Positions 1-64,000 of a stretch of DNA of 64,000 bases are shown here, in pieces. Made by a program: the position numbers and the translations under genes. The notes beneath the pieces were generated by a model. It searched no databases and had not been told where the DNA came from. It was given only the letters and a program-made list of their open reading frames with translations. This stretch comes from Microbacteriaceae bacterium VKM Ac-2855 (GTDB lineage Bacteria > Actinomycetota > Actinomycetes > Actinomycetales > Microbacteriaceae). The stretch lies in contig JABMLG010000002.1 of NCBI GenBank assembly GCA_013204985.1, positions 620,001 through 684,000 of the forward strand, given 5' to 3'. Position 1 is the stretch's first letter; each line of letters begins with the position of its first letter.

Positions 1-184
1 GGCCGGGTTTGTGCGCGTCCGCGCCAGTCTTCCTCCGGCGAGGTCGGATGCCCGGTGAAGTACTGCAGGCCGGGATCGTCGGCACGTGCCCGATTCTTCC
101 TCCGGCGAGGACAAACGGCCCCGGCGAGGCACGTCGGGCCAGGATCGTCCGCGTCCGCGCCGTTCTCCCTCCGGTGAGGACCAA
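1..184. repeat. Imperfect ~67-bp tandem repeats downstream of the DsbA-like gene
   Basis: No gene is visible here. Three diverged copies of a unit of about 67-69 bp lie head to tail. The best conserved core, TCTTCCTCCGGCGAGG, is at 28-43, 95-110 and, as TCTCCCTCCGGTGAGG, 164-179. Each copy also has a GGCC(G/A)GGATCGTC-like segment, and two copies share GCGTCCGCGCC. The first copy touches the window edge, so the array may continue to the left. The array sits just past the stop codon of the leftward gene at 185-1096. Its function is unknown. Confidence 0.55.
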
Positions 185-1096
185 TCAACCGGCCGGGGTG
201 GCCGACGGCGTCGGCGTGCTCGCCTCAGCCTCCAGGGTGTCGCTGATGAACTGTACGAAGGCGTCGGCGTCGTCGTTCGCGCCGGTGTACTCCTGGCCGT
301 TCACCAGGACGGTCGGCGTGCCGGTCAGCGCGGCGATGGCGGAGTTCGCGAGCGGACCGGTGGTGGCGCGCTCGGTCGCATCCGAGACCCAGGTGCGGAA
401 CTCACCGCTGGTGATGCACGCGAGCACGTCCTCGTCCGTGACGCCCGCGCCCGTCACGAGCGCGCGCAGCGCGTCGTCGTCCAGGGCCGACGTGCCCTCC
501 TCCGGTTGCTGGGCGAACAGCGCCTCGTGCACGGCGAGGAAGTCGTCAGGGTCGTAGCTCGCCACGCACGCGGCGGCGTTCGCTGCCCGGCTGGAGTAGG
601 CGGTGCCCTGCGAGGCGGAGTCGAGGATCGCGATCGGATGGATCTCGAGGGTGATGTAGCCGGCCTTCACCCACTCCTGCAGCTGAGTCATATTGGTCGA
701 CTCGAAGGTGCCGCAGTTCGGGCAGAGGTAGTCGACGTAGAGATCGATCGTGGCGACGCCCTTCGCCCGTATCGCGTTCTCGTCCGTCGCGATCGGTGAT
801 CCGCCCGGCTGGATCGCCGCGGTCGTGCTGGCGGTCACTGTGGATCCGTCGCCTGTCAGAACGATGCCGTCGCTGGCCATGTTCGCCGGTCCGATGCTGG
901 CTGCCCGCTGTTGTCCGATCAGCTGACCGGCCACGACCCCCGCGACCACCAGAACCACCACGATCGAGCCGATCTGCAGGAGCAGACGTTTGCGGTGCCG
1001 CGCGCGGCGATCACGTTCGTGCCGTTCCCGTGCCTCGATCCGCGCGAGCTCTTGGCGTTCGCGCTTGGTCGGGTTCTTCATGCCGCTCGATGCCAC
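185..1096 (-). CDS. Membrane-anchored DsbA-like thioredoxin-fold protein
   Basis: A 303-residue protein with a very basic N-terminal tail, one membrane segment at about residues 38-60, and an extracytoplasmic thioredoxin-like domain. The active-site motif is C125-P-N-C128, and a TGTPTVLVNG segment near the C-terminus carries the cis-proline expected in DsbA and DsbG folds. The family makes or isomerises disulfides in exported proteins. The C-terminal tail is Thr/Pro rich. The GTG start at 1096 is preceded 6 bases upstream by a TAGCCT box, which suggests a leaderless start. An internal ATG at 1081 is an alternative. Confidence 0.85.
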   Translation of the reverse strand: MASSGMKNPTKRERQELARIEARERHERDRRARHRKRLLLQIGSIVVVLVVAGVVAGQLIGQQRAASIGPANMASDGIVLTGDGSTVTASTTAAIQPGGSPIATDENAIRAKGVATIDLYVDYLCPNCGTFESTNMTQLQEWVKAGYITLEIHPIAILDSASQGTAYSSRAANAAACVASYDPDDFLAVHEALFAQQPEEGTSALDDDALRALVTGAGVTDEDVLACITSGEFRTWVSDATERATTGPLANSAIAALTGTPTVLVNGQEYTGANDDADAFVQFISDTLEAEASTPTPSATPAG

Positions 1097-1102
1097 CCGG
1101 CG

Positions 1103-1108
1103 AGGCTA
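1103..1108 (-). promoter_or_regulatory. Candidate -10 box for leaderless DsbA-like gene
   Basis: TAGCCT on the minus strand ends 6 bases before the GTG at 1096. Transcription would begin at the start codon. No clear -35 hexamer is visible. Confidence 0.4.
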
Positions 1109-1315
1109 GTGTCGGCGCTTCTGCATCGGCAAAGAGTCCGCTCTTCGACTGCTGGCAGCCGGATGAGCGGCCCACGAGGTTCATCGGAGCGCCTCATCAT
1201 CGGGGCGCTCCCCGATGCCGTGATGAACCTGTGCGGACTACCATGAGTCGCACAGGCGAACACGTACTTCGATCCGAGGATGCGCGGGGTCGCCGGCACG
1301 AAACGGAGCCGTTCC

Positions 1316-1804
1316 ATGCGCACCATCCGCTCGCTTCCCGCCGCCGTGGCCATCGCGGCCGTGTTGACCATCGGTCTCTCGGGGTGCTTCGCCAACCCGG
1401 TCGAGCAACTCGTTCAGAACGGCGTGCAGGACGCGGTCGAAGGCGCCGTCGAGGGCGCTACGGGCACACAGGTCGACCTCGGCAGTGGGGGCGAATTGCC
1501 CGAAGGATTCCCGAAGGACGCCGTCCCCCTCGTCGAGGGTGAGATCGTGTACGCGGGCGGCGTCGGCACGGACGGCGGGCAAGCGTGGGCCGTGATGATC
1601 AAGGTCGCCGATCGCGACGCCGCCTACGCCGATCTGAAGCAGCGGCTGACGGATGCGGGCTTCAGCGTGAGCATGGAGTCGAACACCGAAGGCGGCGCTT
1701 TCGCCATCTTCGCGAACGACGCCTACACGGTGCAGGCCACGGTGGGCGAGAGCGGTGCCGACGGCGTCGTCGCGCAGTATGCCGTGGCGGCGACCACGCC
1801 GTGA
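1316..1804 (+). CDS. Putative secreted lipoprotein, function unknown
   Basis: A 162-residue protein with a lipoprotein signal peptide: Arg at positions 2 and 5, a hydrophobic stretch, and lipobox L-S-G-C with the lipidated cysteine at about residue 24. The mature part begins acidic and Gly/Val rich and then forms a compact domain that I do not assign to a family. I chose the ATG at 1316 because the signal peptide begins there and ACGGAG lies just upstream. The longer frame from 1280 would place charged residues before the signal. It converges on efeB with only 7 bases between the stops. Confidence 0.75.
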   Translation: MRTIRSLPAAVAIAAVLTIGLSGCFANPVEQLVQNGVQDAVEGAVEGATGTQVDLGSGGELPEGFPKDAVPLVEGEIVYAGGVGTDGGQAWAVMIKVADRDAAYADLKQRLTDAGFSVSMESNTEGGAFAIFANDAYTVQATVGESGADGVVAQYAVAATTP

Positions 1805-1811
1805 CGGGTCG

Positions 1812-3128
1812 TCAGGCGAAGAGACCCGACCCGACGTAGTCCTCGCCGCCGGATGCGCCCGGCGGCACCGCGAAGATCGCGGAGCCGACGTGCTTGATGT
1901 ACTCGTTCAACGCGTCCGTGGCCAGCGAGCGCTGGACATCGACGAACTGCTGCGGTGAGCGTTGGAACGACAGGAAGAAGAGCCCCGCATTCAGGCGGCC
2001 GAGTTCGTCGTTGCCGTCGACGAAGTTGTAGCCTCGGCGGAGCAGTCGCGCCCCACCGTTCACGCTCGGATGCGCCAGGCGGACGTGCGATTCCCGGTCG
2101 ATGAGCGGAGCGTCCGTGGCCCCCGTCTTCTCGAAATCGGGCTCTGTGAACTCGGTGCCGCCCGAGAGCGGTGCGCCGCTGCCTTTGCTGCGGCCGATCA
2201 CGCGTTCCTGCTCGCCCAGTTGCGAGCGATCCCACGTCTCGATGATCATCCGGATCTTGCGCGCCACGAGGTAGCTGCCGCCGGCGAACCAGCTCGCATC
2301 GTCCTCGGGAACCCAGACGAACTCATCGACCGAGGCGGTCTCCTCGAGTTTGATGTTCGCCGTGCCGTCCTTGAAGCCGAAGAGGTTGCGTGGCGTCGCT
2401 TGAGCCGTGGAGGTCGACGACGTACGTCCGAAACCGAGCTGCGACCAGCGGATGGACGCGCGTCCGAACGCGATCCGACTGAGATTGCGGATCGCGTGCA
2501 CCGCGACCTGCGGATCATCGGCGCAGGCTTGGATGCAGAGGTCTCCGCCTGACTGCGCGGGCACGATCGCGTCGCCGGCGAAGCGGGGAAGGGCGGCGAG
2601 CTCGCTCGGCAGGCGGTCGGCGATGCCGAAGCGGTCGGAGCCGTCGGCGGTGCTGAACAGGCTCGGACCGAACCCGAAGGTGATGGTGAGTCCGCTGGCG
2701 GGTAGACCGAGCGCCTCACCGGTGTCATCCGGCGGAGCGGTGTCGGCGCCGCCGACGGCGCCGGCCTCGCTGACGTCGAGCCCCTGGGTCATCCGCGCTG
2801 CGGCGAACGTCCAGTCCTGCAGCATCTCGATCAGCTCTTCGCGGGTGGTTCGTGACGACATGTCGTAGGCCGCGAAATGCAGGCGGTCCTGCGCCGGTGT
2901 GGTGATCCCCGACTGGTGCGCCCCGTAGAACGGGAAGGTGCCGTCGTCTCCCGTGGCGGATGCGGAGTTCGCGGATGAGACGGCGAGCGTGCCACCGATG
3001 CCGGCGGCGAGGCCGGCCGTTCCCGCTGAGACGAGCCCGATGAGTCCACGCCGCGAGAGCCGTCGCGCGGTGCGCAGCTCCAGGCTCTCGTCAGCCGCCG
3101 GCTCGGCGGGGTCCTGTGTCTCGGGCAT
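1812..3128 (-). CDS. efeB: Deferrochelatase/Dyp-type heme peroxidase EfeB
   Basis: 438 residues. A twin-arginine signal (S25-R-R-G-L-I followed by a small hydrophobic stretch) predicts Tat export, consistent with a folded heme protein. The G-F-K-D-G segment matches the GXXDG heme-pocket motif of DyP peroxidases. EfeB partners EfeU and EfeO in iron uptake and may draw iron from heme. It is the third gene of an efeU-efeO-efeB set, separated from efeO by 78 bp that contain a strong hairpin (3153-3195), so its dosage could differ from efeUO. Confidence 0.95.
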   Translation of the reverse strand: MPETQDPAEPAADESLELRTARRLSRRGLIGLVSAGTAGLAAGIGGTLAVSSANSASATGDDGTFPFYGAHQSGITTPAQDRLHFAAYDMSSRTTREELIEMLQDWTFAAARMTQGLDVSEAGAVGGADTAPPDDTGEALGLPASGLTITFGFGPSLFSTADGSDRFGIADRLPSELAALPRFAGDAIVPAQSGGDLCIQACADDPQVAVHAIRNLSRIAFGRASIRWSQLGFGRTSSTSTAQATPRNLFGFKDGTANIKLEETASVDEFVWVPEDDASWFAGGSYLVARKIRMIIETWDRSQLGEQERVIGRSKGSGAPLSGGTEFTEPDFEKTGATDAPLIDRESHVRLAHPSVNGGARLLRRGYNFVDGNDELGRLNAGLFFLSFQRSPQQFVDVQRSLATDALNEYIKHVGSAIFAVPPGASGGEDYVGSGLFA

Positions 3129-3152
3129 GATCTCGATGCTAAGGGCTCGAAA

Positions 3153-3195
3153 GGGTTGTCACCTCGTCAGTGATCCATCGACGAAGTGACAACCC
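3153..3195. promoter_or_regulatory. Intergenic hairpin between efeO and efeB
   Basis: Perfect 10-bp arms GGGTTGTCAC and GTGACAACCC enclose a second 5-bp stem, TCGTC/GACGA. The structure occupies almost the whole efeO-efeB spacer and has no long T run. It may act as an mRNA processing, stability or partial termination element that separates efeB expression from efeUO. Confidence 0.6.
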
Positions 3196-3206
3196 GTCGA
3201 TCGCCT

Positions 3207-4433
3207 CTACTCCGCGGCCTCCTCGACGCCGAGCACGGTGTGCGTCAGCTGCGAGAGCGGCTCGGCGAGCGAATTGACGCCGTCGGAGAGTTCTTTCTTC
3301 TGATCATCGGTGAGCGTGTTGTAGGCCACGAAGCCCGAATCGATGCTGCCGTACTGCGCGAGGAGCGCGTCGAGAGCCGTGAATTCGTCGGAGATATCGG
3401 CGACGAGTGCGGCACCGTCATCGCCCTTCGCCGTCGCGATCGCCTCGACATTGCCGAACGCCACCTCCGCGCCCTGCACGTTCGCAGCGAAGTCGGTGAG
3501 GTCGGTGCTCGACCACCAATCCTCCTCGCCGGTGATCTTGCCGGCAGCCACCTCGTCGAGCAGACCGATCGCACCGTTGGAGATGTCGCCGAGGGTCACC
3601 TCGAAATCGGAGGCGTACACGAGGTCGTACAGGCTCTGCATGTCGCTGACCAGCTGGTCGCCGAAGACCTTGCGCTGCTCGACTGTCGACGGTGCCCAAT
3701 TCAGATAGGCGCTGGTGCCGTCCGAGTTCAGGGCGTCCGCGGCCGGGATCCAGAGGTCCTTCTCGATGCGGTGGAACCCGGTCCAGTCCAGCCCCTCGGC
3801 CACGGCGTCGACCTCGCGGTAGTCGATCTTCGGGTCGAGGTCGCCGAACGCCTCCGCGGTCGGCTCGATCCGCTCGTAGTAGACGCGGGTGGACGCGAAG
3901 AGGCTGCGCGCGGTCTCGTCGTCGCCGCTCTCGTAGGCGTCGACGAAGGCCTGGACGGCGGGAAGCAGCTCGCCGGCCTGCGACTTCACGTAGGCGATGT
4001 AGTTGCTGACGGCCAGATCGGTCGCCGCCTGCTCATCCGCCGACTGCGTCGTGGCCTCGCCCGTGACCGTGAACTCGGCGAGCCCGATCGGAGCGCCGAC
4101 CTGCTGGAACTTGCAGGCGGTGTAGTAGGTGCCCGGCTCGAGCTGCGCGACGTACGAGACGCTCTGGCCGGGAGTGACGTTCTCCTTCTCACCCACGATC
4201 CGGAGTTTGTCGTCGGCGAGGATCTCGAATTCGTTCACGTCGGATCCGCTGTTCGCGAGCGAGAACGTGACGGCGCCGGACTCGGCGGTCGCGGCCGAGA
4301 CGGTGCAGCTGTCGTCGGCGATCGCGACGTCGAGGGACGCGCTCGAGGAGGCCGCGTTGTTGGGCACGCAGCCGGTGAGGATGAGGGCGAGGGCACCGGC
4401 GCCGAGGGCGCCGGAGAGCAGTCGCTGATGCAT
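3207..4433 (-). CDS. efeO: Iron uptake lipoprotein EfeO (cupredoxin plus M75 domain)
   Basis: 408 residues. The signal ends in lipobox L-T-G-C with Cys about residue 22, so the protein should be anchored on the outer face of the membrane. The N-terminal part (about 30-130) looks like the EfeO cupredoxin domain. The rest matches the M75 imelysin-like domain, with the H-x-x-E metal motif in FHRIEKDLW. It delivers ferric or ferrous iron to the EfeU permease. It lies 42 bp downstream of efeU, consistent with one operon. Confidence 0.94.
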   Translation of the reverse strand: MHQRLLSGALGAGALALILTGCVPNNAASSSASLDVAIADDSCTVSAATAESGAVTFSLANSGSDVNEFEILADDKLRIVGEKENVTPGQSVSYVAQLEPGTYYTACKFQQVGAPIGLAEFTVTGEATTQSADEQAATDLAVSNYIAYVKSQAGELLPAVQAFVDAYESGDDETARSLFASTRVYYERIEPTAEAFGDLDPKIDYREVDAVAEGLDWTGFHRIEKDLWIPAADALNSDGTSAYLNWAPSTVEQRKVFGDQLVSDMQSLYDLVYASDFEVTLGDISNGAIGLLDEVAAGKITGEEDWWSSTDLTDFAANVQGAEVAFGNVEAIATAKGDDGAALVADISDEFTALDALLAQYGSIDSGFVAYNTLTDDQKKELSDGVNSLAEPLSQLTHTVLGVEEAAE

Positions 4434-4475
4434 GGAGGTCTCCTGGTGTCGGTGCTGTGGAAGAGGATGAGGGGC

Positions 4476-5306
4476 TCAGGACGCAGCGGATGCGGCGACC
4501 GGAGCGATGCGGCCGGGGGAGCGGACCTGGCGGACGAACAGTGCCCCCACGATCACGAGGTAGGCGAGCCAGGCGAAGAACTGCGCGGCCGTCGGTTCCG
4601 GCGTGAAGTTGAAGACGCCGCCGAGCAACGCGACGAGCCAGCTCGGCAACCCGCCCATGCTGAACAGCGGGGTGCCGATGCCGGGGATCACGCCCGCCTC
4701 CTGCAGATCGTGGATGCCGTAGGCGAGCACTCCGGCCACGACGACGATCAGGAAACCGCCCGTCCAGGTGAAGAATCGGGCGAGGTCGATCCGCACGAAG
4801 CCGCGATAGATCAGGAAGGCGATCACGACGGAGGTGAGGATGCCGAGCGTCGCACCGAGGGTGCCCAGGGCCGCGTTCCCGGTCGACGTGACCGTCGCCC
4901 ACACGAAGAGCGCCGTCTCGATCCCCTCGCGGCCGACACTGATGAAACCGAGCGCGACGATGCCGAGAGCCGAGCCGGTGACCACGGCGTCGAGCTTCGA
5001 CTGCAGGTCGTGCTTCAGGCTCTTCGCGTTCGAACCCATCCAGAAGATCATCCAGGTCACCATCGCCGCCGCGACGATCGAGAGCCCCCCGCCGATGATC
5101 TCCTGGGCCTGGAAGCTCAGACCGTAGGGACCCCAGGTGAGGATCGCGCCGATCCCGAGCGAGAGGACGATCGCCGCTGCGATACCGAGCCGGAGTCGAG
5201 GCAGCACGTCGCGCCGCCCGATCTTGGTGAGGTAGGCGATGAGGATGCCGACCACGAGTCCGGCTTCGAGGCCTTCGCGGAGGCCGATGAGGTAGTTTGC
5301 GAGCAC
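4476..5306 (-). CDS. efeU: FTR1-family iron permease EfeU
   Basis: 276 residues with about seven hydrophobic segments. It carries the two R-E-x-x-E iron-binding motifs of FTR1/EfeU permeases: R10-E-G-L-E in the first helix and R-E-G-I-E in a later helix. It moves iron across the cytoplasmic membrane together with EfeO and EfeB. The GTG at 5306 places REGLE at the usual distance from the N-terminus. A candidate iron-regulator box lies about 65 bp upstream. Confidence 0.95.
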   Translation of the reverse strand: MLANYLIGLREGLEAGLVVGILIAYLTKIGRRDVLPRLRLGIAAAIVLSLGIGAILTWGPYGLSFQAQEIIGGGLSIVAAAMVTWMIFWMGSNAKSLKHDLQSKLDAVVTGSALGIVALGFISVGREGIETALFVWATVTSTGNAALGTLGATLGILTSVVIAFLIYRGFVRIDLARFFTWTGGFLIVVVAGVLAYGIHDLQEAGVIPGIGTPLFSMGGLPSWLVALLGGVFNFTPEPTAAQFFAWLAYLVIVGALFVRQVRSPGRIAPVAASAAS

Positions 5307-5371
5307 GCGTAATCTCTGACGTCGATCGAGGAGACGGCCGCCCGGTCGACATGAACTCCCGCGGACGCATT

Positions 5372-5389
5372 GGTAAGCCTTGCCTTACC
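5372..5389. promoter_or_regulatory. Candidate DtxR/IdeR-type iron box upstream of efeU
   Basis: GGTAAGCCTTGCCTTACC has 6-bp inverted arms (GGTAAG/CTTACC) around a 6-bp centre and resembles the paired-TTACC pattern of DtxR/IdeR operators. It lies between divergent efeU and mshB, about 65 bp before the efeU start. Iron-dependent repression of efeUOB is an inference. Confidence 0.5.
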
Positions 5390-5451
5390 CGAAGCGACTC
5401 TAGTGCGGCGTCCGCGAGAGTGTCCAGCGCGTTCAGCCCAAGGAACGAAAC

Positions 5452-6663
5452 GTGAACGAATCTTCAGCAACCGGCGATCGCGTGGTCGCGGTGCACGCGC
5501 ATCCGGATGACGAGACGCTCACCATGGGTGGCACCCTCGCGCGTCTCGCCGCGAGCGGGTCGGTGGTTCTGGTGACCGCGACGCGTGGCGAGCTGGGTGA
5601 GGTGATCCCTCCCGAACTCGCAGGATTGGAGGGCTCGGACGAGCTCGGTCCCCACCGCGTCGACGAGCTCGCCGCCGCGATGCGCGCTCTCGGGGTGAAG
5701 GATCACCGCTTCCTCGGCGCCGCCGGTGCTCGAAGCGGAGGCGTCGAGGCTCGGATCTACCGCGACTCCGGGATGCAGTGGGCGGTCGACACCCACACCG
5801 GTGCCCGGCATCCCGAGCCGTTGCAGCCGATCGCTGCCGACAGCCTCTGCGCCGCGCCGCTCGAAGAGGCCGTCGCCGACCTGGTCGAGGTGCTGGAGGA
5901 TGTCGATGCGACCAGCGTGGTGTCGTACGACGCCGACGGTGGCTACGGTCATCCCGACCACATTCGCACGGCACAGATCGCGGCGACCGCTGCGGCGCTG
6001 CTGCGGCTGCCGTACTTCGAGATCGTGCCGTCGGGTGCGCCGGATTCGTCGGACGACGTCGTGATCGAACTGGACGACGCGGAGTTCGCTCGGAAAAGGT
6101 CGGCGCTGCGTGCGTACCGTACCCAGGTGGTCGTCGACGGCGAGACGTCGCGGCTCTCGAGCGGGGATCCGACGCGGATCCCGCGCACGGAGCGCTTCCG
6201 CGCGGTGCCGATCGCTCAGCCGAGGCTCATTCCGGAGGACGACCCGCCCACCCCGGTGACCCGCGTGGTCTCCGGGGTGCTGTCGGTCGCGATCGGCGTC
6301 CTGGTGGGGGCGATCACGACCGTCGCGCACCAGTCGACCTGGACCGTCGGATCCGTCACCCTTCCGCTCGGACTCGCTGCGAGCGTTCTGACGGTGCTCG
6401 CCCTGCTGCTCGGTCTGCGTCTCGTGATGTACGACCGCTTCGTGGCGTTCTGCACCGCCATGGGGCTGCTCGCCTCGATCGGCGTGCTCGCGTTGCGGAG
6501 CACCGGCGGCTCCGTTCTGGTTCCGGCGAACACGGCGGGTGTCGTCTGGACCTTCGCTCCGGCGCTGATCGCCCTCGTCGTCATCGCCTGGCCACGCGTC
6601 GGTGCCGCCGGTCGGCGCAGCGCCGAGTCGGCCGGTGCCGACGCCGTACGATGGAAGCCGTGA
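5452..6663 (+). CDS. mshB: MshB-like GlcNAc-inositol deacetylase fused to a membrane domain
   Basis: 403 residues. Residues 1-270 are a PIG-L/LmbE deacetylase with zinc motif H17-P-D-D-E, a T-R-G-E segment, and a later H-P-D-H. Together with YRDSGM these fit MshB, which deacetylates GlcNAc-inositol in mycothiol biosynthesis. The C-terminal 130 residues carry about four hydrophobic helices not found in classical MshB. The GTG start follows AAGGA. A PIG-L deacetylase acting on another substrate is possible, but a mycoredoxin-like gene in the same window supports mycothiol use. Confidence 0.8.
6647..6652 (+). promoter_or_regulatory. Candidate -10 box for fdxA
   Basis: TACGAT lies in the mshB 3' end, about 37 bases before the fdxA start, and leaves room for the GAAGGGA ribosome site at 6671-6677. 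Confidence 0.35.
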
Positions 6664-6688
6664 AGTTCATGAAGGGACGTCTCCGACC

Positions 6689-7015
6689 GTGACCTACGTC
6701 ATCGCGCTCCCGTGTGTGGATGTCAAAGACCGTGCGTGCATCGATGAATGCCCCGTCGACTGCATCTACGAAGGTGAGCGATCGCTCTACATCCATCCCG
6801 ACGAATGCGTCGACTGCGGCGCCTGCGAGCCGGTCTGCCCGGTCGAGGCGATCTACTACGAAGACGATCTGCCCGAGGAATGGGCCGACTACTACAAGGC
6901 GAACGTCGAGTTCTTCGACGAGATCGGCTCGCCCGGCGGTGCCGCGAAAGTCGGCGTGATCGCCAAGGACCACCCGGTCGTCGCGGCGCTCCCGCCGCAG
7001 GGCGAGCACGCGTAA
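6689..7015 (+). CDS. fdxA: Seven-iron ferredoxin FdxA
   Basis: 108 residues. The N-terminal pattern (C-I-D-E-C-P-V-D-C) and the second cluster motif [12 protein letters not shown] are those of actinobacterial [3Fe-4S][4Fe-4S] ferredoxins, which carry electrons for P450s and other redox enzymes. I chose the GTG at 6689 because the conserved start ([10 protein letters not shown]) follows it and GAAGGGA lies about 11 bases upstream. An upstream in-frame start would add an unrelated tail. The dapC start follows 2 bases after its stop, so the two are co-transcribed. Confidence 0.93.
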
Positions 7016-7017
7016 CG

Positions 7018-8133
7018 ATGGCGCTCGGCACCCTTCCCGATTACCCGTGGGACCTGATGGGCCCCTACGCCGAGACGGCTCGTTCGCATCCTGACGGGAT
7101 CGTCGACCTCTCGATCGGGTCGCCCGTCGACGCGACGCCCGACATCATCCGCGATGCGCTCGCGGCGGCCACGGATGCGCACGCGTACCCGACGACGGTC
7201 GGCACACCGGCGCTGCGCGAGGCGATCGCGGCCTGGTTCGCGCGCCGTCGCGGCGTCCCCGGCCTGAGTGTGGACGAGGTGATGCCCACGATCGGTTCGA
7301 AGGAACTCGTGGCCTGGCTGCCGTTCCTCCTGGGACTGGGCGAGGGCGACGTCGTCGCGCATCCGGCGGCCGCCTACCCCACCTACGCCATGGGAGCGGC
7401 GATCGCGGGAGCGACCGCCCTCGCGGAAGACGATCCGGCCCGGTGGCCTGCGAACACGAAGCTGGTCTGGCTCAACTCGCCCGGCAACCCGGACGGCGCC
7501 GTTCTCGATGCCGAGCGGATGCGGGTCGCCGTCGAGCGCGCGCGCTCACTCGGTGCGGTCCTCGCGAGCGACGAGTGCTACGCCGAGCTGGGCTGGGAGG
7601 GCCGGTGGGCGCAGGAACGCGTTCCGAGCGTCCTCGATCCGCGCGTCGTCGGCGATGACCGTTCGGGTGTGCTCGCGGTGTACTCGCTCAGTAAACAGTC
7701 GAACCTCGCCGGTTACCGAGCGGCCTTCGCGGCCGGCGACGCCGATGTGATCGCGCGCATGGTGAACGTGCGCAAGCACGCCGGCATGATCCTCCCCGGC
7801 CCGCTGCAGACCGCGATGGTCACCGCGCTCGGCGACGACGAGCACGTCGCTCAGCAGAAGGAGCGCTACCGCGCTCGCCGCCAGGTGCTCAAGCCCGCGC
7901 TCGAAGCAGCCGGGTTCAGGATCGATCGCAGCGAGGCGGGTCTCTATCTCTGGGCGACGGAGGGCCGGGACGCGTGGGACTCCATCGCCAGGCTCGCCGA
8001 AGCGGGTATTCTCGCAGGCCCCGGGGTGTTCTACGGTGACGGGCACCCGCAGCACGTCCGACTCTCGCTCACGGCGAGCGACGAGCGGATCGCAGCGGCG
8101 GCGGCCCGACTGCTCGCCTTCCGACCCGCGTGA
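7018..8133 (+). CDS. dapC: Succinyldiaminopimelate aminotransferase DapC
   Basis: 371 residues, a fold-type I PLP aminotransferase. The Schiff-base lysine lies in S-L-S-K-Q-S-N, the N-S-P-G-N-P-D loop binds the cofactor, and an Arg near the C-terminus (HPQHVRLSL) should bind the substrate carboxylate. It converts N-succinyl-2-amino-6-oxopimelate to N-succinyl-L,L-DAP for lysine and peptidoglycan. The fdxA-dapC pairing is common in actinobacteria and supports this specificity. dapD and dapE lie 4-5 kb downstream. Confidence 0.92.
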   Translation: MALGTLPDYPWDLMGPYAETARSHPDGIVDLSIGSPVDATPDIIRDALAAATDAHAYPTTVGTPALREAIAAWFARRRGVPGLSVDEVMPTIGSKELVAWLPFLLGLGEGDVVAHPAAAYPTYAMGAAIAGATALAEDDPARWPANTKLVWLNSPGNPDGAVLDAERMRVAVERARSLGAVLASDECYAELGWEGRWAQERVPSVLDPRVVGDDRSGVLAVYSLSKQSNLAGYRAAFAAGDADVIARMVNVRKHAGMILPGPLQTAMVTALGDDEHVAQQKERYRARRQVLKPALEAAGFRIDRSEAGLYLWATEGRDAWDSIARLAEAGILAGPGVFYGDGHPQHVRLSLTASDERIAAAAARLLAFRPA

Positions 8134-8309
8134 ATCGAGCGCTCCTCCGATTCGGTGGAGATTCGCACAACCGATTGATGCCCCCGCTGGTGGATGTCAC
8201 AGTGTCGCTTTGCAACCCATAGGCTGTATGTGGTTCGGTCGACGTCGCCAGAGAACGGCGTAACTGAGACCGCGAAGTATTCGACCATCAGTGACTTCCA
8301 GGAGGCGTT

Positions 8310-9644
8310 GTGACCGGATCCGGCACGCAGAGCGACGATGCAGAGAACGGCGTCGAGCCGGCGCTCCCCGAGACGGTCACACTGACCTTCGGCGACAGGA
8401 CGGCCGAGTTCCCGGTGTTGCGCAGCGTGGACGGTTCTTCGAGCATCGATTTCTCGACGCTGTCGAAGAAGACCGGCTTCATGTCGCTCGACTACGGATT
8501 CGTGAATACCGCGGCGACGAAGTCGTCCATCACGTACATCGATGGCGATAAGGGCATCCTGCGCTATCGCGGCTACCCGATCGAGCAGGTCGCGACGAAC
8601 GGAAGCTACCTCGAAGTGGCGTGGCTGCTGATCTACGGCGAGCTGCCCACGAAGGACGAGCTCGCCGCCTTCGACGACCGCATCCGTCATCACACCCTGC
8701 TGCACGAAGATCTGAAGCGTTTCTTCGACGCGCTGCCGCACAACGCGCATCCCATGTCGGTGCTCGCCTCGGGTGTCTCGGCGCTCTCGACCTACTACGA
8801 GGGGTCCTCCAACCCCAAGGATCCCGCCTCGGTCGAGTTGACGACCGTGCGCCTGCTCGCGAAGCTGCCGGTGATGGCCGCCTACGCTCACAAGAAGAGC
8901 CTCGGTCAGGCGTTCCTCTACCCGGACAACTCGCTGAGCTTCGTCGACAATTTCCTGCGGCTCAATTTCGGCACGATGGCCGAGCCGTACGAGATCGACC
9001 CCGTGCTGTCCAAGGCCCTCGAGCGCCTCCTCATCCTGCACGAGGATCACGAGCAGAACGCGTCCACCTCGACCGTCCGCCTCGTCGGTTCGACCGAAGC
9101 CAACCTCTACGCCTCCGTCTCCGCCGGGATCAACGCCCTCTTCGGTCCACTGCACGGTGGCGCGAACGAAGCGGTCCTCACGATGCTGGCTCGAATCCAG
9201 GAGTCCGGCGAAGGCGTCAAGACGTTCGTCGAGCGGGTGAAGAACAAAGAGGACGGTGTGCGCCTGATGGGATTCGGGCACCGTGTCTATAAGAACTACG
9301 ACCCGCGCGCGAAGCTCGTGAAAGAGAGCGCCGCTGAGGTGCTTTCGTCACTCGGGATCAAAGATCCCCTTCTCGATATCGCGATGGAACTCGAGCACAT
9401 CGCGCTGGAGGACGACTACTTCAAAGAGCGTCGTCTCTACCCGAACGTCGACTTCTATACGGGCGTGATCTACAAGGCGATGGGCTTCCCGACGCGGATG
9501 TTCACGGTACTTTTCGCAATCGGTCGGCTGCCGGGCTGGATCGCGCACTGGCGCGAGATGAACACCGACGCGCAGACCAAGATCGGTCGCCCGCAGCAGC
9601 TCTACACGGGCCACCCCGAGCGTGATTGGCCGAGCGGCCGCTGA
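8310..9644 (+). CDS. gltA: Citrate synthase
   Basis: 444 residues, typical of the type II hexameric enzyme. The active-site histidines are visible in GPLHGGANEA and in the FGHRVYKNYDPR segment, followed by a conserved Asp in the YPNVDFYTG region. It condenses acetyl-CoA and oxaloacetate to open the TCA cycle. GTG start with AGGAGG about 5 bases upstream. Monocistronic: the 176-bp upstream gap is non-coding and a strong terminator follows at 9664. Confidence 0.97.
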   Translation: MTGSGTQSDDAENGVEPALPETVTLTFGDRTAEFPVLRSVDGSSSIDFSTLSKKTGFMSLDYGFVNTAATKSSITYIDGDKGILRYRGYPIEQVATNGSYLEVAWLLIYGELPTKDELAAFDDRIRHHTLLHEDLKRFFDALPHNAHPMSVLASGVSALSTYYEGSSNPKDPASVELTTVRLLAKLPVMAAYAHKKSLGQAFLYPDNSLSFVDNFLRLNFGTMAEPYEIDPVLSKALERLLILHEDHEQNASTSTVRLVGSTEANLYASVSAGINALFGPLHGGANEAVLTMLARIQESGEGVKTFVERVKNKEDGVRLMGFGHRVYKNYDPRAKLVKESAAEVLSSLGIKDPLLDIAMELEHIALEDDYFKERRLYPNVDFYTGVIYKAMGFPTRMFTVLFAIGRLPGWIAHWREMNTDAQTKIGRPQQLYTGHPERDWPSGR

Positions 9645-9663
9645 GCGACGGTCTTCGGACGAG

Positions 9664-9695
9664 GGGCGGTGATCCGGGAGGGTCACCGCCCTTTT
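9664..9695 (+). terminator. Rho-independent terminator after gltA
   Basis: A perfect 9-bp stem, GGGCGGTGA/TCACCGCCC, with a 10-base loop, followed by TTTT. Confidence 0.9.
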
Positions 9696-10171
9696 CCGTG
9701 CCGTCGCAGTGCCGATGACGGCAATGTAAACATTGGGAGTCAGCGCCGGGATGATGAGTGTGGAGGCGCATCGATCGCGCTGACCGTATGAGCAGGTCAG
9801 GAGATGATTTTTGATCTTTAGACGAGCGTATCTCGGTTATCATCCTCCCGAAGAGGGGCCAAGTGGCACGGCATCCCGGCACTATTCTTGCGATGAAGTA
9901 CGACGGGTACACAGGGTCCTCCGAGGCACTGGGAGTATCCGCTCTCGCAGCACCACATCGTCCGTGGCGAATCGCACCTCACCCGTGAGGAACGATTCGC
10001 TTCGTTCGTTTCCGGCACCTTGAAAAGTGATCGTCGAAGCCGCCCCCTCGACGCTCCCCGGTCGCCGGGACTCGTCAGACAAACCCGATGGGCTGAATTG
10101 CAGGTTGATGTGCTCACCCGAGTTCCGAACCACGCCCCCGTTCTGAACGTGGCACCCGCAGGACCGATCTC
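9696..10171 (+). other. Long non-coding leader/promoter region before the glycosyltransferase gene
   Basis: About 480 bp with no supportable gene. At 9723-9734 AATGTAAACATT has inverted AATGT/ACATT arms and could be an operator. 9800-9850 is clearly more A+T-rich than its surroundings, as expected of a promoter or regulator-binding zone. The remainder could be a long 5' leader. Short open frames in the region show no homology I recognise. Confidence 0.4.
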
Positions 10172-11674
10172 ATGACCGGCTTCAGCGGATCCGCATCCGA
10201 CTTCTTCACCGACACCGCGGTCGTAGCCCGACCGTTCCCGCGGATGCGGACGTCGAACGCTCAGCAATGGCGACGACGTTTCCGCACGCGAGCGATCATC
10301 GGCGATGCCGTCGTGATCGTCGTCAGTATGACTCTGACCTTCTGGTTCTCGACAATCGGGCGAGCGCCGCTCTCGCTGCTCGAAACGCTGGCCCCGGTCG
10401 GCGTCGGAGTCGTGTGGATGGTGCTGCTCCTGATCGCGCACAGCCGCAGCTCTCGTCATCTCGGCACCGGGCTCGACGAATACCGTCGCACGGTCACGGC
10501 CACGGGGATCGCGTTCGGAGGCGTCGCGATCGCGTCCCTCCTCCTTCTGGCTCCGATTCATCGCGACTACTTCGCGATCGGCCTGCCTGTCGGAATCGTC
10601 GGCCTCGTGCTCTCGCACTGGCTGAACCGCACCAGGCTCGCGAAGGACCGGATCAAGGGCCACGCGCTGCTCCGCGTCATCGTGATCGGCGATGTCAACG
10701 ACGTCTCCTACGTGCTCGGGCAGATCGAGCGCCGTCGCGCATCCGGCCAGGTCGAGTACGACGTGATCGGTGTCGCCCTCTCGAACACGACCGGGATGAC
10801 CGAGGTCGTCAGTCGTGGCCGGACCGTGCCCGTCGTCGGCCGGCTCACCGATATCCGCGACGCTGTCGAGCGGCTCTCGGCCGAAGCGGTGATCGTGGCC
10901 GGACCCATCGATGGCGGCTCGGAGTTCGTCCGTCGACTGGGCTGGCAGCTCGAGGAGTCCTCGGTCGAACTCGTGGTTTCGCCCGGCTTGACCAACGTTG
11001 CCGGCCCGCGCATCCACTGGCGCCCTGTCGAGGGTCTGCCGCTGATGAGCGTCGAGCTGCCGCACTACTCGGGCTCGCGCCACTACGCGAAGCGCTGCCT
11101 CGATGTCTTCGGCTCGGCAATGGCACTGCTCCTCCTGTCTCCGGTGTTCCTCGCGCTGGCGATCCTCGTCAAGCGCGATAGCGACGGCCCCGCCCTGTTC
11201 AAGCAGCAGCGCATCGGTCGATACGGGCGTCCGTTCACGATGGTGAAGTTCCGTTCGATGGCGGTGGATGCCGAGGCGCGTCTCGCAGCGATCGAACACC
11301 TGAATGAAGGGTCCGGTCCGCTCTTCAAACTGCGCGAGGATCCGCGGATCACGCGCATCGGACGGGTGCTGCGCCGGTATTCGCTCGACGAACTTCCTCA
11401 GTTCTGGAACGTTCTGCGTGGCGACATGAGCCTGGTCGGCCCGCGCCCGCCGCTCCTGCGTGAGGTCGAGAGCTACGACTCCGAGGTGAACCGCCGGCTC
11501 TACATCAAGCCGGGCATCACCGGGATGTGGCAGACCAACGGCCGCTCCGAACTCAACTGGGAGGACAGCGTCCGCCTCGACCTCTACTACGTCGAGAACT
11601 GGTCCGTGACTGGCGACCTCGTCATCCTGTGGCGCACCGTCATGATGATGGTGAAGCCGACCGGGGCGTACTAG
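10172..11674 (+). CDS. Polyprenyl-phosphate sugar-1-phosphate transferase (exopolysaccharide priming)
   Basis: 500 residues. About four N-terminal membrane helices (residues 40-160) are followed by a Rossmann-like CoA_binding_3 region. One more helix and the bacterial sugar transferase domain start near residue 305 (AKRCLDVFGSAMALL), with KFRSM, the D-E-L-P-Q motif and GPRPPL. This is the WbaP/CpsE/WcaJ type that loads the first sugar phosphate onto undecaprenyl phosphate. No other polysaccharide genes adjoin it, so it acts alone here or with a distant cluster. A long leader precedes it. Confidence 0.92.
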   Translation: MTGFSGSASDFFTDTAVVARPFPRMRTSNAQQWRRRFRTRAIIGDAVVIVVSMTLTFWFSTIGRAPLSLLETLAPVGVGVVWMVLLLIAHSRSSRHLGTGLDEYRRTVTATGIAFGGVAIASLLLLAPIHRDYFAIGLPVGIVGLVLSHWLNRTRLAKDRIKGHALLRVIVIGDVNDVSYVLGQIERRRASGQVEYDVIGVALSNTTGMTEVVSRGRTVPVVGRLTDIRDAVERLSAEAVIVAGPIDGGSEFVRRLGWQLEESSVELVVSPGLTNVAGPRIHWRPVEGLPLMSVELPHYSGSRHYAKRCLDVFGSAMALLLLSPVFLALAILVKRDSDGPALFKQQRIGRYGRPFTMVKFRSMAVDAEARLAAIEHLNEGSGPLFKLREDPRITRIGRVLRRYSLDELPQFWNVLRGDMSLVGPRPPLLREVESYDSEVNRRLYIKPGITGMWQTNGRSELNWEDSVRLDLYYVENWSVTGDLVILWRTVMMMVKPTGAY

Positions 11675-11687
11675 ACCCGGACTCGTT

Positions 11688-11733
11688 GTCAAAGAAACGG
11701 CAACCCACTCAGGTGGGTTGCCGTTTCTTTGAC
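11688..11733. terminator. Perfect 21-bp palindrome, bidirectional terminator
   Basis: Arms at 11688-11708 and 11713-11733 match perfectly over 21 bp (outer ends GTCAAAGAAACGG and CCGTTTCTTTGAC) with a TCAG loop. Internal T runs sit in the arm rather than after it. It lies between the sugar transferase gene (+) and dapD (-), so it probably ends transcription from both sides. Confidence 0.75.
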
Positions 11734-11786
11734 GTTTCGACTCCGGCGGCGGGTTGCCGTTTCTTTGACGTTTCGACCCCGGCGGT
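11715..11786. repeat. 36-bp tandem duplication of a terminator arm
   Basis: Two adjacent 36-bp copies, 11715-11750 and 11751-11786, begin GGGTTGCCGTTTCTTTGACG and differ at only two positions. The first copy overlaps the right arm of the palindrome at 11688-11733, so the left arm could also pair with the second copy. Confidence 0.85.
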
Positions 11787-11838
11787 GGGCACGCGGCGCG
11801 ACGCTGCGCGCGCGTCTCCTGTCAGCCGGGGCTCCGCG

Positions 11839-12819
11839 TCAGGCGTGCAGAGCGGCGTTCAGGACGATTCCCGTGCCGGAGCGCTCCAGCACCTCCACGG
11901 CGCCGCTGAGCGAGTTGCGTCGGAAGAGGAGGTTCGGGCGACCCGACAGCTCGGCGGCCTTCACCGTTTGCGGACGCCCGTCGGGTCGGGGAGCCGAGCC
12001 GACCAGCACGACCTTCGTGCCCGCGGTGACATAGAGTCCGGCCTCGACGACCGAGTCGTCGCCGATCGAGATTCCGATGCCGGAGTTGGCGCCGAGCAGG
12101 GCGCGCCGCCCGATGCTGACGCGCTCCTTGCCCCCGCCCGAGAGCGTGCCCATGATCGAGGCGCCGCCTCCGATGTCGGAGCCGTCACCGACGACGACGC
12201 CCTGCGAGATCCGACCCTCGACCATCGAGGTGCCCAGCGTTCCGGCGTTGAAATTGACGAACCCCTCGTGCATCACCGTGGTGCCGGGCGCGAGGTGCGC
12301 ACCGAGCCGCACGCGGGAGGTGTCGGCGATGCGCACCTTCGCCGGCGTGACGTAGTCGGTGAGACGGGGGAACTTGTCGATCCCGGTCGCCTGGATGCCG
12401 TGACGCTGCAGCGACGGGCGGAGACGGTCGAAGGCCGACGGTTCGACTGGTCCGGCGTTCGTCCACACCACGATCGGCAGGTGCCCGAAGATGCCGTCCA
12501 GGTTGATCGTGTTCGGCGCGATCAGCAGATGAGACAGCAGGTGCAGGCGGAGGTAGGCGTCGGAGGTCGAGGTGGGAGCGGCAGCGAGCTCGATCTCCAG
12601 GGTCACCACGTCGATCCGCACTTCGCGACGCGCGTCCTCGCCGGTGAGCTCCTCCAGCTCGGCCGGCACGATCCACTTGTCGCGGCCGACGGGGAGGCTG
12701 CCGAGTTGCGGCGAGGGGAACCACGTGTCGAGAACCGTGCCGTCGGCGGCGATGGTGGCGAGTCCGTAGCCCCACGCGGACGTGGGCGCGACAGAAGGAA
12801 CAGAGGCAGCGGGGGTCAT
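11839..12819 (-). CDS. dapD: Tetrahydrodipicolinate N-succinyltransferase DapD
   Basis: 326 residues, the actinobacterial DapD type. An N-terminal helical domain precedes a left-handed beta-helix with hexapeptide repeats (residues 165-270, including [15 protein letters not shown] and [12 protein letters not shown]). It succinylates tetrahydrodipicolinate using succinyl-CoA in the DAP/lysine route. I chose the ATG at 12819 because the conserved N-terminus starts there and a TACCCT box ends 6 bases upstream. Longer in-frame extensions would run into dapE. It is divergent from dapE, the enzyme two steps later. Confidence 0.94.
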
Positions 12820-12865
12820 GCGTCCAGGGTAGCGAAACCTCGGCGGACGGTACCCTGGTCGCATG
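12817..12865. promoter_or_regulatory. Symmetrical divergent promoter of dapD and dapE
   Basis: The start codons are 43 bp apart. CATGCGTCCAGGGTA (12817-12831) and TACCCTGGTCGCATG (12851-12865) are inverted copies with 14 of 15 bases matching. Each has a TACCCT -10-like box ending 6 bases before its own ATG. Each gene's expected -35 position overlaps the other's -10 box, so the two leaderless promoters share one symmetrical site. Confidence 0.6.
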
Positions 12866-13990
12866 GCCGCATCCTCCCCGACCGTCCCGACCGTTCTCGA
12901 TCTCGCGGCGGGGTCCGTCGAGTTGACGCAGGCGCTCTGCGACACGGCTTCGGTGTCGGGAGACGAGGCGCCGCTGGCGGATGCGATCGAAGCCGCCCTC
13001 GCCGCGTATCCGCACCTCGAGCTCACACGGGACGGCGACACCATCGTGGCGCGGACGGATCTGGGACGTGCGCAGCGCGTCGTGATCGCGGGCCACATCG
13101 ACACGGTCCCGATCAACGCGAACCTGCCCACACGATTCGAGACGATCGACGGTGTCGAGTACCTGTGGGGCCGTGGAACCGTCGACATGAAAGCGGGCGT
13201 CGCCGTTCAGTTGAAGCTCGCCGCTGAGCTGACGGATCCGGTCGTCGACATCACTTGGATGTGGTACGACAACGAAGAGGTCTCCTCCGACCTCAACGGT
13301 CTCGGCCGGTTGGCGCGGAACCATCCCGAGCTGTTCTCCGGAGACTTCGCGATCCTGGGCGAACCCACCGGCAGCGAGGTCGAGGGCGGATGCAACGGCA
13401 CCTGCCGTGTCGATGTCACCACCCACGGTCTCCGCGCCCACTCGGCGCGATCGTGGGTCGGTGAGAACGCGGTGCACAAGATCGCGCCCGTCCTCGATCG
13501 GCTCGCCGCGTACGAGCCGCGACAGGTGGAGGTCGACGGCCTGGTCTACCGAGAGGGCGTGAACGCCGTGGGGATCTCCGGCGGCGTCGCCGGCAACGTG
13601 ATCCCGGATCTCTGCACCGTGCACGTCAACTATCGATTCGCCCCCAGTCGCAGCGGCGACGAGGCGATCCAACACCTGCGCGAGCTCTTCGACGGCTTCG
13701 AGGTCACGATCGCCGACGTCGCGGAGGGAGCGCGTCCCGGGCTCGACGCCCCGCTCGCCGAAGCGTTCATCGCCGCGGTCGGTGCGACGGCCAGACCGAA
13801 GTACGGCTGGACCGATGTCGCGCGATTCTCGGCCATGGGCATCCCCGCGGTGAACTACGGCCCCGGCGACCCGTTGAAGGCGCACGCCGACGACGAGCGG
13901 GTCGCCCTGGAGCAGATCCTCTCCTGCGAGCGGGGTCTGCGCAGCTGGCTCAGCGGCGTCCCGGGAGCGTCGGCGGCCCCGAACGCGTGA
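12863..13990 (+). CDS. dapE: Succinyl-diaminopimelate desuccinylase DapE
   Basis: 375 residues, M20 metallopeptidase family. Metal-binding residues are visible in GHIDTVP (His, Asp), the NEEV Glu pair, and later Asp and His residues, with a [11 protein letters not shown] loop. A small dimerisation domain lies in the middle (about 180-290). It releases succinate from N-succinyl-L,L-DAP. The ATG lies 6 bases after a TACCCT box, so translation is probably leaderless. The downstream membrane protein starts inside its stop codon. Confidence 0.94.
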
Positions 13991-15195
13991 GCACGATGTC
14001 ACGGGCGCTGCCCGTGCGGCGCCGAGCGCTGCTGCGATTGGTTCCCTGGTGGTTCCGGGTGCTGCTGGTCTTCGCCGCATCGCGCATCGTCACCACGGTG
14101 ATCCTGCTCGCCTTCGCCGCGCAGCAGGGTGCGAACCCGTGGACCAACGCGGCACCGAATTACTTCGATTACGCGACCATGTGGGACGGCCGCTGGTACA
14201 ACATCATCGCCGTCTGGGGCTATCCGAGCACCTTGCCGGTGACGGATGCGGGACAGATCGGCGAGAACGCGTGGGCGTTCATGCCGCTGTACCCGTTCGT
14301 CGTGCGTGGCCTCATGCTGCTGACGGGCATGTCGTGGGCGCCTGCCGCCGTGTTGATCTCGGTGCTCTGCGGTGCCGGTACCGCGCTCGTCGCCTACCGG
14401 ATGTTCCGGCACTCGCTGGGAGAGTCGCAGGCGCTCTTCGCGGTGCTGCTGCTCTGCGTCGCGCCGACCTCGCCACTCTTCCAACTCGCCTATGCGGAGT
14501 CGATGCAGTTCCTGCTGCTCGCGACGGCTCTCCTGTTGCTCATCCGACGGCGCTGGGCGTGGCTGGTGCCGGTGGTGCTGCTGCTCGGTCTGACACGGCC
14601 GAGCGGGCTCGCGTTCGCGGCCGCGCTCGCGTTCTACACGATCGTGCGCTGGCTGCAGCGATCGCGTGAGCCGTTCCCTCGCTCGCAGTGGCTGCCCTCC
14701 CTGCTGCTGACCGGATGGAGTCTCGCGGTCGGTTTCCTGTGGCCCGCGATCGCCTGGGTGTTCACCGGTGATCCCGCCGCCTACACCGAGACGGAACTCG
14801 CCTGGCGCTCGGCGTACATCGGATACCAGGAGCTGTTCCCGTTCACGGCGTGGTTCCAAGGACTCGACTGGTGGTTCGGGCAGCCGTGGGGTGCCCTTCT
14901 CGTGGTGGCGCTGATCCTGACCTTCTTCACGATCCTCGCCGGGTCCTGGACGCGTCGACTCGACATCGAGAGTCGCTCCTGGATCGCGGGTTACGCGTTC
15001 TACCTCTTCACCTTCTGGTTCCCGCAGTCGAGCACGTTCCGGATCCTGGCGCCGATGTTCCCGATCCTGGGCGCGCTGGCCGTTCCGAGGAACACCTGGT
15101 TCCGCATCCTGCTGGTGTTGGTCGGGATCGGCGGGCAGATCGTCTGGATCACCATCTGCTGGGGCGTCGACGGATCCGACTGGACTCCGCCGTGA
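13987..15195 (+). CDS. PIG-V-like integral membrane glycosyltransferase
   Basis: 402 residues with about ten hydrophobic helices. The first loop contains W-D-G-R-W-Y, a pattern seen in GT-C mannosyltransferases of the PIG-V family, and Y-A-E-S-M lies further on. It probably transfers a sugar from a polyprenyl-phosphate donor outside the membrane. The acceptor is unknown. The GTG start overlaps the dapE stop (GTGA), so translation is coupled to dapE, although no pathway link is evident. Confidence 0.75.
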   Translation: MSTMSRALPVRRRALLRLVPWWFRVLLVFAASRIVTTVILLAFAAQQGANPWTNAAPNYFDYATMWDGRWYNIIAVWGYPSTLPVTDAGQIGENAWAFMPLYPFVVRGLMLLTGMSWAPAAVLISVLCGAGTALVAYRMFRHSLGESQALFAVLLLCVAPTSPLFQLAYAESMQFLLLATALLLLIRRRWAWLVPVVLLLGLTRPSGLAFAAALAFYTIVRWLQRSREPFPRSQWLPSLLLTGWSLAVGFLWPAIAWVFTGDPAAYTETELAWRSAYIGYQELFPFTAWFQGLDWWFGQPWGALLVVALILTFFTILAGSWTRRLDIESRSWIAGYAFYLFTFWFPQSSTFRILAPMFPILGALAVPRNTWFRILLVLVGIGGQIVWITICWGVDGSDWTPP

Positions 15196-15250
15196 TCGGC
15201 ATCTGAAGGGACTCGGCGTCCCACGGTCGGCGATCACCGGTCGAATGCGG

Positions 15251-15256
15251 GATAAT
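15251..15256 (+). promoter_or_regulatory. Candidate -10 box for DUF3117 gene
   Basis: GATAAT lies 31 bases before the start at 15287. AAGGGGAG lies between them as the ribosome site. Confidence 0.4.
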
Positions 15257-15286
15257 AGGGGGGTACGTCCACGAAAGGGGAGTTGC

Positions 15287-15463
15287 ATGGCGGCCATGAA
15301 GCCGAGGACCGGAGACGGGCCAATGGAGGCTGTTAAGGAGGGTCGGCTCATCATCGTGCGGGTCCCGCTCGAGGGAGGCGGGCGCCTGGTGGTGTCGGTC
15401 AACGATGCCGAAGCGAAGGAGCTGCACGACGCGCTAGCCGCAGTCGTCAGCCCCACCACCTGA
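15287..15463 (+). CDS. DUF3117 family small protein
   Basis: 58 residues. The sequence MAAMKPRTGDGPMEAVKEGR followed by I-V-R-V-P-L-E-G-G-G-R-L-V-V is diagnostic of the actinobacterial DUF3117 family, whose function is not known. I chose the ATG at 15287 because AAGGGGAG lies 6-7 bases upstream and family members begin MAAMKPR. Probably a monocistronic transcript ending at the hairpin at 15514-15550. Confidence 0.93.
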   Translation: MAAMKPRTGDGPMEAVKEGRLIIVRVPLEGGGRLVVSVNDAEAKELHDALAAVVSPTT

Positions 15464-15513
15464 GCCACACCGGACGATCCAGCCCGGATCGGCCCTAACC
15501 ACGACTGCAACAT

Positions 15514-15550
15514 CGAGAACGCCCATCGTCTGAGACGGTGGGCGTTCTCG
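15514..15550. terminator. Hairpin terminator between convergent genes
   Basis: 17-bp arms, CGAGAACGCCCATCGTC and GACGGTGGGCGTTCTCG, with one G-U-type mismatch and a 3-base loop. It lies between the DUF3117 gene and the leftward methyltransferase gene and could serve both. Confidence 0.8.
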
Positions 15551-15641
15551 CGTGCGGCTCCGTGCTTCGCGAACCGATGAAGCGACCAGGGTCGCCGTCA
15601 GGGTGGAGACGGGTCGAAGAAGGGCTGCGGCCCTTCGCCCA

Positions 15642-16274
15642 CTATGCGTGGCGCTTGTTGGCCATGAGTAGTCCGTCGCCGACCGGCGAGAGGACGCTGA
15701 CGACGGCGGCTGAGGCGCACACCTCAGTGGCCAGGGTGCGGAAAGCGCTCGAGATCTCGTCCCGCTGCGCCGGATTCGCGACGCGGCCGCGCCAGAGGGC
15801 GTGCGGTACCAGCACGGTGCCGCCGGGCTTGACCAAGCGCAACGCGTGCTCGACGTTCTCGATGACCTGCACCGGATCCGCATCGACGAAGACGATGTCG
15901 TACGAGTTCTCGTTCATCCGCGGCAGCACGTCCAGAGCCCGTCCGGGGATCAGCCGCAGCCGATTCGGCGCGATGCCGGCCTCGGCGAAGTGCGCGCGGG
16001 CGTGCTGCTGGTGCACCGCCTCCGAATCGATGGACGTGAGCATGGCGTCGGGTGCGCCCTCGAGCAGCCAGAGGCCGGACACGCCGGTCCCGGTGCCGAT
16101 CTCGATGATCGAGGTCGCCCGCGCGGCCGCGGCGATGAGCGCGGATTGCGCACCGATCGAGGGCGAGACGGCCTCGATGCCGAGTTCGATCGCCACCTGG
16201 CGGGCCGAGGCGATGGCGTCGCTCTCGACGACGGTGTCCTCGGCGTACTTCCAGTTGGCATCCTTGTCGGACAC
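15642..16274 (-). CDS. SAM-dependent O-methyltransferase (class I, COMT-like)
   Basis: About 210 residues. The SAM motif I is I-I-E-I-G-T-G-T-G-V-S-G, followed by the acidic residue in SIDSEA, and the D-I-V-F-V-D-A-D segment matches motif post-I/II of bacterial O-methyltransferases. The substrate is unknown. I favour the GTG at 16274 because AAGGAG sits 8 bases upstream. The alternative GTG at 16283 touches the ribosome site. It is divergent from tatB, the order seen in many actinobacteria. Confidence 0.85.
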   Translation of the reverse strand: MSDKDANWKYAEDTVVESDAIASARQVAIELGIEAVSPSIGAQSALIAAAARATSIIEIGTGTGVSGLWLLEGAPDAMLTSIDSEAVHQQHARAHFAEAGIAPNRLRLIPGRALDVLPRMNENSYDIVFVDADPVQVIENVEHALRLVKPGGTVLVPHALWRGRVANPAQRDEISSAFRTLATEVCASAAVVSVLSPVGDGLLMANKRHA

Positions 16275-16379
16275 GATCGTCACTCCTTCGATGTCGGGTC
16301 CGCGAGGGTGTTCAGCCCGAGCGGAGGGCATGGTCAGATTACGGTCCGCGGAACGGTCGGGCGGGCAGGCGCGGCGGGT

Positions 16380-16385
16380 TACTCT
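16380..16385 (+). promoter_or_regulatory. Candidate -10 box for leaderless tatB
   Basis: TACTCT ends 6 bases before the GTG of tatB. No ribosome site is visible before that GTG. Confidence 0.4.
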
Positions 16386-16391
16386 TATCTC

Positions 16392-16799
16392 GTGTTTGGA
16401 TTGACGTTCGACAAGCTCCTCATCATCGGGGTGATCGCCGTCTTCATCCTGGGCCCCGACAGGCTGCCGTACTACGCGTCGCAGCTCGCGAAGCTCGTGC
16501 GGCAGGTTCGCACCATGGCGAACAACGCGAAGAGCCGGGTGCGGGAGGAGATGGGCGACGACTTCGACGAGGTCGATTGGAAGAAGCTCGATCCTCGGCA
16601 GTACGACCCGCGACGCATCATCCGTGATGCCCTTCTCGAAGACGATGAGCCCGTCGCGACGGTCAAGCCGCCCGCCAAGATCGCTCCGCCGGTAACGGCT
16701 CCGCTTCCCGAGACGTCGTACGTGCGGATGAAGCGCCTCGCCGAAGACGGCCGACTCTCGACGGTGGGCGTCTCGCCCTACGATTCCGAGGCCACCTGA
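16392..16799 (+). CDS. tatB: Twin-arginine translocase subunit TatB
   Basis: 135 residues. A single N-terminal helix (about residues 4-22) contains F-D-K-L-L and ends in L-G-P-D-R-L-P. An amphipathic helix with A-x-L-A-K-L-V-R follows, then a charged unstructured tail, the TatA/TatB arrangement. The length, the Pro at the hinge and the tail favour TatB, which binds Tat signal peptides with TatC. EfeB in this window is a likely client. The start is GTG with a -10-like box 6 bases away. Confidence 0.9.
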   Translation: MFGLTFDKLLIIGVIAVFILGPDRLPYYASQLAKLVRQVRTMANNAKSRVREEMGDDFDEVDWKKLDPRQYDPRRIIRDALLEDDEPVATVKPPAKIAPPVTAPLPETSYVRMKRLAEDGRLSTVGVSPYDSEAT

Positions 16800-16819
16800 C
16801 GCCCTGACTCCTCGACACG

Positions 16820-16873
16820 CCCCGCTGGGTTCGAGAATCCCCGATCAAACGGGGTTCCTCGAATGCAGCGGGG
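16820..16873. terminator. Compound hairpin after tatB
   Basis: Outer stem CCCCGCTG/CAGCGGGG, then paired TCGAG/CTCGA and CCCCG/CGGGG segments inside, followed by TGTTT. It lies between tatB (+) and the pseudogene (-) and probably acts in both directions. Confidence 0.75.
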
Positions 16874-16877
16874 TGTT

Positions 16878-17800
16878 TCATGTCGGGTGCACGCCGGCCG
16901 CAGCGAGCTTCGCCACCATCGGCGCGACGGCGAACGCGTCGTCCCATCCCCACCGCGCGAACCCGCGAGTGACCGCGCGGATCGCATCCTCGCGCACCTT
17001 CTCGTCGTAGACGGCTTGTTCCGGAGTGCGCCCGCGCAGGAACGCCGGATCAGAGTACTTGTTCCTCCCGTCCGCCTCGCCGACGACGCCCAGCGCAGGC
17101 CAGAAGAAGTCGACGCAGGCATCGCTGCCGCTCGGTAGTCGGATGCGGTGTTGCAGGATCGGGGGCGGGAGGTGGGCTCCACGGATCCCCAGTCGGCTGA
17201 TCGACTCGAGCGGCGATTCGGAGAGTGGATCGGCGAACTCGATCACCGCGGCGCACTGCCGCGATCCGCGAGCCCGGTCGGGCAGAGCGGCGTGCATCTC
17301 CAACAGTTCATCGCGGGTGACCACAGGATCGCCGTGTTGGTCGCGCATCCGCAGGGCGTGATCGGTGGCGGTCACGGCGCGACGGAATGATGCAAATCGC
17401 GACAGGTCGACGACAGTCTGCGCGAGCGATGACACCTGAACGCCATCGAGCTCGGTGAGTTGCGGAGCACGGTTGTGATGGTGTTCAGCGACACCGTTCC
17501 GGGCTCGGCTGGAACCTCGATCGACGGCGAGCACATCGACGACGGTCGGTGGGGCGTCGACGAGTGGGAGACTCCAGTACATCGCGGCCGCCTCGCGGAG
17601 GAGGATCGGCGTCGAGCGTGTGGCCACGCGTCGATGAGAGCTCGGTAGCGGACCCAGGGCGTCGCCCGCCGCCACTCGTCGGCATCGGCGTACACACCTC
17701 GCTTCACGAGACGAAGGGCTTTCGAGCGTCGCAGGGTGCTCGGATCTCGGCCGAGGGGAACGTCGCGCGAGAGGACGAGCGCAATGCGTGTGGTTGTCAT
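16878..17800 (-). pseudogene. Frameshifted AbiEi-like/DUF559-type protein gene
   Basis: The reading frame breaks in two. An N-terminal part starting at the ATG at 17800 (MTTTRIALVLSRDV) contains an antitoxin-like winged-helix start (LRRSKALRLVKRGVYAD) and runs to about 17630. The rest, from TRSTPILLREAAAMYW to the stop at 16878, is in another frame and ends in a DUF559-like segment (CVDFFWPALGVVGEADG). One missing base (or two extra) near CCACACGCTCG, about 17625-17632, would rejoin them. Such proteins are common single-copy genes in actinobacteria. A sequencing error would look the same. Confidence 0.75.
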
Positions 17801-17902
17801 CCCACCACCGTGCATGGCGCGCTCGGGTCGCCGCTCGGGTTCGGAGCCGAATGTGGAAACTCCGCGCGCGCCCTGTGGACAACCCCATTTCGAGCACATC
17901 GT

Positions 17903-17974
17903 GCCGAGACCCCCGCCTCCGCGCGAGACCACCCGCAGAAGCAGGGGGTCTCGCACGGAACCGGGGGTCTCGGC
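17903..17974. repeat. 72-bp nested palindrome
   Basis: Outer arms GCCGAGACCCCCG/CGGGGGTCTCGGC are perfect over 13 bp. Inner arms GCGAGACC/GGTCTCGC are perfect over 8 bp. The loop is GCAGAAG-rich. It lies just past the mrp stop codon and upstream of the pseudogene. It has no T tract. Confidence 0.8.
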
Positions 17975-17979
17975 GCGGC

Positions 17980-19107
17980 TCAGCTGACGGTGACGCCGAG
18001 CGATCGGCCGGCGAGGCCGCGGGGTCGCGTGGCCAGTGTGTGTGCGAGCGTGCGGATGGCCGCCGCGGCGGGGTCGGCGGGAGTCGAGAGCACAACGGGG
18101 AGTCCGGCATCGCCGCCCGCACGCAACGGCACGCTGATCGGCAACGATGCCAGCAGCGGGACGTTCAGGCGCCGCGCGACCTCCTCACCACCGCCCGAGC
18201 CGAACAGGTCGAGGACGCTTCCATCGGGCTGGGCGAGTCCGGCCATGTTCTCGATGACGCCGTACACCGCCTGACCGCTCTGCCGGGCGAGCGCTCCGCT
18301 GCGCTCGGCAACGTCGGCAGCAGCCGGTTGAGGTGTCGTGATCACGATCACGTCGGCATTGGGCAGAAGCTGCCCGATCGAGATCGCGACGTCGCCGGTG
18401 CCGGGCGGCAGGTCGAGCAGCAGAACATCGAGATCGCCGAAGTAGACGTCCGAGAGGAACTGCTGGATCGTGCGGTGCAGCATCGGCCCGCGCCACGAGA
18501 CGGCCGCGCCGCGTGTGTCGCCTTCGAGGAACATCCCGATCGAGATCACCTTCACCCCGTGCGCGACCGGGGGCATGATCAGAGCGCCCACCCGCGTCGG
18601 CTTCACCGTCTCGCCGCCCTCCGTGAGCCCGAGCAGTCCGGGGATCGAGAAGCCGTGCACATCGGCATCGACCAGGCCGACCGCGAGGCCCTCCGCGGCC
18701 AGCGCGACGGCGAGGTTGGCGGTCAGCGTCGACTTCCCCACGCCGCCCTTGCCGCTGGTGATCGCGTAGACCCGGGTCAGGGTGCCCGGTCCGAACGGAT
18801 TCTCCCGCCGACCGGGCCCGCGCAGCCGCTCGGTCAGCGCCGTCCGCTGCGCCGGTGTCATCACACCGACGCGGATGCGGGCGTCCCGCACCCCGGGGGT
18901 CCGCTCGACCGCCGCGCGCACGTCGCGCTCGATCGCCGTGGCCGCCGGGCAGCCGACGATGGTGAGCAGGATCGCGACGTCGACGACGCCGGCGTCGGCC
19001 GACACCGACTCGATCATGTCGAGCTCGGTGATCGGACGCCGGATCTCGGGATCCACGACGCCGGCGAGCGACGACAGCACGGCCGCCACGAGAACGTCGT
19101 CAGTCAT
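17980..19107 (-). CDS. mrp: Mrp/ApbC/NBP35-family iron-sulfur cluster carrier ATPase
   Basis: 375 residues. An N-terminal MIP18/DUF59-like domain (1-95) is followed by a deviant Walker A P-loop, G119-K-G-G-V-G-K-S-T, and a D-x-D-V-H-G-F-S switch typical of Mrp. The family binds and transfers Fe-S clusters and hydrolyses ATP. The usual C-x-x-C of many Mrp proteins is not obvious here. The start overlaps the end of the DUF1003 gene by 8 bp. Third gene of a leftward operon. Confidence 0.92.
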   Translation of the reverse strand: MTDDVLVAAVLSSLAGVVDPEIRRPITELDMIESVSADAGVVDVAILLTIVGCPAATAIERDVRAAVERTPGVRDARIRVGVMTPAQRTALTERLRGPGRRENPFGPGTLTRVYAITSGKGGVGKSTLTANLAVALAAEGLAVGLVDADVHGFSIPGLLGLTEGGETVKPTRVGALIMPPVAHGVKVISIGMFLEGDTRGAAVSWRGPMLHRTIQQFLSDVYFGDLDVLLLDLPPGTGDVAISIGQLLPNADVIVITTPQPAAADVAERSGALARQSGQAVYGVIENMAGLAQPDGSVLDLFGSGGGEEVARRLNVPLLASLPISVPLRAGGDAGLPVVLSTPADPAAAAIRTLAHTLATRPRGLAGRSLGVTVS

Positions 19108-19609
19108 CGTCGGACTTCTTGTCCCTGTCCAGTTCCTCGAGCAGACTCCGCAGCTCCGAGCGGATGAAGTCCTTACTCGCCATGTCCTTGATCGCCAGGC
19201 GCAGCGCGACCACCTCGCGGGCGAGGTACTCGGTGTCCGCGAGGTTGCGCTCGGCCCGCTGCCGGTCCTGCTCGATCTGCACGCGGTCGCGGTCGTCCTG
19301 ACGGTTCTGCGCGAGCAGCAGCAAAGGAGCGGCGTACGAGGCCTGCAGCGACAGGATGAGGGTCAGCACCGTGAATCCGAGCGCCTGCGAATCGAAGCGG
19401 AGGTCCGCCGGGCCGAAGGTGTTGAACATCAGCCAGAAGACGCAGAAGACAGTCATGCCGAACAGGAACCACGGGGTGCCCATTCCGCGAGCGAACGACT
19501 CGGTCAATCGTCCGAAGCGGTCGCTGTTGCCGCGGCGGGGCAGTACTCGCGTTCGTAGGCCCTTCGGCGCGTCCAGGCGTCGGTTCTGCTGCTTAGTCTC
19601 CCGTGCCAC
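19100..19609 (-). CDS. DUF1003 membrane protein
   Basis: 169 residues. Two hydrophobic helices (about 45-65 and 78-100) surround F-D-S-Q-A-L-G-F-T-V, and a long basic/acidic coiled-coil follows (QNRQDDRDRVQIEQDRQRAE). This is the DUF1003 pattern, of unknown function. It overlaps both neighbours (17 bp with the CBS-domain gene, 8 bp with mrp), so it is translationally coupled in the operon. The same three-gene order is often seen in actinobacteria. Confidence 0.9.
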   Translation of the reverse strand: MARETKQQNRRLDAPKGLRTRVLPRRGNSDRFGRLTESFARGMGTPWFLFGMTVFCVFWLMFNTFGPADLRFDSQALGFTVLTLILSLQASYAAPLLLLAQNRQDDRDRVQIEQDRQRAERNLADTEYLAREVVALRLAIKDMASKDFIRSELRSLLEELDRDKKSDDD

Positions 19610-20954
19610 GGACGACCCTCCTTCCGCGTAATCCCCGTCGCTCCGGACGGGCGGCCGCTCGTTTCGGATCCGGCACCCGGATCGGTTCGGTGTTCACGCT
19701 CGCGGGTCTGCGGGGCTGGTCGTCGTCTCCGTGACTGCGCCAGTCGTCCGGCAGCAGATAGTCGAGGACGTCGTCGATAGTCACCACCCCGACGAGTCGA
19801 TGTGCGTCGTCGACCACGGGCACCGAGACGAGGTTGTAGCTCGCCAGGATGCGCGCGACCTCCGCGGCGGAGGTCTCGGCGCGCACCGGTTCGAGGCCCT
19901 GGTCGAGCAACGTGCCGAGCCGTTCATGCGGCGGGTAGCGCAGCATCCGCTGGAAGTGCACCATGCCCAGGAATCGGCCCGTCGGCGGCTCGTACGGCGG
20001 CAGCGTCACGCAGACGGCGGCGCCCAGAGCGGGCGCCAGTTCGTGTCGACGGATGAGGGCCAGCCCTTCGGCCACCGTCGCATCGGCCGAGAGGATGATC
20101 GGCTCGGTGGTCATCAGACCACCGGCGGACTCCGGGGCGTAGCTGAGCAGCATCCGCACGTCGTCCGCTTCTTCGGGCTCCATCAGCTCGAGAAGCGCCT
20201 CGCCGCGGGCCTCGGGGAGCTGGGCGATCAGGTCGGCCGCATCATCGGGCTGCATCTGATCGAGGACGTCGGCGGCGCGATCGTCGTCGAGCTGACCCAT
20301 GATCTCGACCTGCTCGTTCTCGGGCATCTCCTCGAGCACGTCGGCGAGGCGGTCGTCGGAGAGCTCGCCCGCGACCTCGAGCATCCGCTGCTGGGGGAGA
20401 TCGAGCAATGTCGAGGCGAGGTCGGCGGGCTTGAGTTCGGAGAGACTGGCGACGTACTGCTCTGCCGACTGCGCCTCGCCGGTGCCGCTCTCGCGCACCT
20501 CGTTCCAGGTGGCGAACGTCGTCGCCCCTTTCGCGAAGGGAGACGGGCTGGTCTTCGGCCGGCGCACGAAATACTGTGCGAGCTGCCACTCGCCGGGGCC
20601 GATCTCCTCGATCGCGACGTCCTCGACGGTCGCGTCGCCGGAGCCGTCGACGAAGCTGAGCCGACGGCCGAGGAGCTCGGCGATGACGCGCACCTCGCCA
20701 CCGCGCTGCTCGAAGCGGCGCACATTGATCAGTCCGGTCGTGATGATCTGGCCGCTGCCGATGCTGGTCACCCGGCCGATCGACACGAACACGCGGCGAC
20801 GCCCGGGAATCTCGACGACGAGGCCCACGACCCGCGGCGGATCCGTGTGCCGATTCACCACGAGCACGTCCCGCACCTTGCCGACGCGGTCACCCGCGGG
20901 ATCGAAGACCGTGCATCCGGCCAATCGCGCGACGAAGACTCTGGCGGCACTCAC
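19593..20954 (-). CDS. MgtE N-terminal and CBS domain protein without membrane segments
   Basis: About 453 residues. The N-terminal 60 residues (RLAGCTVFDPAGDRVGKVRD) form a PRC-barrel-like unit. An MgtE_N superhelical region (LASTLLDLPQQRMLEVAGEL) and two CBS domains (GLMTTEPIILSADATVAEG, VPVVDDAHRLVGVVTIDDV) follow. MgtE's transmembrane half is absent, so this is a soluble Mg2+- or nucleotide-sensing relative rather than a channel. I chose the GTG at 20954 from the conserved start, although no strong ribosome site is visible. Confidence 0.85.
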   Translation of the reverse strand: MSAARVFVARLAGCTVFDPAGDRVGKVRDVLVVNRHTDPPRVVGLVVEIPGRRRVFVSIGRVTSIGSGQIITTGLINVRRFEQRGGEVRVIAELLGRRLSFVDGSGDATVEDVAIEEIGPGEWQLAQYFVRRPKTSPSPFAKGATTFATWNEVRESGTGEAQSAEQYVASLSELKPADLASTLLDLPQQRMLEVAGELSDDRLADVLEEMPENEQVEIMGQLDDDRAADVLDQMQPDDAADLIAQLPEARGEALLELMEPEEADDVRMLLSYAPESAGGLMTTEPIILSADATVAEGLALIRRHELAPALGAAVCVTLPPYEPPTGRFLGMVHFQRMLRYPPHERLGTLLDQGLEPVRAETSAAEVARILASYNLVSVPVVDDAHRLVGVVTIDDVLDYLLPDDWRSHGDDDQPRRPASVNTEPIRVPDPKRAAARPERRGLRGRRVVRGTGD

Positions 20955-21031
20955 GCGTACCAACTTAGACCTGTCCGCCGTCACCCAGCCTCCGTTCCGC
21001 AACCATCCAGGGCGCACCGAGCGGCTCGTGG

Positions 21032-21037
21032 GACAAT
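21032..21037 (+). promoter_or_regulatory. Candidate -10 box for the gene at 21044
   Basis: GACAAT ends 6 bases before the GTG start, another leaderless arrangement. Confidence 0.4.
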
Positions 21038-21043
21038 CGCAGA

Positions 21044-21622
21044 GTGACTCAGCAGACGCCCTTCGGCGGCCGTTCCCGCCAGCTCTTCCCGACGATGCCG
21101 CGCGGAGAGGTGCTGGCCACCTACGAGAGCTACGAAGAGGCGCAGCGCGCCGTCGATGTCCTCGTCCGCGGCGACTTCCCGGCAACGAAGTTGGCCATTC
21201 TCGGCAACGATCTCAAGAGTGTCGAGAAGGTCACCGGCAAGCTCACCTGGGGGCGCGTCGCGCTCTCGGGGGCGATCTCAGGAGCCTGGTTCGGTGTCTT
21301 CATCGGTTTGGTCCTGATCATCTTCTCGCCAGCGACCCAGATCTCGTTCCTGTTCGCCGCCGTGCTTCTCGGCGCCGGTTTCTGGATGCTCGTCGGCCTG
21401 GCCGGCCACGCCGTCAACCGCCGCCGCCGTGACTTCACGTCGACCATGCAGGTGATCGCGTCGAGCTACTCCGTGCTCGTCGATCCCGAGAGCATCAACC
21501 GCGCCCGGAACGTGCTGTCCGGCTCCGCGGCGGCCGTCGAGCACCCGTCCTGGTCCGCGCCGACCACCGACCCGGTCGCCGAGCCGGTTCGCGGCGACGA
21601 ACCGCCGCGCGACGCCGGCTGA
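21044..21622 (+). CDS. General stress protein 17M-like domain membrane protein
   Basis: 192 residues. An N-terminal region (EVLATYESYEEAQRAVDVLV) matches the general stress protein 17M-like fold. Two glycine/alanine-rich membrane segments (about 70-115) and a short cytoplasmic tail follow. Function unknown. It is divergent from the MgtE_N/CBS gene. The GTG start has a GACAAT box 6 bases upstream and no ribosome site, so it is probably leaderless. Confidence 0.8.
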   Translation: MTQQTPFGGRSRQLFPTMPRGEVLATYESYEEAQRAVDVLVRGDFPATKLAILGNDLKSVEKVTGKLTWGRVALSGAISGAWFGVFIGLVLIIFSPATQISFLFAAVLLGAGFWMLVGLAGHAVNRRRRDFTSTMQVIASSYSVLVDPESINRARNVLSGSAAAVEHPSWSAPTTDPVAEPVRGDEPPRDAG

Positions 21623-21655
21623 CCCGAAGCGGCACCTCGGAAGCTCCGCAACTCG

Positions 21656-21674
21656 TGCTGCAGTTTCTGCAGCA
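21656..21674. repeat. Small perfect palindrome between convergent genes
   Basis: TGCTGCAG/CTGCAGCA with a TTT loop, followed by another CTGCAGCA at about 21689-21696. It lies between the stops of the stress-protein gene and the histidine kinase gene and may be a weak bidirectional terminator. Confidence 0.45.
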
Positions 21675-21739
21675 TCGACCTACAGTATCTGCAGCACCGT
21701 CCACCGACTCCACCGCATCGACCGCAGATCCGCATCCGC

Positions 21740-23083
21740 TCAACGGGTGGGCATGGTGCCGCCCGCGCGCCGGGGTGGCAGTACGATCTCGACCGTCAGG
21801 CCGTGCGGGTGATGATTGCGCAATTCGATCTCGCCGCCGGCCGACGAGACGATCGAATGCACCAGCGCGAGTCCGAGGCCGCTGCCGCCGTCGGTCGATG
21901 TGCGAGCATCGTCGGGCCGTGAGAACCGGTCGAATGCGACAGGGATGAATTCCGGGGGCATACCCGGGCCCTGATCGGCGACGACGAGTGCGAGCGATTC
22001 GCCGTTCTGCCGAAGCGAGACGCTGATCATGCCGGCGGTCGGGGAGACCGAGATCGCGTTGCGCACCAGATTGTCGATGACTCGTCCGAAATCGGGAGCC
22101 GCGACGCCGTAGAGCTGCTCGGGCAGCCGCTCGTCGATCTCGTAGTCGATCTCGACGTCGCCCGACGTCGCGATCAACCGGGTGCGGTCGACGGCGCCGA
22201 CCAATTCGTCCACGAGTTCAGCGAAGCGGGCGGAGGGCTGCTGCGACAGGCTCTCGATCCTCGAGATGTCCAGCAGCGCGCTCGCCAGCCTCACCAGGCG
22301 GTCGACGCTCTTCTGGGCGTCGACGATCACGCGTTCGACGGCGGTCGGATCGGCGGCGCGGTGCCGGGCGATCTCGAGCTGGGCGGAGAGAGCGGCAAGG
22401 GGTGTGCGCAGCTCGTGGCTCGCGTCCGATACCATCTGCTTCTCCCGCGCGATCGAATCCGTCTGCCGCGTGAGGAACGCGTTCAGCGTCGTGGCCAGCT
22501 CGTCGAGCTCATCGCGGGTGCCGCGCACCGGCAGCTGATCCACGGCGGCGGGGTACGAACTGAGCTCGTCCGCGCGTGCGCGCATCCGCCGCACCGGTGC
22601 GAGCGCCGCACCGGTGAGGACCCAGGAGGCGGCGCCGAAGATGACCACCAGAGCGACGGCGGCGATGATCAACACGTGGGTGAAGTCGTCGAGCAGCAAC
22701 TGCGAGGCGGCCTGGTCGCGGGCTGTCGCGACCGTCCAGATCCCTGAGTCCGTGTCGATGGTCGATACGCGCACCAGGTAGCGGCCGCGCGCGGTGGTCA
22801 GATCGAGGTACCGCGACTCGTCGACGGCGGCACCCGTCTCGAGGTCGGCTCTGACGGCGGCGCTCAGAGCGGACGGCATCGAGGTTTCGCTCACGGAGCC
22901 GTCCGGAGAGATGGCCAGATAGAGCTGACCGTTCGAGGCGCTTTCGAGATGCGGAGGGTCACCGTCGGTGATGTCGCGCTGCAGCTCGCCTTCGATGCCG
23001 ACCAGGATCGTCCGCTCGCTGCGATCGACGATGGAGGAGACCACTTGGTAGAACACGACGGCGGCCACCGCGAAGAGGATCAT
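21740..23083 (-). CDS. Two-component sensor histidine kinase
   Basis: 447 residues from the first ATG. Helix 1 is at the very start, an extracytoplasmic sensor follows (about 20-135), then helix 2 and a HAMP domain. The H-box has the phospho-accepting His in SDASHELRTPL, then come the N-box (NLVRNAI), G1 (DQGPGMP) and G2 (GGSGLGLALV). It phosphorylates the adjacent OmpR-family regulator. The only ATG falls inside helix 1, and the frame remains open upstream (RALSIRSRITIGSVAVA), so the true start may be a rare codon near 23157. Confidence 0.92.
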   Translation of the reverse strand: MILFAVAAVVFYQVVSSIVDRSERTILVGIEGELQRDITDGDPPHLESASNGQLYLAISPDGSVSETSMPSALSAAVRADLETGAAVDESRYLDLTTARGRYLVRVSTIDTDSGIWTVATARDQAASQLLLDDFTHVLIIAAVALVVIFGAASWVLTGAALAPVRRMRARADELSSYPAAVDQLPVRGTRDELDELATTLNAFLTRQTDSIAREKQMVSDASHELRTPLAALSAQLEIARHRAADPTAVERVIVDAQKSVDRLVRLASALLDISRIESLSQQPSARFAELVDELVGAVDRTRLIATSGDVEIDYEIDERLPEQLYGVAAPDFGRVIDNLVRNAISVSPTAGMISVSLRQNGESLALVVADQGPGMPPEFIPVAFDRFSRPDDARTSTDGGSGLGLALVHSIVSSAGGEIELRNHHPHGLTVEIVLPPRRAGGTMPTR

Positions 23084-23166
23084 CGCGACCGCGACGCTGC
23101 CGATGGTGATGCGCGAGCGGATGGAGAGCGCGCGTCGGCTCTCCGCGGCGACGGGGGAGGCCAGCG

Positions 23167-23841
23167 CTACTCCGCCGGCCGGAGGAAGTAGCCCTTGCCA
23201 CGAACCGTGACGATGGAGATGCCGGTGTCCTCCACCGGCAGCTTCTTGCGGAGGTAGCTGACGTATTGGTCGACGATGTTGTTGTCGATGACTTCGCCAC
23301 CGCCCCAGATCTCCGTCAGGATGCGCTGGCGGGTGACCACGGAGCCGACCGGCGTGATGAGGAGCTTCAGCAGCTCGAGTTCCTTCGGGCTGACGTGGAT
23401 GCGCGAGCCGTCGGCGCTGCGGCGGATGCTGGATCCGTCGACCGTGATCTTGCCGACATCGATCGAGGTCGACATCAGCGACGGGCTGCGTCGCAGCAGG
23501 GCGCGCAGCCTCGCGGTCAGTTCGGTGAAGGCGAACGGTTTCGTGAGGTAATCGTCGGCGCCGGCATCGAGACCGAAGACGCGGTCCTCGATGGCGTCAC
23601 GCGCGGTGAGCAGCATGATCGGGGTCGACTTGCCCTGTTCGCGGATGCGACGGCAGATCTCGAAACCCGACATCGCGGGGAGCATGACATCGACGATCGC
23701 CGCTGTGAAGTCGGTGGTGCTGAACGCGACGAGCGCGTCGACCCCATTGCTCGTGAGCACGGCTTCGTAGCCCGCATCACCGAGGCCGCTGACGAGCGCC
23801 TCGCCCATGGCTGGATCGTCTTCGACGACAAGGATTTTCAC
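23167..23841 (-). CDS. OmpR/PhoB-family response regulator
   Basis: 224 residues. The receiver domain has acidic residues E7-D8-D9, phospho-acceptor D51 (in IVDVMLP), the T-A switch (LLTA) and K in TKPFAF. The C-terminal winged helix carries LLKLLITPVGSVVTRQRIL and ends GKGYFLRPAE. I chose the GTG at 23841 because receiver domains begin VKILVVEDD; the longer in-frame extension is unrelated. It is the first gene of the pair with the histidine kinase. Confidence 0.95.
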   Translation of the reverse strand: MKILVVEDDPAMGEALVSGLGDAGYEAVLTSNGVDALVAFSTTDFTAAIVDVMLPAMSGFEICRRIREQGKSTPIMLLTARDAIEDRVFGLDAGADDYLTKPFAFTELTARLRALLRRSPSLMSTSIDVGKITVDGSSIRRSADGSRIHVSPKELELLKLLITPVGSVVTRQRILTEIWGGGEVIDNNIVDQYVSYLRKKLPVEDTGISIVTVRGKGYFLRPAE

Positions 23842-24015
23842 GAGGCCCACACTAGGCCTCGGCCGGCCGGTCGCCGCGTTTCCTGAGAACGTTTTGCGGA
23901 AGCTTCCGAGCGGAATCGGGGCAACGGAGCACTCGCCGGCGCCCGTGGGAAGGTTTCGGGCGGCGTGGGGTTTCATCAAGCGGCCGGATCCGGCCGTCGA
24001 ACGAGAGGGCTCGTG

Positions 24016-24279
24016 ATGAGCGACACCGAGGACATCCTGATGTACGGCACCGGTTGGTGCGGCGACTGCACCCGCTCGAAGGCGGCGTTCCGACGTGCGG
24101 ACCAACCGTTCGTCTACATCGACATCGAAGAGGACGAGAAGGCGGCGGCTCTGGCGCAGGAGATCAGCGGCGCTCAGAAGATCCCGGTGATCGTGTTCCC
24201 GGATGGGGACGTGCTCGTCGAGCCCTCGGACCGGGAGCTCACGGCCAAGGTGCAGAGCTTGCGGTCGACGCTGCACTGA
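24016..24279 (+). CDS. Mycoredoxin-like glutaredoxin
   Basis: 87 residues, glutaredoxin fold. The redox motif is C15-G-D-C18 after MYGTGW, and the cis-proline lies in QKIPVIVFPDG. Mycoredoxin reduces mycothiol mixed disulfides. The MshB-like gene in this window supports mycothiol use, although the second motif residue is Gly-Asp rather than the commoner Gly-Tyr. The ATG at 24016 is close to a GAGGGC ribosome-like site. Confidence 0.85.
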   Translation: MSDTEDILMYGTGWCGDCTRSKAAFRRADQPFVYIDIEEDEKAAALAQEISGAQKIPVIVFPDGDVLVEPSDRELTAKVQSLRSTLH

Positions 24280-24386
24280 CGCCGGGGCCGGTGGCGGCGT
24301 ACGACCTCGTGTTCGAGGGGTTGACGCCCATGACGTGCAGGACCTGAATTACTCCTGAGAACCTCTTCGGATTCGAATGGAGCATT

Positions 24387-25436
24387 ATGCAACGACGCAC
24401 TCGCCCCCGATCCACCGTTCCGCGCCCGGTAGGCCGTTCGCGACGGCGATGGCCCGCGGTCGCCCTTCTCGTCGGCCTCGTCGGTGCACTCGGGATCACG
24501 GCCCCGACGGCGCTCGCCGCCGAAGCGCCCGCCGCCACGACGAGTGTGGCGGCGTGCCCGGACGGGTCGCAGCTGCGACTGAAGCAGGGAGCCCGACCGG
24601 TCGACCCGAACGATATGACGCGGGCGGAGTCGGTGCGGGCCGAGGGTACGGTGGCGACGCGGATCGCCGCCGCCGGACTCGCCGGTGTGCGCGCGTTGCC
24701 CGCGTTCACGGTCGACGTCGACACCTACGTGCACGTGATCACCCGCGATGACGGCAGTGGCGGCGTGACGCGACAGCAGATCGACCAGCAGATCGCCGTC
24801 CTGAACGCCGCCTTCGCCGGCAAGACGTCGGGCTACAGCGCAGCGACACTCTTCCGCTTCACCGTGCGCGCCGTCGACTCCACCCGCAACAGCGACTGGT
24901 ACGACTGGGCCCTCCCCGACGAGCCGGGTTCCGACACGGACGACGCAGAGGCCAAAGCGGCGCTGCACCGCGGCGACAAGACGGATCTGAACATCTACAT
25001 CGCCGGGCTCGGCGACGGACTGCTCGGCTACTCGCAGTATCCCTGGGCGACCTCGACCACTCTCGACGGGCTGGTGCTGCTGAACGATTCGCTGCCGGGT
25101 GGCAGCGCCGCGCCCTACAACCTCGGTGATACGGCCACGCACGAGATCGGTCACTGGCTCGGACTCGCGCACACCTTCGAGAACGGTTGCGCGGCGCCCG
25201 GCGACGGCGTGCCGGATACCCCCTACCAGTTCGACGGCGACAACATCTTCTTCTGCGCCGAGAGCGACGACACCTGCACGGCGCCGGGGCGTGATCCGGT
25301 GCACAACTTCATGAGTTACGGCGACGACCCGTGCCTCGACCGCTTCACGGCCGGGCAGTCCCTGCGGATGGGATTGGTCTGGTACGCCTTCCGCGGCGAT
25401 GCACGCGAGCTCCGCGCGAGGCTCTCGAAGCTGTAG
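24387..25436 (+). CDS. Secreted M43-type (pappalysin/cytophagalysin-like) zinc metalloprotease
   Basis: 349 residues. An Arg-rich N-terminus and hydrophobic segment (24-45) ending A-L-A-A form a Sec signal. The metzincin zinc site H252-E-I-G-H-W-L-G-L-A-H is followed by the Met-turn N-F-M-S-Y. Cysteine pairs (NGC, FFC, DTC, DPC) probably form disulfides. It should degrade proteins outside the cell. It is alone between the mycoredoxin gene and a terminator. Confidence 0.92.
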   Translation: MQRRTRPRSTVPRPVGRSRRRWPAVALLVGLVGALGITAPTALAAEAPAATTSVAACPDGSQLRLKQGARPVDPNDMTRAESVRAEGTVATRIAAAGLAGVRALPAFTVDVDTYVHVITRDDGSGGVTRQQIDQQIAVLNAAFAGKTSGYSAATLFRFTVRAVDSTRNSDWYDWALPDEPGSDTDDAEAKAALHRGDKTDLNIYIAGLGDGLLGYSQYPWATSTTLDGLVLLNDSLPGGSAAPYNLGDTATHEIGHWLGLAHTFENGCAAPGDGVPDTPYQFDGDNIFFCAESDDTCTAPGRDPVHNFMSYGDDPCLDRFTAGQSLRMGLVWYAFRGDARELRARLSKL

Positions 25437-25445
25437 GACTGCCGG

Positions 25446-25478
25446 GCGTCCGCCGGCATCGATGGTGCCGGCGGACGC
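25446..25478 (+). terminator. Hairpin after the metalloprotease gene
   Basis: Perfect 13-bp arms GCGTCCGCCGGCA/TGCCGGCGGACGC with a 7-base loop, 10 bases past the stop. There is no T run. Confidence 0.75.
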
Positions 25479-25788
25479 GGGACGGACGCTGCAGAATGCG
25501 GTCCGTCGCGGGGGAGGACGACCCGAACATCCTCGCCCCGGCTTCATGTGGGCGTGTCTATGCAAGCGCACAGCCGTAGCGATCATTGCAGCCTCGCGCG
25601 TGGCCGTCTCGGGACTCTTCGGCACAGGGGCGGGGCTGCCTCGGAATGAGGATAAGACGCAGGGCGACCCTCCGCCACACCCCCGAGCGCGGGCGGTAAC
25701 CGGCGCTGTACGGCGGATCCGTCGGCCACTAGCGTCGACCACGACGGTCGACACGGGCTCGACGACACAGGTGCAGCGGAGGCGCAGG

Positions 25789-26469
25789 ATGACCGATGAC
25801 CAGAACACCGACGACGCCCTCGTCGTCGTCGACCCCGCCGATTTCCACGCAGCCCCGGGCGTGGGCGATTGGCGTGTGCTGTTCTGGGGCGCTCAGGCGT
25901 TCTACCGCACGTCCGGCTTCGCCCAAGCGGCCGCGTTCGTCAGCGGGATCGCGAACGTAGCGGTGGCGATCGGTCACGATCCTGATGTCGATCTCCGGCC
26001 CGAAGGTGTGACCATCCGGACCTGCTCCCGAGCAGACGGTGCGCTCGGCGCGAAGGACATCGAGCTCGCTGCATCCGTCAGCGCGATCGCCCACCGTATG
26101 GCGCTCGAAGCCGATCCGAGCAGGGTGCAGGTCGTCGGGATCGCCGTCGCGCAGGACGCCGGCGCCGACACCCGGCCGTTCTGGGAGGCTGTCTTCGGCT
26201 ACAGCTGCATCGGGGACGAAGACCTCGTCGATCCGCTGCGCCGCGGGCCGCACCTGTGGTTCCACGAGGTGCGCCCGCCGAGGCCGGGCCGCGGGCGCAC
26301 GCACATCGACGTCTCGGTGCCGGCGGATCAGGCCGAACCCCGGGTTCGCGCCGCCGTCGCCGCCGGCGGCCGGATCGCGGACGACAGCCACGCGCCCAAG
26401 TGGTGGACCCTCGCCTCGCCCGACAACCACGGCGTCGACATCGCCGGATGGGCCGACGGACGCGACTGA
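25789..26469 (+). CDS. Pterin-4a-carbinolamine dehydratase-like domain fused to a VOC domain
   Basis: 226 residues. Residues 20-105 resemble PCD/DCoH (AFVSGIANVAVAIGHDPDVD, then DIELAASVSAIA). The conserved His-x-Pro-Asp is present as H-D-P-D, but a second catalytic His is not obvious. Residues 115-225 form a glyoxalase/VOC-like domain (PFWEAVFGY, THIDVSVP). The product role is uncertain: pterin recycling or small-molecule binding. The ATG at 25789 follows GGCGCAGG. The 350 bp upstream of it hold no other supportable gene. Confidence 0.75.
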   Translation: MTDDQNTDDALVVVDPADFHAAPGVGDWRVLFWGAQAFYRTSGFAQAAAFVSGIANVAVAIGHDPDVDLRPEGVTIRTCSRADGALGAKDIELAASVSAIAHRMALEADPSRVQVVGIAVAQDAGADTRPFWEAVFGYSCIGDEDLVDPLRRGPHLWFHEVRPPRPGRGRTHIDVSVPADQAEPRVRAAVAAGGRIADDSHAPKWWTLASPDNHGVDIAGWADGRD

Positions 26470-26538
26470 GCGCCCGCGACGGTCGATACGCTGAACGGGT
26501 GGTCCAGCCCGCGACCATCCGTCTGTGAGGGGGAGTTC

Positions 26539-27606
26539 ATGCCGGATTCGTCCGCGGGCGTCGAGGCGATCCGTGTCATCCCGTTCGATCGGACGACGAT
26601 CCCCGCCTCGGTCGCGCGTCTCGCATCCGCTGCGGTGATCGATCGATGGAGCGGAGTGGATCGCTCGAGTCAACAGCCTCGTCTCATCATCGTGGACGGT
26701 TCAGCTGCACCGGTCGCGGCGGCCCTGATCACGGCACGGCCGCAGACCGCTGCCGTCAAGATCGTCGACGCGATCGGCGATCTCGTCGCTGCCGCGGCGG
26801 CGGCCGTGTCGTACGCCCAAGACCTCGGACTCGTCCAGGTGAAATGGGAGGGCTGGTCGGTGGATGCCGCGACTGCGGCGACGGTCGGATTCACACCTCT
26901 CGCCGCCCCTCTCTCCCCGGTCGACCCCGACGGACCCGCTGCAGGGTACGTTCGCTGGTTGGTCGGCGAGCCGCCGACGGAGCCGCCCTATTACCGCCAG
27001 AGCGAGAGCTTCACGTGCGGAGCGGTCACCGCGTTGACCGCACTAGTACAGGTGGGAGATCTGCCGGCCGAATCCCTCGACCGCGCAGCGGAGCTGCGGC
27101 TCTGGCGTGATGCGACCAACTTCGCTGCGTGCGAACCGGTGGGGCTCGGTGTCGCGATCCGGCGGGCCCGGCCGACCTCGCCCGTGACCGTCTCGCTCGA
27201 TACGGATGAGCCCGTGCTGGTGCATTTCTACGGCGAGACCGAGCAGGAGTGGCGCGCCGTGCTGCAGCGGGCTTCGCGAGAAGACGCTGCGATGCTCGGC
27301 GTGCCGATCGACAGGCGACGGCTGAGCACGGCCGACATCCGCGCCGCCCTCGCCAGGGGCGAGCAGGTGCTGCTCCTGGTCTCCCTGACGGCGATGCTCG
27401 GGTACGACGTGCCGCACTGGGTGCTCTGCCACGGCGCCGTTCGGGGCGCTCTGGTAGTGGAGGATCCGTGGGTGGACGCCCCGCGCGGGGAGAGCTGGGT
27501 GGATGCTCACCTGCTCCCGGTCGCGGATGCCGCGCTCGATGCGATGTCATTGCTCGAGGACGGTCGGTTCCGCGGGGCTGTCCGCGTCGGTGCCGGCGTC
27601 GGGTGA
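26539..27606 (+). CDS. Peptidase C39-like protein
   Basis: 355 residues. Residues 1-140 are a GNAT-like region (VQVKWEGWSVDAATAATVGF). Residues 145-340 resemble the C39-like papain fold, with the probable nucleophile C160 (SFTCGAV), a His in D-V-P-H-W-V-L, and Asp in V-E-D-P-W. No signal peptide is seen, so it is probably cytoplasmic. Substrate unknown. GGGGGAG lies 5-6 bases before the ATG. Confidence 0.75.
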   Translation: MPDSSAGVEAIRVIPFDRTTIPASVARLASAAVIDRWSGVDRSSQQPRLIIVDGSAAPVAAALITARPQTAAVKIVDAIGDLVAAAAAAVSYAQDLGLVQVKWEGWSVDAATAATVGFTPLAAPLSPVDPDGPAAGYVRWLVGEPPTEPPYYRQSESFTCGAVTALTALVQVGDLPAESLDRAAELRLWRDATNFAACEPVGLGVAIRRARPTSPVTVSLDTDEPVLVHFYGETEQEWRAVLQRASREDAAMLGVPIDRRRLSTADIRAALARGEQVLLLVSLTAMLGYDVPHWVLCHGAVRGALVVEDPWVDAPRGESWVDAHLLPVADAALDAMSLLEDGRFRGAVRVGAGVG

Positions 27607-27669
27607 CCGAGCCCGCTCGGAGCCTCCGCACCGAAGTGGACAGACGATTCCCGCGTCGAGGAGGCCGGG

Positions 27670-28140
27670 TCATCGTCGATTCAGCGGGAGCACCGATTTC
27701 TTCTGGATGTGTTCGTACACGACGGAGGTGCGGACATCCGCGACCTCGCGCCGCTGCGTGAGCTGGTCGATGACGAAGGCGTAGAGGTCGTCGTTGTCGC
27801 GGACGGCGACATGGATGATGAAGTCCTCGTTGCCGGTCGTCACGAACAGGCCGAGCGTCTGCGGCAGCGCACTCACCCAATCGCGGAAGCCCTCGATCAC
27901 CTCGCGCGACGGCGGGCGGATGCGCACGGCGACGAGCGCCTGCACGCCTCGGCCGATCGCCGCGAGATCGACGTCGAGGCTCGCGCCGCGGATGATGCCG
28001 CGCGAACGCAGGCTGCGCGTGCGGTCCAGTGCCGTCGTCGGTGAGACCCCGACCGCCGCCGCGACGTCGCGATTCGTCTTCCGTGCATCCGCCTGCAACT
28101 CGCGCAGGATCGCCGCATCAAGTTCGTCCATGACGGCCAT
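27670..28140 (-). CDS. Lrp/AsnC-family transcriptional regulator
   Basis: 156 residues. An N-terminal winged helix (RELQADARKTNRDVAAAVGV, followed by SPTTALDRTRSL) is followed by an AsnC ligand domain (LFVTTGNEDFIIHVAV). It usually senses amino acids and oligomerises. It is divergent from the 2-hydroxyacid dehydrogenase gene with about 98 bp between starts, so that gene is its likely target. MDELDAA at 28131 is an alternative start. Confidence 0.93.
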   Translation of the reverse strand: MAVMDELDAAILRELQADARKTNRDVAAAVGVSPTTALDRTRSLRSRGIIRGASLDVDLAAIGRGVQALVAVRIRPPSREVIEGFRDWVSALPQTLGLFVTTGNEDFIIHVAVRDNDDLYAFVIDQLTQRREVADVRTSVVYEHIQKKSVLPLNRR

Positions 28141-28238
28141 TATCGGGGTTGGTCCGTCAGAAGTTCGGGAAGGATGCCGCGGTGTCGTTCGTCTCTGTAC
28201 TGTCTGGTGGCGAAGCCGAACGAGTGAGTAGGAGCGCC

Positions 28239-29228
28239 ATGAATCCGCCGACCATCCGCGTCCTGTTCGGCCAGCCGCATTTCTCCGATCGGCACCCGTG
28301 GACCGAGGTCCTCGACTACTTCCCGCCCGGGCTCGCGCGTCGTTGCGTGATCGAGGCCGTGCCGCAGAACGGGCTCGGCACGCGCCTGCAACGCGGCGAA
28401 CGGGTGGATGTGGTGGTGCCGATCATGTCGGCCGTAGGCAGTGAGACATTCGCGGCCGGTGTCCGCCTCGTTCAGCAGTTCGGCGTCGGCATCGAACGCA
28501 TCGACCTCGAGGCCGCCGATCGTGCGGGCGCCGTCGTTGCGAACATGCCGGGTCTCAACGCGCCCTTCGTCGCCGAGCGGGCGGTGGCCCTGCTGCTGTC
28601 GTTGCTGCACCGGCTACCCGACGCCCGGCGGGGGTTCCAACCCGGCGGATGGTCGACTCCGGCAGGGCGATCCGTTGCGGGCTCGGTGGGCTGCGTGATC
28701 GGACTCGGAGCGGTCGGGCGTTCGGTCTGCGACCTGCTGGCGCCGTTCGGCGCCGAGATACGGGGTGTGCACCGCTCCCACCCGGAGGCGGGCGCCGTAC
28801 CGGCGAGCACGGTTCTGTTCCCCGAAGGGCAGCGTCGCCAGGCTCTGACCGGCGCCGACTTCGTGATCGTGGCCGCGACCCACCAGACGGGCACCGCCCC
28901 TATCCTGACCGCGGAATTGCTTGGAGAATTGCGGCCGGGGGCCGTTGTGGTCAATGTGGCGCGCGGTGGCGCCATCAACAACGACGCGTGTCTCGCCGCG
29001 CTCGAGTCCGGCGTGCTCGGCGGGCTCGGGCTCGATGTCTTCCCCGAAGAGCCCTACCCGGCCGACGGTCCGCTTCTGGGGCACCCGTCAGTGCTCGCCA
29101 CGGCGCACACAGCGGCATTGACGGATGCGTACTTCGAGGTGGCGTCCCGTCGGCTCGGGGCTGCGATCGAGGATTGGCTGTCCGGCCGTACGATCGCCGA
29201 CGTGGTGAACCGGCGGGCGACGCGCTGA
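28239..29228 (+). CDS. D-isomer-specific 2-hydroxyacid dehydrogenase family protein
   Basis: 329 residues. The Rossmann motif is G-L-G-A-V-G-R-S-V, with catalytic Arg in NVARGG, Glu in DVFPEEP and His in ATAHTAAL. It reduces or oxidises 2-keto/2-hydroxy acids with NAD(P)H, substrate unknown. TAGGAG lies 5-6 bases before the ATG at 28239. Lrp-type control from the divergent gene is likely. A long hairpin at 29241 ends it. Confidence 0.9.
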   Translation: MNPPTIRVLFGQPHFSDRHPWTEVLDYFPPGLARRCVIEAVPQNGLGTRLQRGERVDVVVPIMSAVGSETFAAGVRLVQQFGVGIERIDLEAADRAGAVVANMPGLNAPFVAERAVALLLSLLHRLPDARRGFQPGGWSTPAGRSVAGSVGCVIGLGAVGRSVCDLLAPFGAEIRGVHRSHPEAGAVPASTVLFPEGQRRQALTGADFVIVAATHQTGTAPILTAELLGELRPGAVVVNVARGGAINNDACLAALESGVLGGLGLDVFPEEPYPADGPLLGHPSVLATAHTAALTDAYFEVASRRLGAAIEDWLSGRTIADVVNRRATR

Positions 29229-29240
29229 GCGGAAACGAAC

Positions 29241-29280
29241 GGCCGGGCACGCGACTCCTCGCGGAGTCCCGTGCGCGGCC
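29241..29280. terminator. Bidirectional terminator hairpin
   Basis: 18-bp arms with two mismatches, GGCCGGGCACGCGACTCC and GGAGTCCCGTGCGCGGCC, loop TCGC, followed by GATTTCG. It lies between the dehydrogenase and MFS genes, which converge. Confidence 0.85.
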
Positions 29281-29305
29281 GATTTCGCTGCCCGAGCTCG
29301 AAGGG

Positions 29306-30640
29306 CTATCTGACTTTCTTGATCGGGAAGATGACGATCGCGCCGATGATGGCTGCCACCGCGCAGACCGAGAACCACAGCGCGTAGTTGTTTCCGGTCG
29401 GGTCGCTGACGTAGACGAGGATGCCGCCGATGAGCGGGGCGATCGTCTGCGGGAGCGCGTTGGCGATGTTGAAGACGCCGAGGTCCTTACCCGAGTCGTC
29501 GGGGTTCGGCAGTACATCGACGACGAGCGCCAGGTCGACGCCGACGTAGATGCCGTAGGCGAGGCCCAGCAGCGCTTCGAGGACGAAGAAGCCGTTGACG
29601 TCCTCCACGAAGATCAGGGCGAACGTGCCGATGGCGAAGAGGGCCGTCGAGCTCCAGACGAACACCTTGCGGCGGCCGATGCGGTCCGATAGCCAGCCGG
29701 CGAAGTAGCTCGCCGCGATCAGCGCGATCGTGTAGATCAGGACGCTGACGGTGATGACGCCGGGGATGTCGGCCTCTTCGACCCCGATGTGGTTGAGCAG
29801 GTAGAAGAAGCGGAAGGTGGTGAATCCGAAGCTCGCGAAGGTGATCAGGAACCGCGACCACCAGGCCAGCGCGTAGTCGGGGTTCTTCACCGGGCTGACC
29901 CAGAAGGTCTCGATCCAGTCGCGGAAGGATGCGCGGGGCGGGCGAGCCGGCAGCTTCTGGTCGGGAAGCACGACGGCGAAGATGATCATCGCGACGATCG
30001 CCAGCACGGAGGGTCCGACGAACATGATGAACAGCTGACCGGCGAAGGCCTGGGCCACGTATGTGCCGCCGAGGATACCGACGTTCTGCGCGATACCGAG
30101 CGCTGCGGTGATCTTGCCCCGCTGGAACTTCGGCACCTGGTCGGCGATCGTGGCGATGAAGGGTGCGAGGGTCATGTTCGCGCCCAGCTGCGCCAGCGAC
30201 CAGCCGACGGTCGCGACGAAGAGGTCCGGGGCGAGGGCCATGATCGCGAAGGCGATCGTCATCAGGATGGTGCCGGTGACGATCCAGATGCGGCGTCGTC
30301 CGAGTCGGCTCGTCGTGCGGTCGGAGAGCCGACCGAAGACCACGTTGGCGATCGTGGCGAACAGAGCGCCGAATCCGCCGAGCACCGCGGCCCCCGCGGT
30401 GGCGCCGTTCTGCGAGATGACGCCCGCGTCGACCAAGGAGGTGATCTTGATACCGATGCCGACGATCGCCGGGCCCAGGAGGGCGATGAAGAAGATCAGC
30501 TGCGCCAGAAGCAGCCAGATGATGTAACTCCGCTTGGCCGGTTCCGTCGGCTCGGGGAAGTACTCCCCACGTCGCACCGTTGCCGTCGAGGTCGTCATGC
30601 CCGAAGGCATCCCCGCAGCGGATCCACTCGCAGTCGTCAT
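29306..30640 (-). CDS. MFS transporter
   Basis: 444 residues with about 12 membrane helices. The loop between helices 2 and 3 is G-R-L-S-D-R-T-T-S-R-L-G-R-R-R, the MFS signature, and a second copy lies at GWLSDRIGRRK. The substrate may be a sugar because two aldo/keto reductases and an AraC-type regulator follow downstream, but they are not in the same operon. An ATG at 30598 is an alternative start. Confidence 0.9.
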   Translation of the reverse strand: MTTASGSAAGMPSGMTTSTATVRRGEYFPEPTEPAKRSYIIWLLLAQLIFFIALLGPAIVGIGIKITSLVDAGVISQNGATAGAAVLGGFGALFATIANVVFGRLSDRTTSRLGRRRIWIVTGTILMTIAFAIMALAPDLFVATVGWSLAQLGANMTLAPFIATIADQVPKFQRGKITAALGIAQNVGILGGTYVAQAFAGQLFIMFVGPSVLAIVAMIIFAVVLPDQKLPARPPRASFRDWIETFWVSPVKNPDYALAWWSRFLITFASFGFTTFRFFYLLNHIGVEEADIPGVITVSVLIYTIALIAASYFAGWLSDRIGRRKVFVWSSTALFAIGTFALIFVEDVNGFFVLEALLGLAYGIYVGVDLALVVDVLPNPDDSGKDLGVFNIANALPQTIAPLIGGILVYVSDPTGNNYALWFSVCAVAAIIGAIVIFPIKKVR

Positions 30641-30682
30641 TGGTAGGCCCTCTCGCCGTTGAGTATTCGTTCTGCCACGTAG

Positions 30683-30697
30683 AGGTTCTAAAAACCT
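30683..30697. promoter_or_regulatory. Candidate operator upstream of the MFS gene
   Basis: AGGTTCTAAAAACCT has AGGTT/AACCT inverted arms and lies 43 bases before the MFS start in an A+T-rich promoter-like stretch. The binding protein is unknown. Confidence 0.35.
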
Positions 30698-30770
30698 ACC
30701 AACGTACGGGAATGAGTATGCACAGACGTTGGCTAATTATCAATATCCACGTTTCGGGACGTGACATGCG

Positions 30771-30840
30771 CCCCGCGCTGTCATTTTCGCCGCGCGCGGG
30801 TGGCATGCCGGGCGCGCGCGGTGAAAACGACAGCGCGGGG
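30771..30840. repeat. 70-bp near-perfect palindrome between divergent genes
   Basis: 28-bp arms at 30771-30798 and 30813-30840, starting CCCCGCGCTGTC and ending GACAGCGCGGGG, with only two mismatches and a 14-base loop that itself contains GGCATGCC. It lies in the promoter region between the MFS (-) and aldo/keto reductase (+) genes, where a terminator is not expected. Confidence 0.85.
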
Positions 30841-30931
30841 AACGTTTCAACCCCCTCCGGCCTGACATGTCGGAGGAGTAACGTCCAGCACGGCGTGCGC
30901 TGACGCGCGCCGCGATGAGGAGCGGTTCAGC

Positions 30932-31936
30932 ATGGAATTCAGGTATCTCGGCAACTCCGGCTTCAAGGTGTCGGAGCTCACCCTCGGCAACTGGCTCACC
31001 CACGGTTCGCAGGTCGAGAACGACACGGCGACCGCGTGCGTACGGAAGGCTCTCGAGGTCGGCATCTCGACGTTCGACACGGCCGACGTGTACGCGAACA
31101 CGCAGGCCGAAGTCGTGCTCGGCGAGGCGTTGAAGGGCGAGCGGCGCGAATCCGTCGAGATCTTCACCAAGGTCTACGGACCCACCGGGCCGAAGCAGCA
31201 CAACGACACCGGACTCAGCCGCAAGCACATCACCGAATCGATCAACGGTTCGCTCAAGCGGCTGCAGACCGATTACGTCGACCTCTATCAGGCCCACCGT
31301 TACGACATCGAGACGCCCCTCGAGGAGACGATGCAGACCTTCGCCGATCTGGTGCGCCAGGGCAAGGTGCTCTACATCGGTGTCTCGGAGTGGAACGCCC
31401 AGCAATTGCGCGACGCCTCGGCGCTGGCGAAGGAACTGAAGATCCAGCTCATCTCGAACCAGCCCGAGTACTCGCTTCTCTGGCGCGTCATCGAGGCGGA
31501 GGTGGTGCCCGCCTCGAAGGAACTGGGCATCTCGCAGATCGTCTGGTCGCCGATCGCCCAGGGCGTGCTCTCCGGTAAGTACAAGGCCGGTGCGTCGTTG
31601 CCGGAGGGGAGCCGTGCCACCGACGACAAGGGCGGAGCTGCCATGATCAAGCGTTGGCTGAAGGACGACGTGCTCGACGCGGTCGCTCAGCTCGAGCCGA
31701 TCGCGAACGATCTCGGCCTCACTCAGGCGCAGCTCTCGCTCGCCTGGGTGCTCTCCAACGAGAACGTCGCCTCGGCGATCATCGGCGCCTCCCGCCCCGA
31801 ACAGGTCGAGTCGAATGTGAAGGCTTCCGGTGTCGTGCTCGACACCGAGGTGTTGTCCACGATCGAGTCGATCTTCGACGGACTGGCCGAGACGGATCCG
31901 AGCAAGACCCAGATGCCGACCGGGCGCGAGGCGTAG
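30932..31936 (+). CDS. Aldo/keto reductase (Kv-beta-like subfamily)
   Basis: 334 residues, TIM-barrel AKR. The start MEFRYLGNSGFKVSELTLG is typical, with the catalytic tetrad Asp (FDTADVYAN), Tyr of the same segment, Lys (IFTKVYG) and His (YQAHRYD). The NADP site lies in IIGASRPEQV. It reduces aldehydes or ketones. Its neighbour 31937 is a second, distinct AKR that starts directly after its stop, so the two are co-translated. Confidence 0.92.
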   Translation: MEFRYLGNSGFKVSELTLGNWLTHGSQVENDTATACVRKALEVGISTFDTADVYANTQAEVVLGEALKGERRESVEIFTKVYGPTGPKQHNDTGLSRKHITESINGSLKRLQTDYVDLYQAHRYDIETPLEETMQTFADLVRQGKVLYIGVSEWNAQQLRDASALAKELKIQLISNQPEYSLLWRVIEAEVVPASKELGISQIVWSPIAQGVLSGKYKAGASLPEGSRATDDKGGAAMIKRWLKDDVLDAVAQLEPIANDLGLTQAQLSLAWVLSNENVASAIIGASRPEQVESNVKASGVVLDTEVLSTIESIFDGLAETDPSKTQMPTGREA

Positions 31937-32815
31937 ATGAGGGCCATCCCGACCCGTCCCATCACACTGGGGGCTTCGCGTCTGGGCGAGAGGGCAGGGG
32001 CGACCGAACTCGCGGCGGCCCTCGTCGCATCGACCCTGGGAAACATCGACACCAGCAACGCCTACACCGACGGAGAAAGCGAGCGCCTTCTCGGTGCGGC
32101 GCTTCGCGAGGCCAGCGACGTCTCCGCCGACCGCGTCGTCTACTCGAAAGCGGATCGCGAACTCACCACCGGAGTGTTCGACGGGGACAGGGTTCGTCGA
32201 TCGCTCGACGAATCGCTGGAGCGGCTGGGTGTGGACCGTCTGCCGCTCTACCACCTGCACGATCCGTACACGATCTCGTTCGCCGATGCCATGGCACCCG
32301 GCGGCGCTGTGTCGGCGCTCACCGATCTGCGCGAGCAGGGAGTGATCGGGGCGATCGGTATCGCATCGGGCACGATCGGCCAGGTGCACGAGTACGTCGC
32401 CACCGGTGTGTTCGATGCCGTGCTCTCGCACAACCGGCTCACTCTGGTGGACCGTTCCGCCGAGCAGACCTTCGCGCTGGCGCGCAGCCTCGGCATGACG
32501 GTCTTCAACGCGGCACCCTTCGGTGGGGGCACTCTCGCGAACGGATCCGACACGTACGGATATCAGGAGATGCCGGCGCCGTTCGCGCAGCACCTGAAAC
32601 GGTTGCGCCGCCTGGCGGAGGACGCCGGAGTCGACGTCGCCGCCGCCGCGCTGCAGTTCTCGCTGCAGCACCCGCTTGTCGACACGACGGTCGTCGGGAT
32701 CACCTCGGTCGAGCGTCTCGATGCCCTCGCTGCTCTGATCGAGGTCGAGGTGCCGGAGGATTTCTTCGCTGCAGTGGATTCTCTGGGCACTCCGCCGGCG
32801 AACGGCAACGACTGA
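31937..32815 (+). CDS. Aldo/keto reductase (aldose/L-fucose dehydrogenase-like)
   Basis: 292 residues. The AKR tetrad is present: Asp (NIDTSNAYTDG), Tyr, Lys (VYSKAD) and His (YHLHDPY). Spacing and sequence (LGASRLGERAG at the start, APFGGGTLANG) resemble D-threo-aldose/L-fucose dehydrogenases. The ATG follows the preceding stop (TAGATG), so translation is coupled. With the AraC regulator and MFS transporter it may serve sugar oxidation; this is an inference. Confidence 0.88.
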   Translation: MRAIPTRPITLGASRLGERAGATELAAALVASTLGNIDTSNAYTDGESERLLGAALREASDVSADRVVYSKADRELTTGVFDGDRVRRSLDESLERLGVDRLPLYHLHDPYTISFADAMAPGGAVSALTDLREQGVIGAIGIASGTIGQVHEYVATGVFDAVLSHNRLTLVDRSAEQTFALARSLGMTVFNAAPFGGGTLANGSDTYGYQEMPAPFAQHLKRLRRLAEDAGVDVAAAALQFSLQHPLVDTTVVGITSVERLDALAALIEVEVPEDFFAAVDSLGTPPANGND

Positions 32816-33043
32816 CGTTCGTCGGTGCTGTCTCGGAAGGCCTCTGCATCCGCCGTCGAGTGGATGCAGAGGCATTCCGGCCGCCTGCGCCGGAGAGTGG
32901 ACGATTCGCTTCGCGGACGCTCGCTCATGATCGACGTCTCACCTCGCCCCTGACGCCGAGCTGACCCTGCACGTTGCACCGCTGTCCTCCGTTAGCGGAG
33001 AGGGGCGCACCATCGCAGGCCCCGCCCGCCTCCGCATCCGCGT

Positions 33044-34006
33044 CTACGTCGACGCCGCGGGCGGGCGCGAGGTCTGCTCCCGCGGCGGCGCGGTGTTCCC
33101 CTCCGCTCGGGAGGTCGTGTCGGTTCGGGATAAGGCGTCACGAAGCCGCCTGACGTTCGCGAAGCCGGCGAGACGTGCGATGCGCGTGAGATCGTCCGGA
33201 CTCGCATTGACGAGGTCCGGCTGGAATGTTCGCGCCACTCGGACACGTTCGGCACGGATCGCCGCGGACGGCGACGTTCCAGCAGCCGCGAAGATCCGTT
33301 GCAGATAGCGCTCCGACGTGCCGACACTGTCAGCGAGGCTGTGCACCGAGAACCCGGGTTCCGACGCATTCATCGCGATGACTCGACGCGCGTTCAAGAG
33401 AAGGGTCGCTTCGGTCGTGGAGCAGGAACCGGAATCGATCAGGAGGTCGCCGCGAACGACCGCGGAGAGAAGATTGAGGATCGTGCTGCGCAGTTGTGCG
33501 ACCCCGGAAGGGTCCGGTTTGAGTTTCGATTCGAGCAGCGCATTGGCGAATGAAATCAGGAGGTAGATGTATCCGCCTGCGCTCTGCACCTCGTGAATGC
33601 CGTAGTCGATATTGATGCCGTACAGCTCCAGCAGCCCGGTCTCGACTTCGATCTCGTAGCGTGCGGTGCCTTCTGTCGTCGACAGTATGGCTTCTCCCGA
33701 ACCGCCGGGAAAGGTCCCGACCGAGCCTGGTCCTAACGGTCGACCGACGCTCGGATGCGCGAACGCGATCTCCCCCTCCACGACGAATGTGAAAAGGGTC
33801 GGCGAGGTCGCCCGCTCCACTTTCTGCCGTCGAAGTGTGGACGGCGAATGCCACAACCTGGCTACCGAGAAATCGGTGAAGTCGAGGCTGTCGGCAAAGA
33901 GGATCAGAGGCGTCGAGTATTCGATGGTGTACCCGCGGCGCGCGAACCAGTACTCGGCTGCCTGGTCGCGGAGAGAGACCCCCCTGCGGCGTGTCGTTCC
34001 TTCCAC
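33044..34006 (-). CDS. AraC-family transcriptional regulator
   Basis: 320 residues. Residues 25-180 form an AraC ligand-binding (cupin_6/DUF-type) domain, and residues 215-300 form two helix-turn-helix units (SVHSLADSVGTSERYLQRIF, then LTRIARLAGFANVRRLRDAL). It probably regulates neighbouring genes, either the AKR pair or the secreted protein downstream of its divergent promoter. The C-terminal tail is low-complexity. Confidence 0.9.
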   Translation of the reverse strand: MEGTTRRRGVSLRDQAAEYWFARRGYTIEYSTPLILFADSLDFTDFSVARLWHSPSTLRRQKVERATSPTLFTFVVEGEIAFAHPSVGRPLGPGSVGTFPGGSGEAILSTTEGTARYEIEVETGLLELYGINIDYGIHEVQSAGGYIYLLISFANALLESKLKPDPSGVAQLRSTILNLLSAVVRGDLLIDSGSCSTTEATLLLNARRVIAMNASEPGFSVHSLADSVGTSERYLQRIFAAAGTSPSAAIRAERVRVARTFQPDLVNASPDDLTRIARLAGFANVRRLRDALSRTDTTSRAEGNTAPPREQTSRPPAAST

Positions 34007-34361
34007 TGCTCCGTGTCACTCCCCACTCCACTGCCACGTTCGGAGCGCTTGTGGGCGCCTGAGGCTGTCTCAACTTTAACGTTTCAGTTCATAGTGCACG
34101 ATCCGGATGCGCTCCGCGACAACCCGAACTGATCTCGACGCAGATCCGAACGTCGAGGCGCTTCCGCTAGGCGGAATCCGGATGGTGATGGATGCTCAGT
34201 AACGCTCGACGACCGCATTGCAAGGCCGTCGAGTCCGGTTGACGCTACCTCGGAGCGTCGGCGGGAATCGGGTTGATCGGTCCCGATCGACTTCGTCGAT
34301 CGTTGAACGGAATGGACCGTTGAACATCCCGAATAACCGCTAACACCCCCAACACGCGAAG
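34007..34361. other. Divergent promoter region with a small hairpin
   Basis: 355 bp between the AraC regulator (-) and the secreted protein gene (+) without a gene. It holds a perfect 8-bp inverted repeat, CGATCGAC/GTCGATCG, at 34284-34302 and an A+T-richer segment at 34325-34400 that is suited to a promoter for the secreted protein gene. Confidence 0.4.
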
Positions 34362-35915
34362 ATGAAAACAAGAAGGTCGAGCACAACAATGCAAGATAAT
34401 TCGCCTCTGTCTCAGGATGAGATGTACTCCTCCGCCGGGAATTCGTCCGGTGCGAGTGCGACACGTCGAACGGTCGTGGCCGGCGTGGCCTGGACAGTGC
34501 CCGTCATCGCGCTGGCCGCGGCGACGCCGAGCGCCGCGGCGTCGCTGACGCCGACGATCAGTTTCGCGTCGGTTCCCGGGTCGGTCGGCGGTTGCGCGAC
34601 GTTCGCCGCCGCGACCATTCAGGTGACGATCGATGGAACGGCGGCGGCGCCCGCCGGCACTCCGGTGCTCGTTCAGCTGCCGACCGGTCACGCGTGGGCC
34701 GACGACAACTCCACGACCCCGCGTACCCTCCTGACCGACGGCGCCGGACGAGTCGTTCTCTCGGCGCCCAACGCCATCCGGTCGACGACGACGACCACGG
34801 GAAGTGCCGTCGTCCTGGCGAGCACTCCGACCGTAGCGACGCCCGCCTCCGCGACGTACGTGACGACGAGCGGCGGCGGAACGCTCTACTACACGGCTCC
34901 CGGCAGCCTGACCGCGTCGGCCGCGCCGAACTTCGCAGATATCGTCGAGGCCACCGCGGGGACGAACTACGTGTTCGTCAAGCGCGCGGACAACACCGTC
35001 TGGGAGTGGCCGTACTCCGGCGCCTGGAAGCAGGTCACGGGAACACCGGGGAACACCGTCGACGAGATCCGACGCTCCGAGAGCGGCGATTTCGCGTACT
35101 TCCTCGAGGACGGCGCTCTCTACTACACGCCGACCGCGGGCTCCACGACGCTGAAGCCGGCCGGCACGACCGTCGGTCCCGCGAATCAGCTGCCGGCCCC
35201 GACCGACATTCTCGACATCGCCGCGGGAACCAACTGGGTGTGGGCGTACCAGCAGGGTGACGGCAACCTTTACGGCTGGAGCTGGGCCGACTCCAAGTGG
35301 TACCGCTGGACACACCCCGATGTGTCGAGCATCGACGCCGTCTACGAGATGGTGGGCACGAACTACGGCGAGATCCTCACCGGCGGTGAGATGTACTTCA
35401 CCCCCGCCGGTTACCCGAGCGACGGTGGCGGAACGGGTGGGTACTCCCTCGTCAAGGCCGCCGGACTCACCGACATCGTCGAGCTCGCGGCAGGCTACTC
35501 CCGCACCTTCGCACGGACCGCGTCCGGTGAGTGGTGGCGCTGGGATTACTCGAACGCCGGCGGAACCTGGACGGAGATCACGGGCACCCCCGGCAACCAG
35601 GTCGACCACGTCTACGTCAGCGACGGCACCAGCTACGGCGTTGCTCTCAGCGGCGGAAAGGCGTATTACTCCGGAGTGGCGGCGACGTCGTACCAGATCG
35701 GTACGTTGTCGAACATCACGAGCATCCGCGTCGGCAAGAACGCCGGCTACACCTACGCGCTGACGGCCGATGGGTCCTGGTACTCGTGGGACTACGGAAC
35801 CCCGGACTGGAAGCCCATCGTCGCTACCCCGTCGCCGGTTTTCACGAGCGTCGGCATCTACAACAACACCAACTGGGGATTCGCCATCGCCAACGCGTTG
35901 ACCTGCACCATCTGA
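34362..35915 (+). CDS. Tat-exported protein with four ~87-residue W-rich repeats
   Basis: 517 residues, no family recognised. Residues 34-60 are a twin-arginine-type signal (TRRTVVAGVAW, ending P-S-A-A-A). An Ig-like domain (60-185) follows. Four repeats then start near residues 192, 281, 369 and 452, each with (T/A)DI(V/L)-x(3)-AG-x(20)-W-x-W followed by GTNYG/GTSYG. The pattern resembles RCC1-like or tectonin-like propeller repeats. It should be secreted or surface-bound. An ATG at 34389 is an alternative start with AGAAGG 13 bases away. Confidence 0.75.
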   Translation: MKTRRSSTTMQDNSPLSQDEMYSSAGNSSGASATRRTVVAGVAWTVPVIALAAATPSAAASLTPTISFASVPGSVGGCATFAAATIQVTIDGTAAAPAGTPVLVQLPTGHAWADDNSTTPRTLLTDGAGRVVLSAPNAIRSTTTTTGSAVVLASTPTVATPASATYVTTSGGGTLYYTAPGSLTASAAPNFADIVEATAGTNYVFVKRADNTVWEWPYSGAWKQVTGTPGNTVDEIRRSESGDFAYFLEDGALYYTPTAGSTTLKPAGTTVGPANQLPAPTDILDIAAGTNWVWAYQQGDGNLYGWSWADSKWYRWTHPDVSSIDAVYEMVGTNYGEILTGGEMYFTPAGYPSDGGGTGGYSLVKAAGLTDIVELAAGYSRTFARTASGEWWRWDYSNAGGTWTEITGTPGNQVDHVYVSDGTSYGVALSGGKAYYSGVAATSYQIGTLSNITSIRVGKNAGYTYALTADGSWYSWDYGTPDWKPIVATPSPVFTSVGIYNNTNWGFAIANALTCTI

Positions 35916-35950
35916 CCCGTCTCGCTGACCCGTCTCGCTGACCCGTCTCG
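35912..35950. repeat. Three perfect 13-bp tandem repeats at the stop codon
   Basis: CTGACCCGTCTCG is repeated three times without change at 35912, 35925 and 35938. The first copy contains the TGA of the secreted repeat protein. Confidence 0.9.
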
Positions 35951-35975
35951 CGGGCGTCGCCGAAACGACGCCCGC
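35950..35975 (+). terminator. Terminator hairpin of the secreted protein gene
   Basis: Perfect 10-bp arms GCGGGCGTCG/CGACGCCCGC with loop CCGAAA, directly after the 13-bp repeats. No T tract. Confidence 0.7.
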
Positions 35976-36101
35976 GACACTCCGCCTCCTCGAAAGACCG
36001 GCGCGGCGGTGAATCACCCGGCGTGGTCGTAGCGCGTTCGCAACGAGCGCTTCGTCAGCGGATGCGTTGCGGCGGCTCCGCCCAGCACCTACCGTGACGA
36101 C

Positions 36102-36503
36102 ATGGCCGCTCCCGTTCCGTACCTGCACTTCCCCGGCGTCGCATCCGCGGCCCTGGGCGACTACCGCGACATCTTCGGTGGCGAGCTGACTCTGCACACG
36201 TTCGCGCAGTTCCAGCGCGACGACGGGGACCCGGACTTCATCGCCCACGGCGAGCTCCGCGGGCCGGTCGATCTCTACGCCGCCGACGCCGTCGGCGGCG
36301 AGACGGCGACGCGGATGGAGGGGGTGCTGCTCGCTCTCCTCGGGGCGGCCGACGCCGCGACGTCGCGGGAGTGGTTCGAGGCGCTCGCCGCGGGCGGGAC
36401 CGTTATCGACGCCCTGCAGCAGCGGCCGTGGGGTGACTTCGACGGCCAGGTGCGCGACCGGTACGGAATCAGCTGGCTGATCGGCTTCCAGGCCGAGAGC
36501 TGA
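36102..36503 (+). CDS. PhnB-like VOC family protein
   Basis: 133 residues. The pattern VPYLHFPGVASAALGDYRDIF, then GGELTLHTFAQF and G-D-F-D-G-Q-V-R-D-R-Y-G-I-S-W belongs to PhnB/3-demethylubiquinone-like glyoxalase folds. The ligand and reaction are unknown. Single gene with no operon partners; the chromosomal neighbour on the other side of the next gene is the integrated element. Confidence 0.85.
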   Translation: MAAPVPYLHFPGVASAALGDYRDIFGGELTLHTFAQFQRDDGDPDFIAHGELRGPVDLYAADAVGGETATRMEGVLLALLGAADAATSREWFEALAAGGTVIDALQQRPWGDFDGQVRDRYGISWLIGFQAES

Positions 36504-36535
36504 CGCTCGGGGCGAGCTCGCCGCCCACGTCGACG

Positions 36536-36937
36536 CTAGGCGATGGGCGCAGCGGCGCGCTCGGCGTCGCTGCGGAGGATGCAGAACTCGTTCCCCTCCG
36601 GATCCGCCAGCACGACCCAACCGGACCCGTCGGGCCGGCGGAGATCGTGGATCGCCGTTGCTCCGAGCGAGAGCACGCGCTCGACCTCTTCGTCGCGCGT
36701 CGTACCCGGGCGCGGCTTGAGATCGAGGTGCAGGCGATTCTTCAGCTGCTTGGCCTCCGGCACCTCGATGAAGAGGAGGCGAGTGGCACCATCGCTCGAG
36801 AAGATCATGCACTCGTCGTCGCCGGCGACGTTCGGGTCCTCCGAGTCCTCCGCGAAGCCGAGGACTTCGGCCCAGAAGATCGACTGGCTCAGCGCATCGC
36901 GGCTGTCGAACGTCGTGTGCGAGATCTGCAGGCTCAT
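36536..36937 (-). CDS. VOC (glyoxalase-like) family protein
   Basis: 133 residues. LQISHTTFDSRD, FWAEVLGF, and DPEGNEFCIL follow the VOC betaalphabetabetabeta pattern, with His at residue 7 and Glu in the last motif as possible metal ligands. Enzymatic role unknown. It converges on the preceding VOC gene. It is the last chromosomal gene before the attL site at 37090. Confidence 0.88.
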   Translation of the reverse strand: MSLQISHTTFDSRDALSQSIFWAEVLGFAEDSEDPNVAGDDECMIFSSDGATRLLFIEVPEAKQLKNRLHLDLKPRPGTTRDEEVERVLSLGATAIHDLRRPDGSGWVVLADPEGNEFCILRSDAERAAAPIA

Positions 36938-37039
36938 CCCTGGATCGTACGTCCATCGGTCTGGCGCCGGGCGGCGGAGGATCGGCGGCAGGAGTCGGCT
37001 GCCCCGGTACGTGCGCGGCTCTTCGAAAAGCCTCTGAAC

Positions 37040-37085
37040 GACGAAAGCCCGGCGACCACGCGATCCGCGTGATTCCGGGCCTTTC
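37040..37085. terminator. Hairpin left of attL, probably the original tRNA terminator
   Basis: GCCCGG/CCGGGC with inner CACGC/GCGTG arms, read leftward as GGGC followed by TTTCG. On the minus strand it would follow the tRNA-Arg 3' end if the element were absent. Insertion has moved it 13 kb from the tRNA. Confidence 0.6.
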
Positions 37086-37089
37086 GGGC

Positions 37090-37136
37090 TGGTGCCCCCA
37101 GTAGGATTCGAACCTACGCCCCTGCCTCCGGAGGGC
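37090..37136. other. attL: duplicated 3' half of tRNA-Arg
   Basis: 47 bp identical to 50135-50181. It includes the encoded CCA, acceptor 3' strand, T arm and the 3' half of the anticodon arm, but lacks the 5' half of the tRNA, so it is an integration remnant and not a tRNA gene. Confidence 0.93.
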
Positions 37137-37227
37137 GATTTAGGCCCGCTAGGTCGCTTGACGTCGAGGCCGGATCCGCGAGATTACGGCCATCTTGGGG
37201 CCTCCTCGATTACTCGGATTCGCTTGA

Positions 37228-37259
37228 GTTCGCGGGAAGTGTTGCCATTCTGTTGCCAC
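37228..37259. promoter_or_regulatory. Candidate integrase arm-type site near attL
   Basis: The segment holds AAGTGTTGCCATT and GTTGCCAC. Two TGTTGCCA boxes lie 11 bases apart at 37240 and 37251. A near copy lies inside the integrase end at 50044-50073 in the same orientation. The core of attL is 92 bp away. Confidence 0.6.
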
Positions 37260-37262
37260 AAG

Positions 37263-37556
37263 CTACTTCCCTGTGACGTTCCACTCGTCACCGGGCAGGC
37301 AGTAGCCAACTTCGGTGATGGACGGGAACTGCCACGCCCTGACGGGCACAGAGCAGTCCGGGTCGATCGGGTGCTCGTCTACGACATGGAAGCGTTCGTG
37401 CGCGACGGGGCGGTGCTCGTCACACGCTCGGGTCTCGCGGTGATCGGGGTCCCACGGGTTGCCGATGTATAGGTGCCAGGTCGCGGAGGCGTTGCACTGC
37501 AGCGTGGCGTCCTCGTCCGGGGCGTACTTGCAGCGCTGAACACTACTGATCGGCAT
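37263..37556 (-). CDS. Hypothetical element protein
   Basis: 97 residues, no family recognised. It has three Cys and four His residues (RCKYAPDEDATLQC, then ACDEHRPVAHERFHV), so metal binding is possible. The start ATG at 37556 is chosen because conserved-looking sequence begins there; a GTG at 37571 in the same frame is also possible, and the frame extends to 37688. It is the gene nearest to attL, transcribed toward attL. Confidence 0.6.
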   Translation of the reverse strand: MPISSVQRCKYAPDEDATLQCNASATWHLYIGNPWDPDHRETRACDEHRPVAHERFHVVDEHPIDPDCSVPVRAWQFPSITEVGYCLPGDEWNVTGK

Positions 37557-37669
37557 GAGCGGTTCCACTCGTCCATCGAACCACCCCCTGAACCCGCGCG
37601 CACCGCGATCGGCACAACGGCAGCGGACCGCGATGAGGGTGGGGGGAGGGGTGTCTTCCCGACGCACTC

Positions 37670-37698
37670 TTGTCAATGACAACAACACATGTTAGGGT
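37670..37698 (+). promoter_or_regulatory. Candidate promoter of the HicA-like gene
   Basis: TTGTCA at 37670-37675 and TAGGGT at 37693-37698 with a 17-bp spacer, an unusually good sigma-A-type match for this genome. Transcripts would begin near 37705, inside the longest open frame. Confidence 0.55.
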
Positions 37699-37924
37699 TG
37701 AGGTCACAATTCAAGAGAGGAGGATCGCCATCGATAAGCGCATCAAGACGCTCATCAAAGACCTGGAAGCTCAGGGCTGGGAATGCAAACCGACGAAGTC
37801 GGGATGGATCTGCTACCCGCCCGACATCGCCAAGCAGGGTGTAGCCATACACCGGACACCATCGGATCATCGCTGGTACGCGAACTGCATGAAGTTGCTA
37901 AGAGCCAGCGGATTCCAGGAGTGA
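37670..37924 (+). CDS. HicA-like small protein
   Basis: The part after residue 20 (DKRIKTLIKDLEAQGWECK, then GVAIHRTPSDHRWY and KLLRASGF) resembles the double-stranded-RNA-binding-like HicA fold of mRNA interferase toxins, although the usual S-H-H segment is replaced by S-G-W-I. Coordinates give the longest frame from a TTG. A promoter overlaps that start, and AGGAGG at 37718-37723 lies 6 bases before an ATC at 37730, so the real start may be non-canonical. The next gene (38022) is a probable partner. Confidence 0.6.
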   Translation: MSMTTTHVRVEVTIQERRIAIDKRIKTLIKDLEAQGWECKPTKSGWICYPPDIAKQGVAIHRTPSDHRWYANCMKLLRASGFQE

Positions 37925-37935
37925 GTGGTAGTTGA

Positions 37936-37967
37936 GGGAAGCCGAACTTTGGTCGGTGAGGCTTCCC
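37936..37967 (+). promoter_or_regulatory. Hairpin between the HicA-like and HTH genes
   Basis: GGGAAGCC/GGCTTCCC arms with a 16-base loop, extended by TTG/CAA after one mismatch. It lies in the 97-bp gap of the gene pair and could set their ratio. Confidence 0.5.
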
Positions 37968-38021
37968 CCAACGTCTCCGCCCACGGCGACCCTCCACAAA
38001 TAACAGGAGAGAAGAATTATC

Positions 38022-38507
38022 ATGCCCAGGTGGTCAGCAACCGTCAGCTTCGACACGGCTCGCCCGTTCACCGAGGATGAGGTAGACGACCTGCTCAATG
38101 CGCTCGTAGCCTACGGCGCAGCGATCGGCGTCAGCCGTTCCCTTACGAGCGCAGCAGTATCCCTCACCGTCGACTCGCTCACGCCACTGAGCGCAGTCGA
38201 CACCGCCACAACCATCGTCACCACGACCGCATCGCCGATCGTTGGTGAACTCGTCGTCACCGGCGTCGAGTCCCTGTCCGAAGCTGCACTCGACGCCGAG
38301 CTGCTGACCCCGACGTTCCCAGAGGTCGTTGGTTACGCCGAAATCGCCGAGATGGCTGGCGTGTCCCGTCAGCGGGCGCGGCAGTTCGCGGGCATAGCCG
38401 GATTCCCGGTACCTGTGATAGAAACGACGCAGGGGCCGCTCATGACCAAAGCGGCAGTCGCATCCTGGCTCGCAGCCAGGGCACCGCGAAACCCACGTAC
38501 CGCCTAA
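38022..38507 (+). CDS. HTH protein downstream of the HicA-like gene
   Basis: 161 residues. The N-terminal 90 residues (MPRWSATVSFDTARPFTED) are a beta-rich region of unknown family. The C-terminal part is a MerR/AlpA-like HTH (EIAEMAGVSRQRARQFAGI). An N-terminal fold plus DNA-binding domain downstream of a HicA-like gene is what a HicB-type antitoxin would show, but this is inference. AGGAGA lies 11 bases upstream of the ATG at 38022. Confidence 0.65.
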   Translation: MPRWSATVSFDTARPFTEDEVDDLLNALVAYGAAIGVSRSLTSAAVSLTVDSLTPLSAVDTATTIVTTTASPIVGELVVTGVESLSEAALDAELLTPTFPEVVGYAEIAEMAGVSRQRARQFAGIAGFPVPVIETTQGPLMTKAAVASWLAARAPRNPRTA

Positions 38508-38535
38508 CCTCACCCTCATCTACCACTGAGACTCC

Positions 38536-38565
38536 GAACCCCCGGGCCATGCGGCCCGGGGGTTC
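38536..38565 (+). terminator. Terminator after the HTH gene
   Basis: Perfect 13-bp arms GAACCCCCGGGCC/GGCCCGGGGGTTC with loop ATGC, followed by TCTCTCG. Confidence 0.85.
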
Positions 38566-38600
38566 TCTCGTCATCCCTGAAACTCCGCAACGACGAATAA

Positions 38601-38633
38601 CCCCGCCCGACCGCCGGTTGCGGAGGGGCGGGG
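38601..38633 (-). terminator. Hairpin at the 3' end of the tape-measure gene
   Basis: CCCCGCC/GGCGGGG with an inner CCGC/GCGG stem. On the minus strand it follows the tape-measure stop by 8 bases and is followed by TTATTCG. Confidence 0.7.
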
Positions 38634-38640
38634 CTTGTTG

Positions 38641-41487
38641 TCATCGGGGCGTGATGTTGCCTCTGCCGATACCGAGTGCTGTGAGGGTGCGCCGCATCTT
38701 CTGGTCTGCATCTCTGGTGAGCTGCGTCGGGTCGTAGCTGTAGAAGGTGCCGTTGAGGTTCACAGACGGCGCGACGGTGGTGCTCGAGCTGCTGCTATGG
38801 GTGGTGTAGTGCGCGGGCATGGGTGCGTAGTTGCGCGGGTCGGGGGCGAGGTTCGGCGCTTCCCATGGTCGGCTATAGATGGCACCGCCGTCCGCGAAAC
38901 CGCCCGCGAGGCCCTGGTACAGCGCTCGTCGGAACGCGTAGACGCCTGACTGTCCGCCCATCCTCGCCACGTCTTCCGCGTCCAGAACATGCTCACCGTT
39001 CGACAGGCGGAACAGGCCCGCCTTGTCATCACGCGGCCCGCCGGGGCCGTAGATCGCTCCGCCGTCCGCGCGTCCTGCGGAGTTGCGTGCGTCCGAGTAG
39101 GTGACGACGTTGGTGGTCGTGATATTCACGCCCACCTCTCGCGGGATGGCGTCGATCTTCGCCCGGAGCACGTCGATCGCGTTGACCGCATCGGCGGTGC
39201 GCATGATCGCGTCAACCTCGGCCTTGGACGGGATCTCGTAGACCCGATCCGCGAACTGCTGTGCAGCGTCCGCGTTTCCCGTCAGGGAGGTGATCTGGTC
39301 GATGAGGGTCTGCTTGCCGGCGTTGACGGTGGCGAGGTAGCCGTCCGCGTTGTGGTCGGCGGCGAGCTGCGCTTCGGCGGCGGCTTGTGACTGTGCGGCG
39401 AGGTCGGAGAACATCTTCGCATTCGCGGATCCGGCCTCGGTGGACGTGTCCATGGAGAACGAGTAGCCGTCGAGAGAGCCGTTGGCTTTTTCGTACGCGT
39501 CCTTCTGCTTCTCCACTTCTTCGCTGATCCCGGCGAGTGCGGCTTGGTAGTCGGCGTTCGCGCCAATCGCATCCTGGTTGACGCCGTTGGTCTTGTTGAT
39601 CTGTTCGATGAGCTTCGAGAGCTGATCCTGCAGGTTCTCGACCTCGCCGGCCTGGGCGAGGTAGGCGTCCGCTGCGTCCGTCGCGGATCCGGTGGCCAAC
39701 TCCTGCTCGTTCGCGACGCCTGAGAGCGCTTCGGCGTAGGCGGGCATCAGCTTCGTCAGTTCCTCGGTGGAGACACCCTGCTCTTTCGCCTTGCTCGCGA
39801 GCTGGTCGAACAGGGCAGCGGCCTTGTCCGCCTGCCCGCCCTGCACGAGTGCGGCGAGAGACTGCCCCATCGTGTCGAGCTGGTCCCTGCTCTGCGCGAC
39901 CTGGTCGGTGAACTGTCCGCCGAAGAACCCGTTGATGTTGGATCCGAGGCGTTCCATGCTCGAGTTCAGGTCATCCGCGGTCAGCAGGCGCAGGGCTTCG
40001 CCGTAGCTGTTCACGTCGGCACCGAGGCCCTTGAACAGTGCACCAGTGTTGTCCTTGAGCAGTGCGTTCGTGGTCGCCTCGAGTCCAGCCGCCGCCTTGT
40101 CTCCGGAGGATGCGATCTTGTCCAAGATCACTCCCGCCGTGGCGAGGGCGGCGACGGCACCGACCGCTTTGCCGAGGCCGATTGCGGCACGGGAGGCGCG
40201 CTGCACGCCCGGCGTCATTTCTCCGATCGCTGCGTTGTAGGCCGCGACCCTCGGGACCGCCGTCAGGAACGCGCCCGCCGCGAGAGCGCTAGCAGCGCCT
40301 AGAGCGCCTACAGCGAGCGCTCCGCCCTGCACGGGTCCAGGCATGCCCGAGAACGCGTTGACCGCGTCCGTAGCGGCCTGCGTGAGGAACCGGAGGGTAT
40401 CGTTCGCGGCAGACCCCGATTTGATGAGTGCCGTGTCGACGGACCCGCCGAGAGCGTCGATGTCGCCCTTCAGGTTGTCGAGTTTCATCGCCGCCTGCTC
40501 CGACGCGAACCCGGAGTCGTTGACTTTCTCGGTCCATTCCGCGACTCCCTCGGAGCCCGCCTGATACAGGGCCGTGGCCGCGACGACGGACTCGGCTCCG
40601 AAGATGGTGCCGAGGGATGCGTCGCGCGACGCGCCGTCCATCGTGCGGTACGCGTCGGACAGTTCACCCGCCGCGTTTTCCACGCCGAGGAACGCACCGG
40701 TGCTGAGGTCGTAGAGCTGGATCCCGAGGCGTTCCATTTCCTTCCGTGCCGCCTGAGACGGCGACGTGAGAGCCGAAAGCACCGCCCGGAAGGATGTGCC
40801 CGCCTCCGAGCCCACAACCCCCTGCTGAGCGAACAGCGCCATCACGCCCGTGGTCTCTTCGAGGGAAACGCCCATGCTGTTCGCGATCGGCCCGACGAAC
40901 TTCATGCCCTGCGCGAGGTCATCGACCGAGCCCATCGCCTTCCCTGCGCCCGCGGCGAGGACATCGGCGACGTGGGCCGCGTCGGAACCCTTGAGCTGGA
41001 ACTGTCCCAGCGCCGTCGCGGAGATCTCGGCAGCGCGGGCGACTCCGAGACCGCCAGCGCTGGCGAGATCCAGAGCACCGGTCAGACCACCCGACAGGAT
41101 GTCGGTGGTGGAGACACCCGCCTTCGATAGTTCGTTGATCGCGTTGGCGGCTTCGGTAGCGGAGAACGCAGTGTCGGCACCGGCCTGAATCGCCGCGCCA
41201 CGTAGTGAACCCATCTCCTTCGTGCTTGCGCTCGTGCTGGCCTGCACCTCGCTCATTGCCGCGTCGAACTCAGCGAACTTCGAGATCGCCAGCGCGACGG
41301 TCGCGGTAGCGAAACCACCGATCGCGAGGACGCTGTGACCCAACGTCTCGTAGGCCTGCTTCTGCTGTTCGATGGCAGCGGTGCCGTCCGTCGACACCTC
41401 TCGGGTCTTCTTCTTCATCTGCTCCAAGCCAGCGATGTACTGCTGCGCTTGGAAGACGGCGGTCACCTTGACTGTTCTGTCCGTCAT
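38641..41487 (-). CDS. Phage tail tape-measure protein
   Basis: 948 residues. Residues 70-400 match the TP901-type tape-measure core (FDAAMSEVQASTSASTKEMG, MGSVDDLAQGMKFVGPIANS). Two hydrophobic stretches (about 390-410 and 430-455) and long Ala-rich, coiled-coil-prone regions follow, as in siphophage tape measures. By family knowledge it would set tail length and cross the host envelope. The start is preceded by GAAAGGACC. No tail assembly chaperones or other structural genes adjoin it, and a terminator sits 28 bases before its start. Confidence 0.9.
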   Translation of the reverse strand: MTDRTVKVTAVFQAQQYIAGLEQMKKKTREVSTDGTAAIEQQKQAYETLGHSVLAIGGFATATVALAISKFAEFDAAMSEVQASTSASTKEMGSLRGAAIQAGADTAFSATEAANAINELSKAGVSTTDILSGGLTGALDLASAGGLGVARAAEISATALGQFQLKGSDAAHVADVLAAGAGKAMGSVDDLAQGMKFVGPIANSMGVSLEETTGVMALFAQQGVVGSEAGTSFRAVLSALTSPSQAARKEMERLGIQLYDLSTGAFLGVENAAGELSDAYRTMDGASRDASLGTIFGAESVVAATALYQAGSEGVAEWTEKVNDSGFASEQAAMKLDNLKGDIDALGGSVDTALIKSGSAANDTLRFLTQAATDAVNAFSGMPGPVQGGALAVGALGAASALAAGAFLTAVPRVAAYNAAIGEMTPGVQRASRAAIGLGKAVGAVAALATAGVILDKIASSGDKAAAGLEATTNALLKDNTGALFKGLGADVNSYGEALRLLTADDLNSSMERLGSNINGFFGGQFTDQVAQSRDQLDTMGQSLAALVQGGQADKAAALFDQLASKAKEQGVSTEELTKLMPAYAEALSGVANEQELATGSATDAADAYLAQAGEVENLQDQLSKLIEQINKTNGVNQDAIGANADYQAALAGISEEVEKQKDAYEKANGSLDGYSFSMDTSTEAGSANAKMFSDLAAQSQAAAEAQLAADHNADGYLATVNAGKQTLIDQITSLTGNADAAQQFADRVYEIPSKAEVDAIMRTADAVNAIDVLRAKIDAIPREVGVNITTTNVVTYSDARNSAGRADGGAIYGPGGPRDDKAGLFRLSNGEHVLDAEDVARMGGQSGVYAFRRALYQGLAGGFADGGAIYSRPWEAPNLAPDPRNYAPMPAHYTTHSSSSSTTVAPSVNLNGTFYSYDPTQLTRDADQKMRRTLTALGIGRGNITPR

Positions 41488-41514
41488 GGTCTTGGTCCTT
41501 TCGGGTTAAACGAA

Positions 41515-41543
41515 AAGCCCTGCCGGATGGCCCGGCAGGGCTT
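41515..41543 (-). terminator. Terminator between the prim-pol-like and tape-measure genes
   Basis: Perfect 11-bp arms AAGCCCTGCCG/CGGCAGGGCTT with a 7-base loop. Read leftward it ends with TTTTCG. It leaves only 27 bases before the tape-measure start. Confidence 0.9.
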
Positions 41544-41567
41544 GGTGGTGGTCTTGATAAGTGCGCG

Positions 41568-42083
41568 TCAGCGCAATGGCTTCCCGGTGATCGTCAGGTA
41601 TCGATGTTGTGTGTAGAACTCGACGGAGATCCCGTCGATGCGTCGTCGCCAGCCCTTCTCGGCCTCGGCATAAACCCAGAGGTGCACACCGTCACCGGAC
41701 GGCGACCACTCGGCATAGAAGTGAGGTGTCGACTCGATGAGTGCCGCCGCTGATCGTTCTAGGACGCCATCTGCCGCTACGTGGTCCAGGTCGTAGCAAC
41801 CGATGCCGGTGCCGTCGAGCACAAAACCCAAGCCGACTCCGACCGTCGATGCGACCGCCGCATCGTAGGTTGACCATGTGGAGCGATCAGTTGAGCTAGC
41901 CGGCATTCCGTTCGCGGTCATCGGCACCTTGCTGCTGGTGCGACGGATCCAGTTCGGTCGCGACAAAAGCTCCACGGGCAGCATGTTGGTCTGCCTGCTC
42001 AGCGCCTTCCTACATCGCGGCGAGCATGTCTTCGTGCCGGCGCGCCTCAGCAGTAGGGAGACATGACAAACCGCGCATCGCAT
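41568..42083 (-). CDS. Zinc-ribbon primase-polymerase-like protein
   Basis: 171 residues. An N-terminal C-x2-C...C-x3-C zinc ribbon (CAVC, CSPRC) precedes a prim-pol (AEP) N-terminal-like domain: K-V-P-M-T, ASSTDRSTWSTYDAA, GCYDLDHV with the catalytic acid pair, and EWSPSGDGVHLWV. The helicase half of complete phage primases is missing, so this is a minimal or truncated primase. A TAGAAT box ends 6 bases before the ATG at 42083, suggesting its own leaderless promoter. Confidence 0.75.
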   Translation of the reverse strand: MRCAVCHVSLLLRRAGTKTCSPRCRKALSRQTNMLPVELLSRPNWIRRTSSKVPMTANGMPASSTDRSTWSTYDAAVASTVGVGLGFVLDGTGIGCYDLDHVAADGVLERSAAALIESTPHFYAEWSPSGDGVHLWVYAEAEKGWRRRIDGISVEFYTQHRYLTITGKPLR

Positions 42084-42089
42084 ACCTCA

Positions 42090-42095
42090 ATTCTA
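42090..42095 (-). promoter_or_regulatory. Candidate -10 box of the prim-pol-like gene
   Basis: TAGAAT on the minus strand ends 6 bases before the ATG at 42083. No ribosome site is needed if the mRNA is leaderless. Confidence 0.45.
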
Positions 42096-42133
42096 GTCGA
42101 TGTCACACATAATCCTTTTGTTTACAGGGATCT

Positions 42134-42161
42134 AGCCCGGTATCTAGATGACGACCGGGCT
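42134..42161. terminator. Hairpin in the 266-bp gap
   Basis: Perfect AGCCCGGT/ACCGGGCT arms with a 12-base loop. It separates the prim-pol-like promoter from the region before the gene at 42350. Confidence 0.55.
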
Positions 42162-42349
42162 GTGCGCCGATCTGCGAAGCGGACCACCTCATAAGGTCCG
42201 AAAGGGCCGGATAGGGCCGGAGATCAGCCCTCAGGGGCCGTGAGACCCGGAACCCCCAGAGTCGTAGCGAACCGGAATCGCAGCAACCCTCCGGTCTACA
42301 GTCATGCCCGGGAGGGGGTCCCTGCACACCCCCCCGATAGGCTGTCGAG

Positions 42350-42835
42350 GTGCCTGACTCGATAGATCTCCGCGATGTGGAGGCCACCGTCAACGCCGCC
42401 GTCGCCTCGATGCTTCGGCATCCTGATCGAGCGTCGATGTACTGGTTCGCGCGGTACCCGAAGGAGTCGTGCACGGGTGCCAGCTTCGTTATCGGACAGG
42501 TCCTTTGCGACCGAGACCTTGGTGATTGGACGCTGACCGTTCACGCCGACACGAATAGCAACTATCACGCCTGGCTTGAAATGCAGCTAACGGACGGACG
42601 GACAGTCGTGGTGGACTCGACAGTCCACCAGTTTCCGGCACTGAGCACTACGTCCTACTTCGGCACCGAGAAGTCGCCGGCGCTTGAGCGATTCTCCGAG
42701 GGCGAGGTCTACAGCTTCAAGATGAGCAGGCCCGACTCTCACGCCGCGGGGAAGGTGCCGCAGTTTCGCGAGATGCTGGAGTGGGTCAGGAGTGACATCG
42801 AACCCCTGACCCATCCCGGCGAGGGGGCGTCCTGA
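42350..42835 (+). CDS. Hypothetical protein with a possible transglutaminase-like triad
   Basis: 161 residues. ESCTGASFVIGQ, NSNYHAWLEM and VVVDSTVHQF place Cys, His and Asp in the order and spacing of transglutaminase/NlpC-like folds. This is weak evidence, and no family is assigned. GTG start after a GGGAGGGGG tract. It is the only rightward gene in the middle of the element and ends flush against the convergent gene at 42836. Confidence 0.55.
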   Translation: MPDSIDLRDVEATVNAAVASMLRHPDRASMYWFARYPKESCTGASFVIGQVLCDRDLGDWTLTVHADTNSNYHAWLEMQLTDGRTVVVDSTVHQFPALSTTSYFGTEKSPALERFSEGEVYSFKMSRPDSHAAGKVPQFREMLEWVRSDIEPLTHPGEGAS

Positions 42836-43900
42836 TCAGTCGCGACCGGCGTTCCACGCGGCGGACCGTGCTCGGTTCTCGGCGGCGAACCCGGCGTTGG
42901 CTCGGAGTCGCTGCAGCGCCTTGGTGTCGCCCTGCATCGCCCTCGTGCTGACGGGTGGCGTGGCACTGACGGTCAGGTCCGCGTCCGTGTCGATGCCGGT
43001 CAGTCGGTAGTAATCGGCTCGGGCTTCCTGCTGTGCAATGGGGATGGCTATCGTCACCGCCGCTGTGGCTAGGCCTGCTGCCTTGGCTGCTGCTCGGTAC
43101 GTCCCGAGGTCGGGGATCCACGGGTAGGTGCCCTCGGCGATGGTGAGCAGGTGTTCCTCTCGGCTGATGCCCTTCGGCCACCACGACTCGGGGTCTTGCT
43201 CCCACGTCGGCTGCACGTCTCGTAGCCATGCGGTGTACGACTTCGATGCGGGGCTGTCGCGGTAGCTGGTGCTGGCTGAGGTGAGGCGCCTGCTGACATA
43301 GTGCGGGTGCACGTCGATGCTGTCGGCGTACAGGCAGGTGGTCAGCAGTTCGGAGCGGGTGCGGTCGGTGGCGACCTCGCGGAGGATGTCGAGCTGCACG
43401 GCGCGAATCTGGTCGTACGCGTCTACGAGGTCTGCGAGTTCACGCCAGGCGTCGGTGGACTCGGTGCCGGCGGTGATCGCCTGCGCCGCGGTACTGACGC
43501 CGGTGAGCTTCGGGGCAAGCGCGCGAACGGCGTCGATGGTGTCGGCGAGTTCGTTGCTTAGGTGAGCGAAAGCGAGATCGGAGTGCGACCCGATGTACTG
43601 GCTGCGCACTTCCGACACGGGCACTCCGGCCTTCCGGATTGCGAGGTCGCGCAGTTCGGCGGCTCGGTCGTCTACCTCAGCCTGCGCGGCGTCAGCAGCG
43701 ACGTCCGCAGGCACGGGCTCACTGTTCGCGAGGAGGTCGGCCACGCGCTCGTAGAGCGCCTGCACGGCGATCGGGTAGCGCTTGGCAGGACCGGTAGAGC
43801 CATAGGCTCTGCGGGCATTCTCTGCCGCTGTGAGCGCTTCGGTGAAGCCGGGTATCGCGGCGAACGTGCGCCCGCGAACATTGTCGGTGGTGATGGTCAC
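42836..43900 (-). CDS. Large hypothetical element protein
   Basis: 354 residues, mostly helical, no family recognised. The start is GTG at 43900 with AAGGAG 5 bases upstream. It overlaps the preceding 45-residue gene by four bases (GTGA). The sequence is rich in Ala, Arg, Asp and Trp (WEQDPESWWPKGISREEHLL) and has one hydrophobic stretch (AAGLATAAVTIAIPI). It is the last gene of the leftward train. Confidence 0.7.
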   Translation of the reverse strand: MTITTDNVRGRTFAAIPGFTEALTAAENARRAYGSTGPAKRYPIAVQALYERVADLLANSEPVPADVAADAAQAEVDDRAAELRDLAIRKAGVPVSEVRSQYIGSHSDLAFAHLSNELADTIDAVRALAPKLTGVSTAAQAITAGTESTDAWRELADLVDAYDQIRAVQLDILREVATDRTRSELLTTCLYADSIDVHPHYVSRRLTSASTSYRDSPASKSYTAWLRDVQPTWEQDPESWWPKGISREEHLLTIAEGTYPWIPDLGTYRAAAKAAGLATAAVTIAIPIAQQEARADYYRLTGIDTDADLTVSATPPVSTRAMQGDTKALQRLRANAGFAAENRARSAAWNAGRD

Positions 43901-44034
43901 TTCTTCTCCTTGGTCTTGGTCCCGAATCGGCGCTCGGCCTCGGTGCGCCCGTTCGGGCCGAAGCTCGGGGTGGTCTTGTTCTCGGTGGCGATGCGGCGGA
44001 TCTCTGCCTGCTGCTCGGGTGTGAAGTCGGTCAT
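43897..44034 (-). CDS. Small conserved element protein
   Basis: 45 residues (MTDFTPEQQAEIRRIATENK at the start, ending KTKEKK). The N-terminus is similar to that of the neighbouring 67-residue protein (MSEFTTAQRAEIAKIARTEA). Overlap GTGA with the next gene and a shared AGGAG argue that it is real despite its size. Confidence 0.65.
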   Translation of the reverse strand: MTDFTPEQQAEIRRIATENKTTPSFGPNGRTEAERRFGTKTKEKK

Positions 44035-44043
44035 GGTCGCTCC

Positions 44044-44247
44044 TCAGTCGCCGGTGCCCCAACGGGCGGCGGGGGTGAACGTGCCGGGGATGTCTCCCCG
44101 GCGGCGTGCGAGTTCCTGCTCGGTGTCGTCGGCGGTGTCGTGCGGTGTGCGTCCGAGGTTGTCGAGCGGGATGCGGTTGACGCGGGCCGCTTCGGTGCGT
44201 GCGATCTTCGCGATCTCTGCGCGCTGGGCGGTGGTGAATTCAGACAT
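44044..44247 (-). CDS. Small element protein, paralogue of its neighbour
   Basis: 67 residues. The first 16 residues share the pattern M-(S/T)-(E/D)-F-T-x2-Q-x-A-E-I-x2-I-A with the downstream 45-residue protein. The rest is hydrophilic (GRTPHDTADDTEQELARRRG). Start ATG at 44247 lies within the preceding stop codon region (overlap 8 bp). Function unknown. Confidence 0.65.
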   Translation of the reverse strand: MSEFTTAQRAEIAKIARTEAARVNRIPLDNLGRTPHDTADDTEQELARRRGDIPGTFTPAARWGTGD

Positions 44248-44440
44248 GGGTCTTGCCTTCCTGGTTTCGGGTGGGTGGTGTGCCTTGCGGGTGTATCTCG
44301 ACGTAACCGGCCCCGCGAAGTGCGGTGACGACGTGCTGCGCGAGTTCGCCGAGGATGTCGCCCCGGGCAGCGCGCTCATCACGGAGCCGGGTCTCGTTCC
44401 GGCGAGCGATCGACTGCCAACGGTCACGGTCAGCTGTCAT
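44240..44440 (-). CDS. Small hypothetical element protein
   Basis: 66 residues, charged helix (DRDRWQSIARRNETRLRDER) followed by a short beta region. It overlaps the next gene by 8 bp, so the two are coupled. Start ATG at 44440. Confidence 0.6.
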   Translation of the reverse strand: MTADRDRWQSIARRNETRLRDERAARGDILGELAQHVVTALRGAGYVEIHPQGTPPTRNQEGKTHV

Positions 44441-44450
44441 CGCCTCGAGG

Positions 44451-44753
44451 TCAGTCGGCAGGCTCGGGGCCGTCAAGGTTGATTCCGGCAAGCTGGTCCT
44501 CAAGCGCAGTGGTCGCCTTGACTTGATCCCCGCCGCTGAGGACCAGCAGCAGACCGGCACCGTCGAACGACAAACGAGTGATGAGCTGCCACAAAGCCGG
44601 AACACCGATCCCGGTCTCGTAATCCTCGAACGCCTCAACCATGACCTGAGCGAACAGTTCGTCATCGTTACGCAGGTGCGCGAGAACCACACGGCATGCG
44701 CGGGCCTCATCGATCGGACGAGGAACCGCGGGTATCTCGTTGGGGTTGGTCAT
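44451..44753 (-). CDS. Hypothetical element protein
   Basis: 100 residues, acidic, no family recognised (RACRVVLAHLRNDDELFAQV). It overlaps the upstream gene by 4 bp. The end has a short hydrophobic segment, AGLLLVLSG. Confidence 0.65.
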   Translation of the reverse strand: MTNPNEIPAVPRPIDEARACRVVLAHLRNDDELFAQVMVEAFEDYETGIGVPALWQLITRLSFDGAGLLLVLSGGDQVKATTALEDQLAGINLDGPEPAD

Positions 44754-45346
44754 GATGCGTTCCTCTCGTCAGGGCGCATGCCCCAACTCTCGATAGCGGT
44801 CTTCGCCTTCTCCGGCATTCGTTCCCAGTCGGCAAGAGTGAACGCGGTGAGGGAACCAACTTCGACGTCTCGCCAAGCTGGTTCTTCGTCACCTACTACG
44901 TGCCTTTCCTTCCTGGCCTGTCCTTGCCTGTGCTGTCCTGGGGACACGTCCCTGGGGACGTCCCCAGGGACGTCCGCGAAGGCTGGGCTGGGTTCGGCTT
45001 CCAACCCCGCCTTCGCCGCTCGTTGTCGTGCCTTCTTCTCGCGGTCGCGGCGACGCATGTTCTCCACGACTTCGAGTTCGTGCTTGCTGGTCTGCGTCTG
45101 GGCGAAGTCGCAGATCAACCACCGACCATCGCCTGTCTCGACCCAAAGTGCGAGAGCGACGAAAGCGAGGACGGCAGAGGTCGAGAACCGGGGGATGAGC
45201 GGCAGGTCGTCTGCGACGATCACGCCGTCTGTCCGGTTGGAGACGGACCAGATGGTTGCAGTGATGTACGAGCGGAACTCTGCGTCACTGAGGCGACCTA
45301 TCCGGCGGTCGAGTAGGTAGCGTTCGGGCATTCGGGCGTCGACCAT
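44750..45346 (-). CDS. Phage-type replication-like protein
   Basis: 198 residues. The N-terminal part (YLLDRRIGRLSDAEFRSYIT, then VSNRTDGVI) resembles winged-helix regions of phage replisome organisers; the middle is a basic linker (RRRDREKKARQRAAK). The assignment is tentative, without clear motifs. It lies next to the hairpin at 45371-45402. Confidence 0.55.
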   Translation of the reverse strand: MVDARMPERYLLDRRIGRLSDAEFRSYITATIWSVSNRTDGVIVADDLPLIPRFSTSAVLAFVALALWVETGDGRWLICDFAQTQTSKHELEVVENMRRRDREKKARQRAAKAGLEAEPSPAFADVPGDVPRDVSPGQHRQGQARKERHVVGDEEPAWRDVEVGSLTAFTLADWERMPEKAKTAIESWGMRPDERNAS

Positions 45347-45370
45347 CTGGGCCTCCTCTCGTGGGGCTGG

Positions 45371-45402
45371 GGTCGGCCTCGACTATTTCGTCGGGGCCGA
45401 CC
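45371..45402 (-). terminator. Hairpin in the 63-bp gap of the gene train
   Basis: GGTCGGCC/GGCCGACC with an inner CGAC/GTCG stem. There is no T tract, so it may be an attenuator or processing site. Confidence 0.55.
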
Positions 45403-45409
45403 GGATCGG

Positions 45410-46087
45410 TTAGTCGGGGGAGCCGTGCTCGATCACCTCGCCCGTGTCGGGGTCGACAGTCGGGTCCGGCTCGGGTCTGATCGCGTCCAGAAACTCGGTC
45501 AGGATCGAGATGTGCTGGACGGTTTCAGCCCAGAGGTAGCCGAGTGCTTCCCGGTTCCGGTGAAGCCGGTCGTCCGCGATGATGCGGTCGAACCTGTTCG
45601 CGATGTTCCGGAGGTCGACCACGGCGGAGTGCGCGGTGCTCGTGATCGGTCGGCGGTTAGGCTCGCGCTTCGGCTCTGGCGCCTTCGGAGCTGGCCGGGG
45701 CCGCGACTTGCCGTCTGCGCTGTTGATCCGCGGAGAACTGTTACCCGGAGGTAACACTTGCTGGTCCTGATGGATGGTCTTGTTGCTGACCTTCGTGACG
45801 GCGGCGATCCCGCGGGTGCTCATGCCCGCGTTGGTCAGAGCAGCGACGATGGGCAACCTGTCCGCCTGCGAGGTCTTCACCGCCAAGTGCTCCGCCGCGT
45901 ACGCGTCCCATGAAGTGAACCCGAGTGCAGACCAGGCTCTTCGTTCATACGCTTCGATGACGAGGACGGTAAACTTGTCGTAGGCGTCGGTGATGCTGTC
46001 GCGCAGCAGACCGATGCGGAACGTGGCCTTTTTGGCTTCCTCGGCGGTCATCTCGATGACTGCGTCGACTACCTCGATGTCACTCAC
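45410..46087 (-). CDS. Hypothetical protein with HTH-like segment
   Basis: 225 residues. ADRLPIVAALTNAGMSTRGI and AAVTKVSNKTIHQDQQV look like a helix-turn-helix of the kind found in phage or ParB-like proteins. Flanking regions are a helical N-terminus and a Pro/Arg-rich linker. Overlaps the upstream gene by 4 bp. Confidence 0.65.
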   Translation of the reverse strand: MSDIEVVDAVIEMTAEEAKKATFRIGLLRDSITDAYDKFTVLVIEAYERRAWSALGFTSWDAYAAEHLAVKTSQADRLPIVAALTNAGMSTRGIAAVTKVSNKTIHQDQQVLPPGNSSPRINSADGKSRPRPAPKAPEPKREPNRRPITSTAHSAVVDLRNIANRFDRIIADDRLHRNREALGYLWAETVQHISILTEFLDAIRPEPDPTVDPDTGEVIEHGSPD

Positions 46088-46602
46088 GCGTCAGTCCCCT
46101 TGCTGAATAGGCCCGCCGCGTGTGCTTCGCCGAGGGTTCGGTGTCCCGATGCCCTGAGCATGTCCGCGAGTGCGAGGTACGGGCTGTCCTCGGGGGCGGG
46201 CGGCACCACGTGCAGGTGTCGCTTCGGAGGCGTCACGAGCTTGATGAACGCCGCACGGTCACCGTCATGGCGTGGGAAGTAGCGGGCCGGACCGTAGCCG
46301 GGAATGCCAAGGTCGATGTCCTCGTAGACCGGGCTGCCGTCCGTGTACGTCGTTGCCATCGCCCAGCCGAGGTCGGTGAACGTCACGCGCAGCCCGTCCC
46401 AGCGGATGCCTTCGACGCGCTCGGCGAGAGCGAGCCACAGCATCCGCCGGCACGAGTCCAGGATCTCGCTTTCGGATTCGAGATCGACACCTTCGATGTT
46501 GCCCGCGATGGCGTCCTGTACGCCCTCAATCGTCCCGGTGGTGCGCCACACCACCGACTTGAGAGCGTCCAGGTCCGTGCCGTTCACGCGGCCGCTCAAC
46601 AC
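46084..46602 (-). CDS. Hypothetical element protein
   Basis: 172 residues, no family recognised. Central motif W-D-G-L-R-V-T-F-T-D-L-G-W-A and YGPARYFPRHDGDRA. It overlaps its neighbours at both ends (7 and 4 bp). Confidence 0.65.
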   Translation of the reverse strand: MLSGRVNGTDLDALKSVVWRTTGTIEGVQDAIAGNIEGVDLESESEILDSCRRMLWLALAERVEGIRWDGLRVTFTDLGWAMATTYTDGSPVYEDIDLGIPGYGPARYFPRHDGDRAAFIKLVTPPKRHLHVVPPAPEDSPYLALADMLRASGHRTLGEAHAAGLFSKGTDA

Positions 46603-46817
46603 GTCACCTCGTCCAGCCAGGCGTCATCGGACGCAGCGGGCTTCTCGGTCGCGGCGGCGGCCTCGAGTAAGGCGGTGGCCAATCTGCGCGCCTCATCGGG
46701 TAGGAAAGCGAGTTCGAGCCCATTCGTCTCGACTCGCACCACGGGCACAGTATCGAGCATGACCGCCGGCTCGACGGTGACGTAGCCGGAGAACCGTGTG
46801 TCCACGAGGGCGCTCAC
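46596..46817 (-). CDS. Small hypothetical element protein
   Basis: 73 residues from the GTG at 46817 (SALVDTRFSGYVTVEPAVML). It overlaps the upstream gene by 4 bp. Family unknown. Confidence 0.6.
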   Translation of the reverse strand: MSALVDTRFSGYVTVEPAVMLDTVPVVRVETNGLELAFLPDEARRLATALLEAAAATEKPAASDDAWLDEVTC

Positions 46818-47347
46818 TGTACGGCCTCGGCGCTCAGCAGGCGCTCGACGGTCGCCGCGCTCGATGCGAGGTCGGCCGCGAACGTCCGGAGGCCGTCCGT
46901 GCTGGTGTCGAACCCGGTCTCGCAGGCGAACACGATGCACGGGGATCCGATCGTGACATTCCCGTAAGCGTCTCGAACATCTTCGCGCTTGACCCACACG
47001 GCGTAGTCGGCGGTCTCGGTTACGTACCTGCAGTGATCCGTGAGGCAGGTGCGGTGATCGGTGCGGAGCGTGTCTGTCTCGTGGTGATCGAGGTTGCACC
47101 AGGACGGGCACGGGGTGGTGAACGGGACATGCGGGAAGGTCATAGATGTGAGGTAGTGCCAGAGGTGCGCCGTTGAGACGTTGGACAGGTCACAGCCGCC
47201 TGCCCATCGTTCGATCACGTCGAACTCGGGAGTGCCGGGGTAGACGTGTTGGAAGGCGGGCGGAGCGGCCTGCGCGGCGGCGATGATCGCCCGGTCCCTC
47301 TCCACAATCTCGGGTGTGATGACGGTGGTCTCTGTTACCGTGGTCAT
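46814..47347 (-). CDS. DUF6907-like protein
   Basis: 177 residues. C-P-S-W-C-N-L-D-H-H-E-T-D and a later acidic/aromatic segment match the actinobacterial DUF6907 pattern (PxWCxxxH), function unknown. Start ATG at 47347 with AAGGAA 8 bases upstream; the longer frame to 47437 is not needed. Confidence 0.7.
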   Translation of the reverse strand: MTTVTETTVITPEIVERDRAIIAAAQAAPPAFQHVYPGTPEFDVIERWAGGCDLSNVSTAHLWHYLTSMTFPHVPFTTPCPSWCNLDHHETDTLRTDHRTCLTDHCRYVTETADYAVWVKREDVRDAYGNVTIGSPCIVFACETGFDTSTDGLRTFAADLASSAATVERLLSAEAVQ

Positions 47348-47433
47348 GATCTTGATTCCTTCGCTTTCGTGATGGCTTGCGGTGGGGTCGTTGCCGGAGT
47401 TTGCGTTGGCGCGCAGCTCCGGCTTTTTCGTAT

Positions 47434-47757
47434 TCACGCTGCTTCCCAGCGTGTCGCGGGTCGCTTCGCTCGGCTGAGACCCTTTTCATCTGCAGCGCGA
47501 ACGAGACCGGCGTGCAGCAGCTCGGAGGTCCGCGAGCGGATCGAGGTCTCGGTGACGTGGGGGACGTTGTCGCTGATCTCGGCTTCGCGGTACCGGTCCG
47601 CGATCTGCTCGTGAGTCAGCGGGCCGTGCGCGTGCAGGAGCAGCAAGATCGCGTTCTTCACAGGTGTGATGCGCGCCTCGGTCTGCTCAGCAGCGGCGAG
47701 CTGATCGGGACGCAGCACGTCCCATGTCGCCCGCGCCTTCTCGGTGGTGCTGGTCAT
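47434..47757 (-). CDS. Winged-helix-like element protein
   Basis: 107 residues. ILLLLHAHGPLTHEQIADRY and SIRSRTSELLHAGLVRAA resemble a winged helix for DNA binding. It may regulate the train or assist replication. It ends 87 bp before the DUF6907-like start. Confidence 0.7.
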   Translation of the reverse strand: MTSTTEKARATWDVLRPDQLAAAEQTEARITPVKNAILLLLHAHGPLTHEQIADRYREAEISDNVPHVTETSIRSRTSELLHAGLVRAADEKGLSRAKRPATRWEAA

Positions 47758-47760
47758 CGG

Positions 47761-48060
47761 TTACTCCTTTCGAACGTGAGCGCGAACGCTGCGACCGCGA
47801 CGGCTCGGGGTGAAGGTGTAGAGGTGCAGAGCGGCGGCTAGCGCCTGCCCGCTGATGCGGAACACGGTGGCTCCTGTGTGGTCCACGACGCTGAAATCGT
47901 CAGCGGCGAGGATGTGTCTGATCGCGGCTTCCCCGGTGGGGTCCGCGTACCAGAGGCGGGTGAGATCCTGGCCCGAAGCAACAAGATCAAGAGGCGAGTT
48001 CGGCGTGTCTATGCCGACACCGCCTCGGCGGTGCCCTGTCGCGCGGTCGACTCGATCCAT
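47761..48060 (-). CDS. Hypothetical element protein
   Basis: Up to 99 residues. The C-terminal part (LWYADPTGEAAIRHILAADD, then FRISGQALAAALHLY) looks ordered, while the first 30 residues overlap the excisionase gene and may not be translated. Family unknown. Confidence 0.55.
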   Translation of the reverse strand: MDRVDRATGHRRGGVGIDTPNSPLDLVASGQDLTRLWYADPTGEAAIRHILAADDFSVVDHTGATVFRISGQALAAALHLYTFTPSRRGRSVRAHVRKE

Positions 48061-48248
48061 TCGATGACCTCACTCTCGAGATACACGATGGTCCGTGGCG
48101 TCGGACGTCGGTAGCGAGGGCCTTCCCCTCGGAATCGGAGGCCCGCGAGGTTGTTCTTCGTCATGCCCGGGATCAGGTCGCAGACCTGCTCCGGCGTGAT
48201 GTACCGAACCGCGTTGTCCTGCTGGACCGCGGGGTGCGTCACCGTCAT
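48009..48248 (-). CDS. AlpA/excisionase-like HTH protein
   Basis: 79 residues. ITPEQVCDLIPGMTKNNLAG, then RYRRPTPRTIVYLESEVIEW is the MerR-type HTH of AlpA and phage excisionases. It would bend DNA for excision and/or activate the element. The ATG at 48248 has AGGAG 7 bases upstream. It is first in the leftward train and divergent from the HTH-integrase pair. Confidence 0.82.
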   Translation of the reverse strand: MTVTHPAVQQDNAVRYITPEQVCDLIPGMTKNNLAGLRFRGEGPRYRRPTPRTIVYLESEVIEWIESTARQGTAEAVSA

Positions 48249-48270
48249 TTGTCTCTCCTTGTCCACGTTT

Positions 48271-48294
48271 TGCGAGACGTGGTCACGTCCCGCA
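48271..48294. promoter_or_regulatory. 24-bp operator-like palindrome upstream of the excisionase gene
   Basis: TGCGAGACGTG/CACGTCCCGCA have 11-bp arms with one mismatch and a GT centre. Further ACGTGG boxes are at 48263-48268 (inverted) and 48331-48336 (within GTGGCCAC). A repressor, possibly the product of the divergent gene, could bind these. Confidence 0.6.
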
Positions 48295-48387
48295 ATCACG
48301 ACCCTAGGAGATGTGTCCAAGAAATTCAAGACGTGGCCACAAATTAGTGTCGCAACTTTGAAATCCGTGGACGCTAAGGTGGTGCAC

Positions 48388-48912
48388 ATGACTGAACGAC
48401 CACCACGGGAACCAGGCGCATGGGTGCGAGCGAAGTATGGCGACGGCGAGATCGACGTGTTACCAGACCTCGTAGTTCCCGCCAGATGGACGATGATCGG
48501 ACTCCTGATAGCCGAGGCAGACGGAGTCGAAGTCGATCTCGAGCAGGAGTGGGACGCTGATCGCAAGCAGCTTTCTACGCGCGTGCTCACGATCCATGCC
48601 GCCCGCGGCCTGACAGCCACGCAGCTCCATGGGCTGGCGCGAATCTCAACGATCACGGCCGGAAACCACTTCGTGCAGGTTCGAGCCGAGGACGGCACCC
48701 TGAGTCCGTTCGGCGTGAACCCGGACCACCTCGCGAGGATGAAGGCAGACGGCCCAACCGACGAGACTCTGCTATGGGTGGCTCGCCTGTACGCCGCGTC
48801 GCGCTCATATGGGCAAGCGCCCAACAAGTCCGTTGTCGGGTATTTCGATATCAATCAACGGACGGCCACGCGATGGATCGCGAAGGCTCGCAAGGCAGGC
48901 CTGCTCGACTAA
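48388..48912 (+). CDS. HTH protein coupled to the integrase (candidate master regulator)
   Basis: 174 residues. The C-terminal part (ETLLWVARLYAASRSYGQAP, then INQRTATRWIAKARKAGLL) is a helix-turn-helix. The N-terminal part (PARWTMIGLLIAEADGVEVD) is a fold I do not know. It overlaps the integrase start by one base (TAATG), so both are made together. The position is that of the repressor gene in many islands, but function is inferred. Confidence 0.75.
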   Translation: MTERPPREPGAWVRAKYGDGEIDVLPDLVVPARWTMIGLLIAEADGVEVDLEQEWDADRKQLSTRVLTIHAARGLTATQLHGLARISTITAGNHFVQVRAEDGTLSPFGVNPDHLARMKADGPTDETLLWVARLYAASRSYGQAPNKSVVGYFDINQRTATRWIAKARKAGLLD

Positions 48913-50129
48913 TGGGCAGCGTTCACTCCTACTACGTGAAGGGTCCGCTGACCGCGAAGGGGAGCCCGCGCGAGTCTGACAAGCGTTATCGCGTCATCTA
49001 CCGCAAACCCGACCACAAGCAAGGGCAGAAGCGCGGGTTCACGACGAAGAAAGCCGCGGAGACGTACCTCGCCGCGGTCGAGGTCTCGAAGGCCACCGGC
49101 GTATACATGGACCCGGCGCGGTCGCGGGTAACGCTGGGGGACTGGCTCGACGCGTGGATGTCGGATCGCACGGACTGGCGGGCAACGTCGCGGGAACGGG
49201 CGGAGGGGATCGTAAAGACACACATCCGTCCGAAGCTCGGCGGCTACCCGTTGGGCGAGCTGACCCACGGAACCGTGCAGGCGTGGGCCAGCGGCTTGCA
49301 GAAGACTCAGGGCGCGGCATCCGTCCGCAAGATCGTGAACGTGCTCTCGGGAGCGTTGAGCGCCGCCGTGCGCGACGGGCGAATCCCGGCCAATCCGGCG
49401 ACGGGATTGAAGCTGCCGAAGGTCTCGACGGCTGCGAAGGCGTACTTGACACATGACGAGGTCGCCGCGCTCGCGACCGCGGTTGACGCGATCGGGAAGG
49501 GGCAGGAGAACGGGAAGCGCAACGGCTACGGACTCCTGGTCCGTGTCCTCGCGTACTGCGGCCTGCGCTGGGGAGAACTATCCGGGCTCAGGGTGCGTGA
49601 TGTCGACACAGTGCGGGGGCGGCTCGAGATCCAGCACACGGTCGTAGAGGTCGGCGGGTCGCAGGTAGAGGGCGAGCCGAAAGACTACGAGCACCGCTCC
49701 GTGCCCGTGCCGGCGACGATCGCTGCTGAGCTGCGGGACCACATTTCAGGCAAGGGGCCAGACGACCCAGTGTTCTCGGGAAGTCGCGGTCATGGGTGGC
49801 TTCGCGGTCGGGTGTTCCGCCGCGGATGGCTTGACGCTGCGGCGGCCTCGATCGGGCGCGAAGGCCTCACGCCTCACGAGCTTCGTCATACCGCCGCGAG
49901 CCTTGCGATCAGCGCGGGTGCGTCGGTCAAGTCGGTTCAGCGCATGCTCGGCCACGCCTCTGCGGCGGTCACGCTCGACGTGTACGCCGACCTCTTCGAT
50001 GACGACCTAGATGCCGTTTCGGCGGCTCTGGATTTGGCTATCCGTTCGCGAAGTGTTGCCATTTCGTTGCCACGGGCCGGTAATGACGAAGGCCCGAACT
50101 TCGCTACTTCGGCGAAATCTCGGGCCTAA
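48912..50129 (+). CDS. int: Tyrosine-type integrase
   Basis: 405 residues. An N-terminal AP2-like arm-binding domain (GFTTKKAAETYLAAVEVSK) and a SAM-like core-binding domain (110-185) precede the catalytic domain with Arg in CGLRWGELSG, H-E-L-R-H in LTPHELRHTAAS, GHASAAVTLDVYA with the nucleophile Tyr. It acts on the tRNA-Arg site 6 bp downstream of its stop. Its last codons contain a hairpin and one copy of the arm-type site. Confidence 0.95.
   Translation: MGSVHSYYVKGPLTAKGSPRESDKRYRVIYRKPDHKQGQKRGFTTKKAAETYLAAVEVSKATGVYMDPARSRVTLGDWLDAWMSDRTDWRATSRERAEGIVKTHIRPKLGGYPLGELTHGTVQAWASGLQKTQGAASVRKIVNVLSGALSAAVRDGRIPANPATGLKLPKVSTAAKAYLTHDEVAALATAVDAIGKGQENGKRNGYGLLVRVLAYCGLRWGELSGLRVRDVDTVRGRLEIQHTVVEVGGSQVEGEPKDYEHRSVPVPATIAAELRDHISGKGPDDPVFSGSRGHGWLRGRVFRRGWLDAAAASIGREGLTPHELRHTAASLAISAGASVKSVQRMLGHASAAVTLDVYADLFDDDLDAVSAALDLAIRSRSVAISLPRAGNDEGPNFATSAKSRA
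50044..50073. promoter_or_regulatory. Candidate integrase arm-type site near attR
   Basis: Shares GTTCGCG, AAGTGTTGCCATT and GTTGCCAC with 37228-37259 in the same orientation; 62 bp from the attR core. It overlaps the integrase coding end. Confidence 0.6.
50093..50126. terminator. Hairpin in the integrase end, before the tRNA
   Basis: GGCCCGA/TCGGGCC outer arms with inner TTCGC/GCGAA. It lies within the last codons of the integrase and directly beyond the tRNA 3' end, so it can serve as a terminator for leftward tRNA transcription and for rightward int. Confidence 0.6.
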
Positions 50130-50134
50130 ATCGG

Positions 50135-50181
50135 TGGTGCCCCCAGTAGGATTCGAACCTACGCCCCTGCCTCCGGAGGGC
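50135..50181. other. attR core within tRNA-Arg
   Basis: 47 bp identical to 37090-37136, extending from the CCA to the anticodon loop. Identity stops within the anticodon stem. Confidence 0.93.
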
Positions 50182-50209
50182 AGTGCTCTATCCCCTGAGC
50201 TATGGGGGC
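50135..50209 (-). tRNA. tRNA-Arg (anticodon CCG)
   Basis: 75 bases with encoded CCA. The acceptor stem GCCCCCA/TGGGGGC, D arm, anticodon loop CTCCGGA (anticodon CCG) between CTGCC/GGCAG, and T arm GTAGG/CCTAC are intact. The 3' 47 bases double as the attR core, and the element lies on its 3' side. Confidence 0.97.
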
Positions 50210-50312
50210 CAGGAGTGCTCGTCAAGGTTAGCACCGGCGCGGCCCGGCCCGAGACAGCGGACGAGACAGCGGATGCGGCGGCGCGCGACCCCGCCCATGC
50301 CAGGATCGAGGC

Positions 50313-51107
50313 ATGCTGCGCACGGTATCCGCCTCTCTCGATCTGCGCCTCACCGGCCCCACCGACCTCGTCTTCGCGATGACGGTCGCGAAGGGCGGCT
50401 ACGAGCTCGACGAGTCGTTCGTCGTCGAACTCGACGGCCGTCCCGTTCGTCCCCGTGAGTTCGACGCGCGTCACGGCACGCGCATCCATCGAACCTGGGC
50501 GGATTCGGGCCTGTTGACGGTTCGATACGACGCGACGGTGACGGGCCGATCCGCCCCGGATGTGCCGACGGAGCTGGAGCTCGTCGAATACCTACGGCCG
50601 AGCCGGTTCTGCGAGGCGGATGCTCTGACCCCGCTCGCGCGCGCCGAATTCAGTGGGCTGCAGGGGGAGCAGGCGCTGGCCGCGGTCGAGGCGTGGGTGC
50701 ACGCCCGGCTCCGCTACGTCTACGGTTCGACCGTCTCGACCGGGGGAGCGCTGCACACGATCGACGCGCGTCAGGGCGTGTGCCGCGATTACGCGCACAC
50801 GGTCGTCGCGCTCCTGCGCGCTCTCGACATCCCCGCGCGCGTCGCCGCGGTGTTCGCACCCGGGCTCATCCCGATGGACTTCCACGCTGTCGCCGAAGCG
50901 TGGCACGACGGCGCGTGGCACGTGCTCGATGCGACCCGCCTCGCGCCACGGGAGACGATGCTGCGCATCTCGGCCGGCCGCGACACCGCCGACACCGCGT
51001 TCCTCAGCAACTACGTCACCGACCTGTCGCTGCTCTCGATGGCGGTCACCGCCGAGGTCGACGCGCCTCGCTCGAACACCCACGCCGGACTCGTGCAACT
51101 GGGCTGA
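50313..51107 (+). CDS. Transglutaminase-like family protein
   Basis: 264 residues. The C-terminal transglutaminase core has Cys in DARQGVCRDYAHT, His in MDFHAVAEAWH and Asp in WHVLDATR. The N-terminal 80 residues are a beta domain. It lacks a signal peptide. It probably acts as a cysteine protease or amidase-like enzyme with unknown substrate. Confidence 0.88.
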   Translation: MLRTVSASLDLRLTGPTDLVFAMTVAKGGYELDESFVVELDGRPVRPREFDARHGTRIHRTWADSGLLTVRYDATVTGRSAPDVPTELELVEYLRPSRFCEADALTPLARAEFSGLQGEQALAAVEAWVHARLRYVYGSTVSTGGALHTIDARQGVCRDYAHTVVALLRALDIPARVAAVFAPGLIPMDFHAVAEAWHDGAWHVLDATRLAPRETMLRISAGRDTADTAFLSNYVTDLSLLSMAVTAEVDAPRSNTHAGLVQLG

Positions 51108-51156
51108 CGCACCCGGCTCCTCGCCTCCCCGCGTTCGAAGGCGGAGTGCGGCCGCC

Positions 51157-51711
51157 TCAGCCCCGCAGCGCGGCGATCGCGGCGGCGATCAACTGAGCGG
51201 GATCGCCGGGCTCGACGTAAGCGGTGCCGGTCGTCTCGATCCAGAAGTCGTCGACGAACACGTCGGCGACGCCCGAACCCGATGCGGTGGTGAAGTACCC
51301 CTCGATCTCCGGCGGCTTACCGTAGGTCGGCACCGCGGTGCTGCCCTCGTAGCTGGCGTTCTTGAGGTCCTCGATGACATCGGCATCGAGCTGCGCCACC
51401 GCGACTTCGAACGAACCCGCCTCGGACGCCCAACCGCACACCAGCCCGTCGAAACCGGCGATCTCCGCCCCGACCGACGACGGGGTGAAGGATGGGTCCG
51501 GCGCATAGCCCGCCCACTGGCCGGTGAGGGCCGAGGTCGGTACCAGCTGCTCGCAGCTCAGCGGGATCGGCGTTCCCGTGATCGCGGGAGCGGGGCTGTC
51601 CGCGCTCGTGGGCTCACCGTCCGAATCCGCGGTCGTCGCACACGCGCTCAGGCCGCAGACGATGCCGACGGCGAGAGCGAGGCGGATCGGGGTGGAGGCG
51701 GCGCGGCGCAT
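51157..51711 (-). CDS. Putative lipoprotein
   Basis: 184 residues. Signal with lipobox L-S-A-C (residues 21-24) and a Thr/Ser/Pro-rich linker, then an unknown domain ([20 protein letters not shown]). The ATG at 51711 is 7 bases from a TAGGGT box, so probably leaderless, divergent from argS. Confidence 0.8.
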
Positions 51712-51718
51712 GCGTGGC

Positions 51719-51764
51719 ACCCTAGCAAGGTCAGCCCGGGCGCATCCGCAGGCACCGGTAGAAT
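51719..51764. promoter_or_regulatory. Divergent -10 boxes of the lipoprotein and argS
   Basis: TAGGGT on the minus strand (51724-51719) ends 7 bases before the lipoprotein ATG; TAGAAT on the plus strand (51759-51764) ends 8 bases before the argS GTG. Both fit leaderless starts. Confidence 0.45.
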
Positions 51765-51772
51765 CGCTCCTT

Positions 51773-53431
51773 GTGACTCCTGAACAGCTCGCCGCATCCC
51801 TGCACGCCCTCGTCCTCGACGTGGTGCAGCGACGAGGCAGCGAGACCGTGGTCGAGCTCGGCGAGGTGGTGCTGGAGCGCCCCAAGAACCGTGACCACGG
51901 CGACTGGGCCTCGAACATCGCGATGAAGCTGGCCAAGCGCGTCGGCGTGAACCCGCGCGAGCTCGCGACCGAGCTGACCGAGGGGCTCGCCGCCATCGAC
52001 GGTGTCGCCACGGCCGAGGTCGCCGGCCCCGGCTTCATCAACATCCGCTTGGAGGCCGCTGCCGCAGGCGCTCTCGCGAAGACGATCGTCGCCGCCGGCT
52101 CCGGATTCGGCGACGGATCGCTCTACGCCGGCCTGAAGATGAACCTCGAGTTCGTCTCCGCCAACCCCACCGGCCCGATCCACATCGGTGGTACCCGTTG
52201 GGCCGCCGTCGGTGACAGTCTCGCCCGGGTGCTCATCGCACAGGGTGCCGCGGTGACCCGCGAGTACTACTTCAACGACCACGGCGCCCAGATCGACCGC
52301 TTCACGCGCAGCGTGCTCGCGGCGTATCGCGGTGAACCGGCTCCGGAGGACGGCTACGGCGGAGCGTACATCGCCGATATCGCCCAGCGCGTCGTCGCCG
52401 CGTACCCGGGCGATCTCGACGTCTTGCCCGATGCCGAGCTGAACGAGACGTTCCGCTCGATCGGTGTCGACCTCATGTTCGGCGAGATCAAGCAGAGCCT
52501 GCACGACTTCGGCGTCGACTTCGACGTGTACTTCCACGAGAACTCGCTGCACGAATCACGCGCCGTCGACCGGGCGATCGAACGATTGCGCGGGCTCGGC
52601 CACATCTTCGAGGCCGATGGTGCCACCTGGCTGCGCACCACCGACTTCGGCGATGACCGCGACCGCGTCATCATCAAGAGCGACGGCGAGGCCGCCTACA
52701 TCTCGGGCGATCTCGCCTACTACCTCGACAAGCGTGAGCGCGGTTTCGACCGCTGCATCATCATGCTCGGGGCCGACCATCACGGTTACATCGGCCGCAT
52801 GATGGCGATGACCGCCGCCTTCGGCGACGTGCCGGGCGTGAACCTCGAGATCCTGATCGGCCAGCTGGTCAATCTGGTGAAGGAGGGTGTGCCCGTTCGG
52901 ATGAGCAAGCGCGCCGGCACGGTGGTCACGATGGAGGACCTGGTCGAGGCCGTCGGCGTCGATGCAGCGCGCTACTCGCTCGTGCGATCCTCGGCGGATT
53001 CGATGCTCGACATCGACCTCGACCTGCTGACCAAGCGCAGCAACGAGAACCCCGTCTTCTACGTGCAGTACGCCCACGCCCGCACCTGCGCGGTCGATCG
53101 CAACGCTGCCGCCTCGGGTGTCACCCGCGAGGTGTTCGCGCCCGAGACGCTCACTCACGAGACCGAGTCGGCGCTCCTGGGTGGCCTGCAGGAGTTCCCG
53201 CGCGTCGTAGCGCAGGCCGCCGAGTTGCGCGAACCGCACCGTATCGCCCGCTACCTCGAGGAGATCGCCGGGCTGTACCACCGTTGGTACGACAACTGCC
53301 GCGTGATCCCGCAGGGCGAGGATCCGATCGAAGCCGTGCACTCCACGCGACTCTGGCTGAACGACGCGACCCAGCAGGTGCTGCGCAACGGTCTCACCAT
53401 GCTCGGCGTCTCCGCCCCGGAGCGGATGTAG
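51773..53431 (+). CDS. argS: Arginine-tRNA ligase
   Basis: 552 residues, class I synthetase. The N-terminal Add-1 domain, then [14 protein letters not shown] (HIGH-like motif), the C-terminal VRMSKRAGT (KMSKS-equivalent) and the ALPHA-helical DALR anticodon-binding domain are in order. It charges tRNA-Arg. The GTG start follows a TAGAAT box by 8 bases, without a ribosome site. The DUF2993 gene follows 2 bases downstream. Confidence 0.97.
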
Positions 53432-53433
53432 CG

Positions 53434-54216
53434 ATGAGCACCGAGCCGATCGTCCCGTCCCGCCGACGCCGGGGCGTTCGGCTCGTGGTCGCGCTCATCG
53501 TTCTGTTCGTCCTCCTCGTCGTCGCCGCCGTCGTCGGCGACGGATTCGCGCGGCGGGCTGTCGCCGACTCGACGGCAACGCAGATCCGCGACGTGCTCGG
53601 CCTGGACGCGACGCATCCCGTCGCGGTGACGGTCGGTGGGTGGGCGGTGCTGCCCCAGCTGATCGCGGGCCGCCTCGACCGGCTCGACATCGAGGCCGAT
53701 GACGTCGCTCTCGGCGGACTGAACGCCGATGTCACCGCCCACGCGACGGGCGTCCCGATCTCGGGGGCGGGTGAGCTCGAATCGGCTCACGTCGATGCCG
53801 CGATCGATGCGGCGTCGGTCGAGTCGCTCGTCGCCGAGTTCAGCAACGGCACCGTCGACGACGTCACCCTCGATCCTCCGGCCGTGCAGCTCGAGACCGA
53901 CATCGACGTCTTCGGGCTCTCGCTCGCCGTGGGAGTGGGCCTGGTCCCCGACGCGGTCGACGGCGAGATCGCCCTCGAGCCCGAAAGCATCCGGCTCGGC
54001 GGCGCGACGATCACCGCGGACGACCTCCGCGACCGCGTGGGTTCGCTGGCCGACGGGCTGGTGCGCACCCGCACGATCTGTCTCGACGACGCTCTACCGG
54101 TCGGTCTGACGCTGAGGAGCGTGGAGGTGCGTTCGCAGACCCTGCGCGCGGGCTTCGACGTCGCGCCGGGGATGCTCGCCGACCCGACCCTGCAGGAACC
54201 CGGTAGCTGCGGATGA
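53434..54216 (+). CDS. DUF2993 (LmeA-like) membrane-anchored protein
   Basis: 260 residues. A basic N-terminus and one membrane helix (17-37) precede the DUF2993 domain (VTVGGWAVLPQLIAGRLDRL, then DIEADDVALGG). Relatives such as LmeA bind phospholipid and help lipoglycan maturation outside the membrane. Start ATG two bases after argS stop; co-transcribed. Confidence 0.88.
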   Translation: MSTEPIVPSRRRRGVRLVVALIVLFVLLVVAAVVGDGFARRAVADSTATQIRDVLGLDATHPVAVTVGGWAVLPQLIAGRLDRLDIEADDVALGGLNADVTAHATGVPISGAGELESAHVDAAIDAASVESLVAEFSNGTVDDVTLDPPAVQLETDIDVFGLSLAVGVGLVPDAVDGEIALEPESIRLGGATITADDLRDRVGSLADGLVRTRTICLDDALPVGLTLRSVEVRSQTLRAGFDVAPGMLADPTLQEPGSCG

Positions 54217-54287
54217 GGTAATATCCGCTTCCCGCAACGGAGAAGCCCCGGTCATCGGCACGAAACAGTGCCGTTACCTGGGCCCGC

Positions 54288-54293
54288 TAGACT
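54288..54293 (+). promoter_or_regulatory. Candidate -10 box for leaderless rmlC
   Basis: TAGACT ends 7 bases before the GTG at 54301. Confidence 0.45.
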
Positions 54294-54300
54294 CCCGGGT

Positions 54301-54906
54301 GTGCAGATTCGAGAACTCAGTATCGCCGACGCCTACGAAATCACACCGCGGCAGTTCGCCGACGAGCGGGGTGTGTTCTTGGAGTTCTATCGATTCGATC
54401 GGCTCGAAGAGGCGGTGGGGCATCCGCTCGATCTGCGCCAGGGCAACACGTCGGTGTCCAAGCGCGGTGTCGTTCGAGGCATCCATTACGCGCAGATCGC
54501 CCCGAGCCAGGCGAAGTACGTCACCGCCATGCACGGCGCCGTGCTCGACTACGTGATCGACATCCGCGTGGGCTCGCCGACATTCGGCACGTGGGAGGCG
54601 GTGCTCCTCGACGACAAGGAGCGGCACGCGGTCTATCTCGCCGAGGGCATCGGCCACGCGTTCGTGGCCCTCACCGAGGGTGCGGTGGTCAGCTACCTGG
54701 TCAACTCCACGTTCAACCCCGAGCGTGAGAAGGGCATCAACCCGCTGGACGAGGAGATCGGCCTCGTCTTCCCGGAGGAAGCCGGTACCCCGCTGCTCTC
54801 GCCCAAGGACACCGACGCGCCCGGCCTCAGCGAGGCTCGAGAACTGGGCATCCTGCCCACGTGGCAGCAGGCCCGCGATTACTACGCCGAACTGAACGCT
54901 CGATAG
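54301..54906 (+). CDS. rmlC: dTDP-4-dehydrorhamnose 3,5-epimerase
   Basis: 201 residues, cupin fold. [20 protein letters not shown] contains the catalytic His, and [13 protein letters not shown] follows, with Tyr in [15 protein letters not shown]-region. It epimerises dTDP-4-keto-6-deoxyglucose for dTDP-rhamnose. rmlA follows in 8 bp; rmlB and rmlD are not in the window. Confidence 0.92.
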
Positions 54907-54914
54907 GAACCCTG

Positions 54915-55787
54915 ATGCGCGGAATCATTCTCGCCGGCGGCTCCGGCACCCGGCTCTGGCCCATCACCAAGGGCACGTCGAAGCAGCTGATGCCGATCTA
55001 CGACAAGCCGATGATCTACTACCCCCTTTCGACGCTGATGATGGCGGGGATCAACGAGATCCTGATCATCACGACGCCGGAGTACAACGACGCGTTCCGC
55101 GCTCTTCTCGGCGATGGTTCGTCTCTCGGCGTCCGCCTCGAGTACGCCGTGCAGCCGTCCCCGGACGGTCTCGCGCAGGCCTTCATCATCGGCGAGGAGT
55201 TCATCGGCGACGATTCGGTGGCTCTCGTCCTGGGCGACAACATCTTCCACGGAACCGCCCTGGGCACGGCTCTGGCCGCCAATACCGAGGTCGACGGCGC
55301 GGTGATCTTCGCCTACCAGGTCGCCGATCCGCGCGCGTACGGCGTCGTGGAGTTCGATGCGGACTTCCACGCCGTCTCCATCGAGGAGAAGCCTGCGAAC
55401 CCCAAGAGCAACTACGCGGTGCCCGGTCTCTACTTCTACGATAACGAGATCGTCGCGATCGCGAAGTCGATCGAGCCGAGTGCGCGTGGTGAGCTCGAGA
55501 TCTCCACCGTCAACGAGCGCTACCTCGAGGCAGGCAAGCTCAAGGTCCAGGTGCTCGATCGCGGCACCGCATGGCTCGACACCGGCACGTTCGATTCGAT
55601 GATCGAGGCGACCGAGTTCGTCCGCGTGATCGAGCAGCGGCAGGGCTTCAAGATCGGGTGCATCGAAGAGATCGCCTGGCGTCAGGGCTGGATCGACGAT
55701 GCAGCACTCGCGGTACACGCCGACACGTTGAAGAAGAGCGGCTACGGCGGGTATCTGGCTCGGCTTCTCGAGCTGGAGACGCGCTGA
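54915..55787 (+). CDS. rmlA: Glucose-1-phosphate thymidylyltransferase
   Basis: 290 residues. [16 protein letters not shown] and [16 protein letters not shown] are the nucleotidyltransferase signature; later LGDNIFHG and [13 protein letters not shown] are RmlA-specific. It makes dTDP-glucose, the first step of dTDP-rhamnose. Start ATG at 54915. Confidence 0.96.
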
Positions 55788-55797
55788 CGATCTTCCG

Positions 55798-56244
55798 CTA
55801 GGAGAGCGCCGACGCGAGTCGGCGCTTCTCCCGTCGACGCTGCACCACGTGTGCGACGACTCCGATGGCCACGCCGATCACGGTACCGATCGAGTTGGTC
55901 ACGACGTCGTCGAGCGTGGCGAAGCGGTTCCGGAAGAACAGGAACTGCGCCGTCTCGATGAACGCGCTCGACACGACTCCGAGCACGATCCCGACCCACC
56001 AGTCGCGCACACGGAACAGGACGCCGGCGATCACGCCGAAGGGGACGAACAGGGCGACGTTGCTCAGACCCTGCAGGTGCGCGTACCCGAATGTCGACCA
56101 ACCCAGACGGCGCACGGTCGCGACGATGAATCCGATCTGCTGGCCGTACGGCGCGTCGACCGGCTCGGGTGACAGCGTGATGGCGGCGAGCAGGATCGTG
56201 TACAGCACGCCGGCGATGAGCACGACGATTCGGAGTCTGGACAT
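55798..56244 (-). CDS. VanZ-family membrane protein
   Basis: 148 residues with four membrane segments. LSPEP, NVALFVPFGVIAGVLF and ETAQFLFFRNRFATLDDVVT, then N-S-I-G-T-V-I-G are VanZ features. Function unclear; it can affect antibiotic susceptibility in some bacteria. I chose the ATG at 56244 with GAGAGG 8 bases upstream. It converges on rmlA. Confidence 0.9.
   Translation of the reverse strand: MSRLRIVVLIAGVLYTILLAAITLSPEPVDAPYGQQIGFIVATVRRLGWSTFGYAHLQGLSNVALFVPFGVIAGVLFRVRDWWVGIVLGVVSSAFIETAQFLFFRNRFATLDDVVTNSIGTVIGVAIGVVAHVVQRRREKRRLASALS
55806..55825. terminator. Hairpin at the rmlA/VanZ junction
   Basis: Perfect GCGCCGAC/GTCGGCGC arms with loop GCGA, flanked by GAGA and TTCTC. It lies in the last codons of the VanZ gene, 18 bp past the rmlA stop. 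Confidence 0.65.
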
Positions 56245-56441
56245 CGGTACCTCTCGGAACGGGCTGGGAGTGCGGCACCGTCGACCGTCGTTCACCAGTG
56301 TGGCGCATCCGATCTGAGAGCCTGCCCGAGGTCGGGTACCGATGCGGTGCATCTGCCGTTCGACGAGGGCCGGCCCGGCACGCTGCGCCGAGCCGGGCCC
56401 ATACTCGCAGCCCTCGTCGCACGCTCCCACCCGGCGGCCAC

Positions 56442-56447
56442 TACAAT
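56442..56447 (+). promoter_or_regulatory. Candidate -10 box for lysA
   Basis: TACAAT in a 330-bp gap, leaving a leader of about 120 bases before the GTG at 56573. No T-box or lysine riboswitch features are visible. Confidence 0.35.
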
Positions 56448-56572
56448 CTGATCATCCGTGTCCACGCTTCCTCGCGCGGCACGACACTGAATTCGCTGGC
56501 TTCAGGGGTCAATCCGGGCTCGCTCGCCACGCAGTGACACTCCCACTCGACTCTTCCTGTGAGGTCTCACCC

Positions 56573-57982
56573 GTGGACGTTCATCCGCTCGCGCCCGAAT
56601 GGCTGCACGAGCCCGACGACGCCAATGCTCTGGCCGACGGTGTCTGGTCCGATGGTGCGCGCCGCGGAGACGACGGAGTGCTGCGCATCGCCGGTGTGCC
56701 GGCGACCGAACTCGCCTCGTCGTTCGGTACCCCTCTCTACGTCGTCGACGAAGCGGATGCGCGCGGCCGCGCCGAGCGGATCCGCTCGACGTTCGAGCGT
56801 GAGCTCGCCCGAGTGGGGACCACGGTCACCGTGTACTACGCGGGCAAGGCCTTCTTGAGCACCGAAGTGGCGCGGTGGGTCACCGAGGCCGGTTTGAACG
56901 TCGACGTCTGCAGCGGCGGCGAGTTCGCCGTCGCCATCGCCGCGGGCGTCGCGCCCGCCAACATGGGACTGCACGGCAACAACAAATCCGTCGCCGAGAT
57001 CGACCGCGCGGTCGCGGCCGGCATCGGAGCGATCGTGATCGACAGTCTGATCGAGATCGACCGCGTGGCCGCAGCCGCGCAGCGGCACGGCGTGGTGCAG
57101 AATGTTCGGCTCCGCGTGAACAGCGGTGTGCACGCGCACACCCACGACTTCCTCGCCACGGCGCACGAGGACCAGAAGTTCGGATTATCCCTCGCCGCCT
57201 GCCCCGACGCCGTCGAGCGGATCCGTTCGCACGGTTCGCTCCGCTTCCTCGGCCTGCACTGCCACATCGGCTCGCAGATCTTCGGTGCCGGCGGCTTCGC
57301 CGAGTCGGCATCCCGGCTGCTCGACGTGCACGCGGAGATGCTCGCGAACGGGGACGTGCCCGAGCTCAACCTCGGCGGCGGTTTCGGCATCGCGTACACC
57401 AGCGTCGACGACCCGACACCGATCGACGAGATCGCGGCGAGCATCGCGGACGTCGTGGCCGCGCAGTGCGCCGCGCGCAGCATCCCCCTGCCGAAGATCG
57501 CGATCGAGCCGGGCCGCGCGATCATCGGAACCGCGGGAGCGACGCTCTACGAGGTCGGGACCATCAAAGACGTCACCGTCGGGCCGGAGGGCGCAACCGC
57601 GGTTCGCCGCTACGTCAGCGTGGACGGCGGGATGAGCGACAATGCGCGTCCAGCGCTCTACCACGCCGACTACACCGTGCGTATCGCCAACCGCTCGAGC
57701 GAGGTCGCTCCGGCACTGGTGCGGATCGCGGGCAAGCACTGCGAATCCGGTGACATCGTCGTCTACGACGACTTCCTGCCCGGCGACGTCACCCCGGGCG
57801 ATCTGCTCGCGGTGCCGGCCACGGGTGCGTACTGCTGGTCGCTGTCCAGCAACTACAACTACCTCGGCCGCCCCGCCGTCGTCGCCGTGCGTGACGGGCA
57901 CGCCCGCGTGATCGTGCGCGGCGAGACCGAGGACGACCTCCTCCGCCGCGACGCCGGCATCACCGAAAGGCCGGCACTGTGA
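56573..57982 (+). CDS. lysA: Diaminopimelate decarboxylase
   Basis: 469 residues, alanine-racemase-type PLP fold. The PLP lysine lies in YYAGKAFL, H-I-G-S-Q-I and the glycine-rich GGGFGIAY bind phosphate, and CESGD/YCWSLSSNYNY complete the site. It makes lysine from meso-DAP, completing the pathway of dapC, dapD and dapE in this window. GTG at 56573. The stop overlaps the hom GTG start. Confidence 0.95.
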   Translation: MDVHPLAPEWLHEPDDANALADGVWSDGARRGDDGVLRIAGVPATELASSFGTPLYVVDEADARGRAERIRSTFERELARVGTTVTVYYAGKAFLSTEVARWVTEAGLNVDVCSGGEFAVAIAAGVAPANMGLHGNNKSVAEIDRAVAAGIGAIVIDSLIEIDRVAAAAQRHGVVQNVRLRVNSGVHAHTHDFLATAHEDQKFGLSLAACPDAVERIRSHGSLRFLGLHCHIGSQIFGAGGFAESASRLLDVHAEMLANGDVPELNLGGGFGIAYTSVDDPTPIDEIAASIADVVAAQCAARSIPLPKIAIEPGRAIIGTAGATLYEVGTIKDVTVGPEGATAVRRYVSVDGGMSDNARPALYHADYTVRIANRSSEVAPALVRIAGKHCESGDIVVYDDFLPGDVTPGDLLAVPATGAYCWSLSSNYNYLGRPAVVAVRDGHARVIVRGETEDDLLRRDAGITERPAL

Positions 57983-59325
57983 TCGAATACCGCAGCCTCC
58001 GCGTCGCCCTGCTGGGAGCCGGTTCCGTCGGCGCCCAGGTGGCGCGGCTCCTCCTCGACCAGGCCGACGAACTCGCCCAGCGCGTCGGTGCGCCGCTCGA
58101 GCTCGCCGGTATCGCCGTGCGAGACCTCGATGCTCCTCGTTCCGCCGACATCCCGCACGAGTACTTCACCACGGACGCGGAGGAGCTGATCCTCGGCGCC
58201 GACATCGTGGTCGAGCTGATGGGCGGCATCGAGCCGGCGCGCACCTATATCCTGCAGGCGATCGCCTCGGGTGCCGATGTGATCACCGCCAACAAGGCGT
58301 TGCTCGCCGCTCACGGCTCGGAGCTGTTCGATGCGGCCGACCAGGTCGGGGCGCAGCTGAACTACGAGGCCGCCGTCGGGGGTGCGATCCCGATCATCCG
58401 CCCGCTGCGCGACAGCCTGGCCGGCGACCGGGTCAACCGCATCCTCGGCATCGTGAACGGCACCACGAATTTCATCCTCGATCGGATGGACACCGAGCAC
58501 GCCACGTTGGAGGACGCACTCGCCCTGGCGACCGAACTCGGCTACGCGGAGGCGGACCCGACGGCCGACATCGAGGGCTACGACGCCGCACAGAAGGCCG
58601 CGATCCTCGCACGGCTCGCCTTCCACACGGAGGTACCGGTCGAACTGGTGCATCGCGAGGGCATCACGGGAGTGACGAAGGAGCAGGTCGATCAGGCCCG
58701 CGCCGCGGGGTACGTCGTCAAGCTGCTCGCGATCTGCGAGCGCCTCGTCGACGCGAAGACGGGCGAAGAAGGAGTGTCGGCTCGGGTCTACCCCGCGCTG
58801 GTCAGCCGGACGCATCCGCTCGCCGCCGTGCACGGCGCCAACAATGCGGTGTTCGTCGAGGCCGAGGCGGCCGGCAGCCTGATGTTCTACGGAGCGGGAG
58901 CCGGCGGTGTCGAAACGGCCTCCGCCGTGCTCGGCGATGTCGTCTCGGCAGCACGCCGGCACGTGGTCGGCGGCCCGGGTCTGGTCACCAGTGCGAGCTC
59001 CGGGCTGCCGGTGCTGCCGATCGGACACGTCACCACGCGCTACCAGGTCAGTCTCGAAGTCGAGGACCGCCCCGGGGTGCTGGCGCAGATCGCCGGCGTC
59101 TTCGCCGAACACGGGGTCTCGGTGGAGACGCTCGTGCAGACGCCGCCACCCGCACCACTCCTGCCGGAGTCCATCGGAGGTCAGGTGGCCCCTGCGCCGA
59201 CCGCTACCCTGGTCATCGGCACGCACGCGGCGGCTGAGTCCGATCTCGCGTCCACGGTTCACGCGCTCGCCTCGAACGAGGTCGTCAGCGCTGTGACGTC
59301 AGTTCTACGAGTTGAAGGAGCCTGA
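57979..59325 (+). CDS. hom: Homoserine dehydrogenase
   Basis: 448 residues. The NAD(P)-binding motif is G-A-G-S-V-G, the catalytic core includes ANKALLA, NGTTNFILDRM and EADPTADIEG, and a C-terminal ACT domain (VSLEVEDRPGVLAQIAGVFA) suggests threonine inhibition. It begins within the lysA stop (GTGA) and is followed by thrC. Confidence 0.96.
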   Translation: MIEYRSLRVALLGAGSVGAQVARLLLDQADELAQRVGAPLELAGIAVRDLDAPRSADIPHEYFTTDAEELILGADIVVELMGGIEPARTYILQAIASGADVITANKALLAAHGSELFDAADQVGAQLNYEAAVGGAIPIIRPLRDSLAGDRVNRILGIVNGTTNFILDRMDTEHATLEDALALATELGYAEADPTADIEGYDAAQKAAILARLAFHTEVPVELVHREGITGVTKEQVDQARAAGYVVKLLAICERLVDAKTGEEGVSARVYPALVSRTHPLAAVHGANNAVFVEAEAAGSLMFYGAGAGGVETASAVLGDVVSAARRHVVGGPGLVTSASSGLPVLPIGHVTTRYQVSLEVEDRPGVLAQIAGVFAEHGVSVETLVQTPPPAPLLPESIGGQVAPAPTATLVIGTHAAAESDLASTVHALASNEVVSAVTSVLRVEGA

Positions 59326-59326
59326 G

Positions 59327-60403
59327 ATGGCCAAGCAGTGGCGCGGAGTCCTGCACGAATACGCAGACCGCCTCGATGTGACCGAGGCGACCCCGGTGAT
59401 CACGCTGGGGGAGGGCGGTACCCCGCTCATCCCCGCTGCAGCGCTCTCCGCCCGCACGGGCGCGAAGGTCTGGGTCAAATTCGAGGGCATGAACCCGACC
59501 GGCTCCTTCAAGGACCGCGGCATGACGATGGCGATCTCGAAGGCCGTCGAGCACGGCGCGAAGGCCGTCATCTGCGCCTCGACCGGCAACACCTCCGCCT
59601 CCGCTGCGGCCTACGCGACGCACGCCGGCATCACGGCCGCCGTCCTCGTGCCTGAGGGCAAGATCGCGATGGGCAAGCTCAGCCAGGCCATCGCGCACAA
59701 CGCGCAGCTGCTGCAGGTGCAGGGCAACTTCGATGACTGCCTCGACATCGCGCGCGACCTCGCCAAGAACTATCCGGTGCACCTGGTGAACTCGGTCAAC
59801 CCCGATCGCATCGAGGGCCAGAAGACCGCCGCCTTCGAGGTCGTCGAGGTGCTCGAGGACGCTCCCGACTTCCACATCGTGCCGGTCGGCAACGCGGGCA
59901 ACTACACCGCCTACTTCCGCGGCTACTCCGAAGAGCTCGAGCGCGGCGCGACCACCAAGCTGCCGCGGATGTTCGGCTTCCAGGCCGCCGGATCCGCGCC
60001 CATCGTGAACGGTGCGATCGTGCGTCACCCCGAGACGATCGCCTCGGCGATCCGCATCGGCAATCCCGCCTCGTGGGAGCTCGCGCTGAACGCGCGCGCC
60101 GTGAGCGACGGCTATTTCGGCGCGATCAGCGACGACAAGATCCTCGAGGCGCACCGCATCCTCTCGGCCGAGGTCGGCATCTTCGTCGAGCCCGCGTCGG
60201 CGATCAGCGTCGCGGGCCTGCTCGAGCGTGCGGATGCGGGCGAGATCCCCGCCGGTGCGACCGTCGTGCTCACGGTCACCGGCCACGGCCTCAAGGACCC
60301 GCAGTGGGCGCTGCGAGGCGCCGACGGCGTCGACGTCCAGCCCACGGTCGTCCCCGTCGACACCACCGCGATCGCGGGCGTGCTGGGCCTGGCCTCCGCA
60401 TGA
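59327..60403 (+). CDS. thrC: Threonine synthase
   Basis: 358 residues, fold-type II PLP enzyme. The PLP lysine lies in PTGSFKDRGM, ASTGNTSASAAAYA binds phosphate and G-N-A-G-N-Y-T follows. It converts O-phosphohomoserine to threonine. GAAGGAG lies 7 bases before the ATG at 59327. Overlaps thrB by four bases. Confidence 0.96.
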   Translation: MAKQWRGVLHEYADRLDVTEATPVITLGEGGTPLIPAAALSARTGAKVWVKFEGMNPTGSFKDRGMTMAISKAVEHGAKAVICASTGNTSASAAAYATHAGITAAVLVPEGKIAMGKLSQAIAHNAQLLQVQGNFDDCLDIARDLAKNYPVHLVNSVNPDRIEGQKTAAFEVVEVLEDAPDFHIVPVGNAGNYTAYFRGYSEELERGATTKLPRMFGFQAAGSAPIVNGAIVRHPETIASAIRIGNPASWELALNARAVSDGYFGAISDDKILEAHRILSAEVGIFVEPASAISVAGLLERADAGEIPAGATVVLTVTGHGLKDPQWALRGADGVDVQPTVVPVDTTAIAGVLGLASA

Positions 60404-61329
60404 CCTCGGCGGTTCCCGTCGGTCGCCGGGTCCACGTGCTGGTCCCGGCGACCTCCGCGAACCTCGGCCCCGGCTTCGACACGCTGGGCCTCGCTCTCGC
60501 CTACTACGACGAACTCGAGGTCACGGCGGTCGACGGCTCCGGTGCCGTCGTCGAGGTGAACGGCGTGGGCGCGGGCGAGGTGCCGACGGATGCGTCGAAC
60601 CTCGTGGTGCGGGCGATCGCGTACACCTTCGCGGACCAGGGCCAGGAGTTGCCCGGGCTGGAGCTCATCGCGCGCAACACCATCCCGCACGGTCGAGGCA
60701 TGGGTTCCTCCGGCGCCGCGATCGTTTCGGGGATCATGGCGGCGAAGGGCCTGCTGGAGGGCGTGGTCGAACTCGATTCCGTCGATCTGCTGCGCATCGC
60801 GACGGAGATGGAGGGGCATCCCGACAACGTCGCGCCCGCGCTCTTCGGCGGACTCACCATCGCGTGGGTGGACGCCGAGAAGCCGCTCTACAAGAAGCTC
60901 ATGGTGCACCGGGGCGTGTCACCGCTGGTGTTCGTGCCCGAGCACACCATGTCCACCGAGCTGGCGCGGGCGCTTCAGCCGCAGAGCGTGCCGCACGAGG
61001 ACGCGGTGTTCAACGTGTCGCGATCGGCGCTGCTGATCGCTGCCCTGATCCAAAGCCCCGAGCTGCTTTTCGCGGCGACGGAGGACCGGCTGCACCAGAA
61101 CTACCGCGCCGAGGCCATGCCCGAGACCTCGAATCTGATCGCGCTGCTGCGATCGCACGGCTACGCCGCGGTCGTTTCCGGAGCGGGGCCGTCGGTGCTG
61201 GTGCTCTGCAGCGACCCGGCCCAGCGCCTCGCCGCCGCCGAGCTGGTCGAGCAGAACGTCTCGCAGCCCTGGGGCGCGCACATGCTCGCGGTCGACTTCA
61301 AGGGCGCCACGGTCACCCCGCTGACCTGA
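60400..61329 (+). CDS. thrB: Homoserine kinase
   Basis: 309 residues, GHMP kinase. VPATSANLGPGFDTLGLAL, then the ATP loop PHGRGMGSSGAAIVSG and the C-terminal VVSGAGPSVLVL are diagnostic. It phosphorylates homoserine for ThrC. ATG overlaps the thrC stop (ATGA). Confidence 0.96.
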   Translation: MTSAVPVGRRVHVLVPATSANLGPGFDTLGLALAYYDELEVTAVDGSGAVVEVNGVGAGEVPTDASNLVVRAIAYTFADQGQELPGLELIARNTIPHGRGMGSSGAAIVSGIMAAKGLLEGVVELDSVDLLRIATEMEGHPDNVAPALFGGLTIAWVDAEKPLYKKLMVHRGVSPLVFVPEHTMSTELARALQPQSVPHEDAVFNVSRSALLIAALIQSPELLFAATEDRLHQNYRAEAMPETSNLIALLRSHGYAAVVSGAGPSVLVLCSDPAQRLAAAELVEQNVSQPWGAHMLAVDFKGATVTPLT

Positions 61330-61336
61330 CCCGACC

Positions 61337-61409
61337 TGCGAGGGACCCCTTCTGTGCGCGTCGGACCCGCGCAGAGCGGGTCCGACGCGCACAGGGCGGG
61401 TCCCTCGCA
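61337..61409. repeat. 73-bp near-perfect palindrome after thrB
   Basis: 34-bp arms at 61337-61370 and 61376-61409, starting TGCGAGGGACCC and ending GGGTCCCTCGCA, with three mismatches and loop GCAGA. It lies right after the thrB stop and can act as a terminator, though no T tract follows. Confidence 0.9.
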
Positions 61410-61731
61410 CGGGCGGGTCGATGATGCGAACGGATGCGGAACACGCGGGAACGCGCGGATGCGACGACGCGGCGGAGGGAGTGGTATGGTGGGGGTGCAT
61501 CCTGAGGAACCGCGTAACGAGCGGAATCTGTCCGAAGGATCGTCCCGATAATCACAGCCATCACATCGTGTGAACGCCCCTGCTCCTTATGCAGTGGGCG
61601 CCGGCGGCATCTGCGCGTTCGTCTGCAGGTGCGGCTCGTAGCATCGCGTGGATCAGAACACGCGATGGCACCGCACGGTCGATGTGCTCTCCCGGTGAGC
61701 AGTCGTTCCCGGGGGGAAGGAACCCTCTCAC
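61410..61731 (+). promoter_or_regulatory. rho leader with promoter-like box and RNA hairpin
   Basis: About 320 bp without a supported gene. TATGGT at 61485-61490 is a candidate -10 box, giving a leader of about 235 bases. At 61629-61676 a two-stage hairpin (GTGCGG/CCGCAC around a perfect 9-bp stem CATCGCGTG/CACGCGATG, 8-base loop) lies 56 bases before the start. A long leader is consistent with Rho autoregulation known in other bacteria. Confidence 0.45.
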
Positions 61732-64000
61732 GTGACCGATACCAACATCCACGGTGCCACCGTCGACCTGAGCGCCGATCTCTCGGCACTCCGCGTCGCC
61801 GAACTGCAGGCACTCGCCACCAGCCTCGGCCTCGGTGGTGCGTCCAAGCTGCGCAAGGGCGAGCTCGTCCAGGCGATCTCGGACCTGCGCGCCGGCGCGT
61901 CGGCCGAGGCCGTCGTGGCCGAGCTGCCCGACGCCGAGGTCGTGCCGGCCGAGGTGCCGCCGACCGAGGCTCCGGCCGAGGAGCTCGCCGCCGCGCTCGT
62001 CGAGCTCGAGCTGCCCACCGAGACGCCCGCCCCGGTGGCGGAGTCCGCACCTGAGGCGCCCGCTGCCGAGGCGCCCGCTGTCGAAGCCGGCGCTGTCGAA
62101 GCCCCCGTCGCCGAAGCCCCCGTCGCCCCGCGGCGCCGTGCCTCGCGTCGTGCGACCACGAGCACCGTCTCCGCGGGCGGTCACGTCAACGTGACCGGCG
62201 GATCCGGTACCGCGCTGGTGCCGGAAGCCGAGACCGCGGTCGCTCCGGTCGAGGCCGCCCCTGCGGCAGCAGCCCCCGTCGTCGAGACGCCCGTCGTCGA
62301 GACGCCTGTCGTCGAAGCCGACGTCGAGGCGCCCGCTTTCGAGGCCCCGACCGAGTCGGCTACCACCGAGACGGCCGAGGCTCCTGAGGCCGAGACCACC
62401 GAGGGCGACGTCGCCCCGGAGACAACCGAGCAGCAGCCCCGTGAGGGTAACTCGCCTCGTGAGCGCCGTGGCCGTCGCCGTCGCAACGGCGGCGCCGCAC
62501 AGGCCGAGCCGACGCAGTCCGGCACGGATGCCGGCGCCGCGTCCGATGTCTCCGCCGAGGACAGCGAATCCGCCGACGAGGTCGACCAGAACGACGCCGA
62601 GCAGAACGACGCCGAGCAGAACGACACGCTCGAGCAGAACGACCAGGGCGAGCAGCAGAATCAGCCGCGTCAGGGCCGCAACCGCCGTGGCCGCGGTCGC
62701 AACCGCAACGAGCCGCAGGGCGACGCCGCCCAGAACGGCAACGGTCAGCAGGCTCCGCAGAACCAGAACGCCCAACAGGGTCAGGCGCCGCAGAACCAGA
62801 ACGGCCAGCAGGCGCCGGCGCGTCAGCAGGGTCAGGCTCCTCAGAACCAGAACGGTCAGGGCCAGAACGGTCAGGGCCAGAACGGTCAGGGCCAGAACGG
62901 TCAGAACCCGAACGGTCAGAACCAGAACGGTCAGGGCCCTCAGAACGGCCAGGGCGCGCAATCCGCTCAGCAGAATGAGCTCGGCGAGGACGGCCGTCGT
63001 GGCCGCTACCGCGACCGCAAGCGTCGGGGCACCGGGAACGACGAGTTCGAGCCCGAGATCACCGAGGACGACGTCCTGATCCCGGTCGCGGGAATCCTCG
63101 ACGTACTCGACAACTACGCGTTCGTGCGCACCTCGGGCTACCTGCCCGGCGTCTCCGACGTCTATGTTTCGCTCGGCCAGGTGAAGAAATACAACCTGCG
63201 CAAGGGCGACGCCGTCGTCGGCGCGATCCGCCAGCCGCGGGAGAACGACCAGAACGGCCGCCAGAAGTACAACGCCATCGTCAAGGTCGATTCCATCAAC
63301 GGTCAGACCGTCGAGGAGGCCGCAGCCCGGGTCGAGTTCCAGAAGCTCACCCCGCTGTACCCGACGGAACGCCTCCGCCTCGAGACCGAGCCGGGCAAGC
63401 TGACCCAGCGCATCATCGATCTCGTCGCCCCGATCGGCAAGGGCCAGCGCGGCCTCATCGTCGCGCCGCCGAAGGCCGGCAAGACCATCGTGATGCAGCA
63501 GATCGCGAACGCGATCGTGCAGAACAACCCCGAGGTGCACCTCATGGTCGTGCTCGTGGACGAGCGTCCCGAAGAGGTCACCGACATGCAGCGCACCGTG
63601 CGCGGCGAGGTCATCGCCTCGACGTTCGACCGCCCCGCCGAGGACCACACCACGGTCGCCGAGCTGGCGATCGAGCGGGCCAAGCGCCTGGTCGAACTCG
63701 GCCACGACGTCGTTGTCCTGCTCGACTCGATCACCCGCCTCGGCCGTGCCTACAACGTGACGGCCCCGCCGTCGGGCAAGGTCCTCTCGGGTGGTGTCGA
63801 CGCCGCGGCGCTGTACCCGCCGAAGAAGTTCTTCGGTGCCGCGCGCAACATCGAGAACGGCGGCTCGCTCACCATCATCGCCTCCGCCCTCGTCGAGACC
63901 GGCTCGAAGATGGACGAAGTGATCTTCGAAGAATTCAAGGGCACCGGCAACATGGAGCTGCGCCTCTCGCGTCACCTGGCCGACAAGCGGATCTTCCCCG
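61732..64000 (+). CDS. rho: Transcription termination factor Rho (partial, runs off the window)
   Basis: At least 756 residues, truncated at the right edge. An N-terminal Rho_N helix bundle ([20 protein letters not shown]) is followed by an acidic Ala/Glu/Val-rich linker and a long Q/N/G-rich low-complexity insertion (residues about 315-420). The RNA-binding cold-shock-like domain, Walker A A-P-P-K-A-G-K-T, Walker [10 protein letters not shown] and the following R-loop are present. It is a hexameric RNA helicase. GTG at 61732, with GGGAAGGAA about 11 bases upstream. Confidence 0.97.
62855..62935 (+). repeat. 15-bp in-frame tandem repeats in rho
   Basis: CAGAACGGTCAGGGC and close variants are repeated in frame, encoding QNGQG units. 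The array forms part of the Q/N/G-rich insertion. Confidence 0.8.

Follow-up and report, generated by a model that had tools for sequence, protein, structure and literature searches.

Several described phage satellites provide the closest comparisons for the locus reported here. The PLEs of Vibrio cholerae: these carry a tail tape-measure protein (TMP) that replaces that of the helper, goes into virions and gives rise to chimeric tails, reported in 2026 as the first case of its kind (PMC12987554). As far as the available text of that report goes, no other satellite had previously been reported with a TMP, putative tmp genes are noted in PLE-like elements and cf-PICIs, and what a satellite gains by modulating tail assembly is left by its authors to future work; the string 'actino' does not occur in that text. 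The PICIs of the SaPI type: these possess a small protein, CpmB, which has a C-terminal motif (RIIK) in common with the scaffold of the helper and redirects capsid assembly (PMC5644958). The candidate Mycobacterium PICIs: like the element described below, these are actinobacterial and integrated, with tyrosine integrases at tRNAs and one serine integrase among the examples shown (PMC10654092). The Streptomyces satellites MulchRoom and MiniFlayer: these are likewise actinobacterial (PMC10690885).

Within the 64-kb window (the whole stretch of DNA analyzed) lies a real, att-bounded 13-kb element at a tRNA-Arg gene, with an integrase, an AlpA-like gene and a replication train (Table 1). We interpret it, with a probability of about 0.72, as an integrated phage satellite from an actinobacterial family whose members would reprogram the virion of a helper siphophage in two of its parts. 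Its family is probably an undescribed one, in which a helical core protein is joined by a short protein where a scaffold tail is present once, twice or three times, the TMPs have been captured independently from different helpers, and head and tail would both be rebuilt.

The 47-bp direct repeats, which an earlier note on this DNA had assigned to a tRNA-Arg gene, are identical, lie 13,045 bp apart and include a part of an intact tRNA-Arg (CCG). The word TGTTGCCA is found in three copies only in the 64-kb window, both strands considered, and these are candidate integrase arm sites. When the flanks were compared with 14 other genomes of the same genus, the whole joined flank was matched in 0/14, and a full-length prophage with the same flanks, which the earlier note had named as evidence for a mere deletion, was seen in none of the 14. 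In G003 and G011 about 50 bp of the left flank, the att site and the tRNA side run contiguously without the element, and they do likewise in G012 over a shorter stretch.

Table 1. Features of the element, in window coordinates.
Position	Strand	Feature	Evidence or match
37090..37136	.	attL, 47-bp direct repeat, part of tRNA-Arg gene	repeat search
37233..37259	.	27-bp repeat with two TGTTGCCA words (37240, 37251); candidate integrase arm sites	
37263..37568	-	small gene without family	
37670..37924	+	84-aa gene, possible cargo	phrog_2089 2.1e-7 (unknown)
38022..38507	+	161-aa HTH/excisionase-like, left end, possible cargo	phrog_2620 1.8e-5
38641..41487	-	tail tape-measure protein, 948 aa, intact, largest gene	Pfam PhageMin_Tail 1.4e-46; phrog_1533 1.6e-81
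41568..42083	-	minimal prim-pol	phrog_8643 2.4e-52
42350..42835	+	possible cargo gene on the opposite strand, 161 aa	Transglut_core3 no better than 0.17; 0.007 to a TerL_N piece of one prophage
42836..43900	-	core protein, 354 aa, predicted helical, family hallmark	
43897..44034	-	45-aa putative scaffold-tail mimic, ends GRTEAERRFGTKTKEKK	GAGGAG upstream of ATG; stop overlaps core gene start
44044..44247	-	67-aa gene	homologue in satellite G039, 42% over 33 aa
44240..44440	-	66-aa gene	homologue in satellite G001, 73% identity over 55 aa
44451..44753	-	100-aa gene without family	Pfam/PHROGs scan
44750..45346	-	replication-initiation-like protein	phrog_2447 6.1e-11
45410..46087	-	HTH gene	phrog_29861 3.5e-9; homologue in satellite G001 (38%)
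46084..46602	-	172-aa gene	homologue in G033 prophage region, 43% over 120 aa
46596..46817	-	73-aa gene	homologue in satellite G001
46814..47437	-	DUF6907-like	1.1e-4, below Pfam cut-off
47434..47757	-	winged-helix regulator-like	phrog_1123 5.9e-7, phrog_2440 5.6e-5
47761..48060	-	small gene without family	
48009..48248	-	AlpA/excisionase-like HTH, 79 aa, divergent from int	phrog_597 4.9e-5
48493..48912	+	regulator-like gene, 1-bp overlap with int, start uncertain	
48912..50129	+	tyrosine integrase, 405 aa	Pfam Phage_integrase 1.5e-18; phrog_1 4.2e-71
50047..50073	.	partner of the 27-bp repeat, 89%, one TGTTGCCA word (50054)	
50135..50181	.	attR, 47-bp direct repeat within intact tRNA-Arg	repeat search
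50135..50209	-	tRNA-Arg (CCG), intact, integration site	ARAGORN

In its general organization the element resembles the SaPI-type PICIs (with CpmB and Rcm), which also have an integrase, a regulator set against an AlpA/xis side and replication genes (PMC5644958, PMC12409344): it is att-bounded, at 13 kb near the size of about 15 kb typical of such islands, and has its own replication genes, namely the replication-initiation-like gene and the prim-pol. The divergent excisionase-like gene, the train of overlapping small genes and the minimal prim-pol-like gene had all been correctly read from the sequence in the earlier note. The AlpA-like protein shares 56% identity, across 61 aa, with its counterpart AlpA from a full prophage in G244, and the train runs leftward with overlaps of 52, 4, 4, 7, 4, 4, 8 and 4 bp and intact frames. 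The proposed coupling of the integrase to an HTH gene holds as far as the overlap is concerned, but the upstream gene lacks a good family match (best Pfam DUF6214 0.0088); its weak relatives adjoin integrases in G244, G436 and G1086. A prim-pol of this type was found in seven other genomes: one of these, G033, mapped gene by gene, is a full prophage, and in the remaining ones BLAST of the element proteins gave no TMP or core homologue.

The largest gene codes for a TMP, hence the element does include a structural gene. The earlier note had listed terminase, portal, capsid and lysis genes as absent, and none is convincingly present among the 20 ORFs compared with Pfam and PHROGs, but this structural gene had been overlooked. 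The note's further ground, that most genes have no recognizable family, was incomplete, as it is the TMP and scaffold-tail genes, both missed by the note, that carry a satellite signature. A TMP lies downstream of the core gene in 8/14 core loci and is lacking in 4/14; three further elements, all from Microbacterium, lack the core gene but do have a TMP. The best PHROG families of the satellite TMPs differ: phrog_1533/4704 in the window, G039, G436 and L147; phrog_971/4197/58 in G702, for its first 518 aa only; and phrog_934, phrog_4197 and phrog_2337 in others. On the TMP tree, nine satellite TMPs need seven Fitch changes, as against a mean of 8.7 and a minimum of six for shuffled labels. Different TMPs have been captured repeatedly by satellites. 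Those of the phrog_1533 class are of phage-like size (925-1179 aa vs a median of 935), the TMP takes up 17-33% of a 10-16 kb genome in the nine elements measured, and its relatives sit in siphophage-type loci.

Thirteen genome loci, from six families or more, carry the core gene, with differing integrases and sites; hence, the element is not a lone deletion. Profile searches gave 4/398 genomes at the family level, 5/396 at the order level (four true, two of them new) and 7/394 at the class level (six new), the three samples overlapping. The order-level match in G677 is a RecA and was dropped. L147 also belongs to the core family by HMM (best of 547 decoys 0.12); L146, L148, L149 and L150, considered as further members, have other proteins near the place of the core, which the HMM does not place in the family. 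In tblastn searches (E<=0.01) the window and G039 core proteins matched 0/50,697 phage records, and the window core protein 0/72,556 plasmids. Back-translated core peptides, 114 stretches in all, found no relative among viral contigs, a scan that was not sensitive because it missed the core homologue of the viral contig L174, which surfaced through the motif scan described below. Two structure models of the core protein have pLDDT values of 51.5 and 65.8, and Foldseek returned nothing for it from PDB or BFVD at E<=0.001; the sole PDB match by sequence is a designed helical bundle (E 0.13).

Immediately upstream of the core gene, the 45-aa protein ends in GRTEAERRFGTK followed by five residues, an ending that nearly matches the C-terminal tail of head scaffolding proteins from actinophages. 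When viral contigs were scanned for AEAERRFG, the hits were scaffold C-termini in 12/30 contigs, and in the nine of these 12 that were tested PHROG assigned head scaffolding (9/9); the motif is identical with C-termini of proteins predicted to be scaffolds. A scaffold was the best match, in a comparison set of 2100 proteins with 66 scaffold-like ones, for 8/11 small proteins picked once the motif was already known, as against 2/60 control small proteins. Of these eight best matches, five fall at the scaffold C-terminus (window, G039, G001, L148, L150), while the L146 protein is itself a whole scaffold, G702 matches within the inner part and L144 along a stretch at the N-terminus. Of 200 shuffles, none (0/200) reached the score of the window protein; for the small proteins of G039, G244, L144, L147 and G436 the score was not significant against shuffles. 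By tblastn in phage records, the 45-aa protein gave two Listeria records only (E=6), and three other small proteins searched likewise gave no scaffold. The window may have, in this putative mimic of a scaffold tail, a counterpart to the capsid-size redirection trait of SaPI-type PICIs. As in those PICIs, a small protein bears the C-terminal motif of a helper scaffold; unlike in SaPIs, the small proteins of the actinobacterial family often have two to three motif copies (by eye) and stand beside the core protein, and SaPIs are not known, from the available text of the PLE report, to carry a TMP (PMC12987554). Such a motif may serve as a sequence handle for pairing satellites with their helpers, here toward phages with scaffolds of the phrog_4708 type.

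Gene plans of the same kind recur in relatives from other genera and families, integrated at different sites; the earlier note had named the lack of any other genome with this gene set as counting against a satellite. Repeats of 19-52 bp, 10.1-16.3 kb apart, bound the relatives in G001, G244, G436, L147, L148, L150, G1079, L146 and G1086, at tRNA-Arg, tRNA-Lys, tRNA-Leu, tRNA-Val, tmRNA and other sites. Judged by eye, G039 and G702 encode serine integrases and interrupt dprA-like and cpaF-like genes; the repeat search found no flanking repeat in these two. TerS, a further likeness to the SaPI-type PICIs (PMC5644958, PMC12409344), occurs without TerL in G039, G244, G436, L150 and G830. L174 combines the core and the tail motif with what is clearly a TerL (among phage records, 54.6% to that of Streptomyces phage Kromp; no PDB match), so the core and tail-motif pair is not confined to TerL-less elements.

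In the window itself, the packaging-related matches are weak: TerS phrog_57 (0.093) for the HTH part of 38022-38507, portal phrog_5929 (0.45) at 44047-44427, and, in a BLAST comparison with one prophage, an N-terminal TerL piece (0.007) for 42350-42835. Neither a TerS nor a cos or pac site was identified there, and none of the following was recognized: the TerS without TerL or other packaging-redirection protein of PICIs; the tail assembly chaperone of PLEs; the capsid, portal, connectors and TerL of cf-PICIs. A helper prophage, which the earlier note had suggested looking for, was not found in the own genome (G000) with TMP and G244-type TerL probes: it has no second TMP of the same type and no TerL of the G244 type, probes which other helper types would escape. 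A phrog_2 TerL probe also found none in G000; as it missed a known TerL as well, it lacked the sensitivity needed, and the TerL of the G244 prophage was used instead.

By its published description (PMC12987554), the PLE is an integrated satellite with a TMP of its own. PLEs differ in having a tail assembly chaperone, in PLE11 a baseplate hub protein, and contractile tails; the window element has siphophage-type TMP relatives, and its proposed capsid factor is the scaffold-tail mimic together with the core protein. The candidate Mycobacterium PICIs are defined by integration genes together with a major capsid gene (PMC10654092); in the core family no capsid gene is recognized. MulchRoom and MiniFlayer differ in encoding terminases, portal, capsid and scaffold, and in lacking key replication genes; the available text on them never uses the term 'tape measure' (PMC10690885).

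We infer the mobilization of the element, small capsids, chimeric tails and every other functional step as follows. The satellite would reside in the tRNA-Arg gene under its regulator until infection by, or induction of, a helper frees the integrase and AlpA-like gene for excision at the att sites; expression of the replication train would follow. Bearing a C-terminal tail taken to be the capsid-binding part of the helper scaffolding protein, the 45-aa protein could together with the helical core protein redirect capsid assembly, in the manner of CpmB of the SaPIs and its RIIK motif. The satellite DNA would be packaged by the helper TerL, with some relatives supplying their own TerS; the 948-aa TMP would take the place of that of the helper, resulting in chimeric tails as in the Vibrio PLEs; and helper lysis would free the particles.

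The TMP and the scaffold-tail protein might instead be dominant-negative decoys of a defense island, blocking the assembly of invading phages. Both pieces are isolated from other virion genes, tail-assembly interference has been described as a defense (PMC11364771), and the PLE11 Rta represents such interference inside a satellite (PMC12987554). Nevertheless, we consider this unlikely: the TMPs are kept at full length, 925-1179 aa, in genomes of 10-16 kb, which a decoy need not be; the TerS without TerL of the relatives points to packaging; and the TMP of the PLE satellite does enter virions (PMC12987554).

It is quite improbable that the element is a defective prophage, that is, a formerly complete siphophage minus the genes between prim-pol and TMP and those past the TMP. 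The viral loci L018, L043 and L092 do have a prim-pol homologue about 9-10 kb upstream of the TMP (in L043 with TerS, TerL, portal and capsid annotated in between), such that one internal deletion could join both. However, the reading frames of TMP and core are undamaged, as are the two att sites; none of the 50,697 phage records contains the core gene; and ten other elements, with varied integrases, sites and TMPs, likewise have a TMP but no recognized gene for TerL, portal, capsid or tail tube (G1072 and G1119 among these being visible only from near a contig start); because the plan recurs, we rate this alternative low. A capsid-forming satellite or new small phage, with head genes too diverged for recognition, could account for the many small genes without family and for the TerL gene of L174, which has a core homologue. 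This is very improbable: no called window gene besides the TMP and integrase reaches 400 aa, and none is convincingly a TerL, portal or capsid gene; a comparison of 12 elements with the head and tail genes of two prophages returned only TMP, TerS, the scaffold tail and two marginal matches, the window gene at 42350 (0.007) and a 46-aa gene in G830 (0.002), a thirteenth element compared; and a scaffold-tail peptide is most readily understood as acting on the capsid of a helper.

If the satellite interpretation is correct, this would be a second, actinobacterial family bearing TMPs, suggesting that TMP replacement is a general strategy of satellites, and the several captures from different phages would be natural replicates for asking why. 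In G005 the TMP is spread over two reading frames.

The 354-aa core protein proved to be the hallmark of a family of elements. Profile searches recovered it in 4 of 398 genomes at the family level, 5 of 396 at the order level and 7 of 394 at the class level, with overlap between the samples. The order-level matches in G000 (the genome of the window, actinobacterial judging by its relatives), G039, G436 and G702 are real; the match in G677 was dropped, the protein being RecA. With L147, found in the scan for tape-measure proteins (TMPs), and the viral contig L174, the core loci number 14: the window, genomes G039, G001, G244, G436, G702, G830, G1086, G1079, G1002, G1072 and G1119, L147 and L174. 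The twelve genomes, G000 included, represent six families (f1, f7, f19, f22, f38, f58); G1086 is presumably 'Mycobacterium-like', given adjoining PE/PPE-like genes identified by eye. A TMP follows the core in 8 of the 14 loci (the window, G039, G436, G702, L147, G1079, G1072, G1119), of which G1072 and G1119 are visible only from near a contig start, and is missing from four (G001, G244, G830, G1086); G1002 and L174, at contig ends, were left unscored.

The genome scan with the TMP used peptide patterns drawn from two satellite TMPs, which may bias it towards satellites, and returned eight loci: four att-bounded elements with no recognised TerL, portal, capsid or tail-tube genes (L146, L147, L148, L150), two short contigs resembling them (L144, L149) and two full prophages (L145, L151). 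Three elements have a TMP and no core. The TMP takes up 17-33% of the element genome in the nine elements measured. When 13 elements were compared with two prophages for genes of head and tail, the matches were the TMP, TerS, the scaffold tail and two marginal cases: the window gene between core and prim-pol (0.007) and a 46-aa G830 gene (0.002).

The earlier note's inventory of the window element, comprising the 47-bp repeat, an intact tRNA-Arg(CCG), the integrase, the AlpA-like gene, the overlapping train and the minimal prim-pol, is upheld, with gene calls from a home-made finder, but the element's largest gene had gone unrecognised as a TMP. The closest phage records to this TMP are from Arthrobacter globiformis phages (36% over 91%, best of 989 matching). 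No tail-tube, chaperone or baseplate gene lies beside it; a tail-tube gene is directly upstream of the TMP in 7 of 9 annotated viral loci, that is, those where the gene finder called the TMP. The repeats are 13,045 bp apart. The element has a GC content of 64.6%; the 10 kb on either side have 66.7% and 68.4%. The word TGTTGCCA occurs three times in the 64-kb window, always just inside the two element ends, and these are plausible integrase arm sites. Among 14 other genomes of the genus, none has both whole flanks covered by one match. G003 and G011 give a single match (query 398 or 397 to 1016, 70-72%), and G012 one over query 398-557 (96%) with the right-flank gene ~2.4 kb away; in all three the att core links ~50 bp of left flank to the tRNA side without interruption, which is the site lacking this element.

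Coordinates of features in the window and in related loci
Locus	Coordinates	Feature	Remarks
Window	37670-38507	Two rightward left-end genes, resembling a cargo pair	84 aa, phrog_2089, by eye reminiscent of a HicA-like toxin fold; 161 aa, HTH
Window	38641-41487	TMP, 948 aa	PhageMin_Tail 1.4e-46; phrog_1533 1.6e-81
Window	42350-42835	Rightward 161-aa gene within leftward operon, between core and prim-pol	Weak matches only: Transglut_core3 0.17; TerL N-terminal piece of one prophage 0.007
Window	42836-43900 (-)	Core, 354 aa	
Window	43897-44034 (-)	Scaffold-tail protein, 45 aa	Overlaps core gene start
L174	3323-7078	Core, tail-motif protein, HNH-like gene, small gene, true TerL	TerL 54.6% to Streptomyces phage Kromp
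L125 (G001)	16184-18644	577-aa and accompanying 239-aa proteins	
L126 (G001)	~6.4 kb	19-bp att	End of glutamine synthetase gene
L036 (G039)	12566-13485	Serine integrase in dprA-like gene	Both named by eye
L140 (G702)	8863-9716	Serine integrase in cpaF/tadA-type ATPase-like gene	Both named by eye
L146 (Microbacterium sp. UFMG61)	18011-18532	Element end at tRNA cluster	
L168 (G1079)	1642-2228	Element end at tRNA cluster	

A short gene adjoins the core gene. Against 2100 predicted proteins from viral and prophage-bearing loci, 66 of them scaffold-like, a scaffold is the top match for 8 of 11 such small proteins, selected after the motif had been noticed, versus 2 of 60 other small satellite proteins. 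The matched part is the scaffold C-terminus in five (the window, G039, G001, L148, L150) and an inner part in G702; the L146 protein is a whole scaffold (phrog_233, 2.9e-12), and the N-terminal match of L144 is probably chance. None of 200 shuffles matches the scores of the window, L148, L150, G702 and L146, and one reaches that of G001; with the same 200 shuffles G039, G244, L144, L147 and G436 are not significant. By PHROG, 9 of 10 tested top-matching phage proteins are head scaffolding proteins, L085 (0.0098) and L107 (0.0011) weakly so. For the 45-aa window protein, the alignment with the scaffold of a Cryobacterium prophage (L151) covers the C-terminal residues 165-205 of 205 (E 0.001 in the 2100-protein set). 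By eye, two or three motif copies are present in the small proteins of G039, G001, G244, L147, G1086 and G1002. PMC5644958 offers the precedent for such mimicry: the RIIK C-terminus of SaPI CpmB binds the capsid protein, as the 80alpha scaffold does.

Thirty contigs came from an IMG/VR scan for AEAERRFG-coding DNA; in 20 of them the motif lies within 25 aa of a C-terminus. Twelve of these 20 are scaffolds, ending 2-8 residues further on: all nine tested against PHROG are head scaffolding (best match mostly phrog_4708), and L189, L192 and L198 were so called on the strength of their tail or their neighbours. By eye, 8 of the 12 scaffold genes are followed by a 125-145 aa gene and a capsid-like one of 343-348 aa. 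Of the remaining eight, five encode one unrelated phage protein, L182 and L185 appear unrelated, and in L174 the motif is borne by an 89-aa protein whose gene comes immediately behind a core-family gene (HMM 2.3e-14). L174 continues with an HNH-like gene and a true TerL, which counts against the satellite reading of core plus tail motif; it is therefore a larger element or a phage, perhaps a capsid-forming cousin of the core family or a full phage. Among eight phage records with AEAERRFG-type scaffolds, three carry a TMP that matches the window TMP over most of its length (29-35%), one has a 66-residue TMP piece and four, some being fragments, have none. Prim-pol homologues are present in the contigs L180 and L184.

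As to packaging, a TerS (phrog_1496) is found in the elements of G039 (3.3e-10), G244 (2.1e-14), G436 (6.6e-18), L150 (1.6e-18) and G830 (2.9e-16), within which no TerL was recognised. The phrog_226 gene in the TerS region of L147 and G1002 may also be a TerS, since the gene before TerL in Streptomyces phage Dubu carries the same label, 'minor tail protein'. No TerS was recognised in the window element, nor a G244-type TerL in G000. The G244 genome holds a helper-type phage and a core-family satellite together: at the end of its contig C2 (L136/L137) lies a prophage that has genes for head and tail, a TerS resembling those of the satellites and an AlpA 56% identical to that of the window.

On a tree with 74 other TMPs, assumed to be of phages from loci annotated only in part, the nine satellite TMPs of the phrog_1533 class are dispersed, requiring 7 Fitch changes (label shuffling: mean 8.7, minimum 6); examples of pairs are the window with L044 (0.997), L144 with L052 (1.0) and L146 with L089 (1.0). 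For G702 (first 518 aa scanned), G1079, G1072 and G1119, the best match of the TMP is to other PHROG families. This scatter and these differing families show that TMPs were acquired several times. Satellite TMPs of the phrog_1533 class are 925-1179 aa long, compared with a median of 935 (range 840-1569); such lengths do not suggest tail shortening as the purpose. No TMP of the phrog_1533 class occurs anywhere in the genome of G001, a same-genus relative; the protein in TMP position there has a weak tail match (phrog_15881, 9.6e-4) and a GDSL-lipase match below cut-off (9.1e-4), and with its 239-aa companion may form a tail-fibre or receptor-side module in place of a TMP.

We infer all functional steps of the satellite model from element anatomy and from work on PLE and SaPI. 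The TMP step rests on the PLE findings of PMC12987554: virions contained the satellite's TMP instead of the helper's, and tmp deletion reduced transduction by ~99.9% in PLE11, 96% in PLE1 and 99% in PLE4. In the accessible portion of the open-licence literature, no paper was found to describe actinobacterial satellites with a TMP.

Integration sites vary among the relatives, two of which carry serine integrases. The L150 element, at about position 13 kb of that locus, lies near glutamine synthetase-like genes, and it and G001 may use related non-tRNA sites. The UFMG61 and G1079 elements, whose hosts probably belong to different families, both end at a tRNA-Val/Cys/Gly/Val cluster in the same order.
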